NCBI GenBank assembly: GCA_958296405.1
Contig: OY282519.1
Span: 1,100,132 to 1,164,131, forward strand
Reading direction: 5' to 3'
Length of the DNA: 64,000 nt
From: an uncultured Pseudomonadales bacterium
GTDB taxonomy: Bacteria; Pseudomonadota; Gammaproteobacteria; Pseudomonadales; Azotimanducaceae
Shown here piece after piece: positions 1 through 64,000 of this stretch (position 1 is its first letter; the number at the start of each line of letters is the position of its first letter). The notes below the pieces were generated by a model. That model ran no database searches, had not been told where the DNA came from, and saw only the letters and a program-made list of their open reading frames with translations. A program made the translations under genes and the position numbers.

Positions 1-1902
1 GCACAGTTGACGCCGGGCGACGGGCGCTTTGAAGACATGGAGTTCTTGCTGTTCGGCCCGGGGTTCCGCGGCGCTGCACAGGCGATGGAACGCAGCGGCG
101 ACCTCACGCGGCTCACCGCGCCGCGCTTCACCCGCTGCGAACCCGACGCCTCGACTTGGCAGGTCGAGGCAGCGGAACTGACGTTGCGGGAAGGGGCGGA
201 CAGTGCCCAAGTGCGGGGCGCCACCCTCCGATTCAAGGGCGTGCCGGTTCTGTATGCCCCGCGCTTGCGCCTGCCGCTTTCGGAGGCGCGGCAATCTGGC
301 TTTCTGTTCCCGCCGGTCGCCTGGTCTCGCGACGATGGCCTCGACGTGGCCGTTCCCTACTACTTCAACCTGCATCCTCAGTACGATGCCACCGTTGTGC
401 CCCGTTACATCGCCAATCGCGGCTCTGGGCTAGAGGTGGAGGCGCGGGGCCTGACGCGCTCAGCCATCGCCACCGTTGGCGTCGCCATGCTGATGGATGA
501 CGACCTGTATCGGGAGGATACTGGCGAGGCCGACAGCGACCGTTGGCTTGCCACCATCGAGCACCGCGGCCGTTTTGGGGCGCTCAGCACCGACATCGAC
601 TACGCGGCAGCGAGCGACGTGGACTACCTGCGGGACCTCGGCACAGACCTCGCGGTGGCACGGCGCCCGTTCCTGACGCGGTTCGCCCAAGCCCGTTACG
701 CCCGCGGCGGTTGGTCCGCCGGCGTCAGCGGCTTGGGCTTCCAGTGGTTGGCGCCGCGCGTCACCCCCTATCGGCGCCTGCCCGAAGTGGACGTGTCGTA
801 TGTGAGTGGCGCCGCCGGGGCGTTGAACTGGTCTCTTGCCGCGGTGTGGACGGCGTTCGACGCGCCGCAAGACCGCGCGCGGGCCGGCCTCCCGGATGGC
901 CGCCGCCTGCATCTCGAACCCGCCGTCTCGCTGCCGTTCAACCGCAGCTGGGGCTTTCTGAAGCTGGGCGCCGGCTATCGGTACACCGCCTACGACATCG
1001 ATGGCGCATTGGGGCGGCGGGGCACGAGCCCGGATCGGCGCATTGCGTTTGGCGACATCGATGCGGGGCTGTTCTTCGAGCGGGGCGCTACGTTTGGCGG
1101 CGCGGACTTCGTGCAAACCCTGGAGCCGCGCGTCTATTACTTGCGCCAGCAGTTCGCCGAGCAAGATCACCTGCCGCGCTTCGACCCGAGTGTGACGGCG
1201 TTCTCTTTCCAGCAGTTGTTCCGCCGCAACCGCTTCGCCGGGCTAGACCGCATCAGCGACGCCGATCAATTGACGGTGGCGCTGGTGAGCCGGATGTTGG
1301 GCGCTGCCAGCGGCCAGGAGCGGCTGCGGGCGAGCTTGGGCACCATCGTCCATTTCCAAGATCGGCGGGTGGTCTTGGGCGCTGCGGATCCCGACCCGGC
1401 CCATTCCACCTCGCCAGTGGTGGCGGAGCTTGAAGGGCGCGCCGGCCGCTTTCGGGCGAGCGCTGTCCTCACTTGGGACGCCGCGGCGGCGGAAGAGCAG
1501 GAGATCGGCGTCGCCCTGCAGTACCGGCGCGACAATCGGCGCATCGTGAACATCGGCCACCGCAAGCGCCGCGCCCAGCGCATCGATCAGAGCGATGTGT
1601 CGTTCATCTGGCCGCTCAGCCGCAGGTGGAGCGCCATCGCCCGGTTCGGCTACGATTTTGAGATCGGCCGCGCCAACGAGGTGTTCGCCGGCTTTGAATA
1701 CGCCACCTGCTGCTGGCAGGCGCGCGTCATCTATCGCCGCTATGTGGAATCGCGCACGGGCCGCGTGTTGGACGACGCGGACGAGGCGCGGGGCATCCTG
1801 TTACAGTTCGTGCTTCGCGGCGTTGCAGGGTTTGGCAGCGTGGAATCCAACCTTGCGCGAGGCATCAAAGGCTATCGGGAGGAATCGTATGCCGATCGTT
1901 AG
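1..1902 (+). CDS. lptD: LPS-assembly protein LptD, 5' partial
   Basis: C-terminal 633 residues of the outer-membrane barrel that, with LptE, inserts lipopolysaccharide into the outer leaflet. The frame is open from base 1, so the signal peptide and most of the N-terminal jellyroll lie upstream of the window. Seen: the end of the periplasmic domain, then the barrel with the family segment YYFNLHPQYDAT followed by PRYIANRG, alternating aromatic strands, and an adjacent cysteine pair (TCCWQ, near residue 570) matching the paired cysteines that form LptD's essential disulfides. The stop overlaps the start of surA by 14 bases, the conserved gammaproteobacterial order. Function is secure; only the N-terminus is missing. 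Confidence 0.95.
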   Translation, partial: AQLTPGDGRFEDMEFLLFGPGFRGAAQAMERSGDLTRLTAPRFTRCEPDASTWQVEAAELTLREGADSAQVRGATLRFKGVPVLYAPRLRLPLSEARQSGFLFPPVAWSRDDGLDVAVPYYFNLHPQYDATVVPRYIANRGSGLEVEARGLTRSAIATVGVAMLMDDDLYREDTGEADSDRWLATIEHRGRFGALSTDIDYAAASDVDYLRDLGTDLAVARRPFLTRFAQARYARGGWSAGVSGLGFQWLAPRVTPYRRLPEVDVSYVSGAAGALNWSLAAVWTAFDAPQDRARAGLPDGRRLHLEPAVSLPFNRSWGFLKLGAGYRYTAYDIDGALGRRGTSPDRRIAFGDIDAGLFFERGATFGGADFVQTLEPRVYYLRQQFAEQDHLPRFDPSVTAFSFQQLFRRNRFAGLDRISDADQLTVALVSRMLGAASGQERLRASLGTIVHFQDRRVVLGAADPDPAHSTSPVVAELEGRAGRFRASAVLTWDAAAAEEQEIGVALQYRRDNRRIVNIGHRKRRAQRIDQSDVSFIWPLSRRWSAIARFGYDFEIGRANEVFAGFEYATCCWQARVIYRRYVESRTGRVLDDADEARGILLQFVLRGVAGFGSVESNLARGIKGYREESYADR

Positions 1903-3220
1903 TTCGGCGCTCGCACGCACGCGCCGGCGCCGTTGCGCGGTGGCGTTGGCCGGTGCGCTGGCCCTTGGCGCTGTGCCGCTCTTGGCCGAAATCGAGCGCT
2001 TGGATGGCATCGTGGCCATCGTCAACGACGATGTGGTGCTCGCCTCGGAACTCTTGGAGCGCCGCGATGCGGTGCTGGAGCGCCTGCAGCAGCAGGGCGC
2101 GGAGCTGCCGCCCCAAGATGCGTTGATGAGCCAGCTCATGGAACGGCTGGTGATCGAGAGTTTGCAACTGCAAATGGCGGACCAGCGCGGCATCGTCATC
2201 GACGACGAGACCTTGACGGAAGCCGTCAACGGCTTCGCGCGGCAGAACGAGATGACCCTCGACGAGTTCCGCGCCGCGTTGGAGCAAGACGGCATCAGCT
2301 ACCGGCAGTTCCGCGAGGACGTGCGCCGCGAACTGCAACTGCAGCGTGTGCAGCGGCTGTTGGTGAACCGGCGCATCACCATCACAGACCAAGACATTGA
2401 CGACCTCATCGCCTCCGCATTCTTCCAAGAGATGATTTCGGATGAATATCGCGTCGGGCACATTCTGCTGGCGGTGGAGGGCAACGCCGCAGAGACCATC
2501 GCCAAGGCTGCCGAGGCGGCGGAAGGGATCGTGGCGCAACTGCGCGCCGGCGCAGACTTCGGGCAGATGGCGATTGAGCACTCCGCCGCATCCACCGCGT
2601 TGGAAGGGGGCGACTTGGGCTGGCGCCGCGCCGGCGGGCTGCCGAGCCTGTTTGCCGAGCAGATCGTCAACATGTCTCCGGGCGAGACGGCAGACCCCAT
2701 CCGCAACAACCTAGGCTTTCACGTCGTGCAGCTCTTGGAGCAGCGCGGCGTGAGCCAACAGCGCCAAATGCAATCTCTCGTGCGGCACATTCTCGTGCGT
2801 CCGTCGGCAATTCGGGCGCCTGAGCAAACCCGCGAACTGGCGTTCGACCTGCGCCGCCGCGTCGTGGCGGGGGAGGACTTCGCGGAGATCGCCAAGGAAC
2901 ACTCGGAGGATCCAGGCAGCGCGTTGGCCGGCGGCGAGCTCGGCTGGACGGACGGCAGCGACTTCGTGCCGGAGTTCCGCGCCGTCATGGACGCGCTTGA
3001 GATAGGGCAGGTGAGTGAGCCATTCCCCAGCACGCATGGCTGGCACATCGTGCAGGTGCAGGAACGGCGCGACCAGGACATGTCCGAGGAGGCGCGGCGC
3101 AACATGGCCATGACGGTGCTGCACAACCGGCGCTTCGACGAAGAGCTGCAAGAGTGGCTGCAGGAAATCCGCGACGAAGCCCATGTGGAACTGCGCACGG
3201 GCGTTGACGCCGAAAGCTAG
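1889..3220 (+). CDS. surA: Periplasmic chaperone / peptidyl-prolyl isomerase SurA
   Basis: 443-aa periplasmic chaperone for outer-membrane proteins, LptD being a known client. An arginine-rich start and hydrophobic stretch (ALAGALALGAVPLLAE) form the signal peptide. The SurA N-domain follows (DGIVAIVNDDVVLASEL), then two parvulin domains starting near residues 190 (HILLAVEG) and 299 (HILVRPS). The open frame extends upstream into lptD, but ATG 1889 is chosen because GGGAGG lies six bases upstream and the signal peptide begins there. It overlaps lptD by 14 bases and is followed 11 bases later by pdxA, so it is in the same operon. Confidence 0.95.
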   Translation: MPIVSSALARTRRRRCAVALAGALALGAVPLLAEIERLDGIVAIVNDDVVLASELLERRDAVLERLQQQGAELPPQDALMSQLMERLVIESLQLQMADQRGIVIDDETLTEAVNGFARQNEMTLDEFRAALEQDGISYRQFREDVRRELQLQRVQRLLVNRRITITDQDIDDLIASAFFQEMISDEYRVGHILLAVEGNAAETIAKAAEAAEGIVAQLRAGADFGQMAIEHSAASTALEGGDLGWRRAGGLPSLFAEQIVNMSPGETADPIRNNLGFHVVQLLEQRGVSQQRQMQSLVRHILVRPSAIRAPEQTRELAFDLRRRVVAGEDFAEIAKEHSEDPGSALAGGELGWTDGSDFVPEFRAVMDALEIGQVSEPFPSTHGWHIVQVQERRDQDMSEEARRNMAMTVLHNRRFDEELQEWLQEIRDEAHVELRTGVDAES

Positions 3221-3231
3221 GCGTTCAGGAC

Positions 3232-4194
3232 ATGGCGCGGCGCATCGCGGTGACGCTTGGGGAGCCGGCCGGCATCGGGCCGGACGTTGCCATCCAGGCG
3301 TTTCAACAGCCGCGCAACGCCGCCGCCGTGGTGCTGGCGGATCCGCACTTGCTCGCCGCCCGCGCCAAGCGGCTCGGCTTGCCCCTCGTGATCGACGCTG
3401 TGGACACCTGCGCGGCCGGCCGCATGACGGTGCTGCCGCACGCCACGGCGGCGTCCGTCACGCCGGGAAGGTTGGACGCCCGCAATGGGCGCTATGTCCT
3501 CGACACGTTGGAGCGCGGCGTCGCGGGCTGCCTCAACGGCGAGTTCGACGCCCTCGTCACCGCGCCGGTGCAAAAGTCCGTGCTCAACGAAGCCGGCATT
3601 GCCTTCACCGGACACACCGGTTTTCTGCGCGATGCCTGCGGCGTGGAGGAGGTGTTGATGCTGCTCGCAGCCGGGCCGTTGCGGGTGGCGCTGGTGACGG
3701 ACCACGCACCGCTGCGGGCGGTGCCGGGCTTGGTGACCCAGGCACGGGTGGATCGCGCGTTGCGCCTCTTGGTGGACGGCTTGCGGGACGTCTTTGGCGT
3801 CGCCTCGCCTCGCGTCGCGGTGGCCGGCTTGAATCCCCACGCCGGCGAAGGGGGTTGGCTCGGCCGTGAGGAGATCGACGTGATCGAGCCTGTGTGCGCC
3901 GCCTGGCGAGCCGCCGGCGCGAACGTTGTCGGGCCGCTGTCCGCCGACACCATCTTCAACCGCCGAGGGCAGGATGACGCCGTGCTGGCGATGTACCACG
4001 ACCAAGGCTTGCCGGCGTTCAAGCAGGCGAGCTTTGGGAACGCCGTGAACATCACCCTGGGGCTGCCGTTCCTGCGCGCATCGGTGGATCACGGCACCGC
4101 GCTTGACCTTGCTGGTTCCGGCTGCGCGAACGCGGGGAGCTTCCGCGCCGCCTTCGAACTGGCGTGTGGCTCGGCGGGCGAGGGGGCTGCATAG
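3232..4194 (+). CDS. pdxA: 4-hydroxythreonine-4-phosphate dehydrogenase
   Basis: 320-aa enzyme of the DXP-dependent pyridoxal-phosphate pathway. It oxidises 4-phosphohydroxy-L-threonine, and the product is condensed by PdxJ. Family marks are GEPAGIGPD at the N-terminus, the substrate/metal-site histidines in GHTGFLRDA and YHDQGLPAFK, TDHAPLRAVP in between, and VDHGTALDLAG at the end. Length is about normal (E. coli 329). Its 3' end overlaps the proposed GTG start of rsmA by 31 bases, in the usual surA-pdxA-rsmA order. Confidence 0.94.
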   Translation: MARRIAVTLGEPAGIGPDVAIQAFQQPRNAAAVVLADPHLLAARAKRLGLPLVIDAVDTCAAGRMTVLPHATAASVTPGRLDARNGRYVLDTLERGVAGCLNGEFDALVTAPVQKSVLNEAGIAFTGHTGFLRDACGVEEVLMLLAAGPLRVALVTDHAPLRAVPGLVTQARVDRALRLLVDGLRDVFGVASPRVAVAGLNPHAGEGGWLGREEIDVIEPVCAAWRAAGANVVGPLSADTIFNRRGQDDAVLAMYHDQGLPAFKQASFGNAVNITLGLPFLRASVDHGTALDLAGSGCANAGSFRAAFELACGSAGEGAA

Positions 4195-4988
4195 CCGCGC
4201 CGGCCGCCTTGCCGCGCGCCCGCAAGCGCTTCGGACAACACTTCCTCATCGACGCGGAAGTGGTGGACGCCATCATGGCGGCGCTGGCGCTGCGGCGTGG
4301 CGAGGCGGTGCTGGAAATCGGCCCGGGGCATGGCGTGTTGACGGTGCCGGCGAGCGCTGCCGGCGCATGCGTGACGGCCGTGGAGATCGACCGGGGTTTA
4401 GCCGCCGGCTTGCGCCGCCGGTTGCCGGCCGCGCGGATTCTGGAAGCGGATGCGCTGGCCGTGGACTATGCGGATTTGCTGGGGCAGGCGCCGGCGCGCG
4501 TCTTCGGCAACCTGCCGTACAACATCTCCACGCCGCTCCTGAATCGCCTGTTCGACGCCTGCGCCGCCGGTGCGCCAGTGCGGGACATGCACTTCATGCT
4601 GCAGGCGGAGGTGGCGGCCCGGCTCGGGGCGACGCCCGGCACCCGCGATAGGGGGCGGCTCTCCGTCATCGCCCAATACCACTGCGAGGTGGCGCCCATG
4701 TTCGACGTGCCGGCCACCGCCTTCGCGCCGCTGCCCAAGGTGTCTTCGACGTTCCTGCGGTTGACGCCGCGGCCGCCGCCAACGCCGGCGCGGAACAGTC
4801 TGGCCTTGCGCCATGTGGTGCGCGTGGCCTTCGCGCAGCGCCGCAAGCGCCTAGGCAATGCCGTACAATCCTTGCGGCTTGATCTGGCGGCCTTGGGCAT
4901 CGACGCGGATGTGCGGCCGGAAGCCTTGGCCGTCGCCGATTTCGTCGCCATGGCGAATGTCGTGGAGCTTGGGCGAGGCCAGCGATGA
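4164..4988 (+). CDS. rsmA: 16S rRNA dimethyladenosine transferase RsmA/KsgA
   Basis: Dimethylates two adjacent adenines in helix 45 of 16S rRNA late in 30S assembly, using S-adenosylmethionine. Seen: RKRFGQHFL near the N-terminus, SAM motif VLEIGPGHGVLT, acidic motif VEIDRG, and catalytic FGNLPYNIST (NLPY). The GTG at 4164 gives 274 residues and overlaps pdxA by 31 bases. A TTG at 4209 would give MPRARKRFGQ, closer to the usual N-terminus, so the start is uncertain. The stop overlaps apaG as ATGA. Confidence 0.94.
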   Translation: MWLGGRGGCIAAPAALPRARKRFGQHFLIDAEVVDAIMAALALRRGEAVLEIGPGHGVLTVPASAAGACVTAVEIDRGLAAGLRRRLPAARILEADALAVDYADLLGQAPARVFGNLPYNISTPLLNRLFDACAAGAPVRDMHFMLQAEVAARLGATPGTRDRGRLSVIAQYHCEVAPMFDVPATAFAPLPKVSSTFLRLTPRPPPTPARNSLALRHVVRVAFAQRRKRLGNAVQSLRLDLAALGIDADVRPEALAVADFVAMANVVELGRGQR

Positions 4989-5374
4989 GCGCTCTGGATA
5001 CCGCCGAACAGGCGTTTGAGATCGCGGTGGAGACGCGCTACATCGACGCCGAATCCGACGTGGACGCGAACCGCTACGTCTTCGCCTACACCATCACCAT
5101 CGCCAATGTCGGCGCCAGCGCGGGGCAGTTGCTGGCGCGGCGCTGGATCATCACCGACGGCGAAGGCCACACGCAGGAAGTGGAAGGCGCCGGCGTGGTG
5201 GGCCGCCAGCCGCGCATTCCGCCCGGCAAGGCGTTTCGCTACACCAGCGCGGCGGCGCTCCCCACCGCGGTCGGCTCCATGGAGGGCCACTATCTGTTCC
5301 AGTCGGATGATGGCGACGAGTTCATCGTGCCGATTCCGCCTTTCTCGCTCGCCATGCCGAACGCCGTCCACTGA
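4985..5374 (+). CDS. apaG: ApaG domain protein
   Basis: 129-aa single-domain fibronectin-III-like protein, the normal ApaG length (about 125-130). The sequence has the family core RYVFAYTITIANVG, RRWIITDGEGH, and the glycine-rich GVVGRQPRIPPG loop followed by GSMEGHY. Its biochemical role is unsettled; it is linked genetically to divalent-cation traits and to the apaH locus. It starts on ATG inside the rsmA stop (ATGA), so it is translationally coupled, and apaH follows after 13 bases. Confidence 0.93.
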   Translation: MSALDTAEQAFEIAVETRYIDAESDVDANRYVFAYTITIANVGASAGQLLARRWIITDGEGHTQEVEGAGVVGRQPRIPPGKAFRYTSAAALPTAVGSMEGHYLFQSDDGDEFIVPIPPFSLAMPNAVH

Positions 5375-5387
5375 CGGCTAGCCTCTC

Positions 5388-6224
5388 GTGTCCACCTACG
5401 TCATTGGCGACCTGCAGGGTTGCTTCGCCGAACTGCAGGCGCTCTTGTCCAAGGTGCGCTTTCGGCGCCGGCGCGACCAGCTCTGGTTCGTCGGCGATCT
5501 CATCAATCGAGGGCCGGAATCGTTGGCGACATTGCGCTTCGTCAAGGGCTTGGGCGACGCTGCCGTGACGGTGCTCGGCAATCACGACCTGCACTTCCTC
5601 GCCATCGCCTTGGGCGGCCACGCGCCACGCCCGGCGGACACCTTGGATGCGTTGCTGAACGCCGAGGACTGCCGCGAGTTGGCGCAGTGGCTGCGCCGGC
5701 AGCCGCTCCTGCACTGCGCCAAGGGCTTCGTGATGGCCCACGCCGGCGTGCCGCACATTTGGCGGCTGAAGCAAGCCAAGCGCCGCGCCGCGGAAGTGGA
5801 AACCGCCCTGCGTGGCGACTCCTGCCACCAGTTCTTGAGCCGCATCTACGGCGACGAGCCACGCCGTTGGTCGAAGTCCTTGGCTGGGGTGGAGCGGCTG
5901 TGCATCATCGTCAACTACTTCACGCGCATGCGTTTCGTGGGCGCGGCGGGGGAGCTGCAGCTCTCGCGCAAGGGGTCGGCCGTGGATGCGCCGCCGGGGT
6001 ACTCGCCTTGGTTCGCGTACCCGCCGCGCGTCAAGCGCCCCATCTTGTTCGGCCACTGGGCGGCGCTGAACGGCGTCCGCGGCGAACGCGCCATCGGCGT
6101 GGACACGGGTTGCGTGTGGGGCGGCAAGCTCACCGCCTACCGCTTGGAAGACGGCAAGCACATCAGCGTCGCGTCAGCGGCGGCCCGGGCCAGGGAGAGC
6201 CTGAAGCGACCAATTGAAGGCTGA
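5388..6224 (+). CDS. apaH: Symmetrical diadenosine tetraphosphatase
   Basis: 278-aa metallophosphatase that splits Ap4A into two ADP and also removes Np4 caps from RNA. Phosphoesterase motifs are clear: GDLQGC (residues 7-12), GDLINRGPES, GNHDLHFLA, and a late VMAHAGVPH histidine segment. It begins with GTG 5388; no in-frame ATG fits the conserved YVIGDLQG start. It closes the conserved lptD-apaH operon. Immediately downstream base composition and codon use change, marking the start of the accessory module. Confidence 0.94.
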   Translation: MSTYVIGDLQGCFAELQALLSKVRFRRRRDQLWFVGDLINRGPESLATLRFVKGLGDAAVTVLGNHDLHFLAIALGGHAPRPADTLDALLNAEDCRELAQWLRRQPLLHCAKGFVMAHAGVPHIWRLKQAKRRAAEVETALRGDSCHQFLSRIYGDEPRRWSKSLAGVERLCIIVNYFTRMRFVGAAGELQLSRKGSAVDAPPGYSPWFAYPPRVKRPILFGHWAALNGVRGERAIGVDTGCVWGGKLTAYRLEDGKHISVASAAARARESLKRPIEG

Positions 6225-6322
6225 GGGCTAGCGAAACGTGATCCCGCTTGGTGGGGTTTTGGGTTGCCCCGCGGCTGCGCTTGCTGTGGTAGGTTTTGGA
6301 CAGCGCAGCCGCTTGAGTAGAA

Positions 6323-6487
6323 ATGCACGGACGCAGCAATCCGATGACGAACCTGACTGTGCGTGGGACGTGCCGCGACCTGTATTGCAGCGCCGCCCAC
6401 CACATCGTCGAGCAATATGTGGTTTGGCGCTGGCGAGTCGATCAGCCTCACAACCGCCCCTATGTGCGTATGGGCATGAGCTGTTGA
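6323..6487 (+). CDS. Small coupled ORF, 54 aa, unknown
   Basis: A 54-residue reading frame from ATG 6323 whose stop (TGA 6485-6487) shares one base with ATG 6487 of the next gene (TGATG), the arrangement used for translational reinitiation. The peptide is rich in Arg, His, Cys and Trp (VVWRWRVDQPH in the second half) with no domain I recognise. A second in-frame ATG at 6344 is possible. No convincing Shine-Dalgarno is seen. It could be a real small subunit of the helicase module, a leader peptide, or chance. Confidence 0.35.
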   Translation: MHGRSNPMTNLTVRGTCRDLYCSAAHHIVEQYVVWRWRVDQPHNRPYVRMGMSC

Positions 6488-8910
6488 TGGGCTTGCGAGA
6501 AATCGCGCATAGGGTGCGCATATGGGTGCTCAAGCTGTTGCCACAGACGGTGCAACCCACCGACAATTCCCAAACCGAGCGAGACGAACGCCCCGAGGAG
6601 CGCCAGCCGGAAACCCTGGAATCCCATACCGGAAAGGATGAAATCACATCAGAAGCGCCGCCTGACCCTCCGACCAGGCCGGAGGGTGGCGATAGTGAAC
6701 CCGCTGACCCGGACAAGCTTGGCACAGCACACGAATCTGGCGAGGCTCCGGTGGAGCGGGCCAAGAAACCCGAGGTCGACACGGATAGCGGCACACCGGA
6801 AGTGCGGGTTGACCCTCCGGACGGGGCTGGATGTAGCGATAGTGAAGCCCCTGGGCCGAGCAAGCCTAGCAGCAAGGGCGGGGCTGGTGAAGGTTCGGTA
6901 GAAGGGATTGGGGAACCCGATACGGGGACCGACGGGAGCACGATGGAAGCGCAGACTATCGCGCCGGACGAGACAGTGGATAGCAATAGTCAGTCCAGCG
7001 AAGAGAGTTCATGCCGGGACAAGAGTGACCGACCGCCCCCTAAGCAACCGGGTAAGAGAGATCCCGAAGGTGGGACCAAGCTCACTTCAAAACGGGAGGG
7101 AGGGCCACCAAAGGACCCGTATACCCCTCAACCGAAACTAACTTGCGGGAGGCGCGGCGCACAGTGGGAGCTTTTTCTATCGGTGCCTGACGGGTGTCAG
7201 ATTGACAAGGTGCAGCAGGGAACAGATTCGCTGACCTACGATAACGGGGAGTGCGCTATTCAATCTTTCGGAGGCCGTCTCTCGATTCTCTATGATGGCC
7301 GCGAACCTCTGGTATTGCCGTTATGCGAGGGCAAGCCGTTGATCTTCAAACTTGGCACGGACTGGTCGGGTATTGGCCGCCACGTCCAGCAGGTCACGCA
7401 TGGCCACTTCATCGTTATTGCTCCCAACGATTGGGTTCGCACAGGCCATGTACCTGTTGAACCCGAGGGCTGTACAGACGAAGCGTTCCTTGCACACTAC
7501 TTCGGTCGCTCGAAAGGTGGATCGGACGATGTAGGGGGCTTCGAGGGGCAAGACCCTTTGGATGGCATTGCAGCTGACCTTGAGGGCCGTCTCGTCACCG
7601 ACGACTCAACCGAAGGTGGACTGTTCGGCGGCGAAACTGCTCCATCACTCAAGAACTCGCCTGGCGTCGCGTGGGTCCGAGTCGGCGAAGAACGGGAAGG
7701 GGGTTGGCTAGGTGAAAACTTCCGACCAGAGCGAAAACTCGCTGACGTGTTGGGTGAGCGACAAGGACGTTTCTTTGTGCGAATCTACGATGACCAGACG
7801 AAGTTGCTCGATAGCTGTGAGTTTCGGTACATCCGTGGTCTAAGCAAGATCCACATCAATGACGAGCCGTACACTGGCCAAGAGCTGATTGCTCCGTCCT
7901 CAAGTGGGCACTTGCCGGCGAGAGTACGCTTCGTGGGCACGACAATGCTTAGTCCTGATGTAACGAGCGATCATTCGAGCGTAAAAGAGAGCCACATCCT
8001 CGTTGATCCGCATCCGGACGCTGACGAGCTGCGTTGTACACTGAGAGCAGGTGGTGGTGCCGTCGACGTGAGGCTGAATCTACCGCGTATCTGGTGGCGA
8101 TTGGAGCACATGGGATACGATGGCATTCTTGGTAGCGAGTGGTCTGCGCGAGCGTGGAACTGTACTCGGCGGGAGTTCGCCGATTGCGCCGAGAGGAACG
8201 CTATCCTCCGTGTTCGCCTGCCGCGGTGGGTCAAGCATTGTCACGTCGGGTTCGACGGAGAGGAAAGAAGATCGCACAAGACCGAGTGGGGGGCGACCGG
8301 AGGCGATCCTTGGGGCTATGTGGCGGTGCCGCTGTCGGACTTCATCGACCATTCGCAGATCACGCAGAGGTTAACTGATGAAGTCGCGCTCAACGTCGAC
8401 TGTGGCGGCACAAGGCTGACGCCCGTTCGGGTCTCGCAGGATGCGTTGCCAAAGATAGTGTCCTTTGCTTGCGAACCCTCGACGGTCGACGTAGGTGGCT
8501 CTTCTCAGCTGATCTGGGAGATTGAGGACGCGGGCGGGACAAGGGTGACGATCCACCCGGAGTTAGGAGAGGTCAACCCGGTTGGAGCAGCGACGATCAC
8601 GCCGACGCGAAGTACGAAGTACACGTTGAGGGTAGTCGCAACTGGCTTGGATGACATGGACAAGACAGTGGAAGTCACTGTTAAGCCCACTGTCCCGCCA
8701 CCGCGGGCGAAAAAGATGAAGGTCGCTCAGGTCCAAGGCGGCCACAAAGGCCTACGAGGCGGCAAGGGATTTAGCCGCGGAGAACTCTCGGCGGCGGGCC
8801 TGATGGAACGGGACCTAAGCCACAGCTATTTTCGCATAGATAAGCGGCGTCGCACCATTCACCCGACCAATGTGGCCGAAATTAGGAGAGTCGTCAATGC
8901 CGGGCGCTAA
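6487..8910 (+). CDS. Helicase-associated protein with acidic repeats, Ig-like and L13e-like C-terminus
   Basis: 807-aa protein not assigned to a named family. Residues ~15-220 are low complexity, Pro/Glu/Asp/Ser-rich, with a 49-residue degenerate repeat. Residues ~220-650 are globular without a motif I know. Residues ~655-725 (FACEPSTVDVGGSSQLIWEI) look like a bacterial Ig-like beta sandwich. The last ~65 residues, with GLRGGKGFSRGELSAAGL and then RIDKRRRTIHPTNV, resemble ribosomal protein L13e of archaea and eukaryotes. The frame is open further upstream, but ATG 6487 is preferred because of the coupled ORF before it. It overlaps the helicase gene by 14 bases, so the two products are probably made together. 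Confidence 0.7.
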   Translation: MGLREIAHRVRIWVLKLLPQTVQPTDNSQTERDERPEERQPETLESHTGKDEITSEAPPDPPTRPEGGDSEPADPDKLGTAHESGEAPVERAKKPEVDTDSGTPEVRVDPPDGAGCSDSEAPGPSKPSSKGGAGEGSVEGIGEPDTGTDGSTMEAQTIAPDETVDSNSQSSEESSCRDKSDRPPPKQPGKRDPEGGTKLTSKREGGPPKDPYTPQPKLTCGRRGAQWELFLSVPDGCQIDKVQQGTDSLTYDNGECAIQSFGGRLSILYDGREPLVLPLCEGKPLIFKLGTDWSGIGRHVQQVTHGHFIVIAPNDWVRTGHVPVEPEGCTDEAFLAHYFGRSKGGSDDVGGFEGQDPLDGIAADLEGRLVTDDSTEGGLFGGETAPSLKNSPGVAWVRVGEEREGGWLGENFRPERKLADVLGERQGRFFVRIYDDQTKLLDSCEFRYIRGLSKIHINDEPYTGQELIAPSSSGHLPARVRFVGTTMLSPDVTSDHSSVKESHILVDPHPDADELRCTLRAGGGAVDVRLNLPRIWWRLEHMGYDGILGSEWSARAWNCTRREFADCAERNAILRVRLPRWVKHCHVGFDGEERRSHKTEWGATGGDPWGYVAVPLSDFIDHSQITQRLTDEVALNVDCGGTRLTPVRVSQDALPKIVSFACEPSTVDVGGSSQLIWEIEDAGGTRVTIHPELGEVNPVGAATITPTRSTKYTLRVVATGLDDMDKTVEVTVKPTVPPPRAKKMKVAQVQGGHKGLRGGKGFSRGELSAAGLMERDLSHSYFRIDKRRRTIHPTNVAEIRRVVNAGR
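6652..7092 (+). repeat. 147-nt degenerate tandem repeat inside CDS
   Basis: Copies begin at 6652, 6799 and 6946 (period 147 nt, 49 codons), each opening with GAAGYG. Copies 1 and 2 share DPP, then DSE followed by a Pro/Lys stretch, then a TDSGT/TDGST ending; copy 3 is weaker. They encode the acidic linker of the helicase-associated protein. Confidence 0.6.
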
Positions 8911-11900
8911 CGACATCGAGCAATGGCCGGAGCAGATTCGTCAACGGTACGAGAACTACCTGAGGACTTCGTTCTTCTTCAAAGATCCCAGCCTGCGGGA
9001 GTCCTTCCAAGACGCTCTGCAGCAGGAAGGGAGTCTGTTGAAGGGCCCTTTCCCTGAGCCACCTCGGGGCTTCAAGACCGGAATTGGTGCTCAAGAGTTG
9101 GCACAGGAGTGCTTTGCCGATCCGAAAGGGCTTGTTCCCGCACTCCTCGATGGCCCACTGTTTACGCACCAGGAAAGTGCGGTACGCGGGGCGTACAGGG
9201 ATGGCGTGAACATCGTCGTTGCCACCGGAACCGCCAGCGGCAAGACGGAGAGTTTCCTTTATCCGGTCCTATTCGAGTTGTATCGCCAGCACCTTGAACG
9301 TGAACTCTATGAGCCGGGAGTGCGGGCGATGATCCTCTACCCCATGAATGCGTTGGCCAACGATCAACGGGAGCGCCTAGGCAAACTCTGCGAAGCGTTG
9401 CGACAGGCGGACTCCGAGTTCGAGCCGACCTTCGGACAGTACATCGGCCAAACTCCTGAGAATCGGAACGATAAGTGGAAAGACGGTAAGGCGTGGGAGA
9501 GAAAACGCATGGCGGGCGAGCTTGTCTTCCGAGAGGAGATGCGGGAAACGCCGCCGCACGTTTTGCTGACAAATTACTCCATGCTCGAATATCTTCTCAT
9601 CCGGCCGGACGACAGCCCCCTATTCGATGAAGGTCGTGGCATGCGGTGGCAGTTCATCGTGCTCGACGAGGCGCATCAGTATCGAGGTGCCAAGGGCATG
9701 GAGATGGGCATGCTCATCCGGCGGCTCAAGCAGCGTGTGCGTGTTGGTGGGAGGAAGGCACCGTTTCGTTGTATCGCCACCAGCGCGACCATGTCTTCCG
9801 GTGAAAGCGAGGAAGATAAGCGCGTCATTGCAGAGTTTGCGACTGAACTCTACGGGGAACCGTTTTCGGCATCCGGCGTGCTGTTCGGTGAATCAAAACC
9901 AGAAGCCGTGGACGGGCCACCGCGCCGCTACCACGCCTTTCTGCGCGCATTGGAGGGCGCGTTCCTTGTACACAGAAATGGCGCAGATGCTGTGGTGCTC
10001 AACAGACAGAAAGAAGACCACGCAGGGTCGAGCAGCGCAGAGCCGTTGGAAATCGCGCTATGCCGCGAGTGCGGCCAGCACTATTATGTGGGCAGGGTTC
10101 GGAACAGCAAACTCAAGGAAGCCGTCCGTGACCCGAGCCAGCCCGACTTCGGTGTCGACTACTACCTGCCCACCGAATCTGGCAACGAGTGGCTGTGCAG
10201 AGCTTGCGGCGCACTCTCCGATCGGTCCCTGATCTGTGCCTGTGACGCGGAGGTCCGCGTCAAGAAGTGCGCCGCCCACAAGGACCGCCCCGATCAATTG
10301 AGGAAGTGCGAGACATGCGAGTATCAACGTGGCGGGATTGGCGATCCGGTGCAGGAAATCGTGCATGGGTCAGACGGCCCCAATGCCGTCATCGCCACCG
10401 CGCTCCACGAGCTCCTTCCAGAGGACAAGCGCAAGGTTCTGGCGTTCGCCGACAGCCGGCAGGAAGCGGCGTTCTTTGCTTGGTATGCCCAGGAGTCTTA
10501 CGAGAGGCTACGCGATCGCAACTTCATCTTTAGGGCGATCAGCCAACCGAAGATCGATCAGGAAGGTCTGTCGATAGATGACATTAGAAATCGGTTGCTC
10601 CAACGGTGGGAAGATGCTGGTCTATTCGGCAGTGCGGACACGCAAGAAAACAAGAGCAGGAGAGTGCTCACGTCCATACTCCGAGAGGTGCTTACGGACG
10701 AACGGAGACTCTCCTTGAGTGGCGTGGGCTTGGTGAAATGGGCCTTTCGACTGCCACCAGATCTCATTCTGCCGGATGCCATGCGGGATGCGCCGTGGAA
10801 CTTCACGGTCGAGGAGTTCCGCCAGCTAGTCGGGTACCTTCTCGACGAGCTTCGCGGCCGCCGCGCAATGGGCCTCCCGGATGGTGCGGCCACGCCATTG
10901 TGGCGCGACATCTCCCCTTGGCCTCAGTGGGCCTACTGCAGTGGGACTCCGGGAAAACTGCCGTACGTCTCCCAATGGGGCAGTTCCCGGTCGTCCGTCG
11001 TGCGGCACTTTCTTCGACGATTGCTTGAACGCAGTGAGCTCTCCGACGGTCAGAGACAATCGGAGTCCACCAAGCTGATGAACCTCGTGTGGAAGTCCCT
11101 GCGCACTGTTGACACGGAGCCGGTGTTTGTTCCCGGGAAAAGTGCCGGGACGTTTAGACTCAATCCGCGATGGTTGCGGGCCACTTTAGCCACACATGAC
11201 GATGTATGGGAATGCGATACCTGCGCCACTTTGAGCATGCACAACATCCGCGGCGTTTGCCCCAGAAACCGTTGCCCTGGCGTCCTGTCCCGAGCTGACC
11301 CGACGCTTCTCGGCGCCAATCACTACAGGATTCTCTACCAAAACAACGAGTTACCGCCGCGGCTTAGTGCGGCGGAGCACACGGCGCAAATCGACAGCGA
11401 CGAGGCGCGCCGAAGGCAGAGCGAGTTCAAGAGCGGAGCCATTCATCTTCTGAGTTCATCGACGACGTTTGAGGTCGGCGTGGATTTGGGCGACTTGGAG
11501 GCCGTCTTCCTTCGCAACGTGCCCCCGGAGCCGTTCAACTACGCGCAGCGTGTTGGACGTGCGGGGCGACGCGATACGCCCGGGCTGGCGCTCACCTACT
11601 GCCGACGTAATCCGCATGACCTGTACCACTATGAAGCCCCGGAGGAGCGCGTAGTTCGAGGCACGGTGAATCCGCCAAGGCTGCGGATGACAAACCAAAA
11701 GATCATCGTGCGCCACATGGTGGCCACCGCTTTGTCCGCTTTCTTTCGGGAGAACCGTGAGCGCTTTAGCAAGGTAAAGGACTTCGTTGGCGATTGGTCC
11801 GCTCCTCGTGCTGCCGCGGACCTAAGGAAGTTCTGTAGAGGCAACGGCGAATTAGGGGAATCACTGCGGCAAGTCGTGCCGCAGGACATGCATGCCTTGG

Positions 11901-13114
11901 AAGGCATTGAAGACGGCTCTTGGGTCGAGAGGGTTGCGGGGCCGAACAGCCGCCTTGCCGATGCGGAAACAGAAGTGTGTTCGGATTACCGGGACATGGA
12001 AGCACTTGTAGAAAGTCTCCTCTCCGAGGACAAGTACTCTCAGATTGGGCGCATCGGGAGCCGCATGAGGACGATCGCGGACGAACGGACGCTGAGCTTC
12101 CTCTCGCGCAAGGCCGTCATTCCGAAGTACGGGTTTCCGGTCGATGTGGTTGAGCTGGATACTCGTCCTAGGGACGGCGAACGGTCTGGCGTTGCGCTTC
12201 AGCGGGACTTGTCTCAGGCGATCGCCGAGTACGCGCCCGGTGGCAAGGTCGTCGCGAACAAACTGGAGTGGGAGTCCTGCGGAGTCAAGGTGGTTGCTGG
12301 TAAGGCGTGGCCTGTTCGATACTATCGGTACGGTGATGCACGGAGTTTCACGCAATGGAGTGAGGGCGGCTCGTCTGTGCCAAAGGGTGCGCACAAGTAC
12401 CTCGTGCCGGAGTTCGGCTTCGTAACCCCCTTGTTTAAGAAGCCTGCTGAGCCCCGCCGGCGAGCCCAGCGGCTTTACACGACGCGGCCGTTCTTCAGGG
12501 GCTTTGGCGACCAAGCGAACTTGGAAGAGACAGTCATCCGCGGTGTGCAAGTGACAAGGGCTTTGCCTGGAACTTTGGTCATTCTGTGCGAGGGTAGGAA
12601 CAGAGAGGGTTTCTACATCTGTCGAACCTGCGGTGCTCACATGACCGGGCCGAAGGCGGAGCACCGATCACCTTCGGGTCCCAAGTGCGGTGGTACTCTG
12701 GGGCGGTTTTCGCTAGGGCATGAGCTGGTCACCGATGTCGTGCGTTTGCAGTTTCCAGGGTTGCGGGATGAGTGGCAGGCCTACTCGACGGCCTATGCAG
12801 TGCTTCTTGGGGTGGCGGAGACGCTGGACGTGCCAGATACGGACCTGAACGTGACGATCACTGGAACGAGCAACCCTGGGGAAGCCGCGATTGTGCTCTA
12901 CGACAGTGTTCCGGGAGGCGCAGGTCTCGTGGCCCAAATGGAGCACGAGCATGTCTTCAACGATGCGCTTCGCAGGGCGATAGAGAGAGTTCAGGGCAAT
13001 TGTGGCTGTGATTCGAGCTGCTATGGCTGCCTACGGAGTTACCGCAATCAGTTTGCTCACCCCCATCTTGATCGGAATCGAGCCTTGGAGGTGCTGCGCT
13101 TGGAAGGACAATAG
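8897..13114 (+). CDS. DEAH-box helicase with C-terminal DUF1998 (MrfA/DruE-like)
   Basis: 1405-aa superfamily-2 helicase. Walker A is GTASGKT (about residues 111-117), motif II LDEAH (~258), motif III TSATM, and motif VI QRVGRAGRR (~884). Several CxxC clusters (CRECG ~388, CRAC ~433, CETC ~470, CDTC ~772, CRTCG ~1240) and the terminal CGCDSSCYGC (~1369) followed by SYRNQF mark zinc-binding insertions and the DUF1998 end. ATG 8897 has GGAGAG six bases upstream and overlaps the previous gene by 14 bases. DUF1998 helicases occur in MrfA (mitomycin-lesion repair), Druantia DruE and related defence systems. Which of these roles applies cannot be read from sequence; a DNA-targeting defence role is inferred. 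Confidence 0.88.
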   Translation: MPGANDIEQWPEQIRQRYENYLRTSFFFKDPSLRESFQDALQQEGSLLKGPFPEPPRGFKTGIGAQELAQECFADPKGLVPALLDGPLFTHQESAVRGAYRDGVNIVVATGTASGKTESFLYPVLFELYRQHLERELYEPGVRAMILYPMNALANDQRERLGKLCEALRQADSEFEPTFGQYIGQTPENRNDKWKDGKAWERKRMAGELVFREEMRETPPHVLLTNYSMLEYLLIRPDDSPLFDEGRGMRWQFIVLDEAHQYRGAKGMEMGMLIRRLKQRVRVGGRKAPFRCIATSATMSSGESEEDKRVIAEFATELYGEPFSASGVLFGESKPEAVDGPPRRYHAFLRALEGAFLVHRNGADAVVLNRQKEDHAGSSSAEPLEIALCRECGQHYYVGRVRNSKLKEAVRDPSQPDFGVDYYLPTESGNEWLCRACGALSDRSLICACDAEVRVKKCAAHKDRPDQLRKCETCEYQRGGIGDPVQEIVHGSDGPNAVIATALHELLPEDKRKVLAFADSRQEAAFFAWYAQESYERLRDRNFIFRAISQPKIDQEGLSIDDIRNRLLQRWEDAGLFGSADTQENKSRRVLTSILREVLTDERRLSLSGVGLVKWAFRLPPDLILPDAMRDAPWNFTVEEFRQLVGYLLDELRGRRAMGLPDGAATPLWRDISPWPQWAYCSGTPGKLPYVSQWGSSRSSVVRHFLRRLLERSELSDGQRQSESTKLMNLVWKSLRTVDTEPVFVPGKSAGTFRLNPRWLRATLATHDDVWECDTCATLSMHNIRGVCPRNRCPGVLSRADPTLLGANHYRILYQNNELPPRLSAAEHTAQIDSDEARRRQSEFKSGAIHLLSSSTTFEVGVDLGDLEAVFLRNVPPEPFNYAQRVGRAGRRDTPGLALTYCRRNPHDLYHYEAPEERVVRGTVNPPRLRMTNQKIIVRHMVATALSAFFRENRERFSKVKDFVGDWSAPRAAADLRKFCRGNGELGESLRQVVPQDMHALEGIEDGSWVERVAGPNSRLADAETEVCSDYRDMEALVESLLSEDKYSQIGRIGSRMRTIADERTLSFLSRKAVIPKYGFPVDVVELDTRPRDGERSGVALQRDLSQAIAEYAPGGKVVANKLEWESCGVKVVAGKAWPVRYYRYGDARSFTQWSEGGSSVPKGAHKYLVPEFGFVTPLFKKPAEPRRRAQRLYTTRPFFRGFGDQANLEETVIRGVQVTRALPGTLVILCEGRNREGFYICRTCGAHMTGPKAEHRSPSGPKCGGTLGRFSLGHELVTDVVRLQFPGLRDEWQAYSTAYAVLLGVAETLDVPDTDLNVTITGTSNPGEAAIVLYDSVPGGAGLVAQMEHEHVFNDALRRAIERVQGNCGCDSSCYGCLRSYRNQFAHPHLDRNRALEVLRLEGQ

Positions 13115-13189
13115 GGGCCTACGCACATCCCCCCTCGCCGTGGCCGATTGGTGAACCTTAGCAGTCGCGTTACGGTGTGCCCGCTAGGC

Positions 13190-13540
13190 TCAACCCTGGC
13201 CCGGCAGTTCAAGCCGGTATGACGCGGATACGGAGCGGGCGATGCGGGAGGCGGCCGGCTTCGCCACCTTCACTGCCACATCGTCCACGCCTAGAGCCTG
13301 CGCCAAGCGCCGCGCCGTGGCTTGGGCCGCGGTCTCGATGAGGCGGAACTCGCCGGCTTGGATGCAACGTGCGGCGATGGCTTGCGCCTCAGAGTAGTCC
13401 ACCGTGGCATCCAGATCGTCAGTAGCGGGCGTTGGCACGCGGAACTCGATGTCCACCAAGAGGGATTGCGGCCGTTCCCGCTCGGCTTCATGCACGCCGA
13501 TGATGGCGGACACCTCCAGCGCCTCGATGCGGATCATCAT
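13190..13540 (-). CDS. folB: Dihydroneopterin aldolase FolB
   Basis: 116-aa folate-pathway enzyme cleaving 7,8-dihydroneopterin to 6-hydroxymethyl-dihydropterin and glycolaldehyde. Typical sequence: [19 protein letters not shown] at the start, TVDYSEA, and the catalytic-lysine region [10 protein letters not shown] near the end. The reading frame is open upstream, but the start is ATG 13540 (or the adjacent ATG 13537), which overlaps the tsaD stop as ATGA; family length (about 115-120) agrees. Encoded downstream of tsaD and coupled to it. Confidence 0.92.
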
Positions 13541-14562
13541 GGCGGCGCCAACTCCTGCAGCGGCCAACGTGCCCGGGTGGCGATGGCAAGGCGCTCCTCG
13601 CCGTCTGCGCTCGGCGCCGCCGCGCCAGCCTTGAGGCGCAGCCAGCCCGCGTACGCCACCATCGCGCCGTTGTCGGTACACAGCGCCGGCGGCGGATAGT
13701 GGACCGTCGGTGCCACCTCTTTGAGACGCGCGCGCAGGGCGCGGTTCGCCGCCACACCGCCGGAGACCACCAGCGCGTCCATGCCGGTGGCGTCAAGAGC
13801 GCGGCGGCACTTGATGGTCAACGTGTCCACCACCGCATCCTGAAAGCCCCTGGCAATGTCCGCCACGTCTTGCGCCGTCAACGGCTGCAAGGTGCGCACG
13901 ACATTGGCGACATGGGTCTTCAAGCCGCTGAAACTGAAATCGAGGCCGGGGCGGTCCGTCATCGGCCGCGGAAAGGCAAAGCGGTCCGGGCGCCCAGCAT
14001 CCGCTTGGGCGGCGATGGCCGGGCCGCCGGGATAGCCTAAGCCGAGCAGCTTCGCCGTCTTGTCGAACGCCTCGCCGGCCGCGTCGTCCAAGGATTCGCC
14101 GAGCAGTTCGTAGCGGCCAACGCCGGTGGTCTTGACGAGTTGCGTGTGGCCGCCGGAGACGAGCAGCGCCACAAACGGCAGGCGCAGGCGTGGCGCATCC
14201 AACAAGGGCGCGAGCAGATGCGCCTCCATGTGATGCACGCCGAGGGCCGGCACATCCAAGGCCCATGCGAGGGAGCGGGCGACGCCAGCGCCGGTCATCA
14301 ATGCGCCGAGCAACCCCGGCCCGGCGGTGTAGGCGATGGCGTCGATGTCTGTGAGTTGCCGCTCGGCGTCGGCGAGGGCCTGCCGCGCCAGGGGCACGAT
14401 CCTGCGGATGTGGTCTCTGGAAGCGAGCTCCGGCACCACGCCGCCGTAGTCCGCATGGGTGAGAACTTGGCTGTGGAGCGCGTTGGCGATGAGGCCGGCA
14501 GCCGAATCGTACAGCGCGATGCCGGTTTCGTCGCAGGATGTTTCAATGCCGAGCACCAGCAT
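13537..14562 (-). CDS. tsaD: tRNA N6-adenosine threonylcarbamoyltransferase TsaD
   Basis: 341-aa catalytic subunit of the t6A37 tRNA-modification complex (with TsaB, TsaE and TsaC). Features: [12 protein letters not shown] at the N-terminus (ASKHA phosphate loop), metal-binding [39 protein letters not shown], and [12 protein letters not shown] near the C-terminus. Length is normal. rpsU, often divergent from tsaD in gammaproteobacteria, is not present next to it. Confidence 0.96.
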
Positions 14563-14711
14563 GGGCGCACCTCATCGCCTGCCCGCAGTAGGCAGCAATC
14601 GCCGCCGCCGCCATCACCGCGAACGCGCTCTTGGCGAGCGGGCTGGGCGGTCGATCGGGCTAGGCCGAGTGGATTCACAGGCCATTCTAGCGATCTGCCA
14701 GCCCGCTTGGG

Positions 14712-15962
14712 TCACGCCGGCGCCGCGCCGATCTGGCGCACAGAGAAGGAGAACCGCGCCAAGCTGGCGATGGCGAGGGCGAACAGCGTCCCGCTCACCA
14801 GCAATGCCGCCGCCACGCCGAAACCGTCCGCGATCAAGCCGATGGGGATGGCGCCCAAGGGCATGAGGCCGTGGCACATGATGTCGATGCTCATTACGCG
14901 CCCGCGCATGGAGAACGTCGTCTGCGTTTGCAGCAGGCCACGGTTCAGCGCCATGGTCGAGGACGACATCCAACCGAACGCCATCACGGCCAGCATGGCC
15001 AGCGGCAAGCTGCCGGCGGCGCCCAAGGCGGCGACGCTGACGGCCCAGCCGGCGCTCAGGGCAAGGAGCGTCGCCCGCTTTCGGCGCAGCTCCCCGGCGG
15101 CGGCCAACGTCACCGAGCCGACGATGGCGCCGATGCCCATGGCGGAAACGAGCAGGCCAAGGTCGTCCGCGCCGCCGCCCAAGATGTCTTCGTTGAAGGC
15201 GGGCATCAGGGTGTTCAACGGCATGCCGAACATGAACGGCACGATGGAGAGCAGGATGAGCCCCAGCACCGGCGGGTTGGTGCGCACATAGGCCAAGCCT
15301 GCGCGGATGTCCGCCAAGGGGCTGGCACCGCCCCGAGGCTGTGGCGCTCCGGGGCTCTGAACGAAGAACGTCGTGGCCGCGGCGGTGAAGTAGAGCGCGG
15401 CAATCAGGCAGTAAACGATGCCGACGCCGCGAGCGCTGGTGGTGTCGCCGTCCGCCATCCAAGCAATGACGAAGCCGGCGATCACCGGCCCCAAGACGCG
15501 GGCGAGGTTCATGCCGGCGGTGTTCAAGGCCATGGCCGTGAAAATCAGGCGCCGCGGCACGAGATCCGGCACGAAGGAATGGCGCGCCGGCATGGAAAGC
15601 GCGAGCACGCTGCCGTTGAACATGCCGAACCAGATGAAGTCTGCAAAGGTGACGCGGCCGGCGACGATGATCGATGCCATCGCCACGGTGGCCACGCAAT
15701 TCGAGAGCTGGGCGATGATGAGGATGCGGCGCTTGAAGAAGCGGTCTGCCACGACGCCGCCGACGAGCGACAGCACCACTTGCGGCCCCATGAAGGACAG
15801 CGTCACCAACGCCAAGTCCGTGGCGGAGGACGTCATCGCGTAGACCATCCAGCCGCGCGCGATGATCTGCATGTTCATGGCGAACGATGCGGCGACGCTG
15901 CCGGCCCAAAGGCCCACGAAGTCGCGGCGCTTGCACACGTTGGCGATGTGGCGGGAGGACAA
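14712..15962 (-). CDS. MFS transporter, EntS/drug-exporter type
   Basis: 416-aa major-facilitator protein with about twelve hydrophobic segments. The segment between TM2 and TM3, GGVVADRFFKRRIL, matches the MFS signature loop (G-x-x-x-D-R-x-x-x-R-R). It is closest in style to the EntS/bacilysin-exporter group, so efflux of a small molecule is likely; the substrate is unknown. The longest frame starts with TTG 15962 without a clear ribosome site; GTG 15938 is an alternative. It stands alone, convergent with nothing and 149 bases from tsaD. Confidence 0.85.
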   Translation of the reverse strand: MSSRHIANVCKRRDFVGLWAGSVAASFAMNMQIIARGWMVYAMTSSATDLALVTLSFMGPQVVLSLVGGVVADRFFKRRILIIAQLSNCVATVAMASIIVAGRVTFADFIWFGMFNGSVLALSMPARHSFVPDLVPRRLIFTAMALNTAGMNLARVLGPVIAGFVIAWMADGDTTSARGVGIVYCLIAALYFTAAATTFFVQSPGAPQPRGGASPLADIRAGLAYVRTNPPVLGLILLSIVPFMFGMPLNTLMPAFNEDILGGGADDLGLLVSAMGIGAIVGSVTLAAAGELRRKRATLLALSAGWAVSVAALGAAGSLPLAMLAVMAFGWMSSSTMALNRGLLQTQTTFSMRGRVMSIDIMCHGLMPLGAIPIGLIADGFGVAAALLVSGTLFALAIASLARFSFSVRQIGAAPA

Positions 15963-16071
15963 GGCGAGGGCGCGGCAAAACGCCCAATGCTATCGCGGTT
16001 CGCCGCCCGCCGAGCCGCTGCCGAGCGCTTGGCGACCGGATGATGCGGTTGCGCCCGGCTTTACGCTGGCC

Positions 16072-16929
16072 TTAGCAATCTAGGCGGAAGGCGTCGCCGT
16101 CCCGGACGATGCGCCCGGCGGTTGGGCCGGCGAAGTGGGTGCCGATCACCAGCACAGGCCGGTCCGCATAGCGGCTGAGGAAGCCCCGCCGCGTCGTGGC
16201 GGCTAGGTCGGGGTCAAAGTCCACGCTGGCATTCCAATCCGGGTGCGCGGCTTGGCACGGGTGATGCATCAGGTCTCCTGTGATGACCGCTTCCTCGCCC
16301 TTGGAGGCGATGTGGACACAGACATGGCCGGGGGTGTGGCCCGGCGTCGGCAAGAGCGTCACCGCATCGCTCACGGCGTGCTCGCTCGGCACGAGGTGCG
16401 CCAAGCCGGCGTCGAAGATCGGCTGCACGGAATCCTCGATGACGGGGCCGAACGCCGCCGTCTGGTCATGCGTCTGCCAATGCGCCCACTCCGCCTCGGC
16501 ATAGAGGTGGCGGGCGTTGGCGAACGTCGGCTGCCAGCGCCCATCGACAAGCCGCGTGTTCCAGCCCACATGATCCACGTGCATGTGGGTGCAGAGCACG
16601 GTGGCCACACGCTGCGGGTCGAACCCGGCTTCCGCGAAGTCTGCCAAGAAGTTCGTTTGCATCGCGTTCCAGCGCGGGTAGGTGCGCTCTTTGTCGTTGC
16701 CGATGCAGGTGTCCACCACGATCACCTCGCCGCGGCACTCCAACACCAAACTGTGAAACGAGAGCACGAGTTCGCCCTTCTCGCTCACAAATGGCTTGAG
16801 CCACGGCAGCTCGCGGGCGATGTCTGGCGATGCTTGCGGCAGCAGGTGGCTGCCAAGGCTGGCAGAGGTGAGCTCCACCACCCGGGTGACCGTCACCTCG
16901 CCCACGCGCCAACGCAGAAACTCCGCCAT
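16072..16929 (-). CDS. Metallo-beta-lactamase-fold hydrolase
   Basis: 285-aa MBL-superfamily enzyme. Metal ligands are all visible: HMHVDH (HxHxDH), PGHTPGH, GDLMHHP (bridging Asp) and a late GTHFAGP histidine. It belongs to the quorum-quenching-lactonase or generic hydrolase group; the substrate cannot be told. A GGAAGGAA ribosome site precedes ATG 16929. No signal peptide, so cytoplasmic. It is divergent from the enoyl-CoA hydratase gene across 142 bases that must hold both promoters. Confidence 0.88.
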   Translation of the reverse strand: MAEFLRWRVGEVTVTRVVELTSASLGSHLLPQASPDIARELPWLKPFVSEKGELVLSFHSLVLECRGEVIVVDTCIGNDKERTYPRWNAMQTNFLADFAEAGFDPQRVATVLCTHMHVDHVGWNTRLVDGRWQPTFANARHLYAEAEWAHWQTHDQTAAFGPVIEDSVQPIFDAGLAHLVPSEHAVSDAVTLLPTPGHTPGHVCVHIASKGEEAVITGDLMHHPCQAAHPDWNASVDFDPDLAATTRRGFLSRYADRPVLVIGTHFAGPTAGRIVRDGDAFRLDC

Positions 16930-17071
16930 CTATTCCTTCCCTCGTGCCTGCCTCGCCCGCCTAACGGCCAGCTTGGCTACGCTTGCCATGCGCCGCCTCG
17001 CTATGCCCAGACTCGGTTTTGGGGCACCATAACATGCTGGCGAAGCGGCAATTTTTCGGGGAGGAACTGCA

Positions 17072-17854
17072 GTGAGGTACGGCGACATTGAGGTGCGGCG
17101 CGATGGCCATGTGGCCACGTTGGAGATACAGCGCCCGCCCAACAACTTTTTTGACGTGGCCCTCATGAACGACATGGGGGATGCGTTCCATGCATTGGAC
17201 GAGGACATCGATGTGCGCGCGCTGGTGCTGTGCTCCGAAGGCAAGCACTTCTGCGCCGGCAACAACTTCGCGGATCCGGCGCGGGATTCCACGCAGGGCA
17301 GCCGCCCGGTGACAGGCAAGAACCCTCTCTACACCGCGGCGGTGCGCCTGTTCTCGGCCAAGAAGCCCGTCATCGCGGCGGTGCAGGGCGCGGCGGTGGG
17401 CGGCGGCTTTGGTCTTGCCGTGATGGCAGACTTCCGCGTTGTCTCCCCCAGAGCGCGCTTCACCGCCAACTTCGTGAAGCTCGGCTTCCATCCGGGCTTT
17501 GGTTTGACGCACACGCTGGCGAAGATCGTCGGCCAGCAAAAAGCCAACTTGATGTTCATGACCGGGCGGCGCATCGACGGCGAAACGGCCTACGAATGGG
17601 GCTTGGCGGACATCTTGGCGGATGCGGATGACCTGCGGGATCAAGCAATGCGGCTCGCCGCGGAGATCGCCGAGAACGCGCCGCTCGCGGTGCAATCCGT
17701 GCGCGCCACCATGCGCCAAGGGCTGCCCGAAGCGGTGCAGGCGTCGACGGATTGGGAGAACAGCGAACAGGGGCGCCTGCAGCAGACTGAGGACCACAAG
17801 GAAGGCGTGCGCGCCGTGTCGGAACGGCGCCCCGGCAACTTCGTCGGGCGCTGA
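17072..17854 (+). CDS. Enoyl-CoA hydratase/isomerase family protein
   Basis: 260-aa crotonase-fold protein. Oxyanion-hole segments are SEGKHFCAGNNF and QGAAVGGGFGLAVMADFRV. The downstream FVKLGFHPGFG occupies the place of the usual catalytic Glu helix; the glutamates of true hydratases are not obvious, so an isomerase or other crotonase reaction is possible. GTG 17072 is preceded by GGGGAGGA at optimal distance. Pathway unknown; likely acyl-CoA metabolism. Confidence 0.85.
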   Translation: MRYGDIEVRRDGHVATLEIQRPPNNFFDVALMNDMGDAFHALDEDIDVRALVLCSEGKHFCAGNNFADPARDSTQGSRPVTGKNPLYTAAVRLFSAKKPVIAAVQGAAVGGGFGLAVMADFRVVSPRARFTANFVKLGFHPGFGLTHTLAKIVGQQKANLMFMTGRRIDGETAYEWGLADILADADDLRDQAMRLAAEIAENAPLAVQSVRATMRQGLPEAVQASTDWENSEQGRLQQTEDHKEGVRAVSERRPGNFVGR

Positions 17855-18095
17855 CGTACGGCTGGCACCGCCACACTGCGAAACCTGCCGGGCACACGTC
17901 CGGCGGACTAGCCGCTCGATGCGGCGGGGATGGTGCCGCGCTAGGTCTGAGGCGCGGGTGGCGGCCACGGCCTGTTCGCCAAGGACGTACTCGCGTCCGC
18001 GTTGCTAGAACAGGCGGACGAGTTTGCCGGTGTGAGATGGCGCTTCGAGTCGAGCCGCGACGGAGGAGTGCCGGTGGCGGAGACCGCGAGCTCTC

Positions 18096-18293
18096 TTAGT
18101 CCGCTCTCTCGGTTGGCCGGACGCCTTCTTGTGATTCTTGGGGCATGTGGCCCAGTGCCTTCTGCATCTTGGCCATCGTCCGCTTTGCGGCTTCGCTGCG
18201 CAGCAGTTCATCTGCATCCACGTACATGCCACCTAGGAACGTCACATGCACCTTGACTGTGCCCTTATCGACCTTCCTCGACTTGCCCACCAT
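18096..18293 (-). CDS. Small hypothetical protein, 65 aa
   Basis: ATG 18293 has a strong GGAGGA ribosome site four to five bases upstream, which is the main support. The product is basic at the N-terminus (MVGKSRKVDKG), has a hydrophobic beta-like stretch (VKVHVTFLGGMYVDADELL) and a helical, lysine-rich second half. No family recognised. It lies 70 bases downstream of the SDR gene on the same strand and could share its transcript. Confidence 0.5.
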   Translation of the reverse strand: MVGKSRKVDKGTVKVHVTFLGGMYVDADELLRSEAAKRTMAKMQKALGHMPQESQEGVRPTERAD

Positions 18294-18363
18294 GGTTCCT
18301 CCAGCCACGGCTGAAAGCCTCCCACGCCATCGCTTTCGCCACCATGGAACACATGCGCACACG

Positions 18364-19140
18364 CTAGGCGTTCTTGATGGTGAGGCCGCCGTCCACCGGC
18401 AACGCGACGCCGGTGATGAAGGATGCGGCCGGCAGCACCAAGCTCAGGGTCGCATGCGCCACCTCTTCCGGTTCCGCGTAGCGCTTGAGCGCGACGCGGC
18501 GGCGGGCGTACTCCTGCTTGCTCGCCTCGGGAATGGCGTCCGTCATGCCGGTGCGGATGGGCCCAGGGCAGATGCAGTTCACGGTGATGCCCTCGGCGCC
18601 GAACTCCACGGCCAGCGAGCGCGTCAGCCCGATGACGCCGGTTTTCGCGGCGCTGTAGGCGCTGCCGTACTTGGTGGCGCCCAACCCTTCCGTCGAGGCG
18701 ATGTTGACGATGCGTGCGCCATCGGATTGGCGCAGCCACGGCAGCGCGGCGCGAATCGTGCGCACATGGGCTGTAAGCAACACATCGAAGCCGCGCTGCC
18801 AGGTGGCCTCGTAGTTGTCGCCGTCAATGGCGCCGCCGGCGCCGATGCCAGCATTGTTGATGAGGATGTCGATGCCGCCGAACGTGTCGGCCACGGCGCC
18901 GATGACGCGCTCCACGGCGTCCTTGTCCGCCAAGTCCAGTTGCCAGCCGCGCACGGGATGGCCGGCTGCCTCGATTTCGCCGGTCACCTCGGCGAGGGCG
19001 TCGGCGTTGATGTCCAGAGCGGCGACATTCGCTCCCTCGTCCGCGAACAAACGTGCGGTGGCGCGTCCCATGCCGCTCGCGGCACCGGTGACGATGGCCG
19101 TCTTGCCGGCGATGGAGCGGCTCAAGCTCGACAGTTTCAT
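18364..19140 (-). CDS. Short-chain dehydrogenase/reductase
   Basis: 258-aa classical SDR. NAD(P) motif TGAASGMG (TGxxxGxG), NNAGIG, catalytic Ser in NIASTEG, YSAAK (YxxxK), and the ICPGPIRTGM loop are all present. An Asp after the second strand (ALDIN) suggests NAD+ preference. The frame is open for 51 more codons upstream, but ATG 19140 has GGGAG at the right distance and starts just before the Rossmann fold. It is divergent from the LLM oxidoreductase gene. Substrate unknown. Confidence 0.92.
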   Translation of the reverse strand: MKLSSLSRSIAGKTAIVTGAASGMGRATARLFADEGANVAALDINADALAEVTGEIEAAGHPVRGWQLDLADKDAVERVIGAVADTFGGIDILINNAGIGAGGAIDGDNYEATWQRGFDVLLTAHVRTIRAALPWLRQSDGARIVNIASTEGLGATKYGSAYSAAKTGVIGLTRSLAVEFGAEGITVNCICPGPIRTGMTDAIPEASKQEYARRRVALKRYAEPEEVAHATLSLVLPAASFITGVALPVDGGLTIKNA

Positions 19141-19241
19141 AAGTACTCCCAAGACTTCGTGCATCGATTCTAGCGCGGACATCGCTGCGCCACGGCTTGT
19201 GGCACTCTGTCCGCTCACCTTTGAGGGAGTGGGAGGCGGAC

Positions 19242-20279
19242 ATGAAGTTGGGCTTGAGCCTTGGCTACAGCGGGCGGCACCTCGACATTCCAATGCAGCG
19301 CATCGCGCTGGCAGAGGCGCTGGGTTACGACTCGGTGTGGACCGCCGAGGCCTACGGTTCGGACGCTTGGACGCCGCTCGCCTTCATCGCGGCGCACACG
19401 CGGAGCATCCGCTTGGGCACGGCCATTCAGCAAATCGCTGGGCGCCCGCCGGTGATGGCGGCGATGCAGGCCGCCACGGTGGATGCCCTTGCCGGGGGAG
19501 ACCGCGTGATCATCGGCCTCGGCATGTCTGGCCCGCAGATCGTCGAAGGGTGGTACGGCCAGCCTTGGGGGCGCCCCTACTACCGCCTGAAGGACTATGT
19601 GGCCATCATCAGAAAGACGTTGCGGCGCGAAGTGGTGAGCCACGACGGGCGCGAGATAGCGCTGCCGTTTGCGGGCGAAGGCGCCATGGGCATCGGCAAG
19701 CCGTTGAAGTCCATCCTGCACATGAACCCCAACATCCCCATCTGGCTTGGCACCGGCACCGAGACGATGGTGCGGCTCACCGGGGAAATCGCCGATGGCT
19801 GGCTGCCGTTGCGCATGACGCCGGAGTACGTGCCGAAGGCGCGGGCGTGGCTTGCGGCCGGGGCGAGGAAGAGCGGCCGCGGGCTGGACGCCCTCGACGC
19901 GCAATCCGGCGTGCAGGTTCACATCACGGACGACGTGCAAACCGCCATCGACGCCGGCAAGCCCAATGCGGCGCTGTACGTCGGCGGCATGGGGCACAAG
20001 ACGCTCAACTTCCACAAGCACATGATGATCGAGCGTGGCTTCGGCGACGCCGCGGAGCGCATCCAGGAGCTTTATCTCGCCGGGCGCAAAGAAGAGGCCA
20101 CCGCCGCGGTACCAGACGAGTTCATCGACGAGGCCGCGCTGTTGGGGCCGAAGGAGCGCATTCGCAAGCGCTATCGGGATTGGGTGGACGCGGGCTTCAC
20201 CGGCTTGACGGTGGGCGCCAATCAAGACGAGGCCGTGCGCTTCATGGCGGATCTGGCCGGGCTGAACCAACGCGCCTGA
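19242..20279 (+). CDS. LLM-class flavin-dependent oxidoreductase
   Basis: 345-aa luciferase-like TIM-barrel oxidoreductase (F420 or FMN dependent). Seen: MKLGLSLGYSGRH, then ALGYDSVWTAEAYGSDAWTPL and LGTAIQQIAGRPP, typical of the F420-dependent LLM subgroup. GGGAGG precedes ATG 19242. The last ~195 bp are duplicated at 44305-44502, bounding the accessory island, so this 3' end may have been supplied or copied by the island's arrival. The encoded C-terminus remains intact. Confidence 0.9.
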   Translation: MKLGLSLGYSGRHLDIPMQRIALAEALGYDSVWTAEAYGSDAWTPLAFIAAHTRSIRLGTAIQQIAGRPPVMAAMQAATVDALAGGDRVIIGLGMSGPQIVEGWYGQPWGRPYYRLKDYVAIIRKTLRREVVSHDGREIALPFAGEGAMGIGKPLKSILHMNPNIPIWLGTGTETMVRLTGEIADGWLPLRMTPEYVPKARAWLAAGARKSGRGLDALDAQSGVQVHITDDVQTAIDAGKPNAALYVGGMGHKTLNFHKHMMIERGFGDAAERIQELYLAGRKEEATAAVPDEFIDEAALLGPKERIRKRYRDWVDAGFTGLTVGANQDEAVRFMADLAGLNQRA

Positions 20280-20302
20280 CGGCGACGGCGGAAGACGAGC
20301 GC
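20106..20302 (+). repeat. Direct repeat, left copy (3' end of LLM gene)
   Basis: About 197 bp covering the last ~58 codons of the LLM gene plus ~23 bases after its stop. It matches 44305-44502 with about five differences: four substitutions, three of them silent or conservative and one Asp/Glu, and one G inserted in the spacer. Sequence similarity ends abruptly on both sides. The two copies bound 24.2 kb. Confidence 0.9.
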
Positions 20303-20580
20303 GCCCGCGAGTTCTTTCTCTCTGCCCCCACTCGCTGGGGCCGTAGGGTGGCGGTCCCGCGAGCAGTAACTCGGCGTGGGGATGGGGGCGTGGTCCCGCT
20401 GCGCTTCTTGAGCCATGTCCTGCGGGCCTTGGCGGCGGCTGAGGGAAACGCCTCAGACCCTGCCATACAATCTCGCAGAAACGCTGGTGATGCCAGTGTA
20501 TGTCGAGGCGGATGCGTTCGGCGTGGCGGCTGGGCACAGCGCCGGCGAGGGCAACATGCATGGGAGGGGGTCGCACCGCA
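20303..20580. other. Non-coding left edge of island
   Basis: No supported gene. It holds a weak GC hairpin (GCCCC/GGGGC around 20324-20340), an isolated -10-like TACAAT at 20466-20471 without a good -35, and, at 20491-20532, a stretch whose translation (PVYVEADAFGVAAG) matches an internal caspase-domain segment of the next gene (PVYVEADVSGTAAG). Confidence 0.4.
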
Positions 20581-22704
20581 ATGAACGGATCGAAGCTGGC
20601 AGGCGCGGCGTGCGTGGCGTTCGCGCTGCTTGTTGGCGCTTCAGCGGCGGGCAACAAGAAGGGGGCGGCGGTGATTGTCGGCAATCGGACGTACACGGAT
20701 GACCGGGTGCCGGAGGTGGCCTACGCGCACAACGACGCGGATGCCTTCAAGCGTTTCGTGACGGAGCGGCTCGGGTACGACCCTGACAACGTGATCGACC
20801 TGCGCGACGCCACGAAGTCCCAATTGGAGACCGCGTTCGGGGTGCAAGGGAACGCGGAGGGCCTGCTGTGGCGCTACATCGACCCGTCCGGCGGCTCGGA
20901 CGTGGTGGTGTTCTACTCCGGCCACGGGGTGCCGGGGAAGGCGGGCCGCGGCTACCTGCTGCCGACGGACTCGAACCCGGACACGGCGGAGCTGAACGGC
21001 TACCCCATCGACCTGCTGTACGAGAACCTAAGCCGGCTGCAGACGCGCTCCACGACGGTGTTCCTGGACGCCTGCTTTTCGGGCGGCAGCCCGCGCGGGA
21101 TGCTGATCCGCTCGGCGTCGCCGGTGTATGTGGAGGCAGACGTGTCCGGCACCGCGGCCGGGCTGACGGTGCTGACGGCGGCAAGCGGCGCACAGCTGGC
21201 GAGCTGGGATGAGAAGGCGCGGCACGGCCTGTTCACGGAGCACCTGCTGGACGGGCTGTACGGGGCAGCGGATGCAGATAGCGACGGCCAAGTGACCGCG
21301 CGGGAGACGAAGCTGCACCTAGACCGCACGATGACGCGGGCAGCGCGGCGCGAGTTCGGGAGAGTGCAGGACGCCGGGCTGCACGGCGATGAGAGCGCGG
21401 TGCTGAGCGTCTCGTCTCCGGGCGGGTGGGGATCGCGCCCCACGCTGGGGCCACCGCCGGCGGCGTTCACGGTGGCCGTGGAGCCGGCGGACGCGCGGGT
21501 GCGGATTCTGAACATCGGCCCGCCGTACCGGGCAGGGATGGAACTGGCGGCCGGTTCATACCAAGTGGAGGCGAGCGCGCCGGGCTATGTGACGAAGACG
21601 GAGACGGTGAAGCACGGCACGGCGCCGACGGTGCATCAGTTTGCGCTCTCACGGCCCGGGCAGCCGTTCACGATCGTTGCCGAGCCGGCCCAAGCGCGGG
21701 TTCGGCTCTTGGATCATGCGGAGGCGTACCGAGCAGGGATGCTGCTGCCGCCGGGTTCCTACCGGGTTGAAGCGAGCGCAGAGGGCTTTGTGACAGCGAC
21801 GGAGACGGTGGCGCACAGCGGCGAGCCGACGGTGCGGCAGATCGCGCTGCGCCGCGCCGGTGCGCAGCCGGGCGAGAAGTTCCGAGACTGCCCGGAATGT
21901 CCGCAGATGGTGGTGGTGCCGGCGGGATCGTTCCGGATGGGTTCGCCGTCGCATGAGCAGGGACGCCAAGACGACGAAGGACCGGTGCATGCAGTGACGT
22001 TCCGTGTGCCGTTCGCGCTCGGCGTGCATGAGGTGACGGTCGCAGAGTTCGGGCGGTTCGTGGACGGGACGGGGCATTCAGCGGGGAACGGGTGCTACAC
22101 CTACGAGGGCGGCGAGTGGAAGGAACGAGACGGCCTCGGCTGGCGCAATCCGGGCTTCGGCCAGAGCGGCGGGCATCCCGTGGCGTGCGTGAGCTGGGAC
22201 GACGCGCAGGCGTATGTGGAGTGGCTGTCTCGAAGGACGGGGGAGCGGTACCGACTGCCGAGCGAATCCGAATGGGAGTACGCGGCGCGGGCGGGCACGT
22301 CGACGTCGCGTTACTGGGGGGATAGCGAGTCTGGCCAATGCCGGCATGCCAACGGGGCGGACGCCACTCTGAAAGAACGCTACCCGAATTGGACCGCGGC
22401 GGCGTGTCGGGACGGTCAGGCACACACTGCGCCGGTTGGCAGCTACGAAACAAACGGCTGGGGCTTGCACGACATGCTGGGCAATGTTTGGGAATGGACG
22501 GGGGACTGCTGGAACGCCAGCTATGAGGCGGCGCCGCGGGACGGGAGCGCGTGGGGATACGGGGATTGCGCGAAGCGCGTTTTGCGCGGCGGCTCCTGGT
22601 ACGGCGGTCCAGCGGGCCTCCGCGCCGCGAACCGGAGCGGGGACTCCTCCGGCCTCCGCAGCAGCGGCGTCGGGTTCCGGGTGGCCCGGACGCTCACCCC
22701 ATGA
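20581..22704 (+). CDS. Exported caspase-like/FGE fusion, DGR target A
   Basis: 707-aa protein. Signal peptide residues 1-24; caspase-like (C14) domain ~30-260 with His115 in YSGHG and Cys165 in LDACFSGG; EF-hand loop DADSDGQVTARE at 231-242; two PEGA-like beta repeats (~296-350 and ~363-418, both with ARVR and a PGSYRVEAS/AGSYQVEAS core); FGE/C-type-lectin domain ~438-707 (VVVPAGSFRMGSP, SESEWEYAARAG, LGNVWEWT). The C-terminal codons form a variable region like that of diversity-generating retroelement targets. ATG 20581 is chosen for the signal peptide. An Avd-like gene follows. Likely role: exported or surface protease whose FGE fold recognises a variable ligand (inference). Confidence 0.88.
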   Translation: MNGSKLAGAACVAFALLVGASAAGNKKGAAVIVGNRTYTDDRVPEVAYAHNDADAFKRFVTERLGYDPDNVIDLRDATKSQLETAFGVQGNAEGLLWRYIDPSGGSDVVVFYSGHGVPGKAGRGYLLPTDSNPDTAELNGYPIDLLYENLSRLQTRSTTVFLDACFSGGSPRGMLIRSASPVYVEADVSGTAAGLTVLTAASGAQLASWDEKARHGLFTEHLLDGLYGAADADSDGQVTARETKLHLDRTMTRAARREFGRVQDAGLHGDESAVLSVSSPGGWGSRPTLGPPPAAFTVAVEPADARVRILNIGPPYRAGMELAAGSYQVEASAPGYVTKTETVKHGTAPTVHQFALSRPGQPFTIVAEPAQARVRLLDHAEAYRAGMLLPPGSYRVEASAEGFVTATETVAHSGEPTVRQIALRRAGAQPGEKFRDCPECPQMVVVPAGSFRMGSPSHEQGRQDDEGPVHAVTFRVPFALGVHEVTVAEFGRFVDGTGHSAGNGCYTYEGGEWKERDGLGWRNPGFGQSGGHPVACVSWDDAQAYVEWLSRRTGERYRLPSESEWEYAARAGTSTSRYWGDSESGQCRHANGADATLKERYPNWTAAACRDGQAHTAPVGSYETNGWGLHDMLGNVWEWTGDCWNASYEAAPRDGSAWGYGDCAKRVLRGGSWYGGPAGLRAANRSGDSSGLRSSGVGFRVARTLTP
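22594..22671 (+). other. Variable region A (DGR-type VR)
   Basis: From the codon before TGG to the codon before GGGTTC. The 24 codons after TGG align without gaps to targets B and C. In the three-way comparison, 24 of 72 columns differ, 22 of them at codon positions 1 or 2. Blocks such as CTCCGCGCCGCG are invariant. Variable codons mostly end in C, as expected from AAC-rich template codons. Confidence 0.82.
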
Positions 22705-22729
22705 ATCTTAACCTCCTTACCTCGGGGGT

Positions 22730-22749
22730 TCGGGGGGCAAGCCCCCCGA
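22730..22749 (+). other. Post-VR hairpin 1, copy A
   Basis: Perfect 8-bp stem TCGGGGGG / CCCCCCGA closing a CAAG tetraloop, 26 bases after the stop codon. Copies exist after targets B and C. The position matches the GC-rich hairpin/cruciform known to promote homing in phage BPP-1. Confidence 0.75.
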
Positions 22750-22755
22750 CGGGTT

Positions 22756-22785
22756 CCAAGGGCGAAGCCCTTGGTCGATTTTTTT
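22756..22785 (+). terminator. Post-VR hairpin 2 with T-run, copy A
   Basis: 8-bp stem CCAAGGGC-GAA-GCCCTTGG (22756-22774) followed by TCGA and seven T residues: a rho-independent terminator shape, conserved after all three targets. Confidence 0.7.
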
Positions 22786-22800
22786 CGAGGGTTCTTCAAT

Positions 22801-23136
22801 TTGAGCAATAGCAGCGAGAGCGTTCATTCGGATCCGCCGCCGGACCGGGCCCGCTCAACCGGCGTAGCGTTGGAAGCCCACTACCGCTTCGTGGTTTGGC
22901 TGGTGCCGACGCTGGAGCGCTTCCCGCGCAGCCAGAAGTTCCTCCTCGGCGACCGCATCCAACACACCGCGCTCGACGTGCTCGAGCGCCTGATCGAGGC
23001 CACCTACACCCGCCGCCGCGGCAGCCAGCTCACGCTGGCCAACGTCGGTTTAGAGAAGCTGCGGCTCCTATGTCGGCTTGCGCGCGATCTGCGCTACTTG
23101 GATGCGCGCCGCTATCTGCGAACGGGCGAGGCATGA
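22801..23136 (+). CDS. avd: Avd-like DGR accessory protein, C-terminally short
   Basis: 111-aa protein of the bAvd four-helix family, the basic pentameric partner that DGR reverse transcriptases need for mutagenic homing. The core is unmistakable: HYRFVVWLVPTLERFPR, QKFLLGDRIQ, ALDVLERLIEATYTR, and GLEKLRLLCRLARDLRYLDARRY. Family members usually continue ~15-25 residues into a final helix; here the frame ends at RTGEA, so the last helix is missing or replaced. No ATG is available; TTG 22801 with GAGG ten bases upstream is chosen, and TTG 22870 is possible. The stop overlaps the next gene as ATGA. No reverse transcriptase follows. Confidence 0.82.
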   Translation: MSNSSESVHSDPPPDRARSTGVALEAHYRFVVWLVPTLERFPRSQKFLLGDRIQHTALDVLERLIEATYTRRRGSQLTLANVGLEKLRLLCRLARDLRYLDARRYLRTGEA

Positions 23137-24845
23137 GCGGTAGACGCCTTGCGTGGACACTCGCAGCGTGTGCGCTAGCCGTCGGCGCGTTCGTCGCGCT
23201 GCTGGCTACGGGGTTCTTCGATGCGGCCGAATCCAGTGTCAATCCCTTCAGCGCCCAAGATTCATCCCAACCGGAGGACGATGCAGGCCCCCCGCCGGAA
23301 ATCGCCTTGGCTGCCCAACTCATGAACGACATCCCGGCCGGCGCCAAGGTAGCCATCCAACCGCTCGACCAGCGCTATGCGGGTTTGGAACCAGCCATCG
23401 GCGATCCGCTCTATGAGCGCCTGCTGATCGCACTCTCCGACGCCGCCGAAGAGGACGTGACGCTGCTGGCCCGCGAACGGCTCCGCGCCATCTACAACAG
23501 CCTCGAGGAGTTCTACCAAGGCGACATCGAATCCCTGCTGCGCGAAGCCCAAGCGGACATCGAGATCATCTGCAAACCTACGTCCGACGCCACCGGCATC
23601 ATCCTCTCCTGCTCCGCCGTGCGCCTCGTCAACGCCGCCACCCTCGCCACCGCCGCCGCACACTTCCCCATCACCCGCAGCGCCGCCCACTTCGACGTGG
23701 CCATCGACGCCATCGCCAGCCGCTTGGCCCAAGGCGTACCGCCCGGCACGTTGGAACTGGTGCCACTCCTAGACACCGGCGTGGAAACCGCCCTCACCCG
23801 CCACATCGGCGAACGCTTGGAAGACAAGATCACCACGCTGATGGCGAGGCGCTCGGGCAGCCGCACCGCCGAGGCGGCCGCGAATGCGGCGTTAGGCAGT
23901 GGCACGGCTCCTAGCTCGGATGTTCCACGCTATCGCCTGCGCGGCGAACTGCGCCGTTTGGACGACAAACGCTTCCGCGTGGATGCCCGTGTGCTGCGCG
24001 ACGAACGGAAGCTGATCGCGGACGGAGCGGACGTGGCCACCGCATCGGTTCCCAAGGACTTGGCAGCCAGCTTGGGCCGGGACGACGGCCCACCAGAGCC
24101 GACAACGCGCTACGAAGCGGTGGCGGAGGCGGTGATATCGGATCGCCTAGACCCCGCCTCCGCCCGCCGCGCCGCCCGCAACCTAGCCCGCGCCCGCGTG
24201 ATAGCCCAAGCGTTGGGACTAGAGTCTCCCACGGTAGACGAAGTGCGCACCGAGGCGGATGCCGTCTCCGCCTTGGGCGAGTACCTGAGCCAAGGCCTGC
24301 CCGTGGACGAGCAGTTTCACGATCACAAATCGGCGGTTGACAACGGTTCGCGCATTGGCGTTAGACTCACGGCAAAGGTGGTGCCGGTCGGGGCGGTTAG
24401 CCGCCCAGCAGTAACGGCGAAGCTGCCGAAGACGGTGTTCAAGGCGATGGAACCAATTGCCATCGAGTTGCGAAGCGAAGCCCGCGTGTTCTTGGGCGTG
24501 TTTGCTTGGGGAGCCGACAACAAGGTCGTGCGACTGTACCCGAACGCCACACGACGGCAGCTAACGATGGAAGCCGGCGACATGCTGGTACTGCCGTCAG
24601 AAGGCGAAGGCCGCATCCGGTCTGAGCCCTTGAAGACTGAGGGGAACCTTGAAGACCACGAAGCTCTGATCATTGTTGCGGCGACGACGGGTGTTGACTA
24701 CGGTGAGTTGGCACCTGTAGCGGGGGCGACGTTCGTGGAGACGACGGGGCGAGCCCTAGATGGCGGCAAATTTCTTGCCACGCTCGCGATGATCGGGCCT
24801 AGCAAGATGGCGGTAGTGGCACTGAGCTATCAGGTGCATTTGTAG
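23133..24845 (+). CDS. Membrane-anchored FlgO/DUF4384-like protein
   Basis: 570-aa protein. Residues ~5-27 are a transmembrane anchor or uncleaved signal. Residues ~60-200 (AKVAIQPLDQRYAGL, LLARERLRAIYNSLEEFYQGDI) resemble the FlgO/CsgG/TolB-N type fold. The C-terminal ~150 residues (VFLGVFAWGADNKVVRLYPN, then DMLVLPSEGEGRI) match DUF4384, a domain often found with exported caspases. It starts at ATG 23133 overlapping the avd stop (ATGA), so expression is coupled to the caspase/FGE-avd unit. Role unknown; probably a periplasmic or surface partner. Confidence 0.65.
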   Translation: MSGRRLAWTLAACALAVGAFVALLATGFFDAAESSVNPFSAQDSSQPEDDAGPPPEIALAAQLMNDIPAGAKVAIQPLDQRYAGLEPAIGDPLYERLLIALSDAAEEDVTLLARERLRAIYNSLEEFYQGDIESLLREAQADIEIICKPTSDATGIILSCSAVRLVNAATLATAAAHFPITRSAAHFDVAIDAIASRLAQGVPPGTLELVPLLDTGVETALTRHIGERLEDKITTLMARRSGSRTAEAAANAALGSGTAPSSDVPRYRLRGELRRLDDKRFRVDARVLRDERKLIADGADVATASVPKDLAASLGRDDGPPEPTTRYEAVAEAVISDRLDPASARRAARNLARARVIAQALGLESPTVDEVRTEADAVSALGEYLSQGLPVDEQFHDHKSAVDNGSRIGVRLTAKVVPVGAVSRPAVTAKLPKTVFKAMEPIAIELRSEARVFLGVFAWGADNKVVRLYPNATRRQLTMEAGDMLVLPSEGEGRIRSEPLKTEGNLEDHEALIIVAATTGVDYGELAPVAGATFVETTGRALDGGKFLATLAMIGPSKMAVVALSYQVHL

Positions 24846-24901
24846 GATGAGGAAGTGAGCTCGTTCGTACCTCTTCCCGTCTCCATGCCAAGCTCCCAGT
24901 A

Positions 24902-27586
24902 GTGAGACCAGCAGTGACGAACGGACAAACGGCTCAAGGCCTAAGACGTTTGTTGACAAGCATTTGGAATTGCCTCGCTGCGCGAACAAGAACCTCCGGA
25001 ACAGCGTCTTGCGTAGTAGCCGCAATCTTGTATACCGCCATCATCGCCGGCTGTGCGCACACCTCCTATTATGCATCCGTGACCGCCGCACAGCTAGACG
25101 AAAAACCCTACGGCGGACCAATCACCCCGCTGCCCAACGACGATTGCGACCTAGGGTGTCCTTGCAAACCATACGACAGTGTTTTTGACGACGAACATAT
25201 TGCCAAGCAAGACTATCGCCGCAAGTCCTTGATCCCCAATATTTGCGCGAACCGCTCCACTGTACAGGAGAGTGATCCCAAGACGTCCGATCAACGGCTA
25301 TCCGTGGCCGTAATTGAATTCGATGATGATGGGCTTCATTGGGATCCCGATCAAGTCACGCAGGTTGAGCGGGAAATCGTGCGAGTGTCGCAAGCTCAAA
25401 TGGAGAATAAGTTGAACAGCGAAGGCATTATCCTATTTGTTTTCATACATGGCTGGCGACATAACGCGAGCGAGGGTAGCACGAACTTGCGCGACTTCAG
25501 GCGCTGGGCAAAAACACTGGCGCAGTCCGACGATGTCTGTTTTCACGCTAGTCCAGACGAGGGAGAGTGTACCTCAAGACCGCATGTGCTCGCTGTCTAC
25601 ATTGGTTGGCGAGGTGATTCTCTCGGGTTGACCAATCGTCTCACCAGTCGATGGGATACTCTTGGTCGTTTTATCAAGACTCCCCAATACTTGACCTTCT
25701 GGAGTCGAAAACGTAGCGCTCGCGCACTCGCAACGACGCCTCTTACGACTACGATATATCGCCTATTGGCAGAGGTCCAGAATGTGGACAACGAACGCCG
25801 AAAAGCCATGGAGAGGAACCGCCGCGAGGCGTTGGAGGAGCAGCGTCGCGAAGCCCAAAACGAAAAGCCCTCTGATCGCGATTCCGAGGACGATGGGTAC
25901 GCGAGATACTCCATGTTCCCGGCGTCCAAAAGCATTTTCATTGGCCACTCTTTTGGCGCTAAGGCGCTCGAGTATGCTATGGCTCAATCATTCGTTGGTG
26001 CTCGAGCAATGTCGCAGAAACTTATGGCCGTGGAGGTTGGCGATGAAATCCGTGAGGTCAACAACATGGTGGAGGAGCGAAAAGACCTCAGAGCTGCTAT
26101 CGACGACAGATGGAAGTCTATCAAGAAGATCGGAGAAGCCATCGATCATCTAAATGGTCTGCGGTCGGATTTGCTGCTAGCAATCGAGGGTCTCAACAGC
26201 GAGATTGAGGCAGTCGAAGGGAGTATCTTGCGGGCTGAGCAGGATATCGAGCGTTACCAACGAGACCAAACGGCATTTCGACCGCGGGCTCACATCGTCG
26301 CGTGTGACACTTATGATCAAAACCGTGTGGTACAGTGCGGGAGCCTCCAACGGCAGGGATTGTGTGCCATTCGAGAAGTGAACTGTCTCTATGCGAGCTA
26401 TAGCTCTTCGATTCGTGCCAAGTTATCGGAGGCTGACGCCTCCGGGGAGCCTACGGTATGGACGCGTACAGGTGTTTCCGACCCATTGAAAGTGGTGTCC
26501 GAGGCGGCGTTTGAAGGATTTATGGACCAGTGGGTTGAATTCGAACAGAGGTTGAGCAATTTCCAAAAACGAGTTGCACCATCGAACGAGTTTATCGCAG
26601 AGAGCGCGGATTCGAATGACCGTTTTGCGACGACGACGAGCCTTCTAGCGGAGTTGGAAAAACCGTTGATACCACACTACAACTTCAAGTTTTCTTCTGG
26701 ATTTTTTTTGGAAGATCCAACTACGGATGTCGAAAGATCGCTTATGAATGCCTTGACGCCCGCCTCCACACATATCGAGGGGATTTCGGCAGACCTCGCG
26801 CAGGAGCTAAACGGAATGAAAGTTGAAACGGCGAAAATGGAGATGAATAAGCAACGTTTAGACCGACTCGAAAATAGCCTCCACAGCTTTTCGGAACAGG
26901 AGAAAGGGTTGATCGTGCAACTAGAAATCAACAGAGTGGCTAGGACAGAACATCTGGAAGAGGTCGAGACATTGTCCGTGGCTCTAGATGGCTTCTCGGA
27001 CTTAATGCTATCAGAACGGGAAGACGATCTTAGGCATATGATAGAGAATCACTTGCGTCCCCCTGTCGATCTCGTCCTACTATTGAACCCAGCTATGGAG
27101 GCGATTTCGTCGTTCAATCTGATTTCTGCAATGAATCAAGTGCAAAGTACGCCGGTACCGTTCCTCAAGCGTCCAGATGTGCCTTGGATTGTGTCTATCA
27201 CGTCGAGGGCCGATGATGCGACGAAGCGGCTCTTTCCTCAAGGCGTGGCGGTGGGGCGCATGCTGCGGCCGCCACTCAGTGGACGCACGGAGTTCGTCAT
27301 TCGAGAAAGTCGCGACGACGAACCGTGCATCAATGTCCGGCTTGGTTCCCTTTTGTCCCAAACAGCAGGACATCTAGATGAAATGATTAGTCACAAGGTG
27401 GCCGGAGGGGATCGGCAGGCCTCTGTCTTCAATGGAAAAGAAGATGGCGACTTTGGCATTTTCGAGGGTGGATCTGGATGTCCAAACTCAGACTATTGGA
27501 TAGTATCCGCAGGACCTGAATTTTATCAAAGACCATGGAAGTGTCTTTGGGCGCGACGTACTTCGGCTTCTGCTCGACCTAGTTAA
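24902..27586 (+). CDS. Alpha/beta-hydrolase-like lipoprotein with coiled-coil insertion
   Basis: 894-aa protein. A hydrophobic segment ends in IIAGC, placing a lipobox Cys at residue 51. Hydrolase features: LFVFIHGWRHNA near residue 181 (oxyanion strand) and IFIGHSFGAKALE near 345 (GxSxG nucleophile elbow, Ser in GHSFG). Between ~355 and ~680 the chain is dominated by charged heptad-rich segments likely to form coiled coils; the last ~200 residues contain VDLVLLLNPAMEA and VSITSRADDATKRLF, where the hydrolase core may resume. The region is visibly more AT-rich than neighbours, suggesting separate acquisition. GTG 24902 (or 24914) is the start. Likely an anchored lipase/esterase-type effector; the substrate is unknown. 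Confidence 0.6.
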   Translation: MRPAVTNGQTAQGLRRLLTSIWNCLAARTRTSGTASCVVAAILYTAIIAGCAHTSYYASVTAAQLDEKPYGGPITPLPNDDCDLGCPCKPYDSVFDDEHIAKQDYRRKSLIPNICANRSTVQESDPKTSDQRLSVAVIEFDDDGLHWDPDQVTQVEREIVRVSQAQMENKLNSEGIILFVFIHGWRHNASEGSTNLRDFRRWAKTLAQSDDVCFHASPDEGECTSRPHVLAVYIGWRGDSLGLTNRLTSRWDTLGRFIKTPQYLTFWSRKRSARALATTPLTTTIYRLLAEVQNVDNERRKAMERNRREALEEQRREAQNEKPSDRDSEDDGYARYSMFPASKSIFIGHSFGAKALEYAMAQSFVGARAMSQKLMAVEVGDEIREVNNMVEERKDLRAAIDDRWKSIKKIGEAIDHLNGLRSDLLLAIEGLNSEIEAVEGSILRAEQDIERYQRDQTAFRPRAHIVACDTYDQNRVVQCGSLQRQGLCAIREVNCLYASYSSSIRAKLSEADASGEPTVWTRTGVSDPLKVVSEAAFEGFMDQWVEFEQRLSNFQKRVAPSNEFIAESADSNDRFATTTSLLAELEKPLIPHYNFKFSSGFFLEDPTTDVERSLMNALTPASTHIEGISADLAQELNGMKVETAKMEMNKQRLDRLENSLHSFSEQEKGLIVQLEINRVARTEHLEEVETLSVALDGFSDLMLSEREDDLRHMIENHLRPPVDLVLLLNPAMEAISSFNLISAMNQVQSTPVPFLKRPDVPWIVSITSRADDATKRLFPQGVAVGRMLRPPLSGRTEFVIRESRDDEPCINVRLGSLLSQTAGHLDEMISHKVAGGDRQASVFNGKEDGDFGIFEGGSGCPNSDYWIVSAGPEFYQRPWKCLWARRTSASARPS

Positions 27587-27730
27587 GCAAAACGATCTTA
27601 TCTATCCTAGATGCAAAAATTGTTTTGGGCCAGGATGGTACAGTATCGCCCGCTAGCAGTAGTTTGCTGAAGTGTCTTGACGAACCTCATAAGGTGAGTA
27701 CGACGTCGGGTGGTAACCTTGCCGGAGTAC

Positions 27731-28117
27731 TTACAACGGAAGGAATGCCCGATCAGCCTCGACCCAACGCACCTCCGGAAGCGACAACAATAGCGCCAGC
27801 ACACTTGGCGTTGCCCTTACGGCCAGCACCGGCAACGTTTCATAGACGCGAATCGCGGCCAACCCGTCCGCGGACATAACGGTTCGCAATCGCGCCAATA
27901 CCCGTGCCCGCGCTGTCGCCAACGGCTCACCCTCTTGGGCGGCGAGGGTGACGAGAATCGGGATGAAACCGGGAGTTTCGATTTCGCTCGGCATGTGCTC
28001 CCCGGCATCCGCCTGCGGCGGCGTCAGGAGACAGCAGCCCGTAGCGATGGTCGCAAGTGCCAGTGTCAGCACCATGCGGAGGTGCCGCCAATGGCCCTTA
28101 CCGGCTCGCTTGCTCAT
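27731..28117 (-). CDS. Small lipoprotein resembling subtilase propeptide (I9)
   Basis: 128-aa predicted lipoprotein (TIATGC lipobox after a short hydrophobic stretch). The body, FIPILVTLAAQEG, then a helix, ETLPVLAVRATPSVLALL and LPEVRWVEAD, follows the beta-alpha-beta pattern of the inhibitor-I9/subtilisin propeptide fold, ending in V-E-x-D as propeptides do. ATG 28117 overlaps the subtilase stop (ATGA), with GGGAG upstream; a longer frame to 28132 exists. The subtilase next door has its own N-terminal region, so this may be a separate inhibitor or chaperone in trans. Confidence 0.6.
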   Translation of the reverse strand: MSKRAGKGHWRHLRMVLTLALATIATGCCLLTPPQADAGEHMPSEIETPGFIPILVTLAAQEGEPLATARARVLARLRTVMSADGLAAIRVYETLPVLAVRATPSVLALLLSLPEVRWVEADRAFLPL

Positions 28118-29664
28118 ATCACCGGCTCCCATACTTTCTTCTTCTCCCGCGGCGGTTCGGGTTCTTCCTCGTCTTCGTCGCTCGCTGGCGGCTCCGGCGT
28201 CGGTTCAACGGGCGTCTCTTCGTTCGCCGGCGGTTCTGGTGCCGGCTCCGGTTCGACCGGCGGTTCCTCCGGTGCCGTCTCTGGCTCCCGCCGTTCTACT
28301 TCGTCCTCTCTCGGCCTGCCACCCGTCAGATGCGCGATCGCGGCCTGCACCTGCACCAGCTCCGCCGCCGTGCCCCGCTGCCGAAAGTCGTCGATGCGCT
28401 GCCCGGTCGCTTTGAGCGCAGCCACCAAGTCCTCCACGCTGGCTTCTGGCGCTGCCTGCCGCAGCAGGGCCATCACGCCGGCGACATGGGGCGCGGCCAT
28501 CGAGGTGCCGTCGAAGGCGTCGTAGCCTTGGCGCAGTCGGCCGCTGCTGGCGTCCAACACGGAGGAGCGGATGGCGACGCCTGGGGCCAGCACGTCCAGA
28601 GTCGGGCCGCTGTTGGAGAAGGCGGCCACTTGGGCGCGTTTGTCCACCGCGCCGACGCTTACGAAGCCGTCCACGCAGGCTGGGAAGCCCACTGGAGCGG
28701 CGCGTCCTTGCGACGAACCGTTGCCGGATGCCACCACCACCGGAACCCCGGCTTCACGGAACAGGCGGGCGGCCAAGTCCCACACCGTGGCTTGGCACAC
28801 GCCGTAGCTGTCGCGTTCGGCGCCCAAGCTCATGTTGACGGCCGCGATCTGGCCGGGGCGTTCGCGGGCGAGGGTGAGCACGCGGTCCAGCGCCGCGAGG
28901 ATGCCGTTGCCGGCCATGCCGCGGGAATCGCGGTTGGCGACGTTGAAGATCATCAGCCCGAGTTCTGGGCCGACGCCGGAGAGGTTGTCCGGCGCAGACT
29001 GGCCGAGCACGATGCCGGCCACATGCGTGCCGTGGGTGCCGACGGGCGCTGCGGCGCCGACGCCTACCATGGCAGGTTGGCCGTTCGGGCAGCGGTCCGC
29101 GAAGCAGCCCTCGTAGATGACGCGGCCGCGTAGGAAAGGGTGTGTGACATCGGCCCCGTCGTCAATCACAGCAACCGCGAGGCCCTCGCCGGTGAAACCG
29201 TCCGTCCAGGCGGCGTCTGCGCCGACCATGCGCACGCTGTCGCGCAGCGTCGGATACAGGATGGGGTCTTCCCACACCTCCACGCCGGCGCGATAGGTCT
29301 TGGCGCGGCGCAGGGCGGCGGCATCCAGGCGCATGGCCAGCACGGGGAAGTTGTCGTAGCGGCGGGTAACGACGGCTGTTGCAGAGGAGGACTGGAGCTC
29401 GCGGGTGAACTCGTCGCCAGTGATCGCCACGATGCCGCCGGCGGCGCTGCCTTGGCCGACTTCGTCGCCAGTGATGGGGCGCCAGCCCGTGACGAGGACG
29501 GGCACGGTGTCGCTGGTCGAAGCGGTAGCAAGCAGGCGGTCGAAATCGTCGGCGCTGGCGGGGGAACCGAGCAGCACTGCGACGAGAACGAGTGCATGGA
29601 AAGCCAGCGCACCGAGCGCATTTGTGGAGGGTTGGGGGGAGAGATGGGGTTGGCTGGCTTTCAT
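28114..29664 (-). CDS. Exported subtilisin-like serine protease (S8)
   Basis: 516-aa subtilase. Signal sequence ~17-38 (ALVLVAVLLGSPASA); N-terminal propeptide-like region to ~135; catalytic Asp168 (VIDDGAD), His211 (HGTHVAG), Ser388 (GTSMAAPHVAG), with VVVASGNGSS as the oxyanion Asn segment. The last ~75 residues are an extreme Pro/Glu tail ending KKKVWEPVI, perhaps a wall- or membrane-spanning stalk. ATG 29664 is used (a TTG precedes it). It lies behind caspase/FGE target B on the same strand, so it may be co-expressed with it apart from the hairpins between, and is coupled to the I9-like lipoprotein. Confidence 0.87.
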   Translation of the reverse strand: MKASQPHLSPQPSTNALGALAFHALVLVAVLLGSPASADDFDRLLATASTSDTVPVLVTGWRPITGDEVGQGSAAGGIVAITGDEFTRELQSSSATAVVTRRYDNFPVLAMRLDAAALRRAKTYRAGVEVWEDPILYPTLRDSVRMVGADAAWTDGFTGEGLAVAVIDDGADVTHPFLRGRVIYEGCFADRCPNGQPAMVGVGAAAPVGTHGTHVAGIVLGQSAPDNLSGVGPELGLMIFNVANRDSRGMAGNGILAALDRVLTLARERPGQIAAVNMSLGAERDSYGVCQATVWDLAARLFREAGVPVVVASGNGSSQGRAAPVGFPACVDGFVSVGAVDKRAQVAAFSNSGPTLDVLAPGVAIRSSVLDASSGRLRQGYDAFDGTSMAAPHVAGVMALLRQAAPEASVEDLVAALKATGQRIDDFRQRGTAAELVQVQAAIAHLTGGRPREDEVERREPETAPEEPPVEPEPAPEPPANEETPVEPTPEPPASDEDEEEPEPPREKKKVWEPVI

Positions 29665-29737
29665 CAAGGAGTTCAGTGTTGCCGGTACGCGATGCCTGCT
29701 ATGGAAGGATTAGAGCAGAGATCGGTCGCCCATCCGC

Positions 29738-29769
29738 AAGGGAAAATCGACCAAGGGCTTCGCCCTTGG
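29738..29769 (-). terminator. Post-VR hairpin 2 with T-run, copy B
   Basis: On the minus strand, CCAAGGGC-GAA-GCCCTTGG (29769-29751) is followed by TCGATTTTCCC. Identical stem to copy A but a shorter T-run. Confidence 0.6.
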
Positions 29770-29775
29770 AACCCA

Positions 29776-29795
29776 TCGGGGGGCTTGCCCCCCGA
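29776..29795 (-). other. Post-VR hairpin 1, copy B
   Basis: Same 8-bp G6/C6 stem and CAAG loop as copy A, at the same distance from the target-gene stop. The block from the variable region to this hairpin is essentially identical to copy A. Confidence 0.75.
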
Positions 29796-29820
29796 ACCCC
29801 CGAGGTAAGGAGGTTAAGAT

Positions 29821-32220
29821 TCATGGGGTGAGCGTCCGGGCCACCCGGAACCCGACGTAGAGGCTGCGGTCGCCGGTGGCGTCCCAGTCCCGGTCCGCGG
29901 CGCGGAGGACCGCTGGAATGAGGTCCCAGGCGCCGCCGCGCAAAACGCGCACGCCGCAATTCCCACTCAGCCACGCGCTCCCGTCGCTCGGCGCTCCACG
30001 GTAGCTGCCGTTCCAACAGTCCTCCGTCCACTCCCGAACGTTGCCATGCATGTCGTGCAGGCCCCAGGCGTTCGTGCCGAAACTCCCAACGGGCGCAGTC
30101 TTGCTGTCGTCCCACCGGCTGCCACAGCCCTCGCAGTTGGCCAAGTTGACGCCGATCGCGTCGCCCCAGCTATACGCCGTCTCCGTGCCCGCACGCGCCG
30201 CGTACTCCCACTCCGACTCGCTCAGCAGGCGGTACGGCTTCTTCGTCTTCTCCGCCAGCCATCGAACATAGCGCTTGGCGTCGCCCCAGCTCATATAGAT
30301 CACCGGGCGCCGACCGCGCCCCCAGCCTCTGTCCTTCGCGATGTCTTTGTGCCGCGGACAGCCACGATCACGCGCACAAGCATCCCACTCCTCAAACGTT
30401 ACCTCGTACCTGCCCACTGCGAACGGCGCGCCCATCGTCACCTCATGCACCGGGCCTTCGTCTTCGTCCCGTCCCCGCTCGTGCGACGGCGAACCCATCA
30501 TGAACGAGCCCGCCGGCACCACCACCATCTCGGGGCAGTCCGGGCAATCGCGCCCCACCCAGATGCCGTCCTCTTCAACGAACCCATCGAACGGTCCTTT
30601 GTTAGACGCCAACGTCGCCACGGCAGCTGCTCTGGCACTAGGAACCAGCGCGGCCTCGCGCGAGTTGGGATACCGCCGCAGAAAGGCGTCGAAGTCGGCC
30701 ACGCGCAAACTGCCAGCAAGGGACGGCCACACCAGTGTTGCTGCGCGCTGCCGCGCTTCCTCCGCAGCGGCGCCTTGCGGGTAGCGGGCGAGGTAGCCGT
30801 CCAGCGCAGATTTGCTCGCTCGCTGGACGCGCTGTCGAAGCGCCGCCACGGCCAACTCGGCGAAACGGCCATCCGGATTGCTCGCAAGATATTCCTCGAA
30901 CGCCTCTAGCCTGTTGCTCTTCTCCATGGGAACCCACACGAGTTCCTGCAGCCGGGCAAGAGCGAGCGGCGCGAACGTGCCACTGGGGAACTGTTGCAGA
31001 TACGCCTCGAACCCTGAGGCGTCGCCATCCTTCACGGATTCCCAGAAGGCGGCTTCCAGCGCTGCATCGCGGGCGGGCGCAGGCGCTGAAGGCGGCGGGT
31101 GCGCCGAGGGCGGCTGATCGTCCAAGAGCCGTGCGAACACGAACGCTTCGCCGCCTTGGGCCGTGGCAACCAGCAGCCACTCGCCACCGCGCACCTGACC
31201 CTTCACAACCACCTCTTCGCCAGCGGCGAGCGAGCCAGCCACCGGATGCTCGGTGCTTGGCCCCCTGCGCAAATTGGTGCGCTGCTTCGCCCAGCGCACG
31301 CCATCCAGCTCCTCGATGTCCCCTGGGGAGGCGCCACCCGGCCCCAGCGCCGGGCGCGTGCCGAACCCCGTGTCGCCGGAGAAGGCCAGCGACCTGTCGC
31401 CGTCGCCCAGCAAACTCGCCACTTGGTTCCGCTTGTAGGTGCGGCGGGCGGCGCGGGTCATGTGCCGGTCCAAGTAGCGTTTCGCCTCCGTCGCGCTTAC
31501 GCTGCCATCGCCGTCCGCATCGCCCTTGCCGTACAAGGCGTCCAGCAGGTGGTGGGTGAACATGCCGTGGCGGGCGGCGGTGTCCCAACTGGCCAGTTGG
31601 CCGCCGGAAGCGGCCGTCAGCACTGTCATGGCGCCAGCCACGGCGTTGGGCAGTGCCGCCGTGACGTACACGGGCGAGGCGTTCTCGATCAACATGCCGC
31701 GTTGGCTGCCGCCGGAGAAGCAGGCGTCCAAGAACACCGCCACGGAACCCGCTTCGTCCAGCTTCGCCAAGTTGGAATAAAGCAGATCGATGGGATAGGC
31801 GTTCAGCTCCGGCACGTTCGGGTCCGCATCTGCAGGCAGCAGATAGCCCTTGCCGTCCCGCTGGCCCGGCACGCCGTGGCCGGAGTAGAACACCACCACG
31901 TCCGAGCCCCCGGCGGGATCTAGGTAAGACCACAGGTTGCCTTGGGCGCTCGCCTGGTTGCCGAACGTGGCCACCATCTGCGCCTGCGTCGCATCGCGCA
32001 GGTCCAAGATGTTGTCCGGGTCGTAGCCGAGCGCATCCACCACATAGCGCTTGAACGCATCGGCGTCTCGGTGCGCGTAGCTCACCTCCGGCACCGCGCC
32101 TTGGTAGTGCCGATTGCCGATGATCACCGCCACGCCGCTCGAGTTGGCGTACGCGGCCACCCCGCTCGCGGAGAGGGTGAACGCAAGGCTCAGGGTCATG
32201 ACGAGACGGCGGACGACCAT
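29821..32220 (-). CDS. Exported caspase-like/SH3/FGE fusion, DGR target B
   Basis: 799-aa protein. Signal peptide ~1-25; caspase-like domain with His115 (YSGHG) and Cys167 (LDACFSGG); EF-hand loop DADGDGSVSATE; a bacterial SH3-like domain around residues 310-370 (TNLRRGPSTEHPVAGSL); a run of helical repeats with YLxxxPxGxFA spacing (~390-540); then the FGE domain (PAGSFMMGSP, SESEWEYAARAG, HGNVREWT). It ends LRGGAW, variable codons, then YVGFRVARTLTP like the other targets. ATG 32220 is chosen over TTG 32238 because the signal peptide starts there. Same presumed role as target A with a different middle. Confidence 0.88.
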   Translation of the reverse strand: MVVRRLVMTLSLAFTLSASGVAAYANSSGVAVIIGNRHYQGAVPEVSYAHRDADAFKRYVVDALGYDPDNILDLRDATQAQMVATFGNQASAQGNLWSYLDPAGGSDVVVFYSGHGVPGQRDGKGYLLPADADPNVPELNAYPIDLLYSNLAKLDEAGSVAVFLDACFSGGSQRGMLIENASPVYVTAALPNAVAGAMTVLTAASGGQLASWDTAARHGMFTHHLLDALYGKGDADGDGSVSATEAKRYLDRHMTRAARRTYKRNQVASLLGDGDRSLAFSGDTGFGTRPALGPGGASPGDIEELDGVRWAKQRTNLRRGPSTEHPVAGSLAAGEEVVVKGQVRGGEWLLVATAQGGEAFVFARLLDDQPPSAHPPPSAPAPARDAALEAAFWESVKDGDASGFEAYLQQFPSGTFAPLALARLQELVWVPMEKSNRLEAFEEYLASNPDGRFAELAVAALRQRVQRASKSALDGYLARYPQGAAAEEARQRAATLVWPSLAGSLRVADFDAFLRRYPNSREAALVPSARAAAVATLASNKGPFDGFVEEDGIWVGRDCPDCPEMVVVPAGSFMMGSPSHERGRDEDEGPVHEVTMGAPFAVGRYEVTFEEWDACARDRGCPRHKDIAKDRGWGRGRRPVIYMSWGDAKRYVRWLAEKTKKPYRLLSESEWEYAARAGTETAYSWGDAIGVNLANCEGCGSRWDDSKTAPVGSFGTNAWGLHDMHGNVREWTEDCWNGSYRGAPSDGSAWLSGNCGVRVLRGGAWDLIPAVLRAADRDWDATGDRSLYVGFRVARTLTP
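29854..29931 (-). other. Variable region B (DGR-type VR)
   Basis: Minus-strand counterpart of variable region A, with the same 24 codons after TGG. It reads D-L-I-P-A-V-L-R-A-A-D-R-D-W-D-A-T-G-D-R-S-L-Y-V. Differences from A and C fall almost only at codon positions 1 and 2. Confidence 0.82.
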
Positions 32221-32448
32221 CGCTTCTCTTGGCGGCAACTAGCGCAAACAAGCTTACTCGCTCGCCCCTATGGAAGTTTTAGCGCGAGAATCCGCCGCGC
32301 AAAGGCAAGACAGCGCATCCTCGCCGCCGCGCGGCTAGCGGTGCCAACGGGCCGGGCCAACGTCCTCGCCATTCTTCTGGCAGACATAGCGCGCCAAGCC
32401 CTTCCATAGCTCGTGCCATGGGAGTCCGTGAGCGAGGAGGAAGAGACG
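32221..32448. other. Divergent intergenic region
   Basis: 228 bases between target B (minus) and the lipoprotein gene (plus). It must hold promoters for both. I see no strong sigma-70 pair and no coding sequence beyond shadows. Confidence 0.4.
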
Positions 32449-33249
32449 ATGGCAAACCACACCGGGCACCGACCTGCGCTGAGGACACGCTTGCCGCTGG
32501 CAGCCCTCCACGATAGGCGCCGTTCTACGCTGAGGGCCTTCCTTCCGCTGGCCGCACTCTCGCTAGCGGCTTGCGCCGTGCCGGATTCCAGCGAAGGCGC
32601 GGAAGATCATACGCCAGTGGCGTCTGTCCCCGCTCAACCGACGGTAGCTAAGCCGGCCAGCGACATCCCATCGATGATCGTCGCCGAAGCGGTGCGCCAA
32701 GGCCCGGTGCCTCCGGCCTTGGCGCTGGCGGTGGCCAAGGTTGGCTCGAACATGGCCAGCAGCGCGTTGGGCGCCGCCGGGACGGTCGGCACGATGCAGA
32801 TTCCGCCCCGCCTAGCCGCGGAGTTCAACGCGGACGCAGACGATTTGCGTGACGCGGAGCCGAACATCCGCGCCGGCATCGCGTACCTAGCCGCTCTGCA
32901 GGCGCGTTACGCGGGCGATTGGCGGCTCGCGCTCTCCCACTATCGAGGCGGCCCGCTGCAAGAGATGAACAAGGGGCTCGCGCCACACCAGTTCACACGG
33001 CCTTATGTGCGTGACGTGCTGCGTTGGTGGCGGCTGTACCGGCACGGCCCGCTGGTTAGCGCCTGGCTGCGGAAGGCGCAAGGGCTGCCGCGCTTTGGCC
33101 CGCCCGATGCCGGCGCGATGCCCGGATTGCACCCTCTTCGGCAGGTTGAGCACAGCCCAGCGGCCCTCGCGCCGAGGCCCGCCACCGGCCGAGCCCACAG
33201 CGGAGGCCGCTGGCGCGCCGTCACCGGCGGCGCACGACGGTTCCGATGA
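32449..33249 (+). CDS. Lytic-transglycosylase-like lipoprotein lacking catalytic Glu
   Basis: 266-aa predicted lipoprotein (lipobox LAAC after a hydrophobic stretch). The middle follows the soluble-lytic-transglycosylase pattern: ALALAVAKVGSNM where active enzymes have V-x-x-x-E-S-x-x-N, GAAGTVGTMQIPP for the G-x-x-G-L-M-Q motif, IRAGIAYL and LALSHYRGG for the last motif. The catalytic Glu position is Gly (GGC), so it is probably a peptidoglycan-binding or otherwise non-catalytic relative. AGGAGGAA precedes ATG 32449. The C-terminal 40 residues are low complexity. The stop overlaps an in-frame ATG of the next frame (33246), but the next gene likely starts at 33357. Confidence 0.6.
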   Translation: MANHTGHRPALRTRLPLAALHDRRRSTLRAFLPLAALSLAACAVPDSSEGAEDHTPVASVPAQPTVAKPASDIPSMIVAEAVRQGPVPPALALAVAKVGSNMASSALGAAGTVGTMQIPPRLAAEFNADADDLRDAEPNIRAGIAYLAALQARYAGDWRLALSHYRGGPLQEMNKGLAPHQFTRPYVRDVLRWWRLYRHGPLVSAWLRKAQGLPRFGPPDAGAMPGLHPLRQVEHSPAALAPRPATGRAHSGGRWRAVTGGARRFR

Positions 33250-33356
33250 TCGGCAGGGCCAACACCACATCCGCCCTGCCCACTGGCAAGCGCCGCGGTA
33301 GGCAAACGCAACCCACTCGCATACTCTGCGCGGCACGGGCTCGGGGAGGAAAACGC

Positions 33357-34817
33357 ATGCCGAGTGGCCGCGGCAGGGTGTTGGCCGCGTCGCAGAGCAG
33401 CGCATTGCGCGAAGTCTTCCGCCAATTGGCGGAAATCGAAGGGCCCAACGGCGCCAAGTTCACGCAGCGCGTGCTGATAGCCTTGGCCGCGCGCATTGTT
33501 GGCCGCGCCTACGAAACCTTGCTGCTGGAACTCTGCCACCTCGTGCGCGCTGCCGAGCTCGCTGGAAGGCGTGCCCCCGGCGACATGGGCTTCGAGTGGC
33601 TGTTCTGGGGCATCGAACTGGCCCGCGCAAGCGCCTTCCGCGCCGCCTTCGCCGCCACGCCCGCGCAAACGACCTCCGAGGGTGCCACGCTGCGCTACCC
33701 AGAAGGCGATTTCGAGGTGCGCTTCGGGCGCATGCCGATGCTCGCCGCCTTGATGGAGTTCCTCGTCTCTTTCTTGGGCTATCGGGCCGTCGCCGACGCT
33801 GCTGAGGAACTGGCCGCCGAAGATGCGACGCGCCAAGCCGTCTCCGCGGTTGCCAAACGTCTCGCCCGCCAACTCTATGCGGCGCTGCGCGACCACCTGC
33901 CCACGGCTCAAGCGCAACGCAAGCTCCACGCCGTCACCACGTTTCTGCAGCAAGAGGCGGGCGAGGGTTTCTCCGCGCACGACATCAACGACGAAGCGGT
34001 ACTGAACTTCTGGCTCGCCAACATTGCCAGCGACGCAGCGGGGGACTTTCGGGGTTTCCGAACCACCATGCTGGCCTTTCTGCGCTTGCGCCGCCTGCTG
34101 CTTGAAGGCGACAGCCTGCAAGCGCTCGCGCATCCCCTAGCCGTGGGCGGGGACGCGCAAGCCGGCGAAGTGGAGTTCTCGGCAGAGGCCGTGCTGCCGC
34201 CGGTGGTGGAAGAAGACCCGTTGGAACAACTGCAAGAGCCGCCGGCCGCATCCATCAAGGCGTACAACAAACGCGAACTCGCGGCACTGCAGCTGCCCGT
34301 GGCCGAAACGACGGGCATTGCCGCCTTGCGCCTTTCCTACCTGCGGGCGGAGACCTTCGGCGCATGGCAGAACCGCTTGACGCAAGCGTTGCGCCGCGAA
34401 TCCGGCGACGTCGCGGCGCTGATCGCGGCTGGCCCGCAGGCCACCTTTACGGACTGCGTCGCCGCCTTGACCCGTCTTGCCGAGCACACCCGGTGCGTGA
34501 TGGACGCGACGCTCTATGTGCTTCGGCGCCAGCGGGGAGACAACGGCAGCCCAACCGTCAACTTGGATGCGTTCGCCTCGCAACGGCAGGCGTTCAACGC
34601 CATCAACCGCGCCGGCTTCGACAACGCCGCGCTGGAAGACCCAGAGCGTCGCGTTGCCTTTGAGGCGCTCGCCAACGCGCTCGCGCCGATCTCCAAAGCC
34701 TTGGCGACGTTGATCGAAACGTTCAAGGACAAGGCGTGGCGCGCGAGCGAGGCCGACGATCGCTTGCTGTTCGCAGCGGCGTTCAAGCACCTGTACGGGG
34801 TGGGGGAAGACCAATGA
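33357..34817 (+). CDS. Unknown protein X of X-Y-Z operon, 486 aa
   Basis: No family recognised. The product is largely alpha-helical with Ala/Leu/Arg-rich heptads and no signal peptide or membrane segment, so cytoplasmic. Segments that may help a search are MGFEWLFWGIELARAS, EVRFGRMPMLAALMEF and NFWLANIASDAAGDFRGFR. ATG 33357 has GGGGAGGA seven bases upstream; the frame continues to ATG 33246, which overlaps the previous stop. It overlaps gene Y as ATGA, so X, Y and Z are co-translated. Confidence 0.6.
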   Translation: MPSGRGRVLAASQSSALREVFRQLAEIEGPNGAKFTQRVLIALAARIVGRAYETLLLELCHLVRAAELAGRRAPGDMGFEWLFWGIELARASAFRAAFAATPAQTTSEGATLRYPEGDFEVRFGRMPMLAALMEFLVSFLGYRAVADAAEELAAEDATRQAVSAVAKRLARQLYAALRDHLPTAQAQRKLHAVTTFLQQEAGEGFSAHDINDEAVLNFWLANIASDAAGDFRGFRTTMLAFLRLRRLLLEGDSLQALAHPLAVGGDAQAGEVEFSAEAVLPPVVEEDPLEQLQEPPAASIKAYNKRELAALQLPVAETTGIAALRLSYLRAETFGAWQNRLTQALRRESGDVAALIAAGPQATFTDCVAALTRLAEHTRCVMDATLYVLRRQRGDNGSPTVNLDAFASQRQAFNAINRAGFDNAALEDPERRVAFEALANALAPISKALATLIETFKDKAWRASEADDRLLFAAAFKHLYGVGEDQ

Positions 34818-35365
34818 GCACGCCTTGGCGCAACTTGAGCGACGAGCGGCGCGAGCGTCTGCGGGCTGCGTTCGTGGCTTGGCACGGCGCAGACCTGCTG
34901 CTGGAAGCCGAGGACGATGCAGAGCCGCCATCGCGGCCATTGTTTGCGGAACTGTTTGCCGCGGCGACGGCACCCGGGCGGCCATTGCCGGCGGCCATCG
35001 GCCGAGCCCTGCTGGCCGATCCAGCGTTGCTCCAAGACTTCAACTTGCTGCTCACGCGCACCGCCCGCGTCCATGTGCCGCGCGCGGCTGCCGCGGCATC
35101 GGGCGCGCTGCAGCGCCGCGAAGCGGGTGGCTATTCGCTTCGCGTGGTGCCTTCCCGCGCCGGCGATGGGCAGGTGTACTTGTTGATCGAAGTGCCGGAA
35201 GGCCAAACGCCGCCGCGGCAGCTCGTCATCAGCACCCCGGATGGCGCCATCTGCAAGGAGGAACTGCCGCCGCCCGCCGGGCGCACCATCCGCTTGCTGA
35301 AGGACGCCGACGATGCCCTGCCGCGAGCCTTCGCTCGGCCAGACAGCGAGTTGTTTCTGTCGTGA
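34814..35365 (+). CDS. Unknown protein Y of X-Y-Z operon, 183 aa
   Basis: Cytoplasmic by composition. The first half is helical; the second half (YSLRVVPSRAGDGQVYLLIEV, then RQLVISTPDGAICKEEL) looks like a small beta domain. No family recognised. ATG 34814 overlaps the X stop (ATGA) and its own stop overlaps the GTG start of Z (GTGA), a tight three-gene unit that suggests a complex of fixed stoichiometry. Confidence 0.6.
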   Translation: MSTPWRNLSDERRERLRAAFVAWHGADLLLEAEDDAEPPSRPLFAELFAAATAPGRPLPAAIGRALLADPALLQDFNLLLTRTARVHVPRAAAAASGALQRREAGGYSLRVVPSRAGDGQVYLLIEVPEGQTPPRQLVISTPDGAICKEELPPPAGRTIRLLKDADDALPRAFARPDSELFLS

Positions 35366-36654
35366 GGGCGCGGGTGCTGATCGCCACGACCGAAGGGCCG
35401 GTGACCATCCAGCGGATTACCGCCGAGGATGCGGACGTGCCCTCCGTGGCCTGCTTGGACGGCACCACCACGGTGCTCGGCATCTCCAACGGCTACGCCC
35501 GCTTCGTGAACAAGGGCACCGGCTTGATTGCCGACCTCACCGGCCACGCCGCCTACCGGCTGGACTTGGACGGCCGCGTGGACGGCGGCCAGAGCTGGCA
35601 GCTGCCGGTGTTGCTTGCGCATCTCCTATCCGCCGAAGGCGCGCTGGCTGGGCCGGACGAGCCTGCCACGTTAACGATACTGGCAACGGGCGAGGTGGAT
35701 CGAGACCAGCGCGTGCGAGCGGTGAGCGGCATGGCTGAGAAGATCGCGCAGGCGGGGCCGCTGCTGGCCGAACAGGCGGCGGGCGAAGGTCGGCTGCTGG
35801 TGATCGTGCCGCAAGCCAATGCGCCAGTGGCCGCGCTGCCGGACGGTGTGCGCCTGATGGCGTGGGAACGGTTCGAGGGGCTGGCGGCGCTTGCCGAACA
35901 TGGTGGAGAGCACTTGGCCACGGCGGTGCCAAGCAAGGCCGTGGCTAGGCAACGCAGCAAGCGGCCAGCGGCGGGCCGCGTTTGGCTGGTTGTCGCGGCG
36001 CTGGCAGCCATCGCCGCGGCCGGCTACGCCGCTTGGCGAGCCGCTGCCGACGATTGGGAAGCCCTGCGCAAACAAGGCGATTACGCGGCGTTGGACGCGG
36101 CGCTCAAGCAGGCTTGGCCGCCCGCGTCTGCGCTGTATGCCGCGCTGTTGAAGGCGCAAGCCCCCGCTGCGCGAGCGCTGTCTGTGGACGTGACCGAGCT
36201 GCGCACCGCGGACGCCGGCTCTTGCGCCGGGCGGCGGTTTCGAGACGTCGGCTTGGTGGAAACCCGCCTCGCTGAACACCGCCCCGGCTTCTACCGCTCG
36301 GAAGACCGCCAAGGTCTCTGCGCGATCCGCTACCGCGTAACCAACCGTGGCGACTCGGTGGTTTATGCGTATCTGGCAGTGGTGCCGGCGCTGGCAGAGG
36401 CCAACGGAGCGACGCGACTGCCGGCGACCACCCAAGCCGCCGCCCTGCTGCCGGAAGGAACGCTGGACGTGCAGGTTGCCCTGCCGCTGCGGGCGGTGGG
36501 CGCGAGCCTAGTAGCCATTGCCGCGCCGAACCCTTCGCCGCAGTTGCGTCGGGCCGTTGGATCGATCAGCGCAACCGAGCCATCGGAACTCGCCATCGCG
36601 CGCCTGCCGGGCCTCGGCGTGACGCTAGCGACCGCTACCCATGCGGTGCTGTGA
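35362..36654 (+). CDS. Membrane protein Z with Lon-like (S16) N-terminal domain
   Basis: 430-aa protein. Residues ~70-165 follow the Lon proteolytic-domain pattern: GGQSWQLPVLLA (candidate nucleophile Ser78, cf. Lon G-P-S-A-G), ILATGEVDRDQRVRAVSG, AEKIAQA (candidate Lys127, cf. Lon K-E-K) and LVIVPQANAP (cf. V-L-P-x-x-N). The Ser-Lys spacing of 49 is close to E. coli Lon's 43. A transmembrane helix spans ~206-224; the remaining ~200 residues, probably periplasmic, carry an immunoglobulin-like stretch (LCAIRYRVTNRGDSVVYAYL). No ATPase domain is fused. GTG 35362 is coupled to Y. Convergent with target C. Confidence 0.6.
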   Translation: MRARVLIATTEGPVTIQRITAEDADVPSVACLDGTTTVLGISNGYARFVNKGTGLIADLTGHAAYRLDLDGRVDGGQSWQLPVLLAHLLSAEGALAGPDEPATLTILATGEVDRDQRVRAVSGMAEKIAQAGPLLAEQAAGEGRLLVIVPQANAPVAALPDGVRLMAWERFEGLAALAEHGGEHLATAVPSKAVARQRSKRPAAGRVWLVVAALAAIAAAGYAAWRAAADDWEALRKQGDYAALDAALKQAWPPASALYAALLKAQAPAARALSVDVTELRTADAGSCAGRRFRDVGLVETRLAEHRPGFYRSEDRQGLCAIRYRVTNRGDSVVYAYLAVVPALAEANGATRLPATTQAAALLPEGTLDVQVALPLRAVGASLVAIAAPNPSPQLRRAVGSISATEPSELAIARLPGLGVTLATATHAVL

Positions 36655-36701
36655 CGGAAGCGTGCTTGCGGAGGATGAGGCGCACACGGGGCGTCTCTGC
36701 G

Positions 36702-36732
36702 GGCGAAAAATGGCCGAGGACTTCGCCCTTGG
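36702..36732 (-). terminator. Post-VR hairpin 2 with T-run, copy C
   Basis: Minus strand stem CCAAGGGC-GAA-GTCCTCGG (36732-36714) with one mismatch and one G:U, followed by CCATTTTT. A decayed but still foldable version of copies A and B. Confidence 0.55.
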
Positions 36733-36738
36733 AACCCG

Positions 36739-36756
36739 TCGGGGGCATGCCCCCGA
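36739..36756 (-). other. Post-VR hairpin 1, copy C
   Basis: 7-bp stem TCGGGGG / CCCCCGA with loop CATG. One G and one C have been lost relative to copies A and B, keeping the stem perfectly paired, which argues for selection on the hairpin. Confidence 0.72.
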
Positions 36757-36781
36757 ACCCCCGAGGTAGGGAGGTTAAGAC

Positions 36782-38929
36782 TCATGGGGTGAGCGTCCGA
36801 GCCACGCGGAACCCGATGCTGCCGTTGCGCTCGTCGGTGGGGTCCCAGAACCGGTTCGCGGCGCGGAGGAGCGCTGGTTCGTCGTTCCAGGAGCCGCCGC
36901 GCAAAACGCGCTTCGCGCAATCCCCACTCAGCCACGCGCTCCCGTCGCTCGGCGCTCCGCGGTAGCTGCCGTTCCAGCAGTCCTCCGTCCACTCCCACAC
37001 GTTCCCATGCATGTCGTGCAGACCAAAGGCGTTGGGCCGGTAGGTGCCGACCCGCGTCGGATACGCCGCGCCGTCGCTGCACCCGGCCTTGTTGGTCCAC
37101 GCGTTGCCGTTGGGCAGAGGCGTCTCGTCCGCGACGTTGCCATACGCGCAAAGTTGAGTCTCGTCGTTGCCAAAATGGTACTTCGTCTCACTCCCAGCCC
37201 GCGCCGCGTACTCCCACTCCGATTCGCTCGGCAGACGATATGGCACCCCTGCAATCTCCGACAACCACGCCGCATACTTCTTCGCGTCGTTCCAACTCAC
37301 GCAGACCACCGGCTGGCCGCCCTTGATTTCGTACTCCAAATCCCGCCAACTCCGCCCGGCCGTGTATTCCCACTTGCTCCTAGTTGGATTCTCCAAGGTC
37401 AGGCACCCCTTTTCAGGGTCCCGCTCCGCGGCCGTGCGGTAGCCCGTCTCGTCCGCGAACCGGCCGAACTCCGCAACCGTCACTTCGTACACCCCGAGGG
37501 CGAACGGCGCACGGAACGTCACCGCATGCACAGGCCCCTCGTTGTCATCGCGCCCCTGCTCCCAGGACGGCGAGCCCATCCGGTACGATCCCGCCGGAAC
37601 CACCAACATCTCCGGACAATCCCGGCAGTCGCGGAACTTCCCGCCCACCTTGCGCAGCACGATGCGCCGCATCGTCGGCGCCGTGCGGTGCGCCACCGTC
37701 TCCGTCGCTGCCACAAAACCTTCCGCGCTCGCTTCCACCCGGTAGGAACCCGGCGGCAGCAGCATCCCCGCTCGATACACCTCCGCGTGACCCAGCAGCC
37801 GAACCCGCGCCTGCGCCGGCTCCGCCAGGATCGTGAACGGCTGCCCGGGCCGCGACAGCGCCAGCCGATGCACCGTCGGCGCCCTGCCGTGCTTCACCGT
37901 CTCCGTCTTCGTCACATAGCCCGGCGCGCTCGCCTCCACCTGATACGACCCCGCCGCCAGTTCCATCTCCGCCCGGTACGGCGGGCCGATGTTCAGAATC
38001 CGCACCCGCGCGTCCGCCGGCTCCACTGCCACCGTGAACGCCGCCGGCGGTGTCCCCAGCGTTGGGCGCGCGCCCCACCCGCCCGGAGACGAGACGCTCA
38101 GCACCGCGCTCTCGTCCCCGTGTAGCCCCGCGTTTTGCTCGCGCCCGTAGGTGCGCCGCGCCGCGCGCGTCATGTGCCGGTTCAGATAGAGGCTCGCCTC
38201 CCGCGCGCTCACTTGGCCGTTGCCGTCCGCGTCTGCCTTGCCGTAGAGCGCGTCCAGCAGGTGCTGCGTGAACAAGCCGTGGCGGGCCTGCGTGTCCCAG
38301 CTTGCCAGCTGCTTGCCGCTCGCCGCGGTCAGCACCGTCAAGCCGGCGACGCCGGACACGTCCGCCTCCACATACACCGGCGACGCGCCGGCGATCAGCC
38401 GGCGGCCATCGCCGCTGCTTCCCGAAAAGCATGCGTCCAGAAACACCGTGGCCGATTTGTGCGGCACCTTGCCGAGGTTCTCGTACAGCACGTCTATCGG
38501 GTAGCCGTTGATCTCGGCCGTGTCCGGGTTCGCGTCCACGGGCAGCAGATAGCCGCGCCCGTCGTTGAGCCCCGGCACGCCGTGGCCGGAGTAGAACACC
38601 ACGATATCTGAACTGCCGTCCGCCTCCGTCCAGCGCCATAGCTGCCCGCGCACGTTGCCCTGCGAACCGAACGCGCTCTCCATTCGCGCCTTGGTGGCGT
38701 CCCGCAGATCCACCACGTTGTCCGGCGAAAAACCCAGCCCCCGCACGACGAACTGGAAGAAGGCATCCGCGTCGTTATGGGCGTAGTCCACATCGGGCAC
38801 GCGTTCGTCTTGGTATGCCTTGTTGCCGATGACCACAGCCACGCCGTATTCGTTGGTAGCTTCGGCGGCCTGGGCGCTTGGCAGCGTCAGCGCCAGCGCG
38901 AGAGGTCCCAAGCGCTTCCACCATCGCAT
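36782..38929 (-). CDS. Exported caspase-like/PEGA/FGE fusion, DGR target C
   Basis: 715-aa protein with the same plan as target A. Signal peptide ~1-22 (MRWWKRLGPLALALTLPSAQA); caspase-like domain with His116 (YSGHG) and Cys167 (LDACFSG); EF-hand loop DADGNGQVSARE; two PEGA-like repeats; FGE domain (VVPAGSYRMGSP, SESEWEYAARAG, HGNVWEWT). GGAGAA lies upstream of ATG 38929. The PEGA region is nearly identical to target A in sequence, whereas the FGE middle differs, so the three genes are a mosaic paralogue family. It is divergent from the AAA ATPase gene across 138 bases. Confidence 0.88.
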   Translation of the reverse strand: MRWWKRLGPLALALTLPSAQAAEATNEYGVAVVIGNKAYQDERVPDVDYAHNDADAFFQFVVRGLGFSPDNVVDLRDATKARMESAFGSQGNVRGQLWRWTEADGSSDIVVFYSGHGVPGLNDGRGYLLPVDANPDTAEINGYPIDVLYENLGKVPHKSATVFLDACFSGSSGDGRRLIAGASPVYVEADVSGVAGLTVLTAASGKQLASWDTQARHGLFTQHLLDALYGKADADGNGQVSAREASLYLNRHMTRAARRTYGREQNAGLHGDESAVLSVSSPGGWGARPTLGTPPAAFTVAVEPADARVRILNIGPPYRAEMELAAGSYQVEASAPGYVTKTETVKHGRAPTVHRLALSRPGQPFTILAEPAQARVRLLGHAEVYRAGMLLPPGSYRVEASAEGFVAATETVAHRTAPTMRRIVLRKVGGKFRDCRDCPEMLVVPAGSYRMGSPSWEQGRDDNEGPVHAVTFRAPFALGVYEVTVAEFGRFADETGYRTAAERDPEKGCLTLENPTRSKWEYTAGRSWRDLEYEIKGGQPVVCVSWNDAKKYAAWLSEIAGVPYRLPSESEWEYAARAGSETKYHFGNDETQLCAYGNVADETPLPNGNAWTNKAGCSDGAAYPTRVGTYRPNAFGLHDMHGNVWEWTEDCWNGSYRGAPSDGSAWLSGDCAKRVLRGGSWNDEPALLRAANRFWDPTDERNGSIGFRVARTLTP
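36815..36892 (-). other. Variable region C (DGR-type VR)
   Basis: Third copy: N-D-E-P-A-L-L-R-A-A-N-R-F-W-D-P-T-D-E-R-N-G-S-I after TGG. It retains the most adenines, including AAC at the first, eleventh and twenty-first codons, so it may lie closest to the missing template. Confidence 0.82.
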
Positions 38930-39067
38930 CGCGTTCTCCGTTGGCCGCGGCTGTCTGTGCATCATCTGGAGAAATGGAAGGGCTTGGGGCGGTTCCGTGC
39001 CGCGGCCAACGGCCAAGGATCAATGCTATGTTGCCATGATCTGTGACCCGACTGCCGAGGACATCGT

Positions 39068-40234
39068 GTGACCACCCCCTTGCGGCGCTTGGTCTTGAAG
39101 CGCTTCCGAAGCCTGCGCAGCGCCACGGTCGAGTTCGACAATCCCACGTTTCTGGTTGGCCAGAACGGCGCCGGCAAAACCAATGTCGTCGATGCGCTGA
39201 CGCTGCTGGCAGAGGCGATGGCCTCGCCGCTCTCGGCGGTGTTCGACAAGCGTGGCGGCGTGGCCGCGGTTGGCCATCGCAGCACCTCCCGAGGGCGTGT
39301 GGCGGACATGGGACTGAGAGTGGACCTCGTAGGCTTGCCCGCCGCACGCAAGGCGACGTACGCGTTCGAGCTGCGATGCACCAAGGGCTACGACTTCCAT
39401 GTGCAGCGCGAGCAATGCCGCTGCACCGCCCCCGACGGCGCTACGAGTTGGTTTGATCGCCGCGGTGACGTTTTCAGCAGCAGCATCGCGAGCCGGCCGG
39501 CGTTGGCGGCGAACGCCCTCGCCCTGCCGCTTGTGGCCGGCGACGAGCGATTCGCACCCGTGGCGCAGTTCCTCTCCAACATCCAACCCTACCGCATCGA
39601 TCCAAGTGCGCTCCGCGAATTGCAGGATCCCGACGCCGGCCTGCGCCTGCGCAGCAACGGCAGCAACGCCTCCAGCGTGCTTCGTCAGCTAGACCGCGAC
39701 ACGCGCCGGCATGTGCAGGAGTTCCTGCAAGCCGTTGTGCCTGGGGAAATCGAGGTAACGCCCTTGCGCGTACAGAACAAACTCTCACTCAAGTTCGTGC
39801 AGCAGGGGGAGCAATCCGGAACGCTGACGCTAGAGCCTCACAGCATGTCCGACGGCACGCTGCGAACGCTGGGCCTGCTGGCGGCTGTCTTTCAGCCCAA
39901 GCTGCCTTCCGTGCTGATCGTCGAAGAGCCGGAGGCCACGATCCATCCAGGAGCGCTGGGCGCGATTCTGGATGTTCTGCGGCTGGCGGCTGGTTCGACG
40001 CAGACGATCATCACCACGCACAGCCCAGACATCCTTGAAGCGCCGTGGATCGAAGACCGCCACCTGCGCATCGTCAGCTGGGAGGGGGGCGCCACCCGGG
40101 TCGCGCCGGTTTCCGAAGCGACGCGAACCGCCCTGCGGGACCACTTGATGGACGCCGGCGAACTGCTTCGGGCCAACGCGCTGCTAGGAATGGATGGCCC
40201 GCAGCCTAGGCAAGCAGGCCTGTTCCCCAATTGA
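39068..40234 (+). CDS. AAA/ABC-type ATPase (AAA_21), pair 1
   Basis: 388-aa SMC/RecF-like ATPase. Walker A VGQNGAGKTN (~30-39), signature-like SMSDGTLRTLG, Walker B LIVEEPEATIHPG with catalytic Glu, and the switch His in TTHSPDIL. No nuclease domain is fused; that role may be filled by the DUF4276 protein that follows 13 bases later. Such ATPase + DUF4276/TOPRIM-like pairs resemble OLD/PARIS-type phage defences. It starts with GTG 39068; no ATG is available before RLVLKRFRSL. Confidence 0.85.
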   Translation: MTTPLRRLVLKRFRSLRSATVEFDNPTFLVGQNGAGKTNVVDALTLLAEAMASPLSAVFDKRGGVAAVGHRSTSRGRVADMGLRVDLVGLPAARKATYAFELRCTKGYDFHVQREQCRCTAPDGATSWFDRRGDVFSSSIASRPALAANALALPLVAGDERFAPVAQFLSNIQPYRIDPSALRELQDPDAGLRLRSNGSNASSVLRQLDRDTRRHVQEFLQAVVPGEIEVTPLRVQNKLSLKFVQQGEQSGTLTLEPHSMSDGTLRTLGLLAAVFQPKLPSVLIVEEPEATIHPGALGAILDVLRLAAGSTQTIITTHSPDILEAPWIEDRHLRIVSWEGGATRVAPVSEATRTALRDHLMDAGELLRANALLGMDGPQPRQAGLFPN

Positions 40235-40247
40235 CAAGCCGCCGCCG

Positions 40248-40868
40248 ATGACGATCGTTCCCATCGTTGAAGGGCACGGCGACGTGCAGGCAGTTCCAGT
40301 GCTGCTGCGGCGCTTGATCGGGGCAGCGCAAGCATGGGAACAGCTAAGCATCGATACGCCGATTCGGCGCAAGCGCAGCCAATTGGTGGATCAACGCCAG
40401 TTGATAAAGTCCGTGCGGTTGGCGCGTCTTCGCAAGGACTGCCGTGGCATTCTGGTGATCTTCGACAGCGACGACGACTGCCCTGTCGAGATTGCGGCGC
40501 AAGTGCGGGAGTGGGCGCTTGCCGAGGCCGGACACCTAGCCTGCGAAGTGGTCCTAGCCAACCGCGAATACGAGGCTTGGTTCTTGGCGGCCGTTGAGTC
40601 TCTGCGTGGCCACCACGGTGTGAAAGACGATGCAGTGTCGCATCCGCATCCTGAATCACGCCGCGGCGCAAAAGGCGTTCTGGAAGCCAAGATGCACATC
40701 GGCTACAGCGAAACGAGGCATCAACCCGCCTTCAGCAACGTGTTCTCCATGTCTGCCGCGTATGCCGGCTGCCGCTCCTTTCGCAAGTTAGTTGCCTCTT
40801 TCGGGCGCTTCATGGATGCAGTGGGCGCAACGCCGCCGGCGTGGCCGCCCCAGACTTGGGGGCAGTAG
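40248..40868 (+). CDS. DUF4276 protein, pair 1
   Basis: 206-aa protein with TOPRIM-like marks: VPIVEGHGDVQAVPVLL at the N-terminus (EGxxD) and ILVIFDSDDDCP (DxD) near residue 70, then NREYEAWFLAAVESLR, typical of DUF4276. It probably acts as the nuclease or effector subunit gated by the upstream ATPase. ATG 40248 is used; the frame continues to 40194 inside the ATPase gene. Confidence 0.8.
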   Translation: MTIVPIVEGHGDVQAVPVLLRRLIGAAQAWEQLSIDTPIRRKRSQLVDQRQLIKSVRLARLRKDCRGILVIFDSDDDCPVEIAAQVREWALAEAGHLACEVVLANREYEAWFLAAVESLRGHHGVKDDAVSHPHPESRRGAKGVLEAKMHIGYSETRHQPAFSNVFSMSAAYAGCRSFRKLVASFGRFMDAVGATPPAWPPQTWGQ

Positions 40869-40949
40869 GCCAATTGAGCGAACGTAGGGGCGGGCACCGC
40901 GAAAGGCATGGCGCAGGATGTGCCGCGCCATGCCGTGACGAGAAAGCGC

Positions 40950-41984
40950 CTAGTCGAAGCGCCGCCGTTCGTCCTCCGAGCGGGGGCGCCGTGGCGTGGG
41001 CACCAGCTTGTCCACCTTGATGTTCGTGCCGTCCACCTGCACCAGCACTTCGCGTTCGGCGTTGAAGCCCATGTCTGTAAGCAGGATGTAGAGCCACTCC
41101 TCCAGCTTCGCTGCCTTGGCCGTGGTGTGGTACTCGTAGCGGCGCACGGCGGCGGATTTGTCGATCAGGTTGTGCTCGTTGTAGCCGGGGAACTCCTCGG
41201 CCATCACGCCCACCAGCGTGAGCGCTTCTTGGTTCTCGAAGTAGCGCAGCGTGAGCGTGTAGGGCGTGAGCAGGCCGTGGCCGTTGTCCGAGGCGCCGTC
41301 GCCAACGGGGACGCCGCCGGCATCCGGCACCGCCACTTCGCGGCGGGGGGCGCGTTTGGGCGGCGAATAGCGTTCCAGCTTCAGCGCCAGCACTTCGCCC
41401 AAACCTGCAGCGATGTCTCGCGCGCGGTCGCCCACCACTTCGGTGATGCACACCGGGGATTCCAAGCAGTCTGCCGGGGCCGGGTATTCGGCGCGCGGCA
41501 TCTCGAAGGTGTCCAGGAACTGGTTGGAGGCGGCGTCGTAGATTTCGCCGTCGATGCGGGTTTGCACCTTGGTGGAGAACTCCAAGTCCTTGGCTTGGGC
41601 GTGAATGCGGAACAACACCCAAGCGCGCACCCGATGCGCGGCGTTGCCGCTCTTGTTCATCAGCTTGATGCCTTCGATGAGTTCCGTCTTGGGGCGGCGC
41701 TCGGTGATCTCCCACCCCAAGTCCACCGCCACGGACTCCTCGTCGATCATGCGGAAACCGTGGCGCTGCATGGCGCCTTTGAGTTCCGCGTTCACGCGCT
41801 TGAAGATGTCGCTGGAACGCTTCACGGAGTTCGGGTCTTCATCCTCGCCCATCACCAGCACGGGGATGTTGGTGCCGACGTTGCGGCTGACGTCCACGCC
41901 GGTGGCCGCGCAAGCGGTGGCGGCGGTTAGCGTGAGGACGGCCGCCGCGACGGCCGCCAGATTGGTCTGCAATGCGTTGCGCAT
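40950..41984 (-). CDS. Exported or lipid-anchored protein of unknown function
   Basis: 344-aa protein with an N-terminal signal (LAAVAAAVLTLTAATAC; Cys25 could be a lipobox). Possible relation to FlgO/CsgG-like periplasmic proteins is suggested by IPVLVMGEDEDPNSV, KRVNAELKGAMQRHGFRMIDEESVA split over two segments, and FRIHAQAKDLEFSTKVQTR, but I cannot assign a family. GGGAGC precedes ATG 41984. It is encoded between the two ATPase/DUF4276 pairs, opposite in strand to both. Confidence 0.6.
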   Translation of the reverse strand: MRNALQTNLAAVAAAVLTLTAATACAATGVDVSRNVGTNIPVLVMGEDEDPNSVKRSSDIFKRVNAELKGAMQRHGFRMIDEESVAVDLGWEITERRPKTELIEGIKLMNKSGNAAHRVRAWVLFRIHAQAKDLEFSTKVQTRIDGEIYDAASNQFLDTFEMPRAEYPAPADCLESPVCITEVVGDRARDIAAGLGEVLALKLERYSPPKRAPRREVAVPDAGGVPVGDGASDNGHGLLTPYTLTLRYFENQEALTLVGVMAEEFPGYNEHNLIDKSAAVRRYEYHTTAKAAKLEEWLYILLTDMGFNAEREVLVQVDGTNIKVDKLVPTPRRPRSEDERRRFD

Positions 41985-42339
41985 GGGGTGCTCCCTGGTT
42001 GCGGATTTGAGATTAGCTCACGCTATGCAGGCATGGAAGGTTCAGGGGCGGATTTCGGGGAGGTGGGGGTGCTGCCGTCGGGTTTGCGTGTGTCGCGAGC
42101 CTCATGACGGGCTGTCGCGTGGAACTGCCAGAAGAACGGTTGACGGTCAACTTCCCTGGGGCAGAATGAGCTAGACGTGGCAGGAAGGGCCCGACAGCCA
42201 AAGTAAGTGACGGCCCTTACGCATGGCGAGGCGTCGCGCAGGAACACTCCGACGGCCGGGCTCAAGCGGTAATGGCGGTGGGGAGCGTGAACCGGTCCAG
42301 AGACCACCTCGGCGACGAGGTGATGGAGGTGTTTCGGGC
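41985..42339. other. Intergenic region between divergent genes
   Basis: 355 bases with no supported gene. It holds the leader of the minus-strand exported protein, a promoter-like pair at 42140-42167, and a small CCTCG/CGAGG inverted repeat near 42307-42320 just before the ATPase start. Confidence 0.4.
42139..42167 (+). promoter_or_regulatory. Putative promoter with inverted repeat, ATPase pair 2
   Basis: TTGACG (42140-42145), 16-base spacer, CAGAAT (42162-42167). The -35 sits inside a perfect inverted repeat GTTGAC-G-GTCAAC (42139-42151) that could be an operator. About 170 bases upstream of the ATPase start. Confidence 0.35.
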
Positions 42340-43437
42340 ATGACGGAGACGACGGGCGCGGTGCAGGAATCGAACAAACCCTGCGACTGGATTACGGTCA
42401 AGGGCTTTCGGAGCATTGCGTGCGTCGAGAAGCTGGAACTGAAGCGCATCAATGTGCTGATCGGCGCCAATGGTGCCGGCAAATCCAACCTCGTGAACGT
42501 GTTCTCCCTGCTTGGCGCCTTGGCAGAAGGACAAAACCGCCTAAACAAGTACGTGGCTCGCACAGGCGGCGCAGACCGGAACCTCCACTTCGGCGCCAAG
42601 ACCACGCAGGGGATACTCGTCGAACTGTCTTTTGGCGACGTAGTAGGGAGTCATCGAGCTTACCTGACGGCTACGGAAGATGATCGTCTCTTCGTGGAGT
42701 ACGAATCCATCGGAGGTGTCCGACCTTTGATTGGGCGCGACGAGACTCTGCTGCGGACGCAACTGGATAAATGGCGCGTCTATCACTTCCACGACATGGG
42801 AGGCGGCGCCCGCATCCTGAGGAATGCCTATCTGAATGACAACCAGTTCCTCCGCGAAGATGGCGAAAACATAGCGCCATTCCTTTACTTGTTGCGCGAG
42901 AAACAACCGCAGTCCTACGAGCGCATCAAAAGAACGTTCCGTTTGGTTGCCCCCTTCTTCGAGGACTTCGTCCTTGAACCGCTGGCGCACAACGAACAGA
43001 TGATCCGTCTCGGATGGCGACATCGAGCTTCGGACGAGTACTTCGACATCGCCACGCTCTCGGATGGTTCGCTACGCTTCCTTGCCCTCGCCACGTTGCT
43101 GCTGCAACCGGCACAGTTCCGAACCCCGATAACACTCTTGGACGAACCAGAGCTTGGCCTGCACCCCTATGCCATCACCATGCTCTGCTCCCTGATCCGC
43201 AGCGCCTCTGTTGAGACGCGGGTCATTCTCGCTACACAATCGCCGCACCTCGTCGATCAATTCCAACCAGAGGATGTTGTGGTAGTGGATCGAGTAAACG
43301 GCGAATCGCAGTTCAGAAGATTGTCAGCGCAGGCGCTCGAAGCGTGGCTGGAAGACTACAGCCTCGGCGACCTGTGGTTGAAGAACGAAATCGGCGGCCG
43401 CCCCACCTATGAGGGCTCTGTCCAGAAGGACCGCTGA
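42340..43437 (+). CDS. AAA/ABC-type ATPase (AAA_21), pair 2
   Basis: 365-aa ATPase related in plan but not closely in sequence to the one at 39068. Walker A IGANGAGKSNLVN, signature LSDGSLRFLALATLL, Walker B ITLLDEPELGLHP, and ATQSPHLVDQF in place of the switch-His segment (Gln instead of His). ATG 42340 has GGAGG upstream. The partner DUF4276 gene follows after four bases. Likely a phage-defence ATPase. Confidence 0.86.
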   Translation: MTETTGAVQESNKPCDWITVKGFRSIACVEKLELKRINVLIGANGAGKSNLVNVFSLLGALAEGQNRLNKYVARTGGADRNLHFGAKTTQGILVELSFGDVVGSHRAYLTATEDDRLFVEYESIGGVRPLIGRDETLLRTQLDKWRVYHFHDMGGGARILRNAYLNDNQFLREDGENIAPFLYLLREKQPQSYERIKRTFRLVAPFFEDFVLEPLAHNEQMIRLGWRHRASDEYFDIATLSDGSLRFLALATLLLQPAQFRTPITLLDEPELGLHPYAITMLCSLIRSASVETRVILATQSPHLVDQFQPEDVVVVDRVNGESQFRRLSAQALEAWLEDYSLGDLWLKNEIGGRPTYEGSVQKDR

Positions 43438-43441
43438 GCCC

Positions 43442-44128
43442 ATGCGCCTATTGGTTCACGTCGAAGGAGTCACCGAGGAAACGTTCGTCAACGACGTGCT
43501 TGGTCCGCATCTGATGGACGCTGGTTACACCCTTGTGGGTGCCCGTTTGATCGGCAGTGCGCGGCAGCGCAGCAACCGGGGCGGCGGACGGTCGTGGCAG
43601 ACCGTCAGAAAGGGCATCCTCAACCATCTCCGGGGAGATCGAGAAGCCATATCCACGACGATGGTGGACTACTACGGTATGCGCGGGCCGGGACAGTGGC
43701 CGGGAAGAGTCGCTGCCGCTGCTCAGCCACATGCAACGAGGGCGGCGAGTCTCCAAGCTGCGCTCGCTATGGACATTCGTGCGGCAATGGGCACGACATT
43801 CGATCCAGATCGGTTCATACCTTACGTTTCGATGCACGAGTTCGAGGCGCTGTTGTTCAGCGATTGCGACCGTTTCGCGCAGAGCGTGGGCGCACCCCAA
43901 GTTGGCACCGAGTTGCAGAACGTGCTTGACCAGTTCGGCGATCCGGAAAAGATCGACGACTCTCAGGCCACCGCACCGTCAAAACGCATTCTTCGAGTGG
44001 TTCCGAGTTACGACAAAGTGGCGATGGGCACCATCGCCATCCAAGACATTGGCCTGACGAGCATCCGCCGCCACTGCCCTAACTTCCGCTGCTGGCTCAA
44101 CCGGCTTGAACGTGCCGCCAATACATGA
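43442..44128 (+). CDS. DUF4276 protein, pair 2
   Basis: 228-aa protein starting LLVHVEGVTEETFVNDVL, the classic DUF4276 opening (EGxTE), with TTMVDYYGM, YVSMHEFEALLFSD and a C-terminal AIQDIGL segment. Compared with pair 1 it is longer and more canonical. Predicted TOPRIM-like effector working with the ATPase. ATG 43442. Confidence 0.82.
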   Translation: MRLLVHVEGVTEETFVNDVLGPHLMDAGYTLVGARLIGSARQRSNRGGGRSWQTVRKGILNHLRGDREAISTTMVDYYGMRGPGQWPGRVAAAAQPHATRAASLQAALAMDIRAAMGTTFDPDRFIPYVSMHEFEALLFSDCDRFAQSVGAPQVGTELQNVLDQFGDPEKIDDSQATAPSKRILRVVPSYDKVAMGTIAIQDIGLTSIRRHCPNFRCWLNRLERAANT

Positions 44129-44304
44129 CCAAAGAACGCTCGTTGCGGACAACGTGATAGAGCCTGGGGAGGAGGCATTGGCAGGTTTGGGCTGAGGTGA
44201 GGGCGTCCGCGCTCCAAGGCTTCCGGGGAGGAGGCGCTGCCGGGGGAGCTGCGCGAGCGTTTTCATCGCCGAAGCTCGCCCTGCAGGGGCCGGGCCTTGT
44301 GGCG

Positions 44305-44502
44305 GCGGTGCCAGACGAGTTCATCGACGAGGCGGCGCTGTTGGGGCCGAAGGAGCGCATTCGCAAGCGCTATCGGGATTGGGTGGACGCGGGCTTCACC
44401 GGCTTGACGGTGGGCGCCAATCAAGACGAGGCCGTGCGCTTCATGGCGGAGCTGGCCGGCCTGAACCAACGCGCCTGACGGCGACGGCGGAAGGACGAGC
44501 GC
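44305..44502 (+). pseudogene. Duplicated 3' end of LLM oxidoreductase gene (right direct repeat)
   Basis: Copy of 20106-20302 encoding the last ~58 residues of the LLM enzyme (from PDEFIDEAALLG to GLNQRA) plus the following spacer. No start codon or N-terminal part is attached; upstream sequence from 44129 is unrelated. With the left copy it bounds the 24-kb island. The position resembles the displaced gene end left when an element integrates into a protein gene, as for phage 21/e14 in icd. Confidence 0.88.
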
Positions 44503-44516
44503 AAGGGGAGGCTGAC

Positions 44517-44531
44517 GCCAGCCACGCAAAG
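44517..44531. repeat. Target-site duplication, left
   Basis: GCCAGCCACGCAAAG immediately before the insertion sequence, repeated exactly at 46118-46132. Confidence 0.9.
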
Positions 44532-46117
44532 TGTCAGCGCAAAGCAGTAATGTCCCCTTTCTGCAATTCTAAAGTGTCCCCTTTTGACGACTTCTCCGGG
44601 GTGGGAATTGAAGTTCGAAGGGATGATGACGATGGCGGAGGCGGACAGGGCGTTGGTGGTGCAGGCGGTGTTGGAGAGGCGGCTGAAGCAGCGTGAGGCG
44701 GCGGAGCGCCTGGGCCTGAGCGTGAGGCAGGTGAAGCGCCTGGCGAAGCGGCTCCGGGAACGCGGCGTGGCGGGAGTGGCGTCGGGTCGCCGCGGCAAGC
44801 GCCCGAACAACGCGCTGGCCGCGGAGGTTCGGCAGGCGGCGACGTCGCTGGTTCGCGCGCGCTACGCGGACTTCGGGCCGACGTTCGCGGCGGAGAAGCT
44901 GTCGGAGGAGCACGGCCTGTCGCTGTCGCGCGAGACGCTGAGGAAGTGGATGGCGGAGGACGGCCTGTGGCGCCCGAAGCGGCGGCGGGAGGCGCGCGTC
45001 CACCAGAGCCGTCCGCGCCGGGCGCGGGTCGGGGAGCTGGTGCAGGTCGACGGTTCGCCGCACGACTGGTTCGAAGGGCGGGGGCCGCGCTGCGCGCTGA
45101 TCGTGTTCATCGACGACGCGACGAGCCGGCTGCTGGCGCTGCGGTTCTTCAGGTCGGAGACGACGCAGGCGTACATGGAGACCTTGCGGAACCATCTGGC
45201 GGAGCACGGCCGGCCGGTGGCGCTCTACTCGGACCGCCACAGCGTGTTCCGCGTGAACCGCAAGGACGGCGAGGACGCGCTGACGCAGTTCACGCGGGCG
45301 CTCAAGACCTTGGACATCGAGCCGATCCACGCCAGCACGCCGCAGGCGAAGGGGCGGGTGGAGCGGGCGAACCTGACGCTGCAGGACCGGCTCGTCAAGG
45401 AGATGCGGCTGCGGGGGATCGACGGCATGGAGGCGGCGAACAGCTATCTGCCGGAGTTCATGGCGGACTTCAACCGGCGCTTCGCGGCGCCGCCGCGGGA
45501 CGCGGTGGACGCGCATCGCCCGGTGCTGCACGACGCCGAGGAGTTGTCGCTGATCCTCTGCGAGCAGGCGACGCGGAAGCTGTCGAAGAACCTGACGTTC
45601 AAGTTCGAGCGGCGCGAGTTCCAGCTGGTCGGGGAAGGCAAGGGCCGCCGGCTCCGCGGCGCGGCGGTGACGGTGTGCAAGGGCTTCGACGGCGCGGCGT
45701 CGGTGCTGCTGAAGGGGCGCAGGCTGGCGTTCCGGGTGCTGGCGGAAGGCGAGGCGGCGGTCGCGGTCGCTGGCGAGAAGGACGTCCGGGACCGGGTGGA
45801 CGAGGCGAAGGCGGCGCAGGCCGCGCGCCCGGACTGGAAGCCGGCGCCGGACCATCCGTGGCGCCGGCCGTTCAAGCCGGCGCGCGCCGCGGCATGAGGG
45901 CCGCGCCGGGCCGGGGACGGCGCGTCCGAAGCGGCACCGCGTTTGCCACCGTCTTCCCACCGCCGCTCTTTTGGGTGGGGGGACCGCGCCCGTGGAAAGA
46001 CCGTGGAAAACGCTGCTCGGACGGGCTCGGCGGCTCGGCCGTTCAGGGGCTGCGTCGCCGGCAAAAGGGGACATCTCTGCTTTGCACAAAAGGGGACATC
46101 TCTGCTTTGCGTTGACA
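44532..46117 (+). mobile_element. ISNCY-like insertion sequence, 1586 bp
   Basis: Bounded by imperfect terminal inverted repeats: left TGTCAGCGCAAAGCAG, right end reversed TGTCAACGCAAAGCAG, both continuing into ATGTCCCCTTT. Each end carries a second internal TGTCCCCTTTT; on the right the two are a 23-bp direct repeat (46063-46085 and 46088-46110), probably transposase-binding sites. A 15-bp duplication of target flanks the element. One intact transposase gene lies inside, so it may be active. Confidence 0.88.
44623..45897 (+). CDS. ISNCY-family DDE transposase
   Basis: 424-aa transposase. An N-terminal helix-turn-helix (KQREAAERLGLSVRQVKRL) is followed by a second DNA-binding segment and an rve/DDE core: VQVDGSPHDWF (first Asp), LYSDRHSVF (second Asp), AKGRVERANLTLQDRLVKEM (Glu). 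The frame is open from TTG 44584, but ATG 44623 is the first ATG. Intact. Confidence 0.88.
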   Translation: MMTMAEADRALVVQAVLERRLKQREAAERLGLSVRQVKRLAKRLRERGVAGVASGRRGKRPNNALAAEVRQAATSLVRARYADFGPTFAAEKLSEEHGLSLSRETLRKWMAEDGLWRPKRRREARVHQSRPRRARVGELVQVDGSPHDWFEGRGPRCALIVFIDDATSRLLALRFFRSETTQAYMETLRNHLAEHGRPVALYSDRHSVFRVNRKDGEDALTQFTRALKTLDIEPIHASTPQAKGRVERANLTLQDRLVKEMRLRGIDGMEAANSYLPEFMADFNRRFAAPPRDAVDAHRPVLHDAEELSLILCEQATRKLSKNLTFKFERREFQLVGEGKGRRLRGAAVTVCKGFDGAASVLLKGRRLAFRVLAEGEAAVAVAGEKDVRDRVDEAKAAQAARPDWKPAPDHPWRRPFKPARAAA

Positions 46118-46132
46118 GCCAGCCACGCAAAG
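46118..46132. repeat. Target-site duplication, right
   Basis: Exact second copy of the 15-bp duplication; its last base abuts the -35 element of the tRNA-Lys promoter. Confidence 0.9.
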
Positions 46133-46162
46133 TTGTCTGCGGTGAGCGCTGGCGAATACAAT
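46133..46162 (+). promoter_or_regulatory. tRNA-Lys promoter
   Basis: TTGTCT (46133-46138), 18-base spacer, TACAAT (46157-46162), ending 13 bases before the tRNA. The insertion sequence stops just short of it. Confidence 0.55.
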
Positions 46163-46175
46163 GCGTCGGCGCTTG

Positions 46176-46251
46176 GGGTCGTTAGCTCAGTTGGTAGAGC
46201 AGCGGGCTTTTAACCCGTTGGCCCTGGGTTCGAGTCCCAGACGGCCCACCA
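46176..46251 (+). tRNA. tRNA-Lys (anticodon TTT)
   Basis: 76 nt including encoded CCA. Acceptor GGGTCGT pairs with ACGGCCC (one G:U); D-arm TTAGCTCAGTTGGTAGAGC; anticodon loop CTTTTAA; T-loop GGTTCGAGTCC. No second copy of its 3' end is seen in the window, so it is not evidently an attachment site here. Confidence 0.97.
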
Positions 46252-46353
46252 GCGTTTTCTGCCTCCATCGCCCCGCAAGCAAGGTCGCGCCGGTGCAGGC
46301 GCCACGAGCCGCCTCCCACGCGGGGGCGTCGTGGCCAAAGCCATGTGCGCGCG

Positions 46354-47175
46354 TTACGGCAGTTCGGCCAGATAGTCCTTGGCGAGGCTTGCCGCGGTGG
46401 AGGCCGGGTGCTCGCGCACCACCTGTTCCAAATAGCTGCGGGCGCGGTCGGCATCGCCCATTTCGGCATAGACGACGCCTACCTTGAATAGGGCGTCTGG
46501 CACCTTGCCGTGGTCTGGGAACAGGGTAATCACTTGCACCAGCGCTTGGCGGGCGTTCTCCAACTCGCCATTGCGCCGATGCATTTCCCCCAGCCAGTAG
46601 AAGGCGTTGGGCGTGTACTGGCCGTTGGGATAGCCCTCGATGACGCGCTCCATCGCCTGCGCCGCGGCATCGAGCTGGCCGGCGTCCAACAGCGCGTACG
46701 CCGCTTGGTAGGCGCCCTGTTCCGAAGCGGGCGCATCGCCGGCAACGTTCTCGCCGATGCCGCCCACCCGATCGGCATCTCCGGCAAGGCTGCCGGCGCC
46801 ATCCGCTCCAGGGCGCACGGGGGGAGCGGCTGCGCCGCTGGCCAACCGCCGGTCTAGATCCAAGTAGCGGGCTTGCTGTTCGCGGCCCAATTGCTCGAGA
46901 CGATGCGCTTGGTCTTCCACTTGGCCGCGCAGCATGTTCACCTCTTGGCGGAGCTGCTGCACCACTTGGAAGAGCTGGGAGAGTTGCGAAGGCTGCGCGG
47001 CGTCTGGCGCGGCCGGCGCTGGCAATGGCACCGCTGGCGTCGCCGGGCGGGATTCTTCCACCGGTGCCGCTGCCCAAGCGGCGAGCGGCAGCAGTGCCGC
47101 GATGGCCGATGCGTGCGCGAGCGCCGCTGGCCAGTGGCCTCGGCCGATCCCCCGAGCAGCGCGCGGCCCGCTCAT
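46354..47175 (-). CDS. cpoB: Cell-division coordinator CpoB (YbgF)
   Basis: 273-aa periplasmic protein that links the Tol machine to peptidoglycan synthesis. Signal peptide (ALAHASAIAALLPLAAWAAA), an N-terminal trimerising coiled coil (QLFQVVQQLRQEVNMLRGQ), then three tetratricopeptide repeats (YQAAYALLDAGQLDAA; NAFYWLGEMHRRNGE; LFKVGVVYAEMGD). ATG 47175 is chosen for the signal peptide; the frame is open upstream into pal. Last gene of the long minus-strand operon. Confidence 0.92.
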   Translation of the reverse strand: MSGPRAARGIGRGHWPAALAHASAIAALLPLAAWAAAPVEESRPATPAVPLPAPAAPDAAQPSQLSQLFQVVQQLRQEVNMLRGQVEDQAHRLEQLGREQQARYLDLDRRLASGAAAPPVRPGADGAGSLAGDADRVGGIGENVAGDAPASEQGAYQAAYALLDAGQLDAAAQAMERVIEGYPNGQYTPNAFYWLGEMHRRNGELENARQALVQVITLFPDHGKVPDALFKVGVVYAEMGDADRARSYLEQVVREHPASTAASLAKDYLAELP

Positions 47176-47209
47176 TTGGGGCGGGAGCGGGCGCTCGGGG
47201 GCTGCAATG

Positions 47210-47767
47210 TCATCGATAGATGAGTTCCGCGCGCCGGTTCTTCGACCAAGCAGATTCGTCGTGGCCCACATCGACGGGGCGCTCCTCGCCATAGCTCACC
47301 GTGTCGAGTTGCGAGCTACGCACACCGGCGCTGGTGAGGAAGTCTTGCACGGCATTGGCGCGCCGCTCGCCCAAGGCGAGGTTGTATTCGCGGGTGCCAC
47401 GCTCGTCGCAATGCCCCTCAATGGTCAAGTTGCGGCTGCGGTTGTCGCGCAGGAACTCGGCGTGACGTTCCAGCACGCGCAGGTCGCGTGGCTTGAGCAC
47501 GGCTTGGTCGAAATCGAAGTACACGGTGCGAGCGATGGGGCGACCGTTCTCGTCGAGCCACACACCGTCGGCATCCGTCGGGCGCGCCGGTTTCGGATCT
47601 GCGACGATGGGGGCGATCTCTTCAGGTTCGTCGGGAATTTCAATGGGCGCGGGTGCCTCGGGGCTGGCGCAGCCGGCGCAGCCGGCCAAGATGCCCGCTG
47701 CCAAGATCGTCGCGATCGCGCCGAAAGTCGGTTTAGACGACCGGCGCTTTAACGGTGTTCGCGTCAT
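47210..47767 (-). CDS. pal: Peptidoglycan-associated lipoprotein Pal
   Basis: 185-aa outer-membrane lipoprotein. Lipobox LAGC after a short hydrophobic run; OmpA-like C-domain with VYFDFDQAVLKP, TIEGHCDERGTREYNLALGE and RRAELIY, which binds meso-DAP peptidoglycan. ATG 47767 has GGAG upstream; a longer frame to 47839 runs into the repeat-containing spacer. Confidence 0.95.
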   Translation of the reverse strand: MTRTPLKRRSSKPTFGAIATILAAGILAGCAGCASPEAPAPIEIPDEPEEIAPIVADPKPARPTDADGVWLDENGRPIARTVYFDFDQAVLKPRDLRVLERHAEFLRDNRSRNLTIEGHCDERGTREYNLALGERRANAVQDFLTSAGVRSSQLDTVSYGEERPVDVGHDESAWSKNRRAELIYR

Positions 47768-47790
47768 TTCGTTACTCCTGCCCTCTATTA

Positions 47791-47885
47791 CACTCGCCTT
47801 CTCAGGCACTGCACTCGCCCCTTTCGGGCGTTCGCGCACTCGCCTTGCTCGGGCACTTGCGCACTCGCCCCATTCAGGCTCGCCG
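47791..47885. repeat. Degenerate ~25-bp tandem repeat in pal-tolB spacer
   Basis: CACTCGCC occurs at 47791, 47812, 47837 and 47862 (spacing 21, 25, 25), each followed by a TCRGGC element; a partial fifth unit follows. Several units can form small GCCC/GGGC hairpins in the transcript. Confidence 0.65.
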
Positions 47886-47890
47886 TGCCC

Positions 47891-49210
47891 CTAATGCCGA
47901 CTGTCCGGGGACAGCGCGTCAATGTACGGAGACCACGCCGGCTCGCGCACATCGCCTTCATCCGACGGCAGCTTGTACTTCACCCGCCCATCGATTGAGA
48001 CTGCTGCGAGTATACCGCGTCCCGCATTTTGCGTCGCGTATATCAGCATCATGCCGTTCGGCGCAATGGATGGAGATTCGTCAAGAGAGGTTTCCGTCAA
48101 CACGCGCACATCGTTGCGTTCGAGATCTTGCCACGCGATGTGGTAGGTGCCGCGGCGCCGATGCACATAGATCAAGTGCTGGCCGTCGGGCAGCAGGCGG
48201 GCGCGCGCGTTGTAGTCCCCTTGGAAGGTCAAGCGCTCAATCATCGAGTTGGCGAGTTCGATGCGATAAATCTGCGGCCGGCCGCCGCGGTCCGATGTGA
48301 AGATGAGGCTGCGTCCGTCTGCGGACCAACTCGGCTCCGTGTCGATGGCGCCGGGATAGCGGGTGACGCGGCGCAACGCTCGATCGCCGGTCAAATCCAT
48401 CACATAGATCTCCGGGTTGCCGTCCCGCGACAGCACCAGCGCCAAACGCTGGCCATCGGGCGAGAACACCGGCGCCCCGTTCAGGCCCCGGTACTCCGCG
48501 ACGCGTTGCCGAGCGCCGCTCGCTAGATCTTGGATGACAATCGCTTGGCGGCCGCTCTCGAAGGACACATACGCCACGCGCCGGGCGTCTGGCGACCAGC
48601 TTGCGGACAGCAGCGGCTGGTCTGAATTGAACAGCGTGCGCGCCCGCGCGCCGTCCGAATCCGCGATCTTCAGCAGGTAGCGCGCCTGCGCCGTGCCAGC
48701 GTCCGTGGCGAGCACATAGATGATGCGCGTGGAAAACGCGCCCGGCACGCCGGTGATGCGTTCGTAGACGTCATCGGCGATGCGATGGGCGATGTCGCGG
48801 GCCTTGGCTGGAGGCGCCGCGAGGTTGCCCGCCATCAGTTCACGTTCGTTGAACACGTCGAACAGGTGCCAAGCCACCGCCAACTCGCCTTGGACGTCGC
48901 GCCACAGCCGGCCGATGACGACGTACTCGATGCCGAGCACTCGCCAATCGCGGAACAGGACGTCTTCCGGATGCGCTGGCAGAGACAGCATGTTCTCGGC
49001 TGGCAGGGCATCGAATTGGCCGCTGCGCGCAAGGTCAAAGGAGATGATGTCGGCGATGTCGTCGTCGCCCACCAAGCCGCCGTCGAAGGGCACCACGGCG
49101 ATGCGGGTCTGGTTGTCGTAGCCCTGGTCGATGATGATCTTTTCCAAGGCATGTGCCGGCCACGCCAACAGCGCGGCCAAGGCCGTGAGCGCCAAGTGTT
49201 GTCTGGTCAA
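47891..49210 (-). CDS. tolB: Tol-Pal translocation protein TolB
   Basis: 439-aa periplasmic protein with signal peptide (ALTALAALLAWPAHA), N-terminal anticodon-like domain, and a six-bladed beta-propeller of repeated W/F-SPDGxxLAYVS blades (SWSPDARRVAYVSFES, FSPDGQRLALVLSRDG, SWSADGRSLIFTSDRGG). It binds Pal and the TolA C-domain. ATG overlaps the tolA stop (ATGA). Confidence 0.96.
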   Translation of the reverse strand: MTRQHLALTALAALLAWPAHALEKIIIDQGYDNQTRIAVVPFDGGLVGDDDIADIISFDLARSGQFDALPAENMLSLPAHPEDVLFRDWRVLGIEYVVIGRLWRDVQGELAVAWHLFDVFNERELMAGNLAAPPAKARDIAHRIADDVYERITGVPGAFSTRIIYVLATDAGTAQARYLLKIADSDGARARTLFNSDQPLLSASWSPDARRVAYVSFESGRQAIVIQDLASGARQRVAEYRGLNGAPVFSPDGQRLALVLSRDGNPEIYVMDLTGDRALRRVTRYPGAIDTEPSWSADGRSLIFTSDRGGRPQIYRIELANSMIERLTFQGDYNARARLLPDGQHLIYVHRRRGTYHIAWQDLERNDVRVLTETSLDESPSIAPNGMMLIYATQNAGRGILAAVSIDGRVKYKLPSDEGDVREPAWSPYIDALSPDSRH

Positions 49211-49911
49211 CGCAACAAGTCCTCCGGTTTGAACAACAGGGTGAAGCGGCGGAACCGCGCCTCAAACAGGCTCATGTCCTGCGGCACGTCGAAGCGGCGC
49301 GCCTTGCGCACCGCGCGCTCGGCGGATTCGTCGAAGCGCGGGCTGCCGCTCGACGTGAGCAGGGTAACGGATACCACCTCGCCGGTGGGGATGAGTTCCA
49401 CCACGAGCTCCGCCTGCATGTCGTTGCGCGCCGATGGCGGGCGCGACCAGTTCTCCACCACCTTGGCATAGATGCCGTGCAGATAGGACATGGCCGCGTC
49501 GGCGCTGGCGTTTTCTTGAAGCGTCGCGGCCTCATCGGCCAGCGCTTGCTCGAAGGCGCGCTCAGCAAGCCGCGCCAAGCGTTCGCGCCGCTCGGCCTCT
49601 TCCTTGGCGCGCTGCGCGTCGCGCTCTGCCTGCTGGGCGGCTTCCCGGTCTGGGCGCGGTACCGGCGCTGGCCGCGGCGCGGGTTCCGGCCGGCGCGCCG
49701 CCGGGGCCGCCGGCTGCGGTGGCGGCGTTGCGCGGCGCGCCTTGGGCGGAGTTGCCTCAAGCACCATCAGCTCGGCTTTGACGATGCGCGGCTGCAGCAC
49801 CCGCGGCTCGGCTGCGGACGGGTTCCAGCCCTGCGCGAGCATGGCGCCGAGCAAGGCGTGCAAGGCCAATGCCAACAGCAGTGGCAAGCCATAGTCGCGG
49901 GCGGCGGTCAT
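49207..49911 (-). CDS. tolA: Tol-Pal protein TolA
   Basis: 234-aa energy transducer, shorter than E. coli TolA (421). One N-terminal transmembrane helix (LLLALALHALLGAMLA); a Pro/Ala then charged helical domain (REAAQQAERDAQRAKEEAERR) much reduced in length; C-terminal TonB-like domain (QAELVVELIPTGEVVSVTLLTSSG). The short spacer implies a thinner reach across the periplasm. Coupled to tolR and tolB by ATGA overlaps. Confidence 0.93.
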   Translation of the reverse strand: MTAARDYGLPLLLALALHALLGAMLAQGWNPSAAEPRVLQPRIVKAELMVLEATPPKARRATPPPQPAAPAARRPEPAPRPAPVPRPDREAAQQAERDAQRAKEEAERRERLARLAERAFEQALADEAATLQENASADAAMSYLHGIYAKVVENWSRPPSARNDMQAELVVELIPTGEVVSVTLLTSSGSPRFDESAERAVRKARRFDVPQDMSLFEARFRRFTLLFKPEDLLR

Positions 49912-50342
49912 GCTTCGGCGGCGAGGTCCGGCGGGTCGGTGATGAGGCCCACGCTGGCCGCGCCGGCGCGCTGCAGCACGGTCATCACCTTCACCACCTC
50001 GCCGTAGGCGAGGCTCGCGTCGGCGCGCACGTACACGGCGATGTCTGGCCGCGCGCCGATCACCTTGGCGGCTTGATCTTCCAAGGAAAAGATCGTCACG
50101 CGGCTGCCTTGGTCGTCTGCCCGCCGCATGCCGATGTTGACGAAGATGGCGCCGTCGTCTTTGACGCTCACCACCAGCGGATCATCCTGCTCGTTGCTGA
50201 GCGGCTCCGAGGGAGCTTCCGGCAAGTCCACCTCCACGCCTTGGTTGAGCAGCGGGGCGGTGGCCATGAAGATCACCAGCAGCACCAGCATCACGTCGAT
50301 GTAAGGCACGACGTTGATCTCCGACATTGGCTTGCGGCGCAT
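49908..50342 (-). CDS. tolR: Tol-Pal protein TolR
   Basis: 144-aa inner-membrane ExbD-family protein. The single transmembrane helix IDVMLVLLVIFMATAPLL carries the proton-path Asp (VPYIDVML). Periplasmic domain with VYVRADASLAYGEVVKVM. Works with TolQ as the proton-driven motor. Starts 16 bases after tolQ. Confidence 0.95.
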   Translation of the reverse strand: MRRKPMSEINVVPYIDVMLVLLVIFMATAPLLNQGVEVDLPEAPSEPLSNEQDDPLVVSVKDDGAIFVNIGMRRADDQGSRVTIFSLEDQAAKVIGARPDIAVYVRADASLAYGEVVKVMTVLQRAGAASVGLITDPPDLAAEA

Positions 50343-50358
50343 GGTGGTCGGCGGCCGG

Positions 50359-51036
50359 TCAGGTCTTGTGCGCGGCGCGGTACAAAACGCTCGTCAATTC
50401 CTCGGCGAACGTCTCATAACGCTTCATCAGCACCTCCGCGCGCGCCGAGAAGCGGTTGAAGCCGATGACTGCGGGGATGGCGGCGAACAGCCCCATGGCC
50501 GTGGCGATGAGCGCCTCGGAGATGCCGGGCGCCACCGATGCCAGCGTCGCTTGGCTCATGTTGGCGAGGCTGCGGAACGAGTTCATGATGCCCCAGACGG
50601 TGCCGAACAGGCCCACATAGGGGCTGGTGGAGCCAACCGTGGCGAGGAACGCGAGGTGGCGCTCCAAACTCTCCTCTTCGTGGTTGAGCGCCACGCGCAT
50701 GGCGCGCTGCACACCCTGCATCACGGCGTCTGGGTCTGCCCCCGATTGCTCGGAAAGGCGCAGGAACTCTCGGAACCCAGCGAGGAACACCGTCTCGCTG
50801 CCGGTCAGGTTGTCGGGCTCCTCGTCCAGTTGGGTGTAGAGCTCGCGCAAGTCCACGCCAGACCAGAACTCGTCCTCGAAGTCGTCCATTTGCCGGCGCA
50901 CGCGGTTCAGAACCATCCAGCGCTGGAAGATCATCACCCACGAGGCGACGGAGGCGAGCGCCAAGAGCGCCATCACGAGCTGCACCAAGAAGCTCGCGTT
51001 GGCGATGAGTTCGAGCAGGGAGAGCTGCTGTGGCAT
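50359..51036 (-). CDS. tolQ: Tol-Pal protein TolQ
   Basis: 225-aa ExbB/MotA-family channel with three transmembrane segments (VMALLALASVASWVMIF; TSPYVGLFGTVWGIM; EALIATAMGLFAAIPAVIGFN in two parts). ATG 51036 lies two bases after the ruvB stop. The acyl-CoA thioesterase gene ybgC, usually before tolQ, is absent: ruvB adjoins directly. Confidence 0.95.
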   Translation of the reverse strand: MPQQLSLLELIANASFLVQLVMALLALASVASWVMIFQRWMVLNRVRRQMDDFEDEFWSGVDLRELYTQLDEEPDNLTGSETVFLAGFREFLRLSEQSGADPDAVMQGVQRAMRVALNHEEESLERHLAFLATVGSTSPYVGLFGTVWGIMNSFRSLANMSQATLASVAPGISEALIATAMGLFAAIPAVIGFNRFSARAEVLMKRYETFAEELTSVLYRAAHKT

Positions 51037-51038
51037 CG

Positions 51039-52076
51039 TTAATCCAAAGGCAGCGGAGCTTGGGCGCCGCCCGGCGCCGTTTTGAGCCCAAGGTGATGGT
51101 AAGCCTTTTCGGTGGCGACGCGCCCCCGCGCCGTGCGCGCGAGGAAGCCCTGTTGAATGAGGAACGGCTCGATGACGTCCTCGATGGTGTCGCGTTCCTC
51201 CGAGAGCGCGGCGGCCAGCGAGTCCAGCCCCACCGGGCCGCCTTGGAAGTGCTCGACGATCACCTGCAGCAGGCGCCGGTCCGCGCCGTCCAACCCCTCG
51301 CCGTCCACGCCGAGCATGTCGAGGCCGTCGCGGGCGGTGGCGGCAGTTACGGTGCCGTCCGCCTTCACCTGCGCCCAATCGCGCACGCGCTTCAGCAAGC
51401 GGTTGGCGATGCGCGGCGTGCCGCGGGCGCGCTGCGCGATTTCCGTGGCGCCGGCGCGCTCCACGGGCAACTCGAGTTTGGCAGCGGAACTCCGCACGAT
51501 CTTCGCTAGGTCTTCCGCGCCATAGAACTCTAAGCGTTGCACGATGCCGAAGCGATCGCGCAACGGCGAAGTGAGAAGCCCGGCGCGGGTGGTGGCGCCG
51601 ACTAAGGTGAAGTGCGGCAGCCGGTACTTGATGGACTGCGCGGCCGGCCCCTCGCCGATCAGGATGTCGATCTCGAAGTCCTCCATGGCCGGATACAGGA
51701 CTTCCTCCACCACTGGTGCGAGCCGGTGTATCTCGTCGATGAACAACACGTCGCGCGGCTCAAGGTTGGTGATCATGGCCGCGAGGTCGCCGGCCTTCTC
51801 GATGACCGGGCCGGACGTGCCGCGCAGTTCAACCCCCATCTCGTGGGCGACGATGTGCGCGAGCGTCGTCTTGCCAAGCCCCGGCGGGCCGTAAATGAGG
51901 ACATGGTCCAACGCTTCGCCGCGCTGCCGCGCCGCCTCGATGGCGATGGCCATCTGCTCCTTCACCGACGCTTGGCCCACAAAGTCTGCGAGGCGCGTTG
52001 GGCGCAGCGCCCGGTCAAAGGATTTGTCGGCAGCGCTCGCCAGCCGGGAGGTGATGCGGTCTCGCTCCAGCGTCAT
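51039..52076 (-). CDS. ruvB: Holliday-junction helicase RuvB
   Basis: 345-aa AAA+ branch-migration motor. Walker [12 protein letters not shown], Walker [10 protein letters not shown], sensor and arginine finger SPLRDRFGI, and C-terminal winged helix ([27 protein letters not shown]). ATG overlaps the ruvA stop (ATGA). Confidence 0.97.
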
Positions 52077-52702
52077 TGCTGTGTGCTGGCATGGGCCGGC
52101 GCGCTCCCTGCCGGCGCTGGTTCGTTGCCCTTGGCGCCGGCCATGCGCTTAAGCGCGGCGCGAATCAAGTCTTCCGTGGTGTCGGCGTCCCCATCCGCGG
52201 CGCGCACGGCGGCGCGCGCCTCGGCCGGCCGCCAACCTAGGGCCACGAGGGCCGCCACGGCTTGCGCTGCGGCGCCTTGCGGCATTGGGTCGCCGCCGGT
52301 CACGGGCAGTTCGCCCAAGCGGTCTTTCAGTTCGAGGGCGATGCGCTGCGCGGTCTTCTTGCCGATGCCCGGCACCTTGGCGAGCAGCCCGGTGTCTTGA
52401 TTGGCGATGCATTCCGCCAGCGCGGCCGCCGACAGCGACGACAACAGGGTGAGCGCGAGCTTCGGCCCGACCCCGCCCACTTTGATGAGCACCCGGAACA
52501 GGCGCCGTTCCGCCAACGACCGGAAGCCGAACAATGTCATGCCGTCGTCGCGGGCAACGAGATGGGTGAAGCACTCCACTTCCGCGCCGGCCTCGGCCAC
52601 TGCGCCGGTGGGCACTTCCACCTCGTAGCTCAAGCCGCCCACGTCGATGAGCAGCACATTCCCTTCGCTCGCGTGGACACGCCCCTTGACGCGCCCGATC
52701 AC
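52073..52702 (-). CDS. ruvA: Holliday-junction-binding protein RuvA
   Basis: 209-aa protein that holds the four-way junction open and recruits RuvB. OB-fold start MIGRVKGRV, acid-pin region, two helix-hairpin-helix motifs ([30 protein letters not shown]), and the flexible domain III ([15 protein letters not shown]). Coupled to ruvC and ruvB by ATGA overlaps. Confidence 0.97.
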
Positions 52703-53196
52703 GCGCTGAGCCCTGCCAATCGGGTGCTGAGCGTCGCGCCGGCGCCGGCGTGGCAGAGCGCCACGGCCAGCGCGTCAGCGGCATCCGGTGCCGGGCTCGC
52801 GTCCAAAGCCAGCAGCGCCACCACCATGTGCTGCACTTGCTCTTTGGAGGCGCGCCCGGTGCCGACGACGGCCTGCTTCACGCGCCGCGCCGCATAGCCG
52901 GTGACGGGCATGTCCCGCGCCACCGCCGCGGCGATGGCGGCGCCGCGCGCTTGGCCGAGCTTCAAGGCGGTGCCGGGGTTCTTGGCGATGAACACTTCCT
53001 CAATGGCGAACTGTGCTGGGCCGTAGTCGTCGATGATGGCTTCAATGCCTTTGTAGATGTCGGCTAACCGCGCCGTGAAATCCGCCCCGCGGGTTCTGAT
53101 GCAGCCGCTGGCAACATAGGCGGGGGCGCCGCCGTCATGGTCGATGAGGCCGTAGCCAGTGACCCGCGAGCCTGGATCCACGCCAAGCACTCGCAT
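52699..53196 (-). CDS. ruvC: Holliday-junction resolvase RuvC
   Basis: 165-aa RNase-H-fold endonuclease. Catalytic acids in [37 protein letters not shown] and [13 protein letters not shown]. Its ATG shares a base with the yebC stop (TGATG). Confidence 0.97.
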
Positions 53197-53933
53197 CAGC
53201 GGTCGGCGTCGAACACGGCGGAGAAATCGCCATTCGTGTGAACGCGCTGCACGTCGTCCAAGTCATCCAGCGCATCGATCAAGCGCAGGGCGCGGGCGGC
53301 TTGCTCTGCATCGCCGGCCGCTTGGGTGGACGCCAGCATGGTGAGCTCGGCATGGTCCGGCGCCAAGGCAGCGGATTGCAGCGCGGCGAGCACCTCGCGG
53401 AAAGCATCCGGCGTGGTGGTGAGCGCGATGGCGCCGTCGGCCTCGGTGTTCATGTCTTCGGCGCCGGCATTGAGCGCCACTTCGAGGATGGCGTCTTCGT
53501 CCGCCCCCGGCGCGAAGGCGATGACGCCCTTCGCCTCGAACAAGTACGCCACCGAGCCGTCCGTGCCCAGGTTGCCGCCGTGCTTGCTGAACGCATGGCG
53601 CACTTCCGCCGCGGTGCGGTTGCGGTTGTCCGTCATCGCTTCCACGAGCACGGCGACGCCGCCCGGCGCGTAGCCCTCGTAGTTCAGTTCCTCAAGGTCG
53701 CTGCCGTCGTGGCCGCCGGCGCCGCGCTGCACGGCGCGCTCGATGGTCTCCTTCGGCATGTTCGCGGCAAGGGCTGCATCCACGGCCGTGCGCAGACGCG
53801 GATTGTCCGCGGCGCCGCCGACGCGGGCGGCCACCGTCACTTCCCGGATCAGCTTAGACCAGAGCTTGCCGCGCTTGGCGTCTTGGGCGGCCTTGCGGTG
53901 CTTGATGTTGGCCCACTTGGAGTGCCCCGCCAC
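53196..53933 (-). CDS. yebC: YebC/PmpR-family protein
   Basis: 245-aa TACO1/YebC-family protein. Family start [14 protein letters not shown] followed by [17 protein letters not shown] (written here [14 protein letters not shown]), and [14 protein letters not shown] [21 protein letters not shown]. Described in some bacteria as a transcriptional regulator and more recently as a translation factor that eases ribosome stalling. Usual partner of ruvC. One base separates it from aspS. Confidence 0.94.
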
Positions 53934-53934
53934 G

Positions 53935-55695
53935 TCAGCTTCCCCGCAGGCGAATGTGGAGTTCGCGCAATTGCTCGGCGTCCACTGGCGCTGGCGCGTC
54001 CGTCAACAGGCAGTGCGCCGTCTGCGTCTTGGGGAAGGCGATGACGTCGCGGATGGAATCTGCCCCTGCCATCAGCATGACGAGGCGGTCCAACCCCAGC
54101 GCAACGCCCCCGTGGGGCGGGCAGCCGTGCTGCAGCGCGTCCAGCAGATGGCCGAACTTCACCTCGGCCTCTTGGCCGATGTTGAGCGCCTCGAACACTT
54201 TGCGTTGCATCGCGCTCTCGTGGATGCGGATGGAGCCGCCGCCGAGTTCGCAGCCATTCAACACCACATCGTAGGCGTTCGCCAGCGCCGCCGCCGGTTC
54301 GGCCAGCAGGCGCTCCGCGGAGCAGGCCGGCTGCGTGAACGGGTGGTGGGCCGGCGCGAGGGAACCGTCGCGCGCCGCCTCGAACATGGGCCAATCGGTG
54401 ACCCACAGCGGCGCCCAGCCGGGGCGCGTCAGGCCGAGGTCTCGCCCGAGCTGCAGCCGCAAAGCGCCCAATGCTTCGTTGACCACGGCGCGCTTGTCTG
54501 CGCCGAAGAACACGATGTCGCCGGTTTGGGCGCCGGCGCGGTCGAGCACGGCTTCGACGGTGGCAGCGTCCAAGAACTTGATGATGGGCGACTGCAGCCC
54601 GTCCATGCCTTGCCCGCGGGCGTTCACCTTGATGTACGCGAGGCCCTTCGCGCCGTGGCGGCCAACGAACGTTTGGTAATCATCGAGCGCCTTGCGTGAC
54701 AGCGCCGCCGCGGCGCCAGGCGCCTTGAGCGCCGCCACGCGCCCGCCCGGATCGTTGGCCGGCGCGGCGAACACCTTGAAGCCGGCCGTGGCCACAAGGT
54801 CATCCACGTCGATGAGCTCCAACGGATTGCGCAGCTCCGGCTTGTCGCTGCCGAAGCGGCGCATCGCCTCGGCCCAGGTGAGGCGCTCGAACGGCGGCAA
54901 CTCGATGTCCAGCACCGCTTGGAACAGCGATCGCAGCATCCCTTCGGTGAGCTGCATGACGTCTGCCGCGGTGACGAAGGATGCCTCGATGTCGATTTGC
55001 GTGAACTCCGGCTGGCGGTCGGCGCGCAAGTCTTCGTCGCGGTAGCAACGCGCAATCTGGTAGTAGCGATCCACGCCGCCGGCCATCAGCAGTTGCTTGA
55101 AGATCTGCGGCGATTGCGGCAACGCGAAGAACGCGCCGGGATGGGTGCGGCTCGGCACCAAATAGTCGCGCGCGCCCTCTGGCGTCGCGCGGGTGAGGGT
55201 GGGCGTTTCGACCTCGAGGAAACCCTCGCCCTCCAAGTAGCGCCGCACATGGCTTACGACGCGGGCGCGCAGCCGCAACCGCTCCTGCATGAGGGGGCGG
55301 CGCAGGTCCAGATAACGGTGCTTGAGGCGCACGTCATCGCCGGCGCTGGAATGTTCATCGAGCTGAAAGGGCGGCGTTTCGGCGGCGTTCAGCACCTGAA
55401 GGGAGGCGCCGAGCACTTCCACCTCGCCAGTGGCCAACTCTGGGTTGACCATGCCTTCCGGGCGTGGGCGCACCCGCCCGCGCGCCTGCAGGACATACTC
55501 GTTGCGCACGCGGTCTGCGGCGGCGAAGCTCTCCTGCGCGTCTGGATGGAAGACCACCTGCACGATGCCGGTGTGGTCGCGCACATCCAAGAAGATGACG
55601 CCGCCGTGGTCGCGCCGCCGGTGTGCCCAGCCGGCCACGGCCACCTCTGCGCCAACGTCTGCGGACGTGAGCGCACCGCAATCGTGTGTGCGCAT
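53935..55695 (-). CDS. aspS: Aspartyl-tRNA synthetase
   Basis: 586-aa class-II synthetase. N-terminal OB anticodon-binding domain ([22 protein letters not shown] start region), class-II motif 2 ([22 protein letters not shown]), bacterial GAD insertion (~300-420), and motif 3 [15 protein letters not shown]. It is followed by yebC and the ruv genes in one operon. Confidence 0.97.
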
Positions 55696-55714
55696 GGCTG
55701 CTTGCGGCGGTTTG

Positions 55715-56059
55715 CTAATCAGCCGACGCCGCGCTCTTGGCGGGTTTGGGAGCCTCCGCGCCAGCGGACTTGCCGTTCGCCGCGCTCGGCTTGGCGTTGC
55801 CCTTGGCGGCGTCGGTGGAGGACGCCTTGTCCTTGTCGCCGGCGGCGCCCTGCTCGCCGTGCAGGTTTTTCTTGCCGCTGCCCTTGAAGTCTGTCTCGTA
55901 CCAGCCGCCGCCCTTCAGCCGGAAGGCCGCCGCGGACACCTTCTTGCGCAGCGCCGCCTCGCCGCATTCCGGGCAATCCACAAGGGGCGCCTCGCTCAAC
56001 CGCTGGATCGTCTCGAACTCATGGTCGCAGGCTTTGCAGCCGTATTCGTAGATGGGCAC
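55715..56059 (-). CDS. FmdB-family zinc-ribbon protein
   Basis: 114-aa protein. Zinc ribbon from CKACDHEFE to CPECG (two CxxC pairs 25-30 residues apart), then [15 protein letters not shown], the FmdB/CxxC_CxxC_SSSS family tail, and a low-complexity Ala/Lys end. The start is GTG 56059, giving the family MPIYEYGC N-terminus; no ATG is available. First gene of the aspS operon, 19 bases upstream. Often found beside aspS; its role is unknown. Confidence 0.88.
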
Positions 56060-56195
56060 CCCAGATTCCCGCAGCAGACTCGGTGGCAACCAACAAGGAT
56101 AAATGAATGTGGGGCGCAAAACACGCGCTGGGCGGGGAATCGGAGTTTTCGCGAGCCTTTGGGACTTGGCGCCAACTTGCCCCGCAAGCCTCGAG
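56060..56195. other. Spacer with presumed operon promoter
   Basis: 136 bases between hicB and the fmdB-aspS operon. No gene; no clear sigma-70 pair seen. Confidence 0.3.
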
Positions 56196-56657
56196 TTACG
56201 CCACTCGGCGTTCGGTCGCCACGGTCACCTGCAAGGTCGCGCCCAGCGCTTCAAGCGCGACGGCGAGATTGTCGATTCGGGTGGCTCGGCGTGGCTGGAG
56301 CATGCGCCGGACAACTGCCTCGTCTACGCCGAGGCGCCGCGCCAAATCCGATTTGGTCGTCTGGCCCTGCTTCAGGGCATTGTGCAGCGCAGCCTTGGCG
56401 GCCAGCAAAGGACGCAGCCGAACGAGCATGTCACCGGGCTTGGCGGCGCTGGCTGTGGGCACTTCCTCGCCCCGGCTCATGCGCTCCGCCACGGCAAGCT
56501 CAAGCACCTCGCAGGCCATCATCCTCATCTCTCGGTCATCGGCGCCGTAGGTAATGGCCTCCGGCAAATCCCGGAAAACGACAGTGGTGCCGCCTGCCGT
56601 CTCCGGGGTTCGCGTCGCCGGGTAGAGATAGGGCTGGGGCGGTTGCGGACGATGCAT
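56196..56657 (-). CDS. hicB: HicB-family antitoxin with C-terminal HTH
   Basis: 153-aa protein. An N-terminal partial RNase-H-like HicB fold (TVVFRDLPEAITYGADDREM, EVLELAVAERMSRGEEVP) is followed by a Cro/C1-type helix-turn-helix (QTTKSDLARRLGVDEAVVRRML). HicB normally masks the HicA mRNA interferase and represses the operon. The upstream hicA is decayed, so this is an orphan antitoxin or regulator. Confidence 0.82.
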   Translation of the reverse strand: MHRPQPPQPYLYPATRTPETAGGTTVVFRDLPEAITYGADDREMRMMACEVLELAVAERMSRGEEVPTASAAKPGDMLVRLRPLLAAKAALHNALKQGQTTKSDLARRLGVDEAVVRRMLQPRRATRIDNLAVALEALGATLQVTVATERRVA

Positions 56658-56677
56658 CTGTGGCTCCTCTCAGGTCC

Positions 56678-56845
56678 TCACGATCGGTTGCGAGCGGGCT
56701 GCAGGTCGCTTGGTGACACGCCGAGTTGACGCAGAATTGCTTGACGGGTGCGGCCGGCGCGACTGACATCTTCGGACGCAAATGTCCGAGATGCAAAGGG
56801 AGCGCACCCACAGACGGCCCTTCACACGATTTCGCGAGCCGTCAA
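56678..56845 (-). pseudogene. Decayed hicA toxin remnant
   Basis: Minus-strand frame opening TAREIV (cf. HicA T-S-R-E-V-I), a TGA at codon 8, about 20 codons fewer than a full toxin, then DVSRAGRTRQAILRQLGVSP, close to the HicA end (G-T-L-R-x-I-L-R-Q-x-G). It lies 20 bases upstream of hicB, where hicA belongs. The histidine-bearing core is gone, so no toxin can be made. Confidence 0.45.
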
Positions 56846-56897
56846 GGAGTGCTACCTTTGCGGCCCACGAGTCCAAGGCCACACGCAGCTAAAGACC

Positions 56898-57182
56898 ATG
56901 ACCCGAGTGCGTATTGCAGGTCAGCTCGTCGACGTTCCATCGACAAGACGCCTCCGCAAGCCTTGGCCGCGGGAGGCCCTAGCACGTTGGAGTGAAGAGG
57001 AGGCAGCCACGGCGCTCTCCGAAGACATCGACGTGTCAGACGAGTTGGCCTTGGCGTTGCTAGCGTGCCTCGCGGCAAAGGCAATGGACGCCCGCCAGCG
57101 GGCCACTCGAACGAGCCCCTTGGAACGGTTTGAGCGGAGGCTGCGCAAGTCGGTAGACAGGTTCAATCGACAATTCGGCTGA
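56898..57182 (+). CDS. Small hypothetical protein, 94 aa
   Basis: ATG 56898 opens a frame with sensible codon use: a strand-like start (TRVRIAGQLVDVP), a basic segment, an acidic helix (WSEEEAATALSEDIDVSDE), a hydrophobic helix and a basic tail (FERRLRKSVDRF). The frame extends to 56748 but that part overlaps the hicA remnant. No family recognised. Could be real or chance. Confidence 0.4.
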   Translation: MTRVRIAGQLVDVPSTRRLRKPWPREALARWSEEEAATALSEDIDVSDELALALLACLAAKAMDARQRATRTSPLERFERRLRKSVDRFNRQFG

Positions 57183-57434
57183 CTCCAAGTTCGTGAAGCA
57201 GGCGACGGTGCCGTTGGGTTCGAACAAGTAGTCTGGGCGACCTTCAGCGATGCCCCGGCTTTCCGTGCGCGAGCGGCTCACTCCAGTGTGTCCGCCACCG
57301 TCCGCCGCCTGCCAGCGCTTGTTGCCCAGGATGGCCGAGCGATACCATTTGGTTTTGGCCTTCGGCGTGGGCAGACGCTCCATGTTGCGCCGCGTCGCCG
57401 GCCATTCCCCCGGGTTCACGCGAGAAACGCCGCC

Positions 57435-59141
57435 ATGCGCGCCACCGAGACGCTGATTCCCACCTTGAAGGAGACGCCGGCCGAGGCGGACATTGCGAGC
57501 CATGTGCTGCTCCTGCGCGGCGGCTTCATCCGCCGGTTGGCCAGTGGGCTGTACACGTGGCTGCCGTTGGGGGTGCGGGTGCTGCGCAAGTTGGAAGCGA
57601 TCATCCGCGAGGAGCTGAACCGGCGCGGGGCGCAGGAAGTGATCATGCCGGTGGTGCAGCCGGCGCAGTTGTGGCGCGAGAGTGGGCGTTGGGAGGCCAT
57701 GGGCGCGGAGATGCTGCGCATGAAGGATCGCCACGATCGGGACTATGTCATGAGCCCCACCCACGAAGAGGTGGTGACGCACTTGGCGCGTCGCGTGCTG
57801 GACAGCTATCAGCGCCTGCCGGTGAACCTCTATCAGTTCCAAACTGCGTTCCGCGACGAGGTGCGCCCGCGGTTTGGCCCGCTGCGCGCTCGGGAGTTCA
57901 CCATGAAAGATGGCTACTCCTTCCATTTGGACGATGACTCCTTCGAGCGCACCTATCAGGACATGCGCGACGCCTACAGCGCGGTGCTGCGCCGCATCGG
58001 GCTGGACTTCCGCGCCGTGCTCGCCGATGGCGGCAACATGGGCGACAGCGAGTCGCACGAGTTCCAGGTGCTCGCCGGTTCCGGCGAGGATGTCATCGCT
58101 TACTGCCCGGCAAGCGATTACGCGGCGAACTTGGAGATGGCCGAGGCGGTGGCGCCGGCGCCGGCCGACGCCGCGCCAGTCGAGTTGGCGAAGGTGGCGA
58201 CGCCGAACTGCCGCACCATCGCCGACGTGGCGAAGTTCCTCGCCGTTGAACCGGAGCACTGTGTCAAAACCCTCATCGTGCGCGGCGCCGAAACGCCCTT
58301 GGTGGCCATCGTGCTGCGCGGCGACCATGAGTTGAACCTCACCAAGGCTGGGCGCCTCGATGCTGTGGCGACGCCAGTGGCGTTCGCCGCCGAAGCGGAT
58401 ATTCACGCCGCGTTGCGGTGTTCTCCCGGCTCCATCGGGCCTGTGGGCTTGGCCATGCCCGTCTATGCAGACCGCGCGGCCACGGCCCTGGCCAACTTCG
58501 TCTGCGGCGCCAATGATGAGGGCTATCACTTAACCGGCGTGAACTGGCGCCGAGACGCCGGCGACGTGCAAACCGTGGATGTGCGCAACGTGGTGCCCGG
58601 AGACCCATCGCCGGATGGCAAGGGGACGCTCCACTTCGCGCGCGGCATCGAGGTTGGCCACATCTTCAAACTTGGCACGAAGTACAGCGAGCCCATGGGC
58701 CTCAGCGTGCAAAACGGCCCCGGCGAGGACGTGACGTTGACGATGGGCTGCTACGGCATGGGCGTGACGCGGCTGGTGGGTGCCATCGTTGAACAGTGCC
58801 ACGACGATGCCGGCATCATCTGGCCTGCGGCGGTGGCGCCGTTTGACGTTCACATCGTGGCCTTGGGCTACGACCGCGACGCTGCGGTGCATGAGGCCGC
58901 GGACGCCTTCCTGAACGCTTGCGAGGAACGCGGCATTGAGGCGCTCCTTGATGACCGCGACGAGCGCGCCGGCGTCAAGTTCGCCGAGGCGGACCTAATC
59001 GGGGCCCCGCATCGCGTCACCATCGGCGCGCGCAACCTGAAGCGTGGCCTCGTCGAGTACAAGCCGCGGCATGAAGGGCAGGGCGACCTCGCCCCGCCGG
59101 AGCGCATCGCAGAGCGAATTGCGCAAGCAAAGAACGCTTGA
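57435..59141 (+). CDS. proS: Prolyl-tRNA synthetase, bacterial type
   Basis: 568-aa class-II synthetase with the bacterial editing (INS/YbaK-like) insertion in the middle (~220-390; TIADVAKFLAVEPEHCVKTL). Class-II motifs: RGGFIRRLASGLYTWLPLG, motif 2 YQFQTAFRDEVRPRFGPLR, motif 3 GCYGMGVTRLVGA; C-terminal anticodon domain. The frame runs upstream, but ATG 57435 (MRATETLIPTLKE) matches the family N-terminus. Confidence 0.96.
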   Translation: MRATETLIPTLKETPAEADIASHVLLLRGGFIRRLASGLYTWLPLGVRVLRKLEAIIREELNRRGAQEVIMPVVQPAQLWRESGRWEAMGAEMLRMKDRHDRDYVMSPTHEEVVTHLARRVLDSYQRLPVNLYQFQTAFRDEVRPRFGPLRAREFTMKDGYSFHLDDDSFERTYQDMRDAYSAVLRRIGLDFRAVLADGGNMGDSESHEFQVLAGSGEDVIAYCPASDYAANLEMAEAVAPAPADAAPVELAKVATPNCRTIADVAKFLAVEPEHCVKTLIVRGAETPLVAIVLRGDHELNLTKAGRLDAVATPVAFAAEADIHAALRCSPGSIGPVGLAMPVYADRAATALANFVCGANDEGYHLTGVNWRRDAGDVQTVDVRNVVPGDPSPDGKGTLHFARGIEVGHIFKLGTKYSEPMGLSVQNGPGEDVTLTMGCYGMGVTRLVGAIVEQCHDDAGIIWPAAVAPFDVHIVALGYDRDAAVHEAADAFLNACEERGIEALLDDRDERAGVKFAEADLIGAPHRVTIGARNLKRGLVEYKPRHEGQGDLAPPERIAERIAQAKNA

Positions 59142-59174
59142 GCCGCGTCCCCTTCGGCCGGCCGCGCCGCCGCG

Positions 59175-60410
59175 CTAAGCCGCCGGCGCCTCCTCGGCCA
59201 GCGCCTCTTCCAAGCTCACGTTCAGCTGCCGCTCGCTGAAGTCGGCCACGGCCTGTAGCCGCCGCGTCCCGGCGGCGCTGTCCATGCCGGCAAAGCGCTG
59301 CGAATCCAAAGGCTCCGGCAGCCGCCGGTACAGGTCCAAGAGCGTCACCGCCGCCAAACTCCGCCCCAAGGTGAGCCGCCCATCCGCCAACTGCGTCACC
59401 AAGCGCTCTGCAGTCAGCGCTTGGAACACCTGCTCGCGGTCCGCCGGGCGCAGTGATGCCTCGTCATCCAAGGTGGCCGCGCTGATGGCTTCGCCTCGTG
59501 CGTGGGCTGCCCGCAGCACGGCAAGCGCCCGCAGGCACTGTGCGAGGCGCGGCGCCATGCGCTCGCCATCGTCGCGTGGCACGGACAGCGTGTGCGCGAA
59601 CACCGCGCCGCCGAGGGCCATCGTCCACACCAGATAGAGCCAGATGAGGAAGAACGGCGCCGCGGCGAAGGTGCCATAGACGAACTCGGTGCTGGAACGC
59701 GCCACGAACTCGGCGAAACCCCACTTGGCCGCTCCGAACAAGAGCGTGGTCAACACGCCGCCAGACAGCGCGTGCAAGAACCGCACCGGCGTGTTCGGCA
59801 CCGTGTAGTACAGGAACGTGAAGGTGGCGGCGATGGCAATGTCCGGCGCCGAACCGAGCAGGCGCTCGCGCAGCCCCCACGCATCCAAGTCCTTCACGAA
59901 TGGCAGCGCGTAGAGATAGGACGTGGCGAGCAGGGCGCCGATTAACAGCGGCGGGCCAAAGGTGAGCGCGGCCCAATAGACGAGTAGCCGCTGCATGCCT
60001 GTGCGCGGCGCCGGCGCCCCCCAAATGGCGTTCAACACGCCCTCGATGCGCACCAGCGCGAGAAACGCTGCAAGCGCCAAGATGGCGAAGCTCAACACGC
60101 TCAGCTCCGTGGCGCGGGCGGAGAACTCGGCGAATCGCTCCACCAGCGCAGCGCTCGCTTGCGGCACGAAGTGCTCGAACAGGAAGCCTTCCATGGCGGC
60201 GCCCACGGCGGCGAGCTCCGGAAACGCCGACAACACCACGTAGGTGACGGTCATCAACGGCACCAGCGCAAGGAGTGTGGTGAAGGTGAGCGACGCGGCG
60301 CCGTTCAGACAGTCATGCCGCGCGAACTGGCGCACCACTTCGCCCGCGAACCAGCGGCTGTGGGAAAGCGCCCGTCGAACCAGTGCTGTTGGGGTGCTGG
60401 CCACGGCCAA
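59175..60410 (-). CDS. YihY/RNase-BN-like membrane protein (UPF0761)
   Basis: 411-aa inner-membrane protein with six predicted helices in the first ~285 residues (SLTFTTLLALVPLMTVTYVV opens the family signature) and a cytoplasmic C-terminal ~120 residues that looks like a winged-helix domain, a known extension in proteobacteria. Once named ribonuclease BN in error; function unknown. Six bases downstream of the Nramp-like gene. Confidence 0.87.
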   Translation of the reverse strand: MAVASTPTALVRRALSHSRWFAGEVVRQFARHDCLNGAASLTFTTLLALVPLMTVTYVVLSAFPELAAVGAAMEGFLFEHFVPQASAALVERFAEFSARATELSVLSFAILALAAFLALVRIEGVLNAIWGAPAPRTGMQRLLVYWAALTFGPPLLIGALLATSYLYALPFVKDLDAWGLRERLLGSAPDIAIAATFTFLYYTVPNTPVRFLHALSGGVLTTLLFGAAKWGFAEFVARSSTEFVYGTFAAAPFFLIWLYLVWTMALGGAVFAHTLSVPRDDGERMAPRLAQCLRALAVLRAAHARGEAISAATLDDEASLRPADREQVFQALTAERLVTQLADGRLTLGRSLAAVTLLDLYRRLPEPLDSQRFAGMDSAAGTRRLQAVADFSERQLNVSLEEALAEEAPAA

Positions 60411-60416
60411 GCGGCG

Positions 60417-61823
60417 TCAGGCGAACAGGTTCGCCAGCACCACGTAGCGCAAGACGAACCCAGCCATCGCCAACTCGAACAGGAACACCGCCCACAGGGC
60501 ATAGCGGGTGAGCGCCCGCGGGCGAATGCGCGGATCCAAGTGCTTGGCATGCAGATACAGCGTGGCGCCGCTCTGGATGGGCAGGAAGATGGCCGATGTG
60601 AGGCCCCCGATCATGATGAGCACCACGAAGTTCGGGATGAACAGGTAGATGAGGAAGGCGACGATGGGCAGGATGGTGAGATACCAGCGGATGATCTTCC
60701 GTCGCAGCGCCAAATTGGAACGCTGCATCACCCGCATCTCGATGAAGTAGTCCGGTATCACGCGGCCCGCGGCGCCGACGCCGGCGAGCACCGTCGAGAA
60801 CAGGATGAGGAAGGCGCCGAAGCTGAAAAGCCAGACGGCCCAAGCGCCCAAGGTTTGGGTGAAGATGTTGGAAAGCGCGCTGATCGTCTCTTCGTTGCCT
60901 TGGGGCACCACGCCCATCTTGTTCAGCACCCCGGCGCCGAGCACGTAGTACGGCACGGTCGCGCAGGTGACGATGATGATGGCGAGCCAGACGTCGGTAT
61001 GCACCACCTTCATCCAGCCGCGCGTGCGCTGCTCCCAGTTCGGGTCCGCGCGGTTTGAGCGGATGAAGCTGGGGTAGCCCTTTTCGATGCTCCAATAGGT
61101 GTAGGCCGTGATGTCGCCGGAGGTGGTGCCGGTGTAGCCATAGGCGGCGAGGGCCAGCGCCGCGAAGGCGATGAACACGGCGAAGTCTGGCTTCATGCCG
61201 CCAAGGATGTCTGCCCCGGTGGCGCGGAACTCCGTGAACTGCATGGCAATGGAGCAGATGAGCGTGGCGGCGGTGAACGCGAGCACCAAGGGCAGCATTA
61301 CCCGTTCCAACCAGCGGTACGAGCCGCTGCCGAGGATCAGCGTGGTGGCCGCGGCGATGATGCCCGTGCACACCACGCCGTCGATTTCGATGTCGCCCAG
61401 CGCGGCGAGGAACGAGAGCGATTGCCCGGCGCCGCCGATGATGCCGCCCAAGCCCATGGTGCCGGGCAGATATGCGAGGAGGCCCAGCCAAATGGGCCAC
61501 GACACATGCCAGATGCGCCCCGGCAGGCGGTTGACGGCGCGCAGGTAGGTGTCGCCGGTGACGATGGTGTAGCGGGCAAGCTCCGCTTGCACGAGAGACT
61601 TGCACCAGCACGAGAGCAGCAGCCACCACAATAGCCCCCAACCCGCCGCGGCGCCGAGGCTTGTTGTGAGCACGAGTTCGCCAGAGCCGATGACCGCGCC
61701 GGTGACGATGAGGCTCGGCCCCAAGTAGCGCAGCCGCGCGCGGAACGTTTGCGGCGGCGGGTGCGCCTCGCCGCGGCGCACGGTATAGGGATCGGACTCC
61801 GAGTCTGGTGCGCTCACGCTCAC
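60417..61823 (-). CDS. Nramp-like transporter without DPGN motif
   Basis: 468-aa polytopic membrane protein of the Nramp/APC superfamily (about 11 helices). The first helix reads LGPSLIVTGAVIGSGELVLTT where true Nramp proteins have D-P-G-N, so the metal site is altered and the substrate is uncertain (some DPGN-less relatives carry Mg2+ or other solutes). GTG 61823 or 61817 is taken as start; the longer frame upstream overlaps the acyl-CoA synthetase gene and is Arg-rich. Confidence 0.75.
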   Translation of the reverse strand: MSVSAPDSESDPYTVRRGEAHPPPQTFRARLRYLGPSLIVTGAVIGSGELVLTTSLGAAAGWGLLWWLLLSCWCKSLVQAELARYTIVTGDTYLRAVNRLPGRIWHVSWPIWLGLLAYLPGTMGLGGIIGGAGQSLSFLAALGDIEIDGVVCTGIIAAATTLILGSGSYRWLERVMLPLVLAFTAATLICSIAMQFTEFRATGADILGGMKPDFAVFIAFAALALAAYGYTGTTSGDITAYTYWSIEKGYPSFIRSNRADPNWEQRTRGWMKVVHTDVWLAIIIVTCATVPYYVLGAGVLNKMGVVPQGNEETISALSNIFTQTLGAWAVWLFSFGAFLILFSTVLAGVGAAGRVIPDYFIEMRVMQRSNLALRRKIIRWYLTILPIVAFLIYLFIPNFVVLIMIGGLTSAIFLPIQSGATLYLHAKHLDPRIRPRALTRYALWAVFLFELAMAGFVLRYVVLANLFA

Positions 61824-61899
61824 CGTCCGCCGCCGCCTCCGCCGTTGCACTGTGCGCTTGCGGCGCAACCGAGCAGCACTGGGCGCCGCCTGTGCGTTT

Positions 61900-63798
61900 T
61901 CACGGCGCGGCCTCGGCCGACGCGCCGAGCACTGCCGCGATCTCTGGCAGCACCGCGGCGTCCTCAATGGTGGACGGCGGAGCAACCGGCTCGCCGTCGA
62001 TCAACTTGCGCAGCGTTTGGCGCAGAATCTTGCCGGAGCGCGTCTTTGGCAGCCGCGGCACCACCAGCGCGCGCTTGAAGTTGGCGAACGCGCCGACGCC
62101 CTCGCGCACCGCCGCGACAAGCTCCCGCTGCAGCGCCGCCGCATCTTGGTTCACGCCATCCTTCAACACGACGAGGCCAAGCGGCACTTGGCCCTTCTCC
62201 GCATCCGCGATGCCCACCACCGCGCACTCCGCCACTGCCGGGTGGTTTGCCACCACTTCCTCCATCTGCCCTGTGGAGAGGCGATGTCCGGCCACGTTCA
62301 TCACATCGTCCACGCGCCCCATGATGTAGACGTAGCCGTCGGCGTCTTGATAGCCGCCATCGCCGGTGAGGTAGTAGCCGGGATAGCGGCTGAAGTAGGC
62401 ATCGACGAAGCGCCCGTGGTCTTGCCACAGCGTCGGGAAACAGCCGGGGGGCAACGGTTCCCGCACGACCACCTGGCCCTCTGCGCCGGGGCCGAGCTCA
62501 GCGCCGGCATCGTCCAAGATGCGCAGGTCGTAGCCGGGCATGGGAAAGCCGGGGCTGCCGGCGCGGGTCTCCCGCAGTTCCACGCCGGCCATGTTGGCGC
62601 AGATGGCCCAGCCCGTCTCCGTTTGCCACCAATGGTCGATCACGGGCACGCCGGGCAGCGTGTCTTTGAGCCAGTGGTAGGTGGGTGGGTCAAGCCGTTC
62701 GCCGGCGACAAAGAGGTACTTGAGGCAGCTCAAGTCGTAGTGCGCCTTCAACGCAGCGCTTGGATCTTCCTTCTTGATGGCGCGGAACGCCGTGGGCGCC
62801 ACGAAGAAGGACTTCACGCCATGCTCGGCGATGACGCGCCAAAACGCTCCGGCGTCTGGGGTGCGCACGGGCTTGCCTTCGTACAGCACGCTCGCGCAGC
62901 CGGCAAAGAGCGGGGCGTAAACGATGTAGGAGTGGCCAACCACCCAGCCGATGTCGGAGGCGGCCCAGAACACCTCGCCGGCGCGCATGCCGTAGATGGC
63001 CTCCATGCTGTAGTGCAACGCCACCGCGTGGCCGCCGTTGTCGCGCAGCACGCCCTTGGGCTTGCCGGTGGTGCCAGACGTGTAAAGGATGTAGAGCGGG
63101 TCTGTCGCATCCACGGCCACCGGGTCGTGGGGAGCGCTTGCCGCCTGCCAATCCCGCCAGTCCAAGTCCCGTGGCGCGTGGAGCGTCGCCGTGGCCTGCT
63201 CGCGCTGCAGGATGACGCAGTGGGTCGGCTTGTGGTCCGCGTGTTGCACCGCGGCGTCGAGCAGCGGCTTGTAGGGAATGACGCGGTCGAACTCGATGCC
63301 GCAGGAGGCCGAGAGAATCACCTTGGGCCGCGCGTCATCGATGCGGGCGGCGAGTTCAGGCGCTGCGAAACCGCCGAACACTACCGAATGCACGGCGCCC
63401 AGGCGGGCACACGCCAGCATCGCCGCCACCGCCTCCGGCACCATCGGCATGTAGATGAGCACGCGGTCGCCCTTTGCGACGCCGAGGGCGGCGAGGCCGC
63501 CGGCCAAACGCGCCGTCAGGTCCTTCAACTCCGAATAGGTGAAGCGTTGGACGGCGCCGGTGGCGGGCGAATCGTAGATGAGCGCCGTCGCGTCACCGCG
63601 CCCCGCTTCCACATGCCGGTCCAGCGCGAGCCAAGCGGTGTTCAGCTTGCCGCCTTGGAACCAGCGCCAAGCGCCGTTTTCGGCTTGGTCCAAGATGGTG
63701 TCGGGAAACCGAAACCAATCGATCTCCCGTGCCCGGTCGCCCCAGAAACCCTGCGGGTCTTCAAGCGCGCGGCGATGGGCGTCCGCGTAGGCGCTCAT
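61900..63798 (-). CDS. Propionyl/acetyl-CoA synthetase
   Basis: 632-aa AMP-forming acyl-CoA synthetase. P-loop YTSGTTGKPKGV, VFGGFAAPELAARIDDA, YYLTGDGGYQDADGY, and the C-terminal catalytic lysine in KTRSGKILR, the usual target of regulatory acetylation. DHWWQTETGW has the acetate/propionate-pocket Trp; the overall pattern (SAYADAHRRAL start) fits PrpE/ACSS3, so propionate may be preferred. ATG 63798 is chosen; the frame extends into the next gene. Confidence 0.9.
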   Translation of the reverse strand: MSAYADAHRRALEDPQGFWGDRAREIDWFRFPDTILDQAENGAWRWFQGGKLNTAWLALDRHVEAGRGDATALIYDSPATGAVQRFTYSELKDLTARLAGGLAALGVAKGDRVLIYMPMVPEAVAAMLACARLGAVHSVVFGGFAAPELAARIDDARPKVILSASCGIEFDRVIPYKPLLDAAVQHADHKPTHCVILQREQATATLHAPRDLDWRDWQAASAPHDPVAVDATDPLYILYTSGTTGKPKGVLRDNGGHAVALHYSMEAIYGMRAGEVFWAASDIGWVVGHSYIVYAPLFAGCASVLYEGKPVRTPDAGAFWRVIAEHGVKSFFVAPTAFRAIKKEDPSAALKAHYDLSCLKYLFVAGERLDPPTYHWLKDTLPGVPVIDHWWQTETGWAICANMAGVELRETRAGSPGFPMPGYDLRILDDAGAELGPGAEGQVVVREPLPPGCFPTLWQDHGRFVDAYFSRYPGYYLTGDGGYQDADGYVYIMGRVDDVMNVAGHRLSTGQMEEVVANHPAVAECAVVGIADAEKGQVPLGLVVLKDGVNQDAAALQRELVAAVREGVGAFANFKRALVVPRLPKTRSGKILRQTLRKLIDGEPVAPPSTIEDAAVLPEIAAVLGASAEAAP

Positions 63799-63811
63799 GG
63801 GGCGCAACTGC

Positions 63812-64000
63812 TCATGAGGCGCGCCGCGGCCCCCGCGCCGCCAGAGCGGGCCCGTACAGACGCGGCGCATCGGCCTCGTGGGGCTTGGCACTAAGCAGGC
63901 GTCGATAGGCGGCCGAGCCAGGAGAAAGCCCGCGGTGGCGGGCATAGAACGCCACCGCGCGCCGCCAGGCCTCGTCGAAGCCGTGCTGTTTGATGGAGAC
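63812..64000 (-). CDS. Partial CDS, C-terminal 62 residues, unknown
   Basis: Minus-strand frame open to the window edge, ending TGA 63812. The visible part (HGFDEAWRRAVAFYARHRG, then AAYRRLLSAKPHEADAPRLYG) is coding-like with a helical start. It ends 13 bases before the synthetase start, so it is probably the first gene of that operon. Family not recognised. Confidence 0.55.
   Translation of the reverse strand, partial: VSIKQHGFDEAWRRAVAFYARHRGLSPGSAAYRRLLSAKPHEADAPRLYGPALAARGPRRAS

Follow-up and report, generated by a model that had tools for sequence, protein, structure and literature searches.

Variable regions at the ends of caspase-FGE genes

Three caspase genes lie in the stretch of DNA analysed here (64,000 nt; hereafter the window), which belongs to a 3.83-Mb genome consisting of a single contig (G000). 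The last codons of genes A, B and C differ from each other in a way that raises two questions: did a diversity-generating retroelement (DGR) write these differences and, if so, where is it? The coordinates of the features discussed below are collected in Table 1.

The initial annotation had described a gap-free alignment of 72 nt with 24 differing columns, distributed 13/9/2 over codon positions 1, 2 and 3, and our direct recount gave identical figures. Its description of caspase/FGE genes on both strands also holds, as Pfam finds Peptidase_C14 and FGE-sulfatase domains in A, B and C (for gene A, E = 2.2e-14 and E = 4.9e-66, respectively). The variable region (VR) is located at the 3' end of a gene with an FGE/CLec fold, as judged from the FGE-sulfatase match and from profile matches to formylglycine-generating enzymes, PvdO and the DGR protein TvpA (2y3c, E = 1.1e-21). 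The nearest named match of the protein profile comes from an Immundisolibacterales MAG (Gammaproteobacteria), at 49%.

Using the VR of gene C as the query, we found six full-length matches in G000: A, B and C in the window and three outside (L2, L3 and L006, the last also labelled L6). All six are the ends of FGE genes, with the pattern LRGG[SA]W...GFRVARTL. Genes A, B and C contain a caspase domain; L3 and L2 have the FGE domain only, according to Pfam. Between A and B, the VRs show 18 differences in 72 positions, spread over 12 codons and without exception replacements (0 silent), whereas the sequence directly 3' of the VR is identical over 69/69 nt. C and L3 are identical over 60/60 nt on the 5' side of the VR, but 19/72 positions differ within it. 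Differences of this kind beside identical flanks are not the result of drift.

Table 1. Positions of the genes, variable regions, hairpins and avd relic in the window, and of the further FGE gene ends on contig C1 of G000.
Feature	Position	Strand	Description
Gene A	20500..22704	+	Caspase (Peptidase_C14), PEGA and FGE-sulfatase domains (ORF and Pfam); probable DGR target
VR of gene A	22600..22671	+	24 codons after LRGGSW
GC-rich hairpin after A	22730..22749	+	TCGGGGGG-CAAG-CCCCCCGA, 25 nt past the stop; candidate DGR target hairpin; predicted fold
Second hairpin and T run after A	22756..22785	+	Intrinsic-terminator-like
avd relic	22771..23136	+	121-aa ORF directly after gene A and its two hairpins; homology from ~22840
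GC-rich hairpin after B	29776..29795	-	As behind A; predicted fold
VR of gene B	29854..29925	-	72 nt
Gene B	29821..32238	-	Caspase, SH3 and FGE-sulfatase domains (ORF and Pfam); probable DGR target
GC-rich hairpin after C	36739..36756	-	TCGGGGG-CATG-CCCCCGA; predicted fold
VR of gene C	36815..36886	-	72 nt
Gene C	36782..39016	-	Caspase, PEGA and FGE-sulfatase domains (ORF and Pfam); probable DGR target
L006	C1:1195862		FGE gene end outside the window
L3	C1:1915895		FGE gene end outside the window
L2	C1:2181907		FGE gene end outside the window

Templates and the search for a reverse transcriptase

An inferred template was obtained from the VRs by writing A at the variable columns, which gave 28 A sites and 74 non-A sites over the 102 nt compared. 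It was composed after the template repeat (TR) of L162, a Methylococcaceae MAG, was known, and its style is therefore not blind. Because it has A at nearly every variable column, counts against it are also partly circular. In these partly circular counts, A is changed at 20/28 A sites and at 0/74 other sites; B at 18/28 and 1/74, the single exception lying just 5' of the 72-nt core; and C at 13/28 and 4/74, two of the four lying just past the core. By the same measure, non-A changes number 0/74 in L3, 4/74 in L2 and 11/74 in L006. The hairpin sequence described below is absent behind L006, and together with its non-A changes this suggests that L006 is old or off-template. Replacements of template adenines are uneven: summed over the six genes, 54 are to G, 38 to T and 10 to C.

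A search of 206 genomes of the family with the inferred template returned at least 34 matches. Among the matches listed, 30 are FGE gene ends, one, in G066, is a truncated FGE end, and another is a repeat in G061; two matches of 31-34 nt (in G004 and G212) were rejected as unrelated stretches. The repeat, G061:C119:16761-16881, matches the inferred template at 87% and is rich in AAC (WNNKPRNLRSANRNRNNPGNRNNNNGFRVA). With only 44 open codons before it, it does not terminate a long gene, and it adjoins an avd gene and pieces of an RT. Given its AAC-rich sequence and this setting, we take it to be a TR. The inferred template also matches (79%) a stretch of an Acaryochloris plasmid beside genes annotated as avd, RNA-directed DNA polymerase and FGE.

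The G061 TR provides a test of adenine-directed change that is free of the circularity noted above. It has A at 25 of the 28 inferred adenines. Over the 102 nt, A is found in the G061 TR at 21/27 columns that vary among A, B and C, as against 8/75 invariant columns (Fisher p = 2.1e-10); with L2 and L3 included, the numbers are 25/32 and 4/70 (p = 1.3e-13). In a direct comparison with the G061 TR, differences in the five closest G000 genes fall on 16-22 of the 29 A sites and on 10-12 of the 73 non-A sites; for L006 the counts are 20/29 and 15/73. This site comparison excluded two genes that have an extra codon, one from G008 and one from G066. Adenine-directed rewriting from a single template, as proposed in the initial annotation, is thus supported by the G061 TR, and also by the avd relic beside gene A and by the replacement-only divergence between G065 and G066 (see below). 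The proposal of one template for three loci stands for A, B and C but was too narrow, as at least five G000 loci fit the one inferred template.

The initial annotation had further expected a template repeat and a DGR reverse transcriptase (RT) elsewhere in the genome, and its interpretation was to be given up if they were missing from this genome and from its relatives. We failed to find either in G000. With the VR of C and a 129-nt hand-inferred template as queries, the only full-length matches in G000 are the six targets, and the other matches are pieces of ~14-35 nt. Two of these were considered and not accepted as a template: G000:C1:1748224-1748258, which is 35 nt only and lies beside a long G run, and the short piece C1:196822-196852. 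A loose pattern search returned noise, with fewer matches than its reversed control.

Searches with RVT_1, the RT of phage BPP-1 and the RT of the G009 DGR likewise detected no DGR RT in G000. RVT_1 gave no match in G000 at E 0.001; a near-miss at C1:3416748 (17.7 bits, E = 0.005) was rejected as a DGR RT, being of the UG13a DRT type (PADLOC E = 1.5e-76). The BPP-1 RT gave no match at E 10 in G000, G004 or G008. As a positive control, both this query and RVT_1 recover BPP-1 itself. With the G009 RT at E 1e-6, 18 of the 206 family genomes match, G000 not among them, and identities above 36% are confined to G009 itself and one G061 piece. RTs of the DGR type carry the motifs [ILV]GxxxSQ and YxDD, which are present in L071 and L162. 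No RT of this type was recognised in the nine genomes of the same genus, where RVT_1 has seven matches besides G000 (two in G002, five in G007); four of them read QGxxxSP and three are unreadable.

As far as a gene crossing the ends can show, the G000 contig closes on itself, with a 2787-nt open frame across the junction; open frames also span the contig ends in G008, G065 and G066. Including G000 and these three, seven single-contig genomes carry such VRs, the others being G004, G225 and G226 (closure was tested in the first four), and the 18 genomes that match the G009 RT include none of these seven. G225 has two unclassified RVT_1 matches. Finding neither RT nor TR on a self-closing contig suggests that the system in G000 is dead or driven from outside. 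Relatives do have such components, namely the TR of G061 and a full DGR with another template in G009, and the initial interpretation is therefore not refuted. With no RT or TR found in G000, DGR activity there is putative, and the template of its lineage is inferred.

Hairpins, the avd relic and rates between species

Sequence homologous to the hairpin is present behind five of the six G000 targets. A GC-rich stem of 7-8 bp, ~25 nt past the stop, is predicted for A, B, C and L3 and for G8a, G066 and G065; the predicted folds behind L2 (4-bp stem), G8c and G066b are weaker or different. A C-G pair in the stems of A, B and C (by letters also of L3) is T-A in G8a. At E 0.01, a genome search with the 88-nt element that follows A recovers just the copies behind B and C, the versions of L2 and L3 being less alike. 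In phage DGRs, target hairpins are found 4-34 bp behind the VR and have a GRNA loop (PMC3240598). The loops observed here are CAAG, CATG, CTTG and GTTA, and the GRNA tetraloop is absent, so that the likeness to phage hairpins is one of place and shape only.

The avd ORF after gene A was not listed in the initial annotation. It scores 44.9 bits against PF22296 (bAvd; cut-off 40) and 79.5 bits (E = 1.9e-22) against NF033474 (DivGenRetAVD), just below the cut-off of 80. Its product and the G061 Avd share 72% identity (residues 15-112 of 133). The C-terminal part has been lost, and the stop codon overlaps a start codon of the next gene. A bAvd domain, in a C-terminally short protein, thus lies beside a DGR target. 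Its position directly after gene A makes it probable that A once served as the target gene in a DGR cassette, with RT and TR farther downstream.

Of 18 genomes searched for avd, six match: G000, G061, G009, G008, G066 and G065. A target with an avd relic behind it occurs also in G008, G065 and G066, and the breaks differ. The remaining pieces cover residues 16-68 in G008, residues 14-70 in G066, and residues 14-63 together with 56-127 in another frame in G065. G065 and G066 align closely through the target, the hairpins and avd, after which G066 passes into unrelated sequence; avd of G065 has a one-base gap, absent in G066, and then continues. As these breaks are not shared, the losses look independent. 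Moreover, G065 retains avd code that G066 has lost, while G066 is free of the 1-nt gap of G065, and so their ancestor probably had a whole avd. In G061, avd is open and the TR is present; RT matches cover only residues 4-93 and 216-347 of the query, a gap on one draft contig that may be an assembly fault. Mu-like phage genes (Phage_Mu_F and Portal_Mu) adjoin the TR, RT and avd of G061.

We compared the rates of change in the VR and in the rest of the gene between species. In the syntenic pair G065/G066, the VR has 17 replacement and 0 silent differences, while the rest of the gene has a dS of 0.053 and a dN of 0.023. These 17 differences per 72 nt compare with at most 7 in windows outside the VR (2,492 aligned nt), and the replacement rate in the VR amounts to ~7 times the gene's own silent rate (Fisher p = 7e-8). 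For L3 and the syntenic G008 gene (11 kb at 95%), dN and dS are 0.52 and 0.066 in the VR and 0.070 and 0.174 in the rest. In the profile of this pair the VR, at 22 differences per 72 nt, is only the second peak; a value of 38 is reached in an intergenic block that lies ~200 nt farther downstream. G8c (G008c) is the likely counterpart of A, although not proven so by wide synteny: the two align over ~1 kb surrounding the 3' part, over a preceding stretch of 150 nt and over the avd piece. For this pair dS is 0.379 in the VR and 0.376 in the rest, showing that silent changes are not suppressed in the VR, which speaks against the DGR reading. G008b was rejected as the counterpart of L2, as the flanks fail to align (one 0.8-kb piece).

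Other pairs behave differently. The VR of G005/G002 has 0 replacement and 2 silent differences and is frozen, and that of G005/G004 has five replacements, with a dN of 0.099 as against 0.159 in the rest. Judging from these contrasting rates, diversification seems to have run after some species splits and to have ended before others. Gene conversion of the VR from another diversified paralogue could also raise the divergence between species.

Explanations and known systems

The 24-codon segments are very probably VRs written by mutagenic retrohoming from one DGR template, which, like a DGR RT, was not found in G000. In our best reading, the caspase-FGE sensors were recently diversified by a DGR, the RT and template were deleted, probably repeatedly, and the targets were kept. 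A complex of RT and Avd would have made error-prone copies of a template RNA, the errors falling on adenines. The resulting cDNA would then have displaced, in trans, the 3' ends of no fewer than five FGE genes, and the GC-rich hairpin that follows the targets may have served as a guide. Beside gene A, a later deletion would have taken away RT and TR as well as the last part of avd. A sensor role for the caspase-FGE proteins of G000 is suggested by analogy: the FGE (C-type-lectin-like) C-terminus is predicted to bind ligands as a sensor, with the caspase domain acting as effector. A function as sensors in conflict systems has been suggested for CLec/FGE targets of DGRs (PMC10907252), and caspase-like N-termini are found on DGR targets in cyanobacteria (PMC7517822). 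With such roles, the loss of RT and TR would have frozen a receptor set made earlier.

Diversification may instead have ended long ago, in which case the differences predate the species split and gene conversion shuffles old VRs between genes and species. This would agree with the failure to recognise a DGR-type RT in nine genomes of the genus, and with the many non-A or silent changes in L006 and G8c. We consider it unlikely, because A, B and L3 are almost devoid of non-A changes, replacements in the syntenic L3/G008 and G065/G066 pairs exceed silent divergence several-fold, and the ancestor of G065 and G066 probably still had a whole avd.

It is quite unlikely that the DGR is still working, with its RT and template on an extrachromosomal element (plasmid, phage, subpopulation) that acts in trans. 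The last rewriting does look recent, given the near absence of non-A changes from A, L3 and B relative to the inferred template; the DGR components of G061 adjoin Mu-like phage genes, a similar template is located on a conjugative cyanobacterial plasmid, and the G000 assembly consists of one contig only. However, the inferred template has no match in 50,697 phage records, and none of 72,556 plasmid records covers 80% of it, the best full-core match being cyanobacterial at 79%. In viral contigs, one TR pattern gave 0 matches and another gave 1 (L270, a different DGR-like repeat pair). Furthermore, avd is short in G000 and broken in three relatives, and the VR is frozen in G002/G005.

Strongly disfavoured, and very improbable in our view, is an origin with no retroelement, by ordinary mutation and strong diversifying selection on ligand-contact residues while gene conversion keeps the paralogues alike: the LRGGSW...GFR segment does vary across the wider FGE family and flanks are common to paralogues (e.g. 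C and L3 upstream of the VR), but the changes fall where an independent TR has adenine (p = 2e-10), A and B combine exclusively replacement changes with an identical flank, the VR of G065/G066 far outpaces the silent rate of its own gene, avd adjoins gene A, and the segment is not diversifying in G002/G005.

If the caspase-FGE genes were indeed rewritten recently and the machinery then lost, the closed contigs analysed here contain targets that outlive the machine, with the avd scar as a trace of its former presence and with sister genomes broken elsewhere. Target sets that have lost their RT would escape any survey in which the RT is the starting point. If the caspase-FGE proteins are suicide sensors, this would be a case of bacteria that retain a receptor repertoire but give up the means to change it. 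A more far-reaching version, which we regard as doubtful, is a hit-and-run cycle: a mobile DGR core (RT, avd and template), perhaps on Mu-like phages or plasmids, would rewrite standing chromosomal caspase-FGE sensors that keep a hairpin landing site, and would then be deleted, leaving the repertoire fixed. Such a cycle would have been repeated at least in the lineages of G000, G008, G065 and G066.

VRs without an RT have been reported before (PMC4372165; PMC7517822; PMC10907252), and distal targets have been described close to an RT that is strongly mutated (PMC3521204). In the portions of the published reports considered here, we saw none that describes targets on closed chromosomes without any DGR RT together with an avd scar in several sister species. 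The system of G000 resembles the DGR of phage BPP-1 (mtd, avd, TR, brt) in its adenine-directed 3' VR, its Avd-family gene and the GC-rich hairpin shortly behind the target (PMC3240598). It differs in having a shortened avd, a cellular caspase-FGE protein as target, and CAAG and CATG loops in place of GRNA; moreover, no RT or TR was found.

The orthocaspase/CLec targets and the RT-less remnant all3226 of cyanobacteria are similar in having a caspase-like N-terminus on a CLec C-terminus, remote targets and a remnant VR with no RT nearby (PMC7517822). The cyanobacterial genomes in the sections of that report considered here contain DGR components. The closed contig of G000, by contrast, has an avd scar and five or six targets for which a single common template is missing, and the breaks differ in its sister species. 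The DGR loci of Thiohalocapsa PB-PSB1 also have FGE/CLec targets of putative conflict systems, and include degenerate loci with missing or pseudogenised machinery; that genome is described as having one complete locus per class (PMC10907252), whereas we failed to find a complete locus in G000. Adenine-directed variation at RT-less sites is known from DGR fragments of nanoarchaea, which have been called possible fossils. Unlike G000, nanoarchaea also have DGRs with an RT, and their targets, as far as the excerpts of that report go, are without a known fold (PMC4372165).

The likeness extends to G009, a member of the same family, which has targets ending like FGE VRs, a TR, Avd and an SQ-type RT, and to L162, which has three such targets, a TR and an SQ-type RT. 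Unlike G000, both have retained RT and TR, and their templates differ from the one inferred here.

Reverse transcriptase and gene neighbourhood in the window genome

A search with RVT_1 returned a sole RT-like gene in the genome that holds the window (L253:1096-2703, in the region of G000:C1:3416748). It was typed by PADLOC as RT_UG13a of the DRT group (E 1.5e-76), and its product is probably a defence RT. Neighbours of the variable-region genes B and C and of the avd relic are listed in the table; the reading frame that follows the avd relic shows a weak match to DUF4384, below the cut-off.

Neighbours of the window genes, and a DGR from another bacterium
Feature	Position	Remarks
Subtilase-family peptidase gene	window 28114-29667	directly behind gene B
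AAA_21 ATPase gene	window 39068-40234	adjoins gene C
Next reading frame after avd	window 22896-24845	internal start overlaps avd stop
DGR of Methylococcaceae bacterium WB-IL-19	L162:1902-10258	spans less than 9 kb; comprises an SQ-type RT, a template rich in AAC and three targets of FGE type

A broken target and a possible target or template fragment

Elsewhere in the window genome, a 35-nt piece (G000:C1:1748224-1748258) is 89% identical to the template inferred from the variable regions (E 5e-6). A stop comes after it and a long G run adjoins it; possibly a template, or else a target, left this remnant. In the relative G066, an FGE end is cut off at LRGGSWNN and fused to ankyrin-like sequence, as seen by eye (L236:7357-7386; G066:C1:1097356). 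This is the relic of a broken target.

Phage and viral contexts

In the relative G061, the Mu-like phage genes Phage_Mu_F and Portal_Mu immediately adjoin avd, RT and template repeat (G061:C119; L233:10486-13429), and from this adjacency a phage is a possible vehicle of the G061 DGR core. A viral contig (IMGVR_UViG_3300046777_002218) carries tandem LRGGSW...GFR repeats, one template-like and one variable-like (L270:393-720); inspection by eye of 3.6 kb of this contig revealed no RT.

Complete DGR in a relative

Two contigs of the relative G009 were examined (C41, L093; C48, L094). One carries a complete DGR, with Avd, an SQ-type RT, a template repeat and two targets of 922 and 1089 residues that end in FGE-like variable sequence. 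The other contains three more FGE-type variable regions, whose match to the G009 template repeat is limited to 42 nt (67%).
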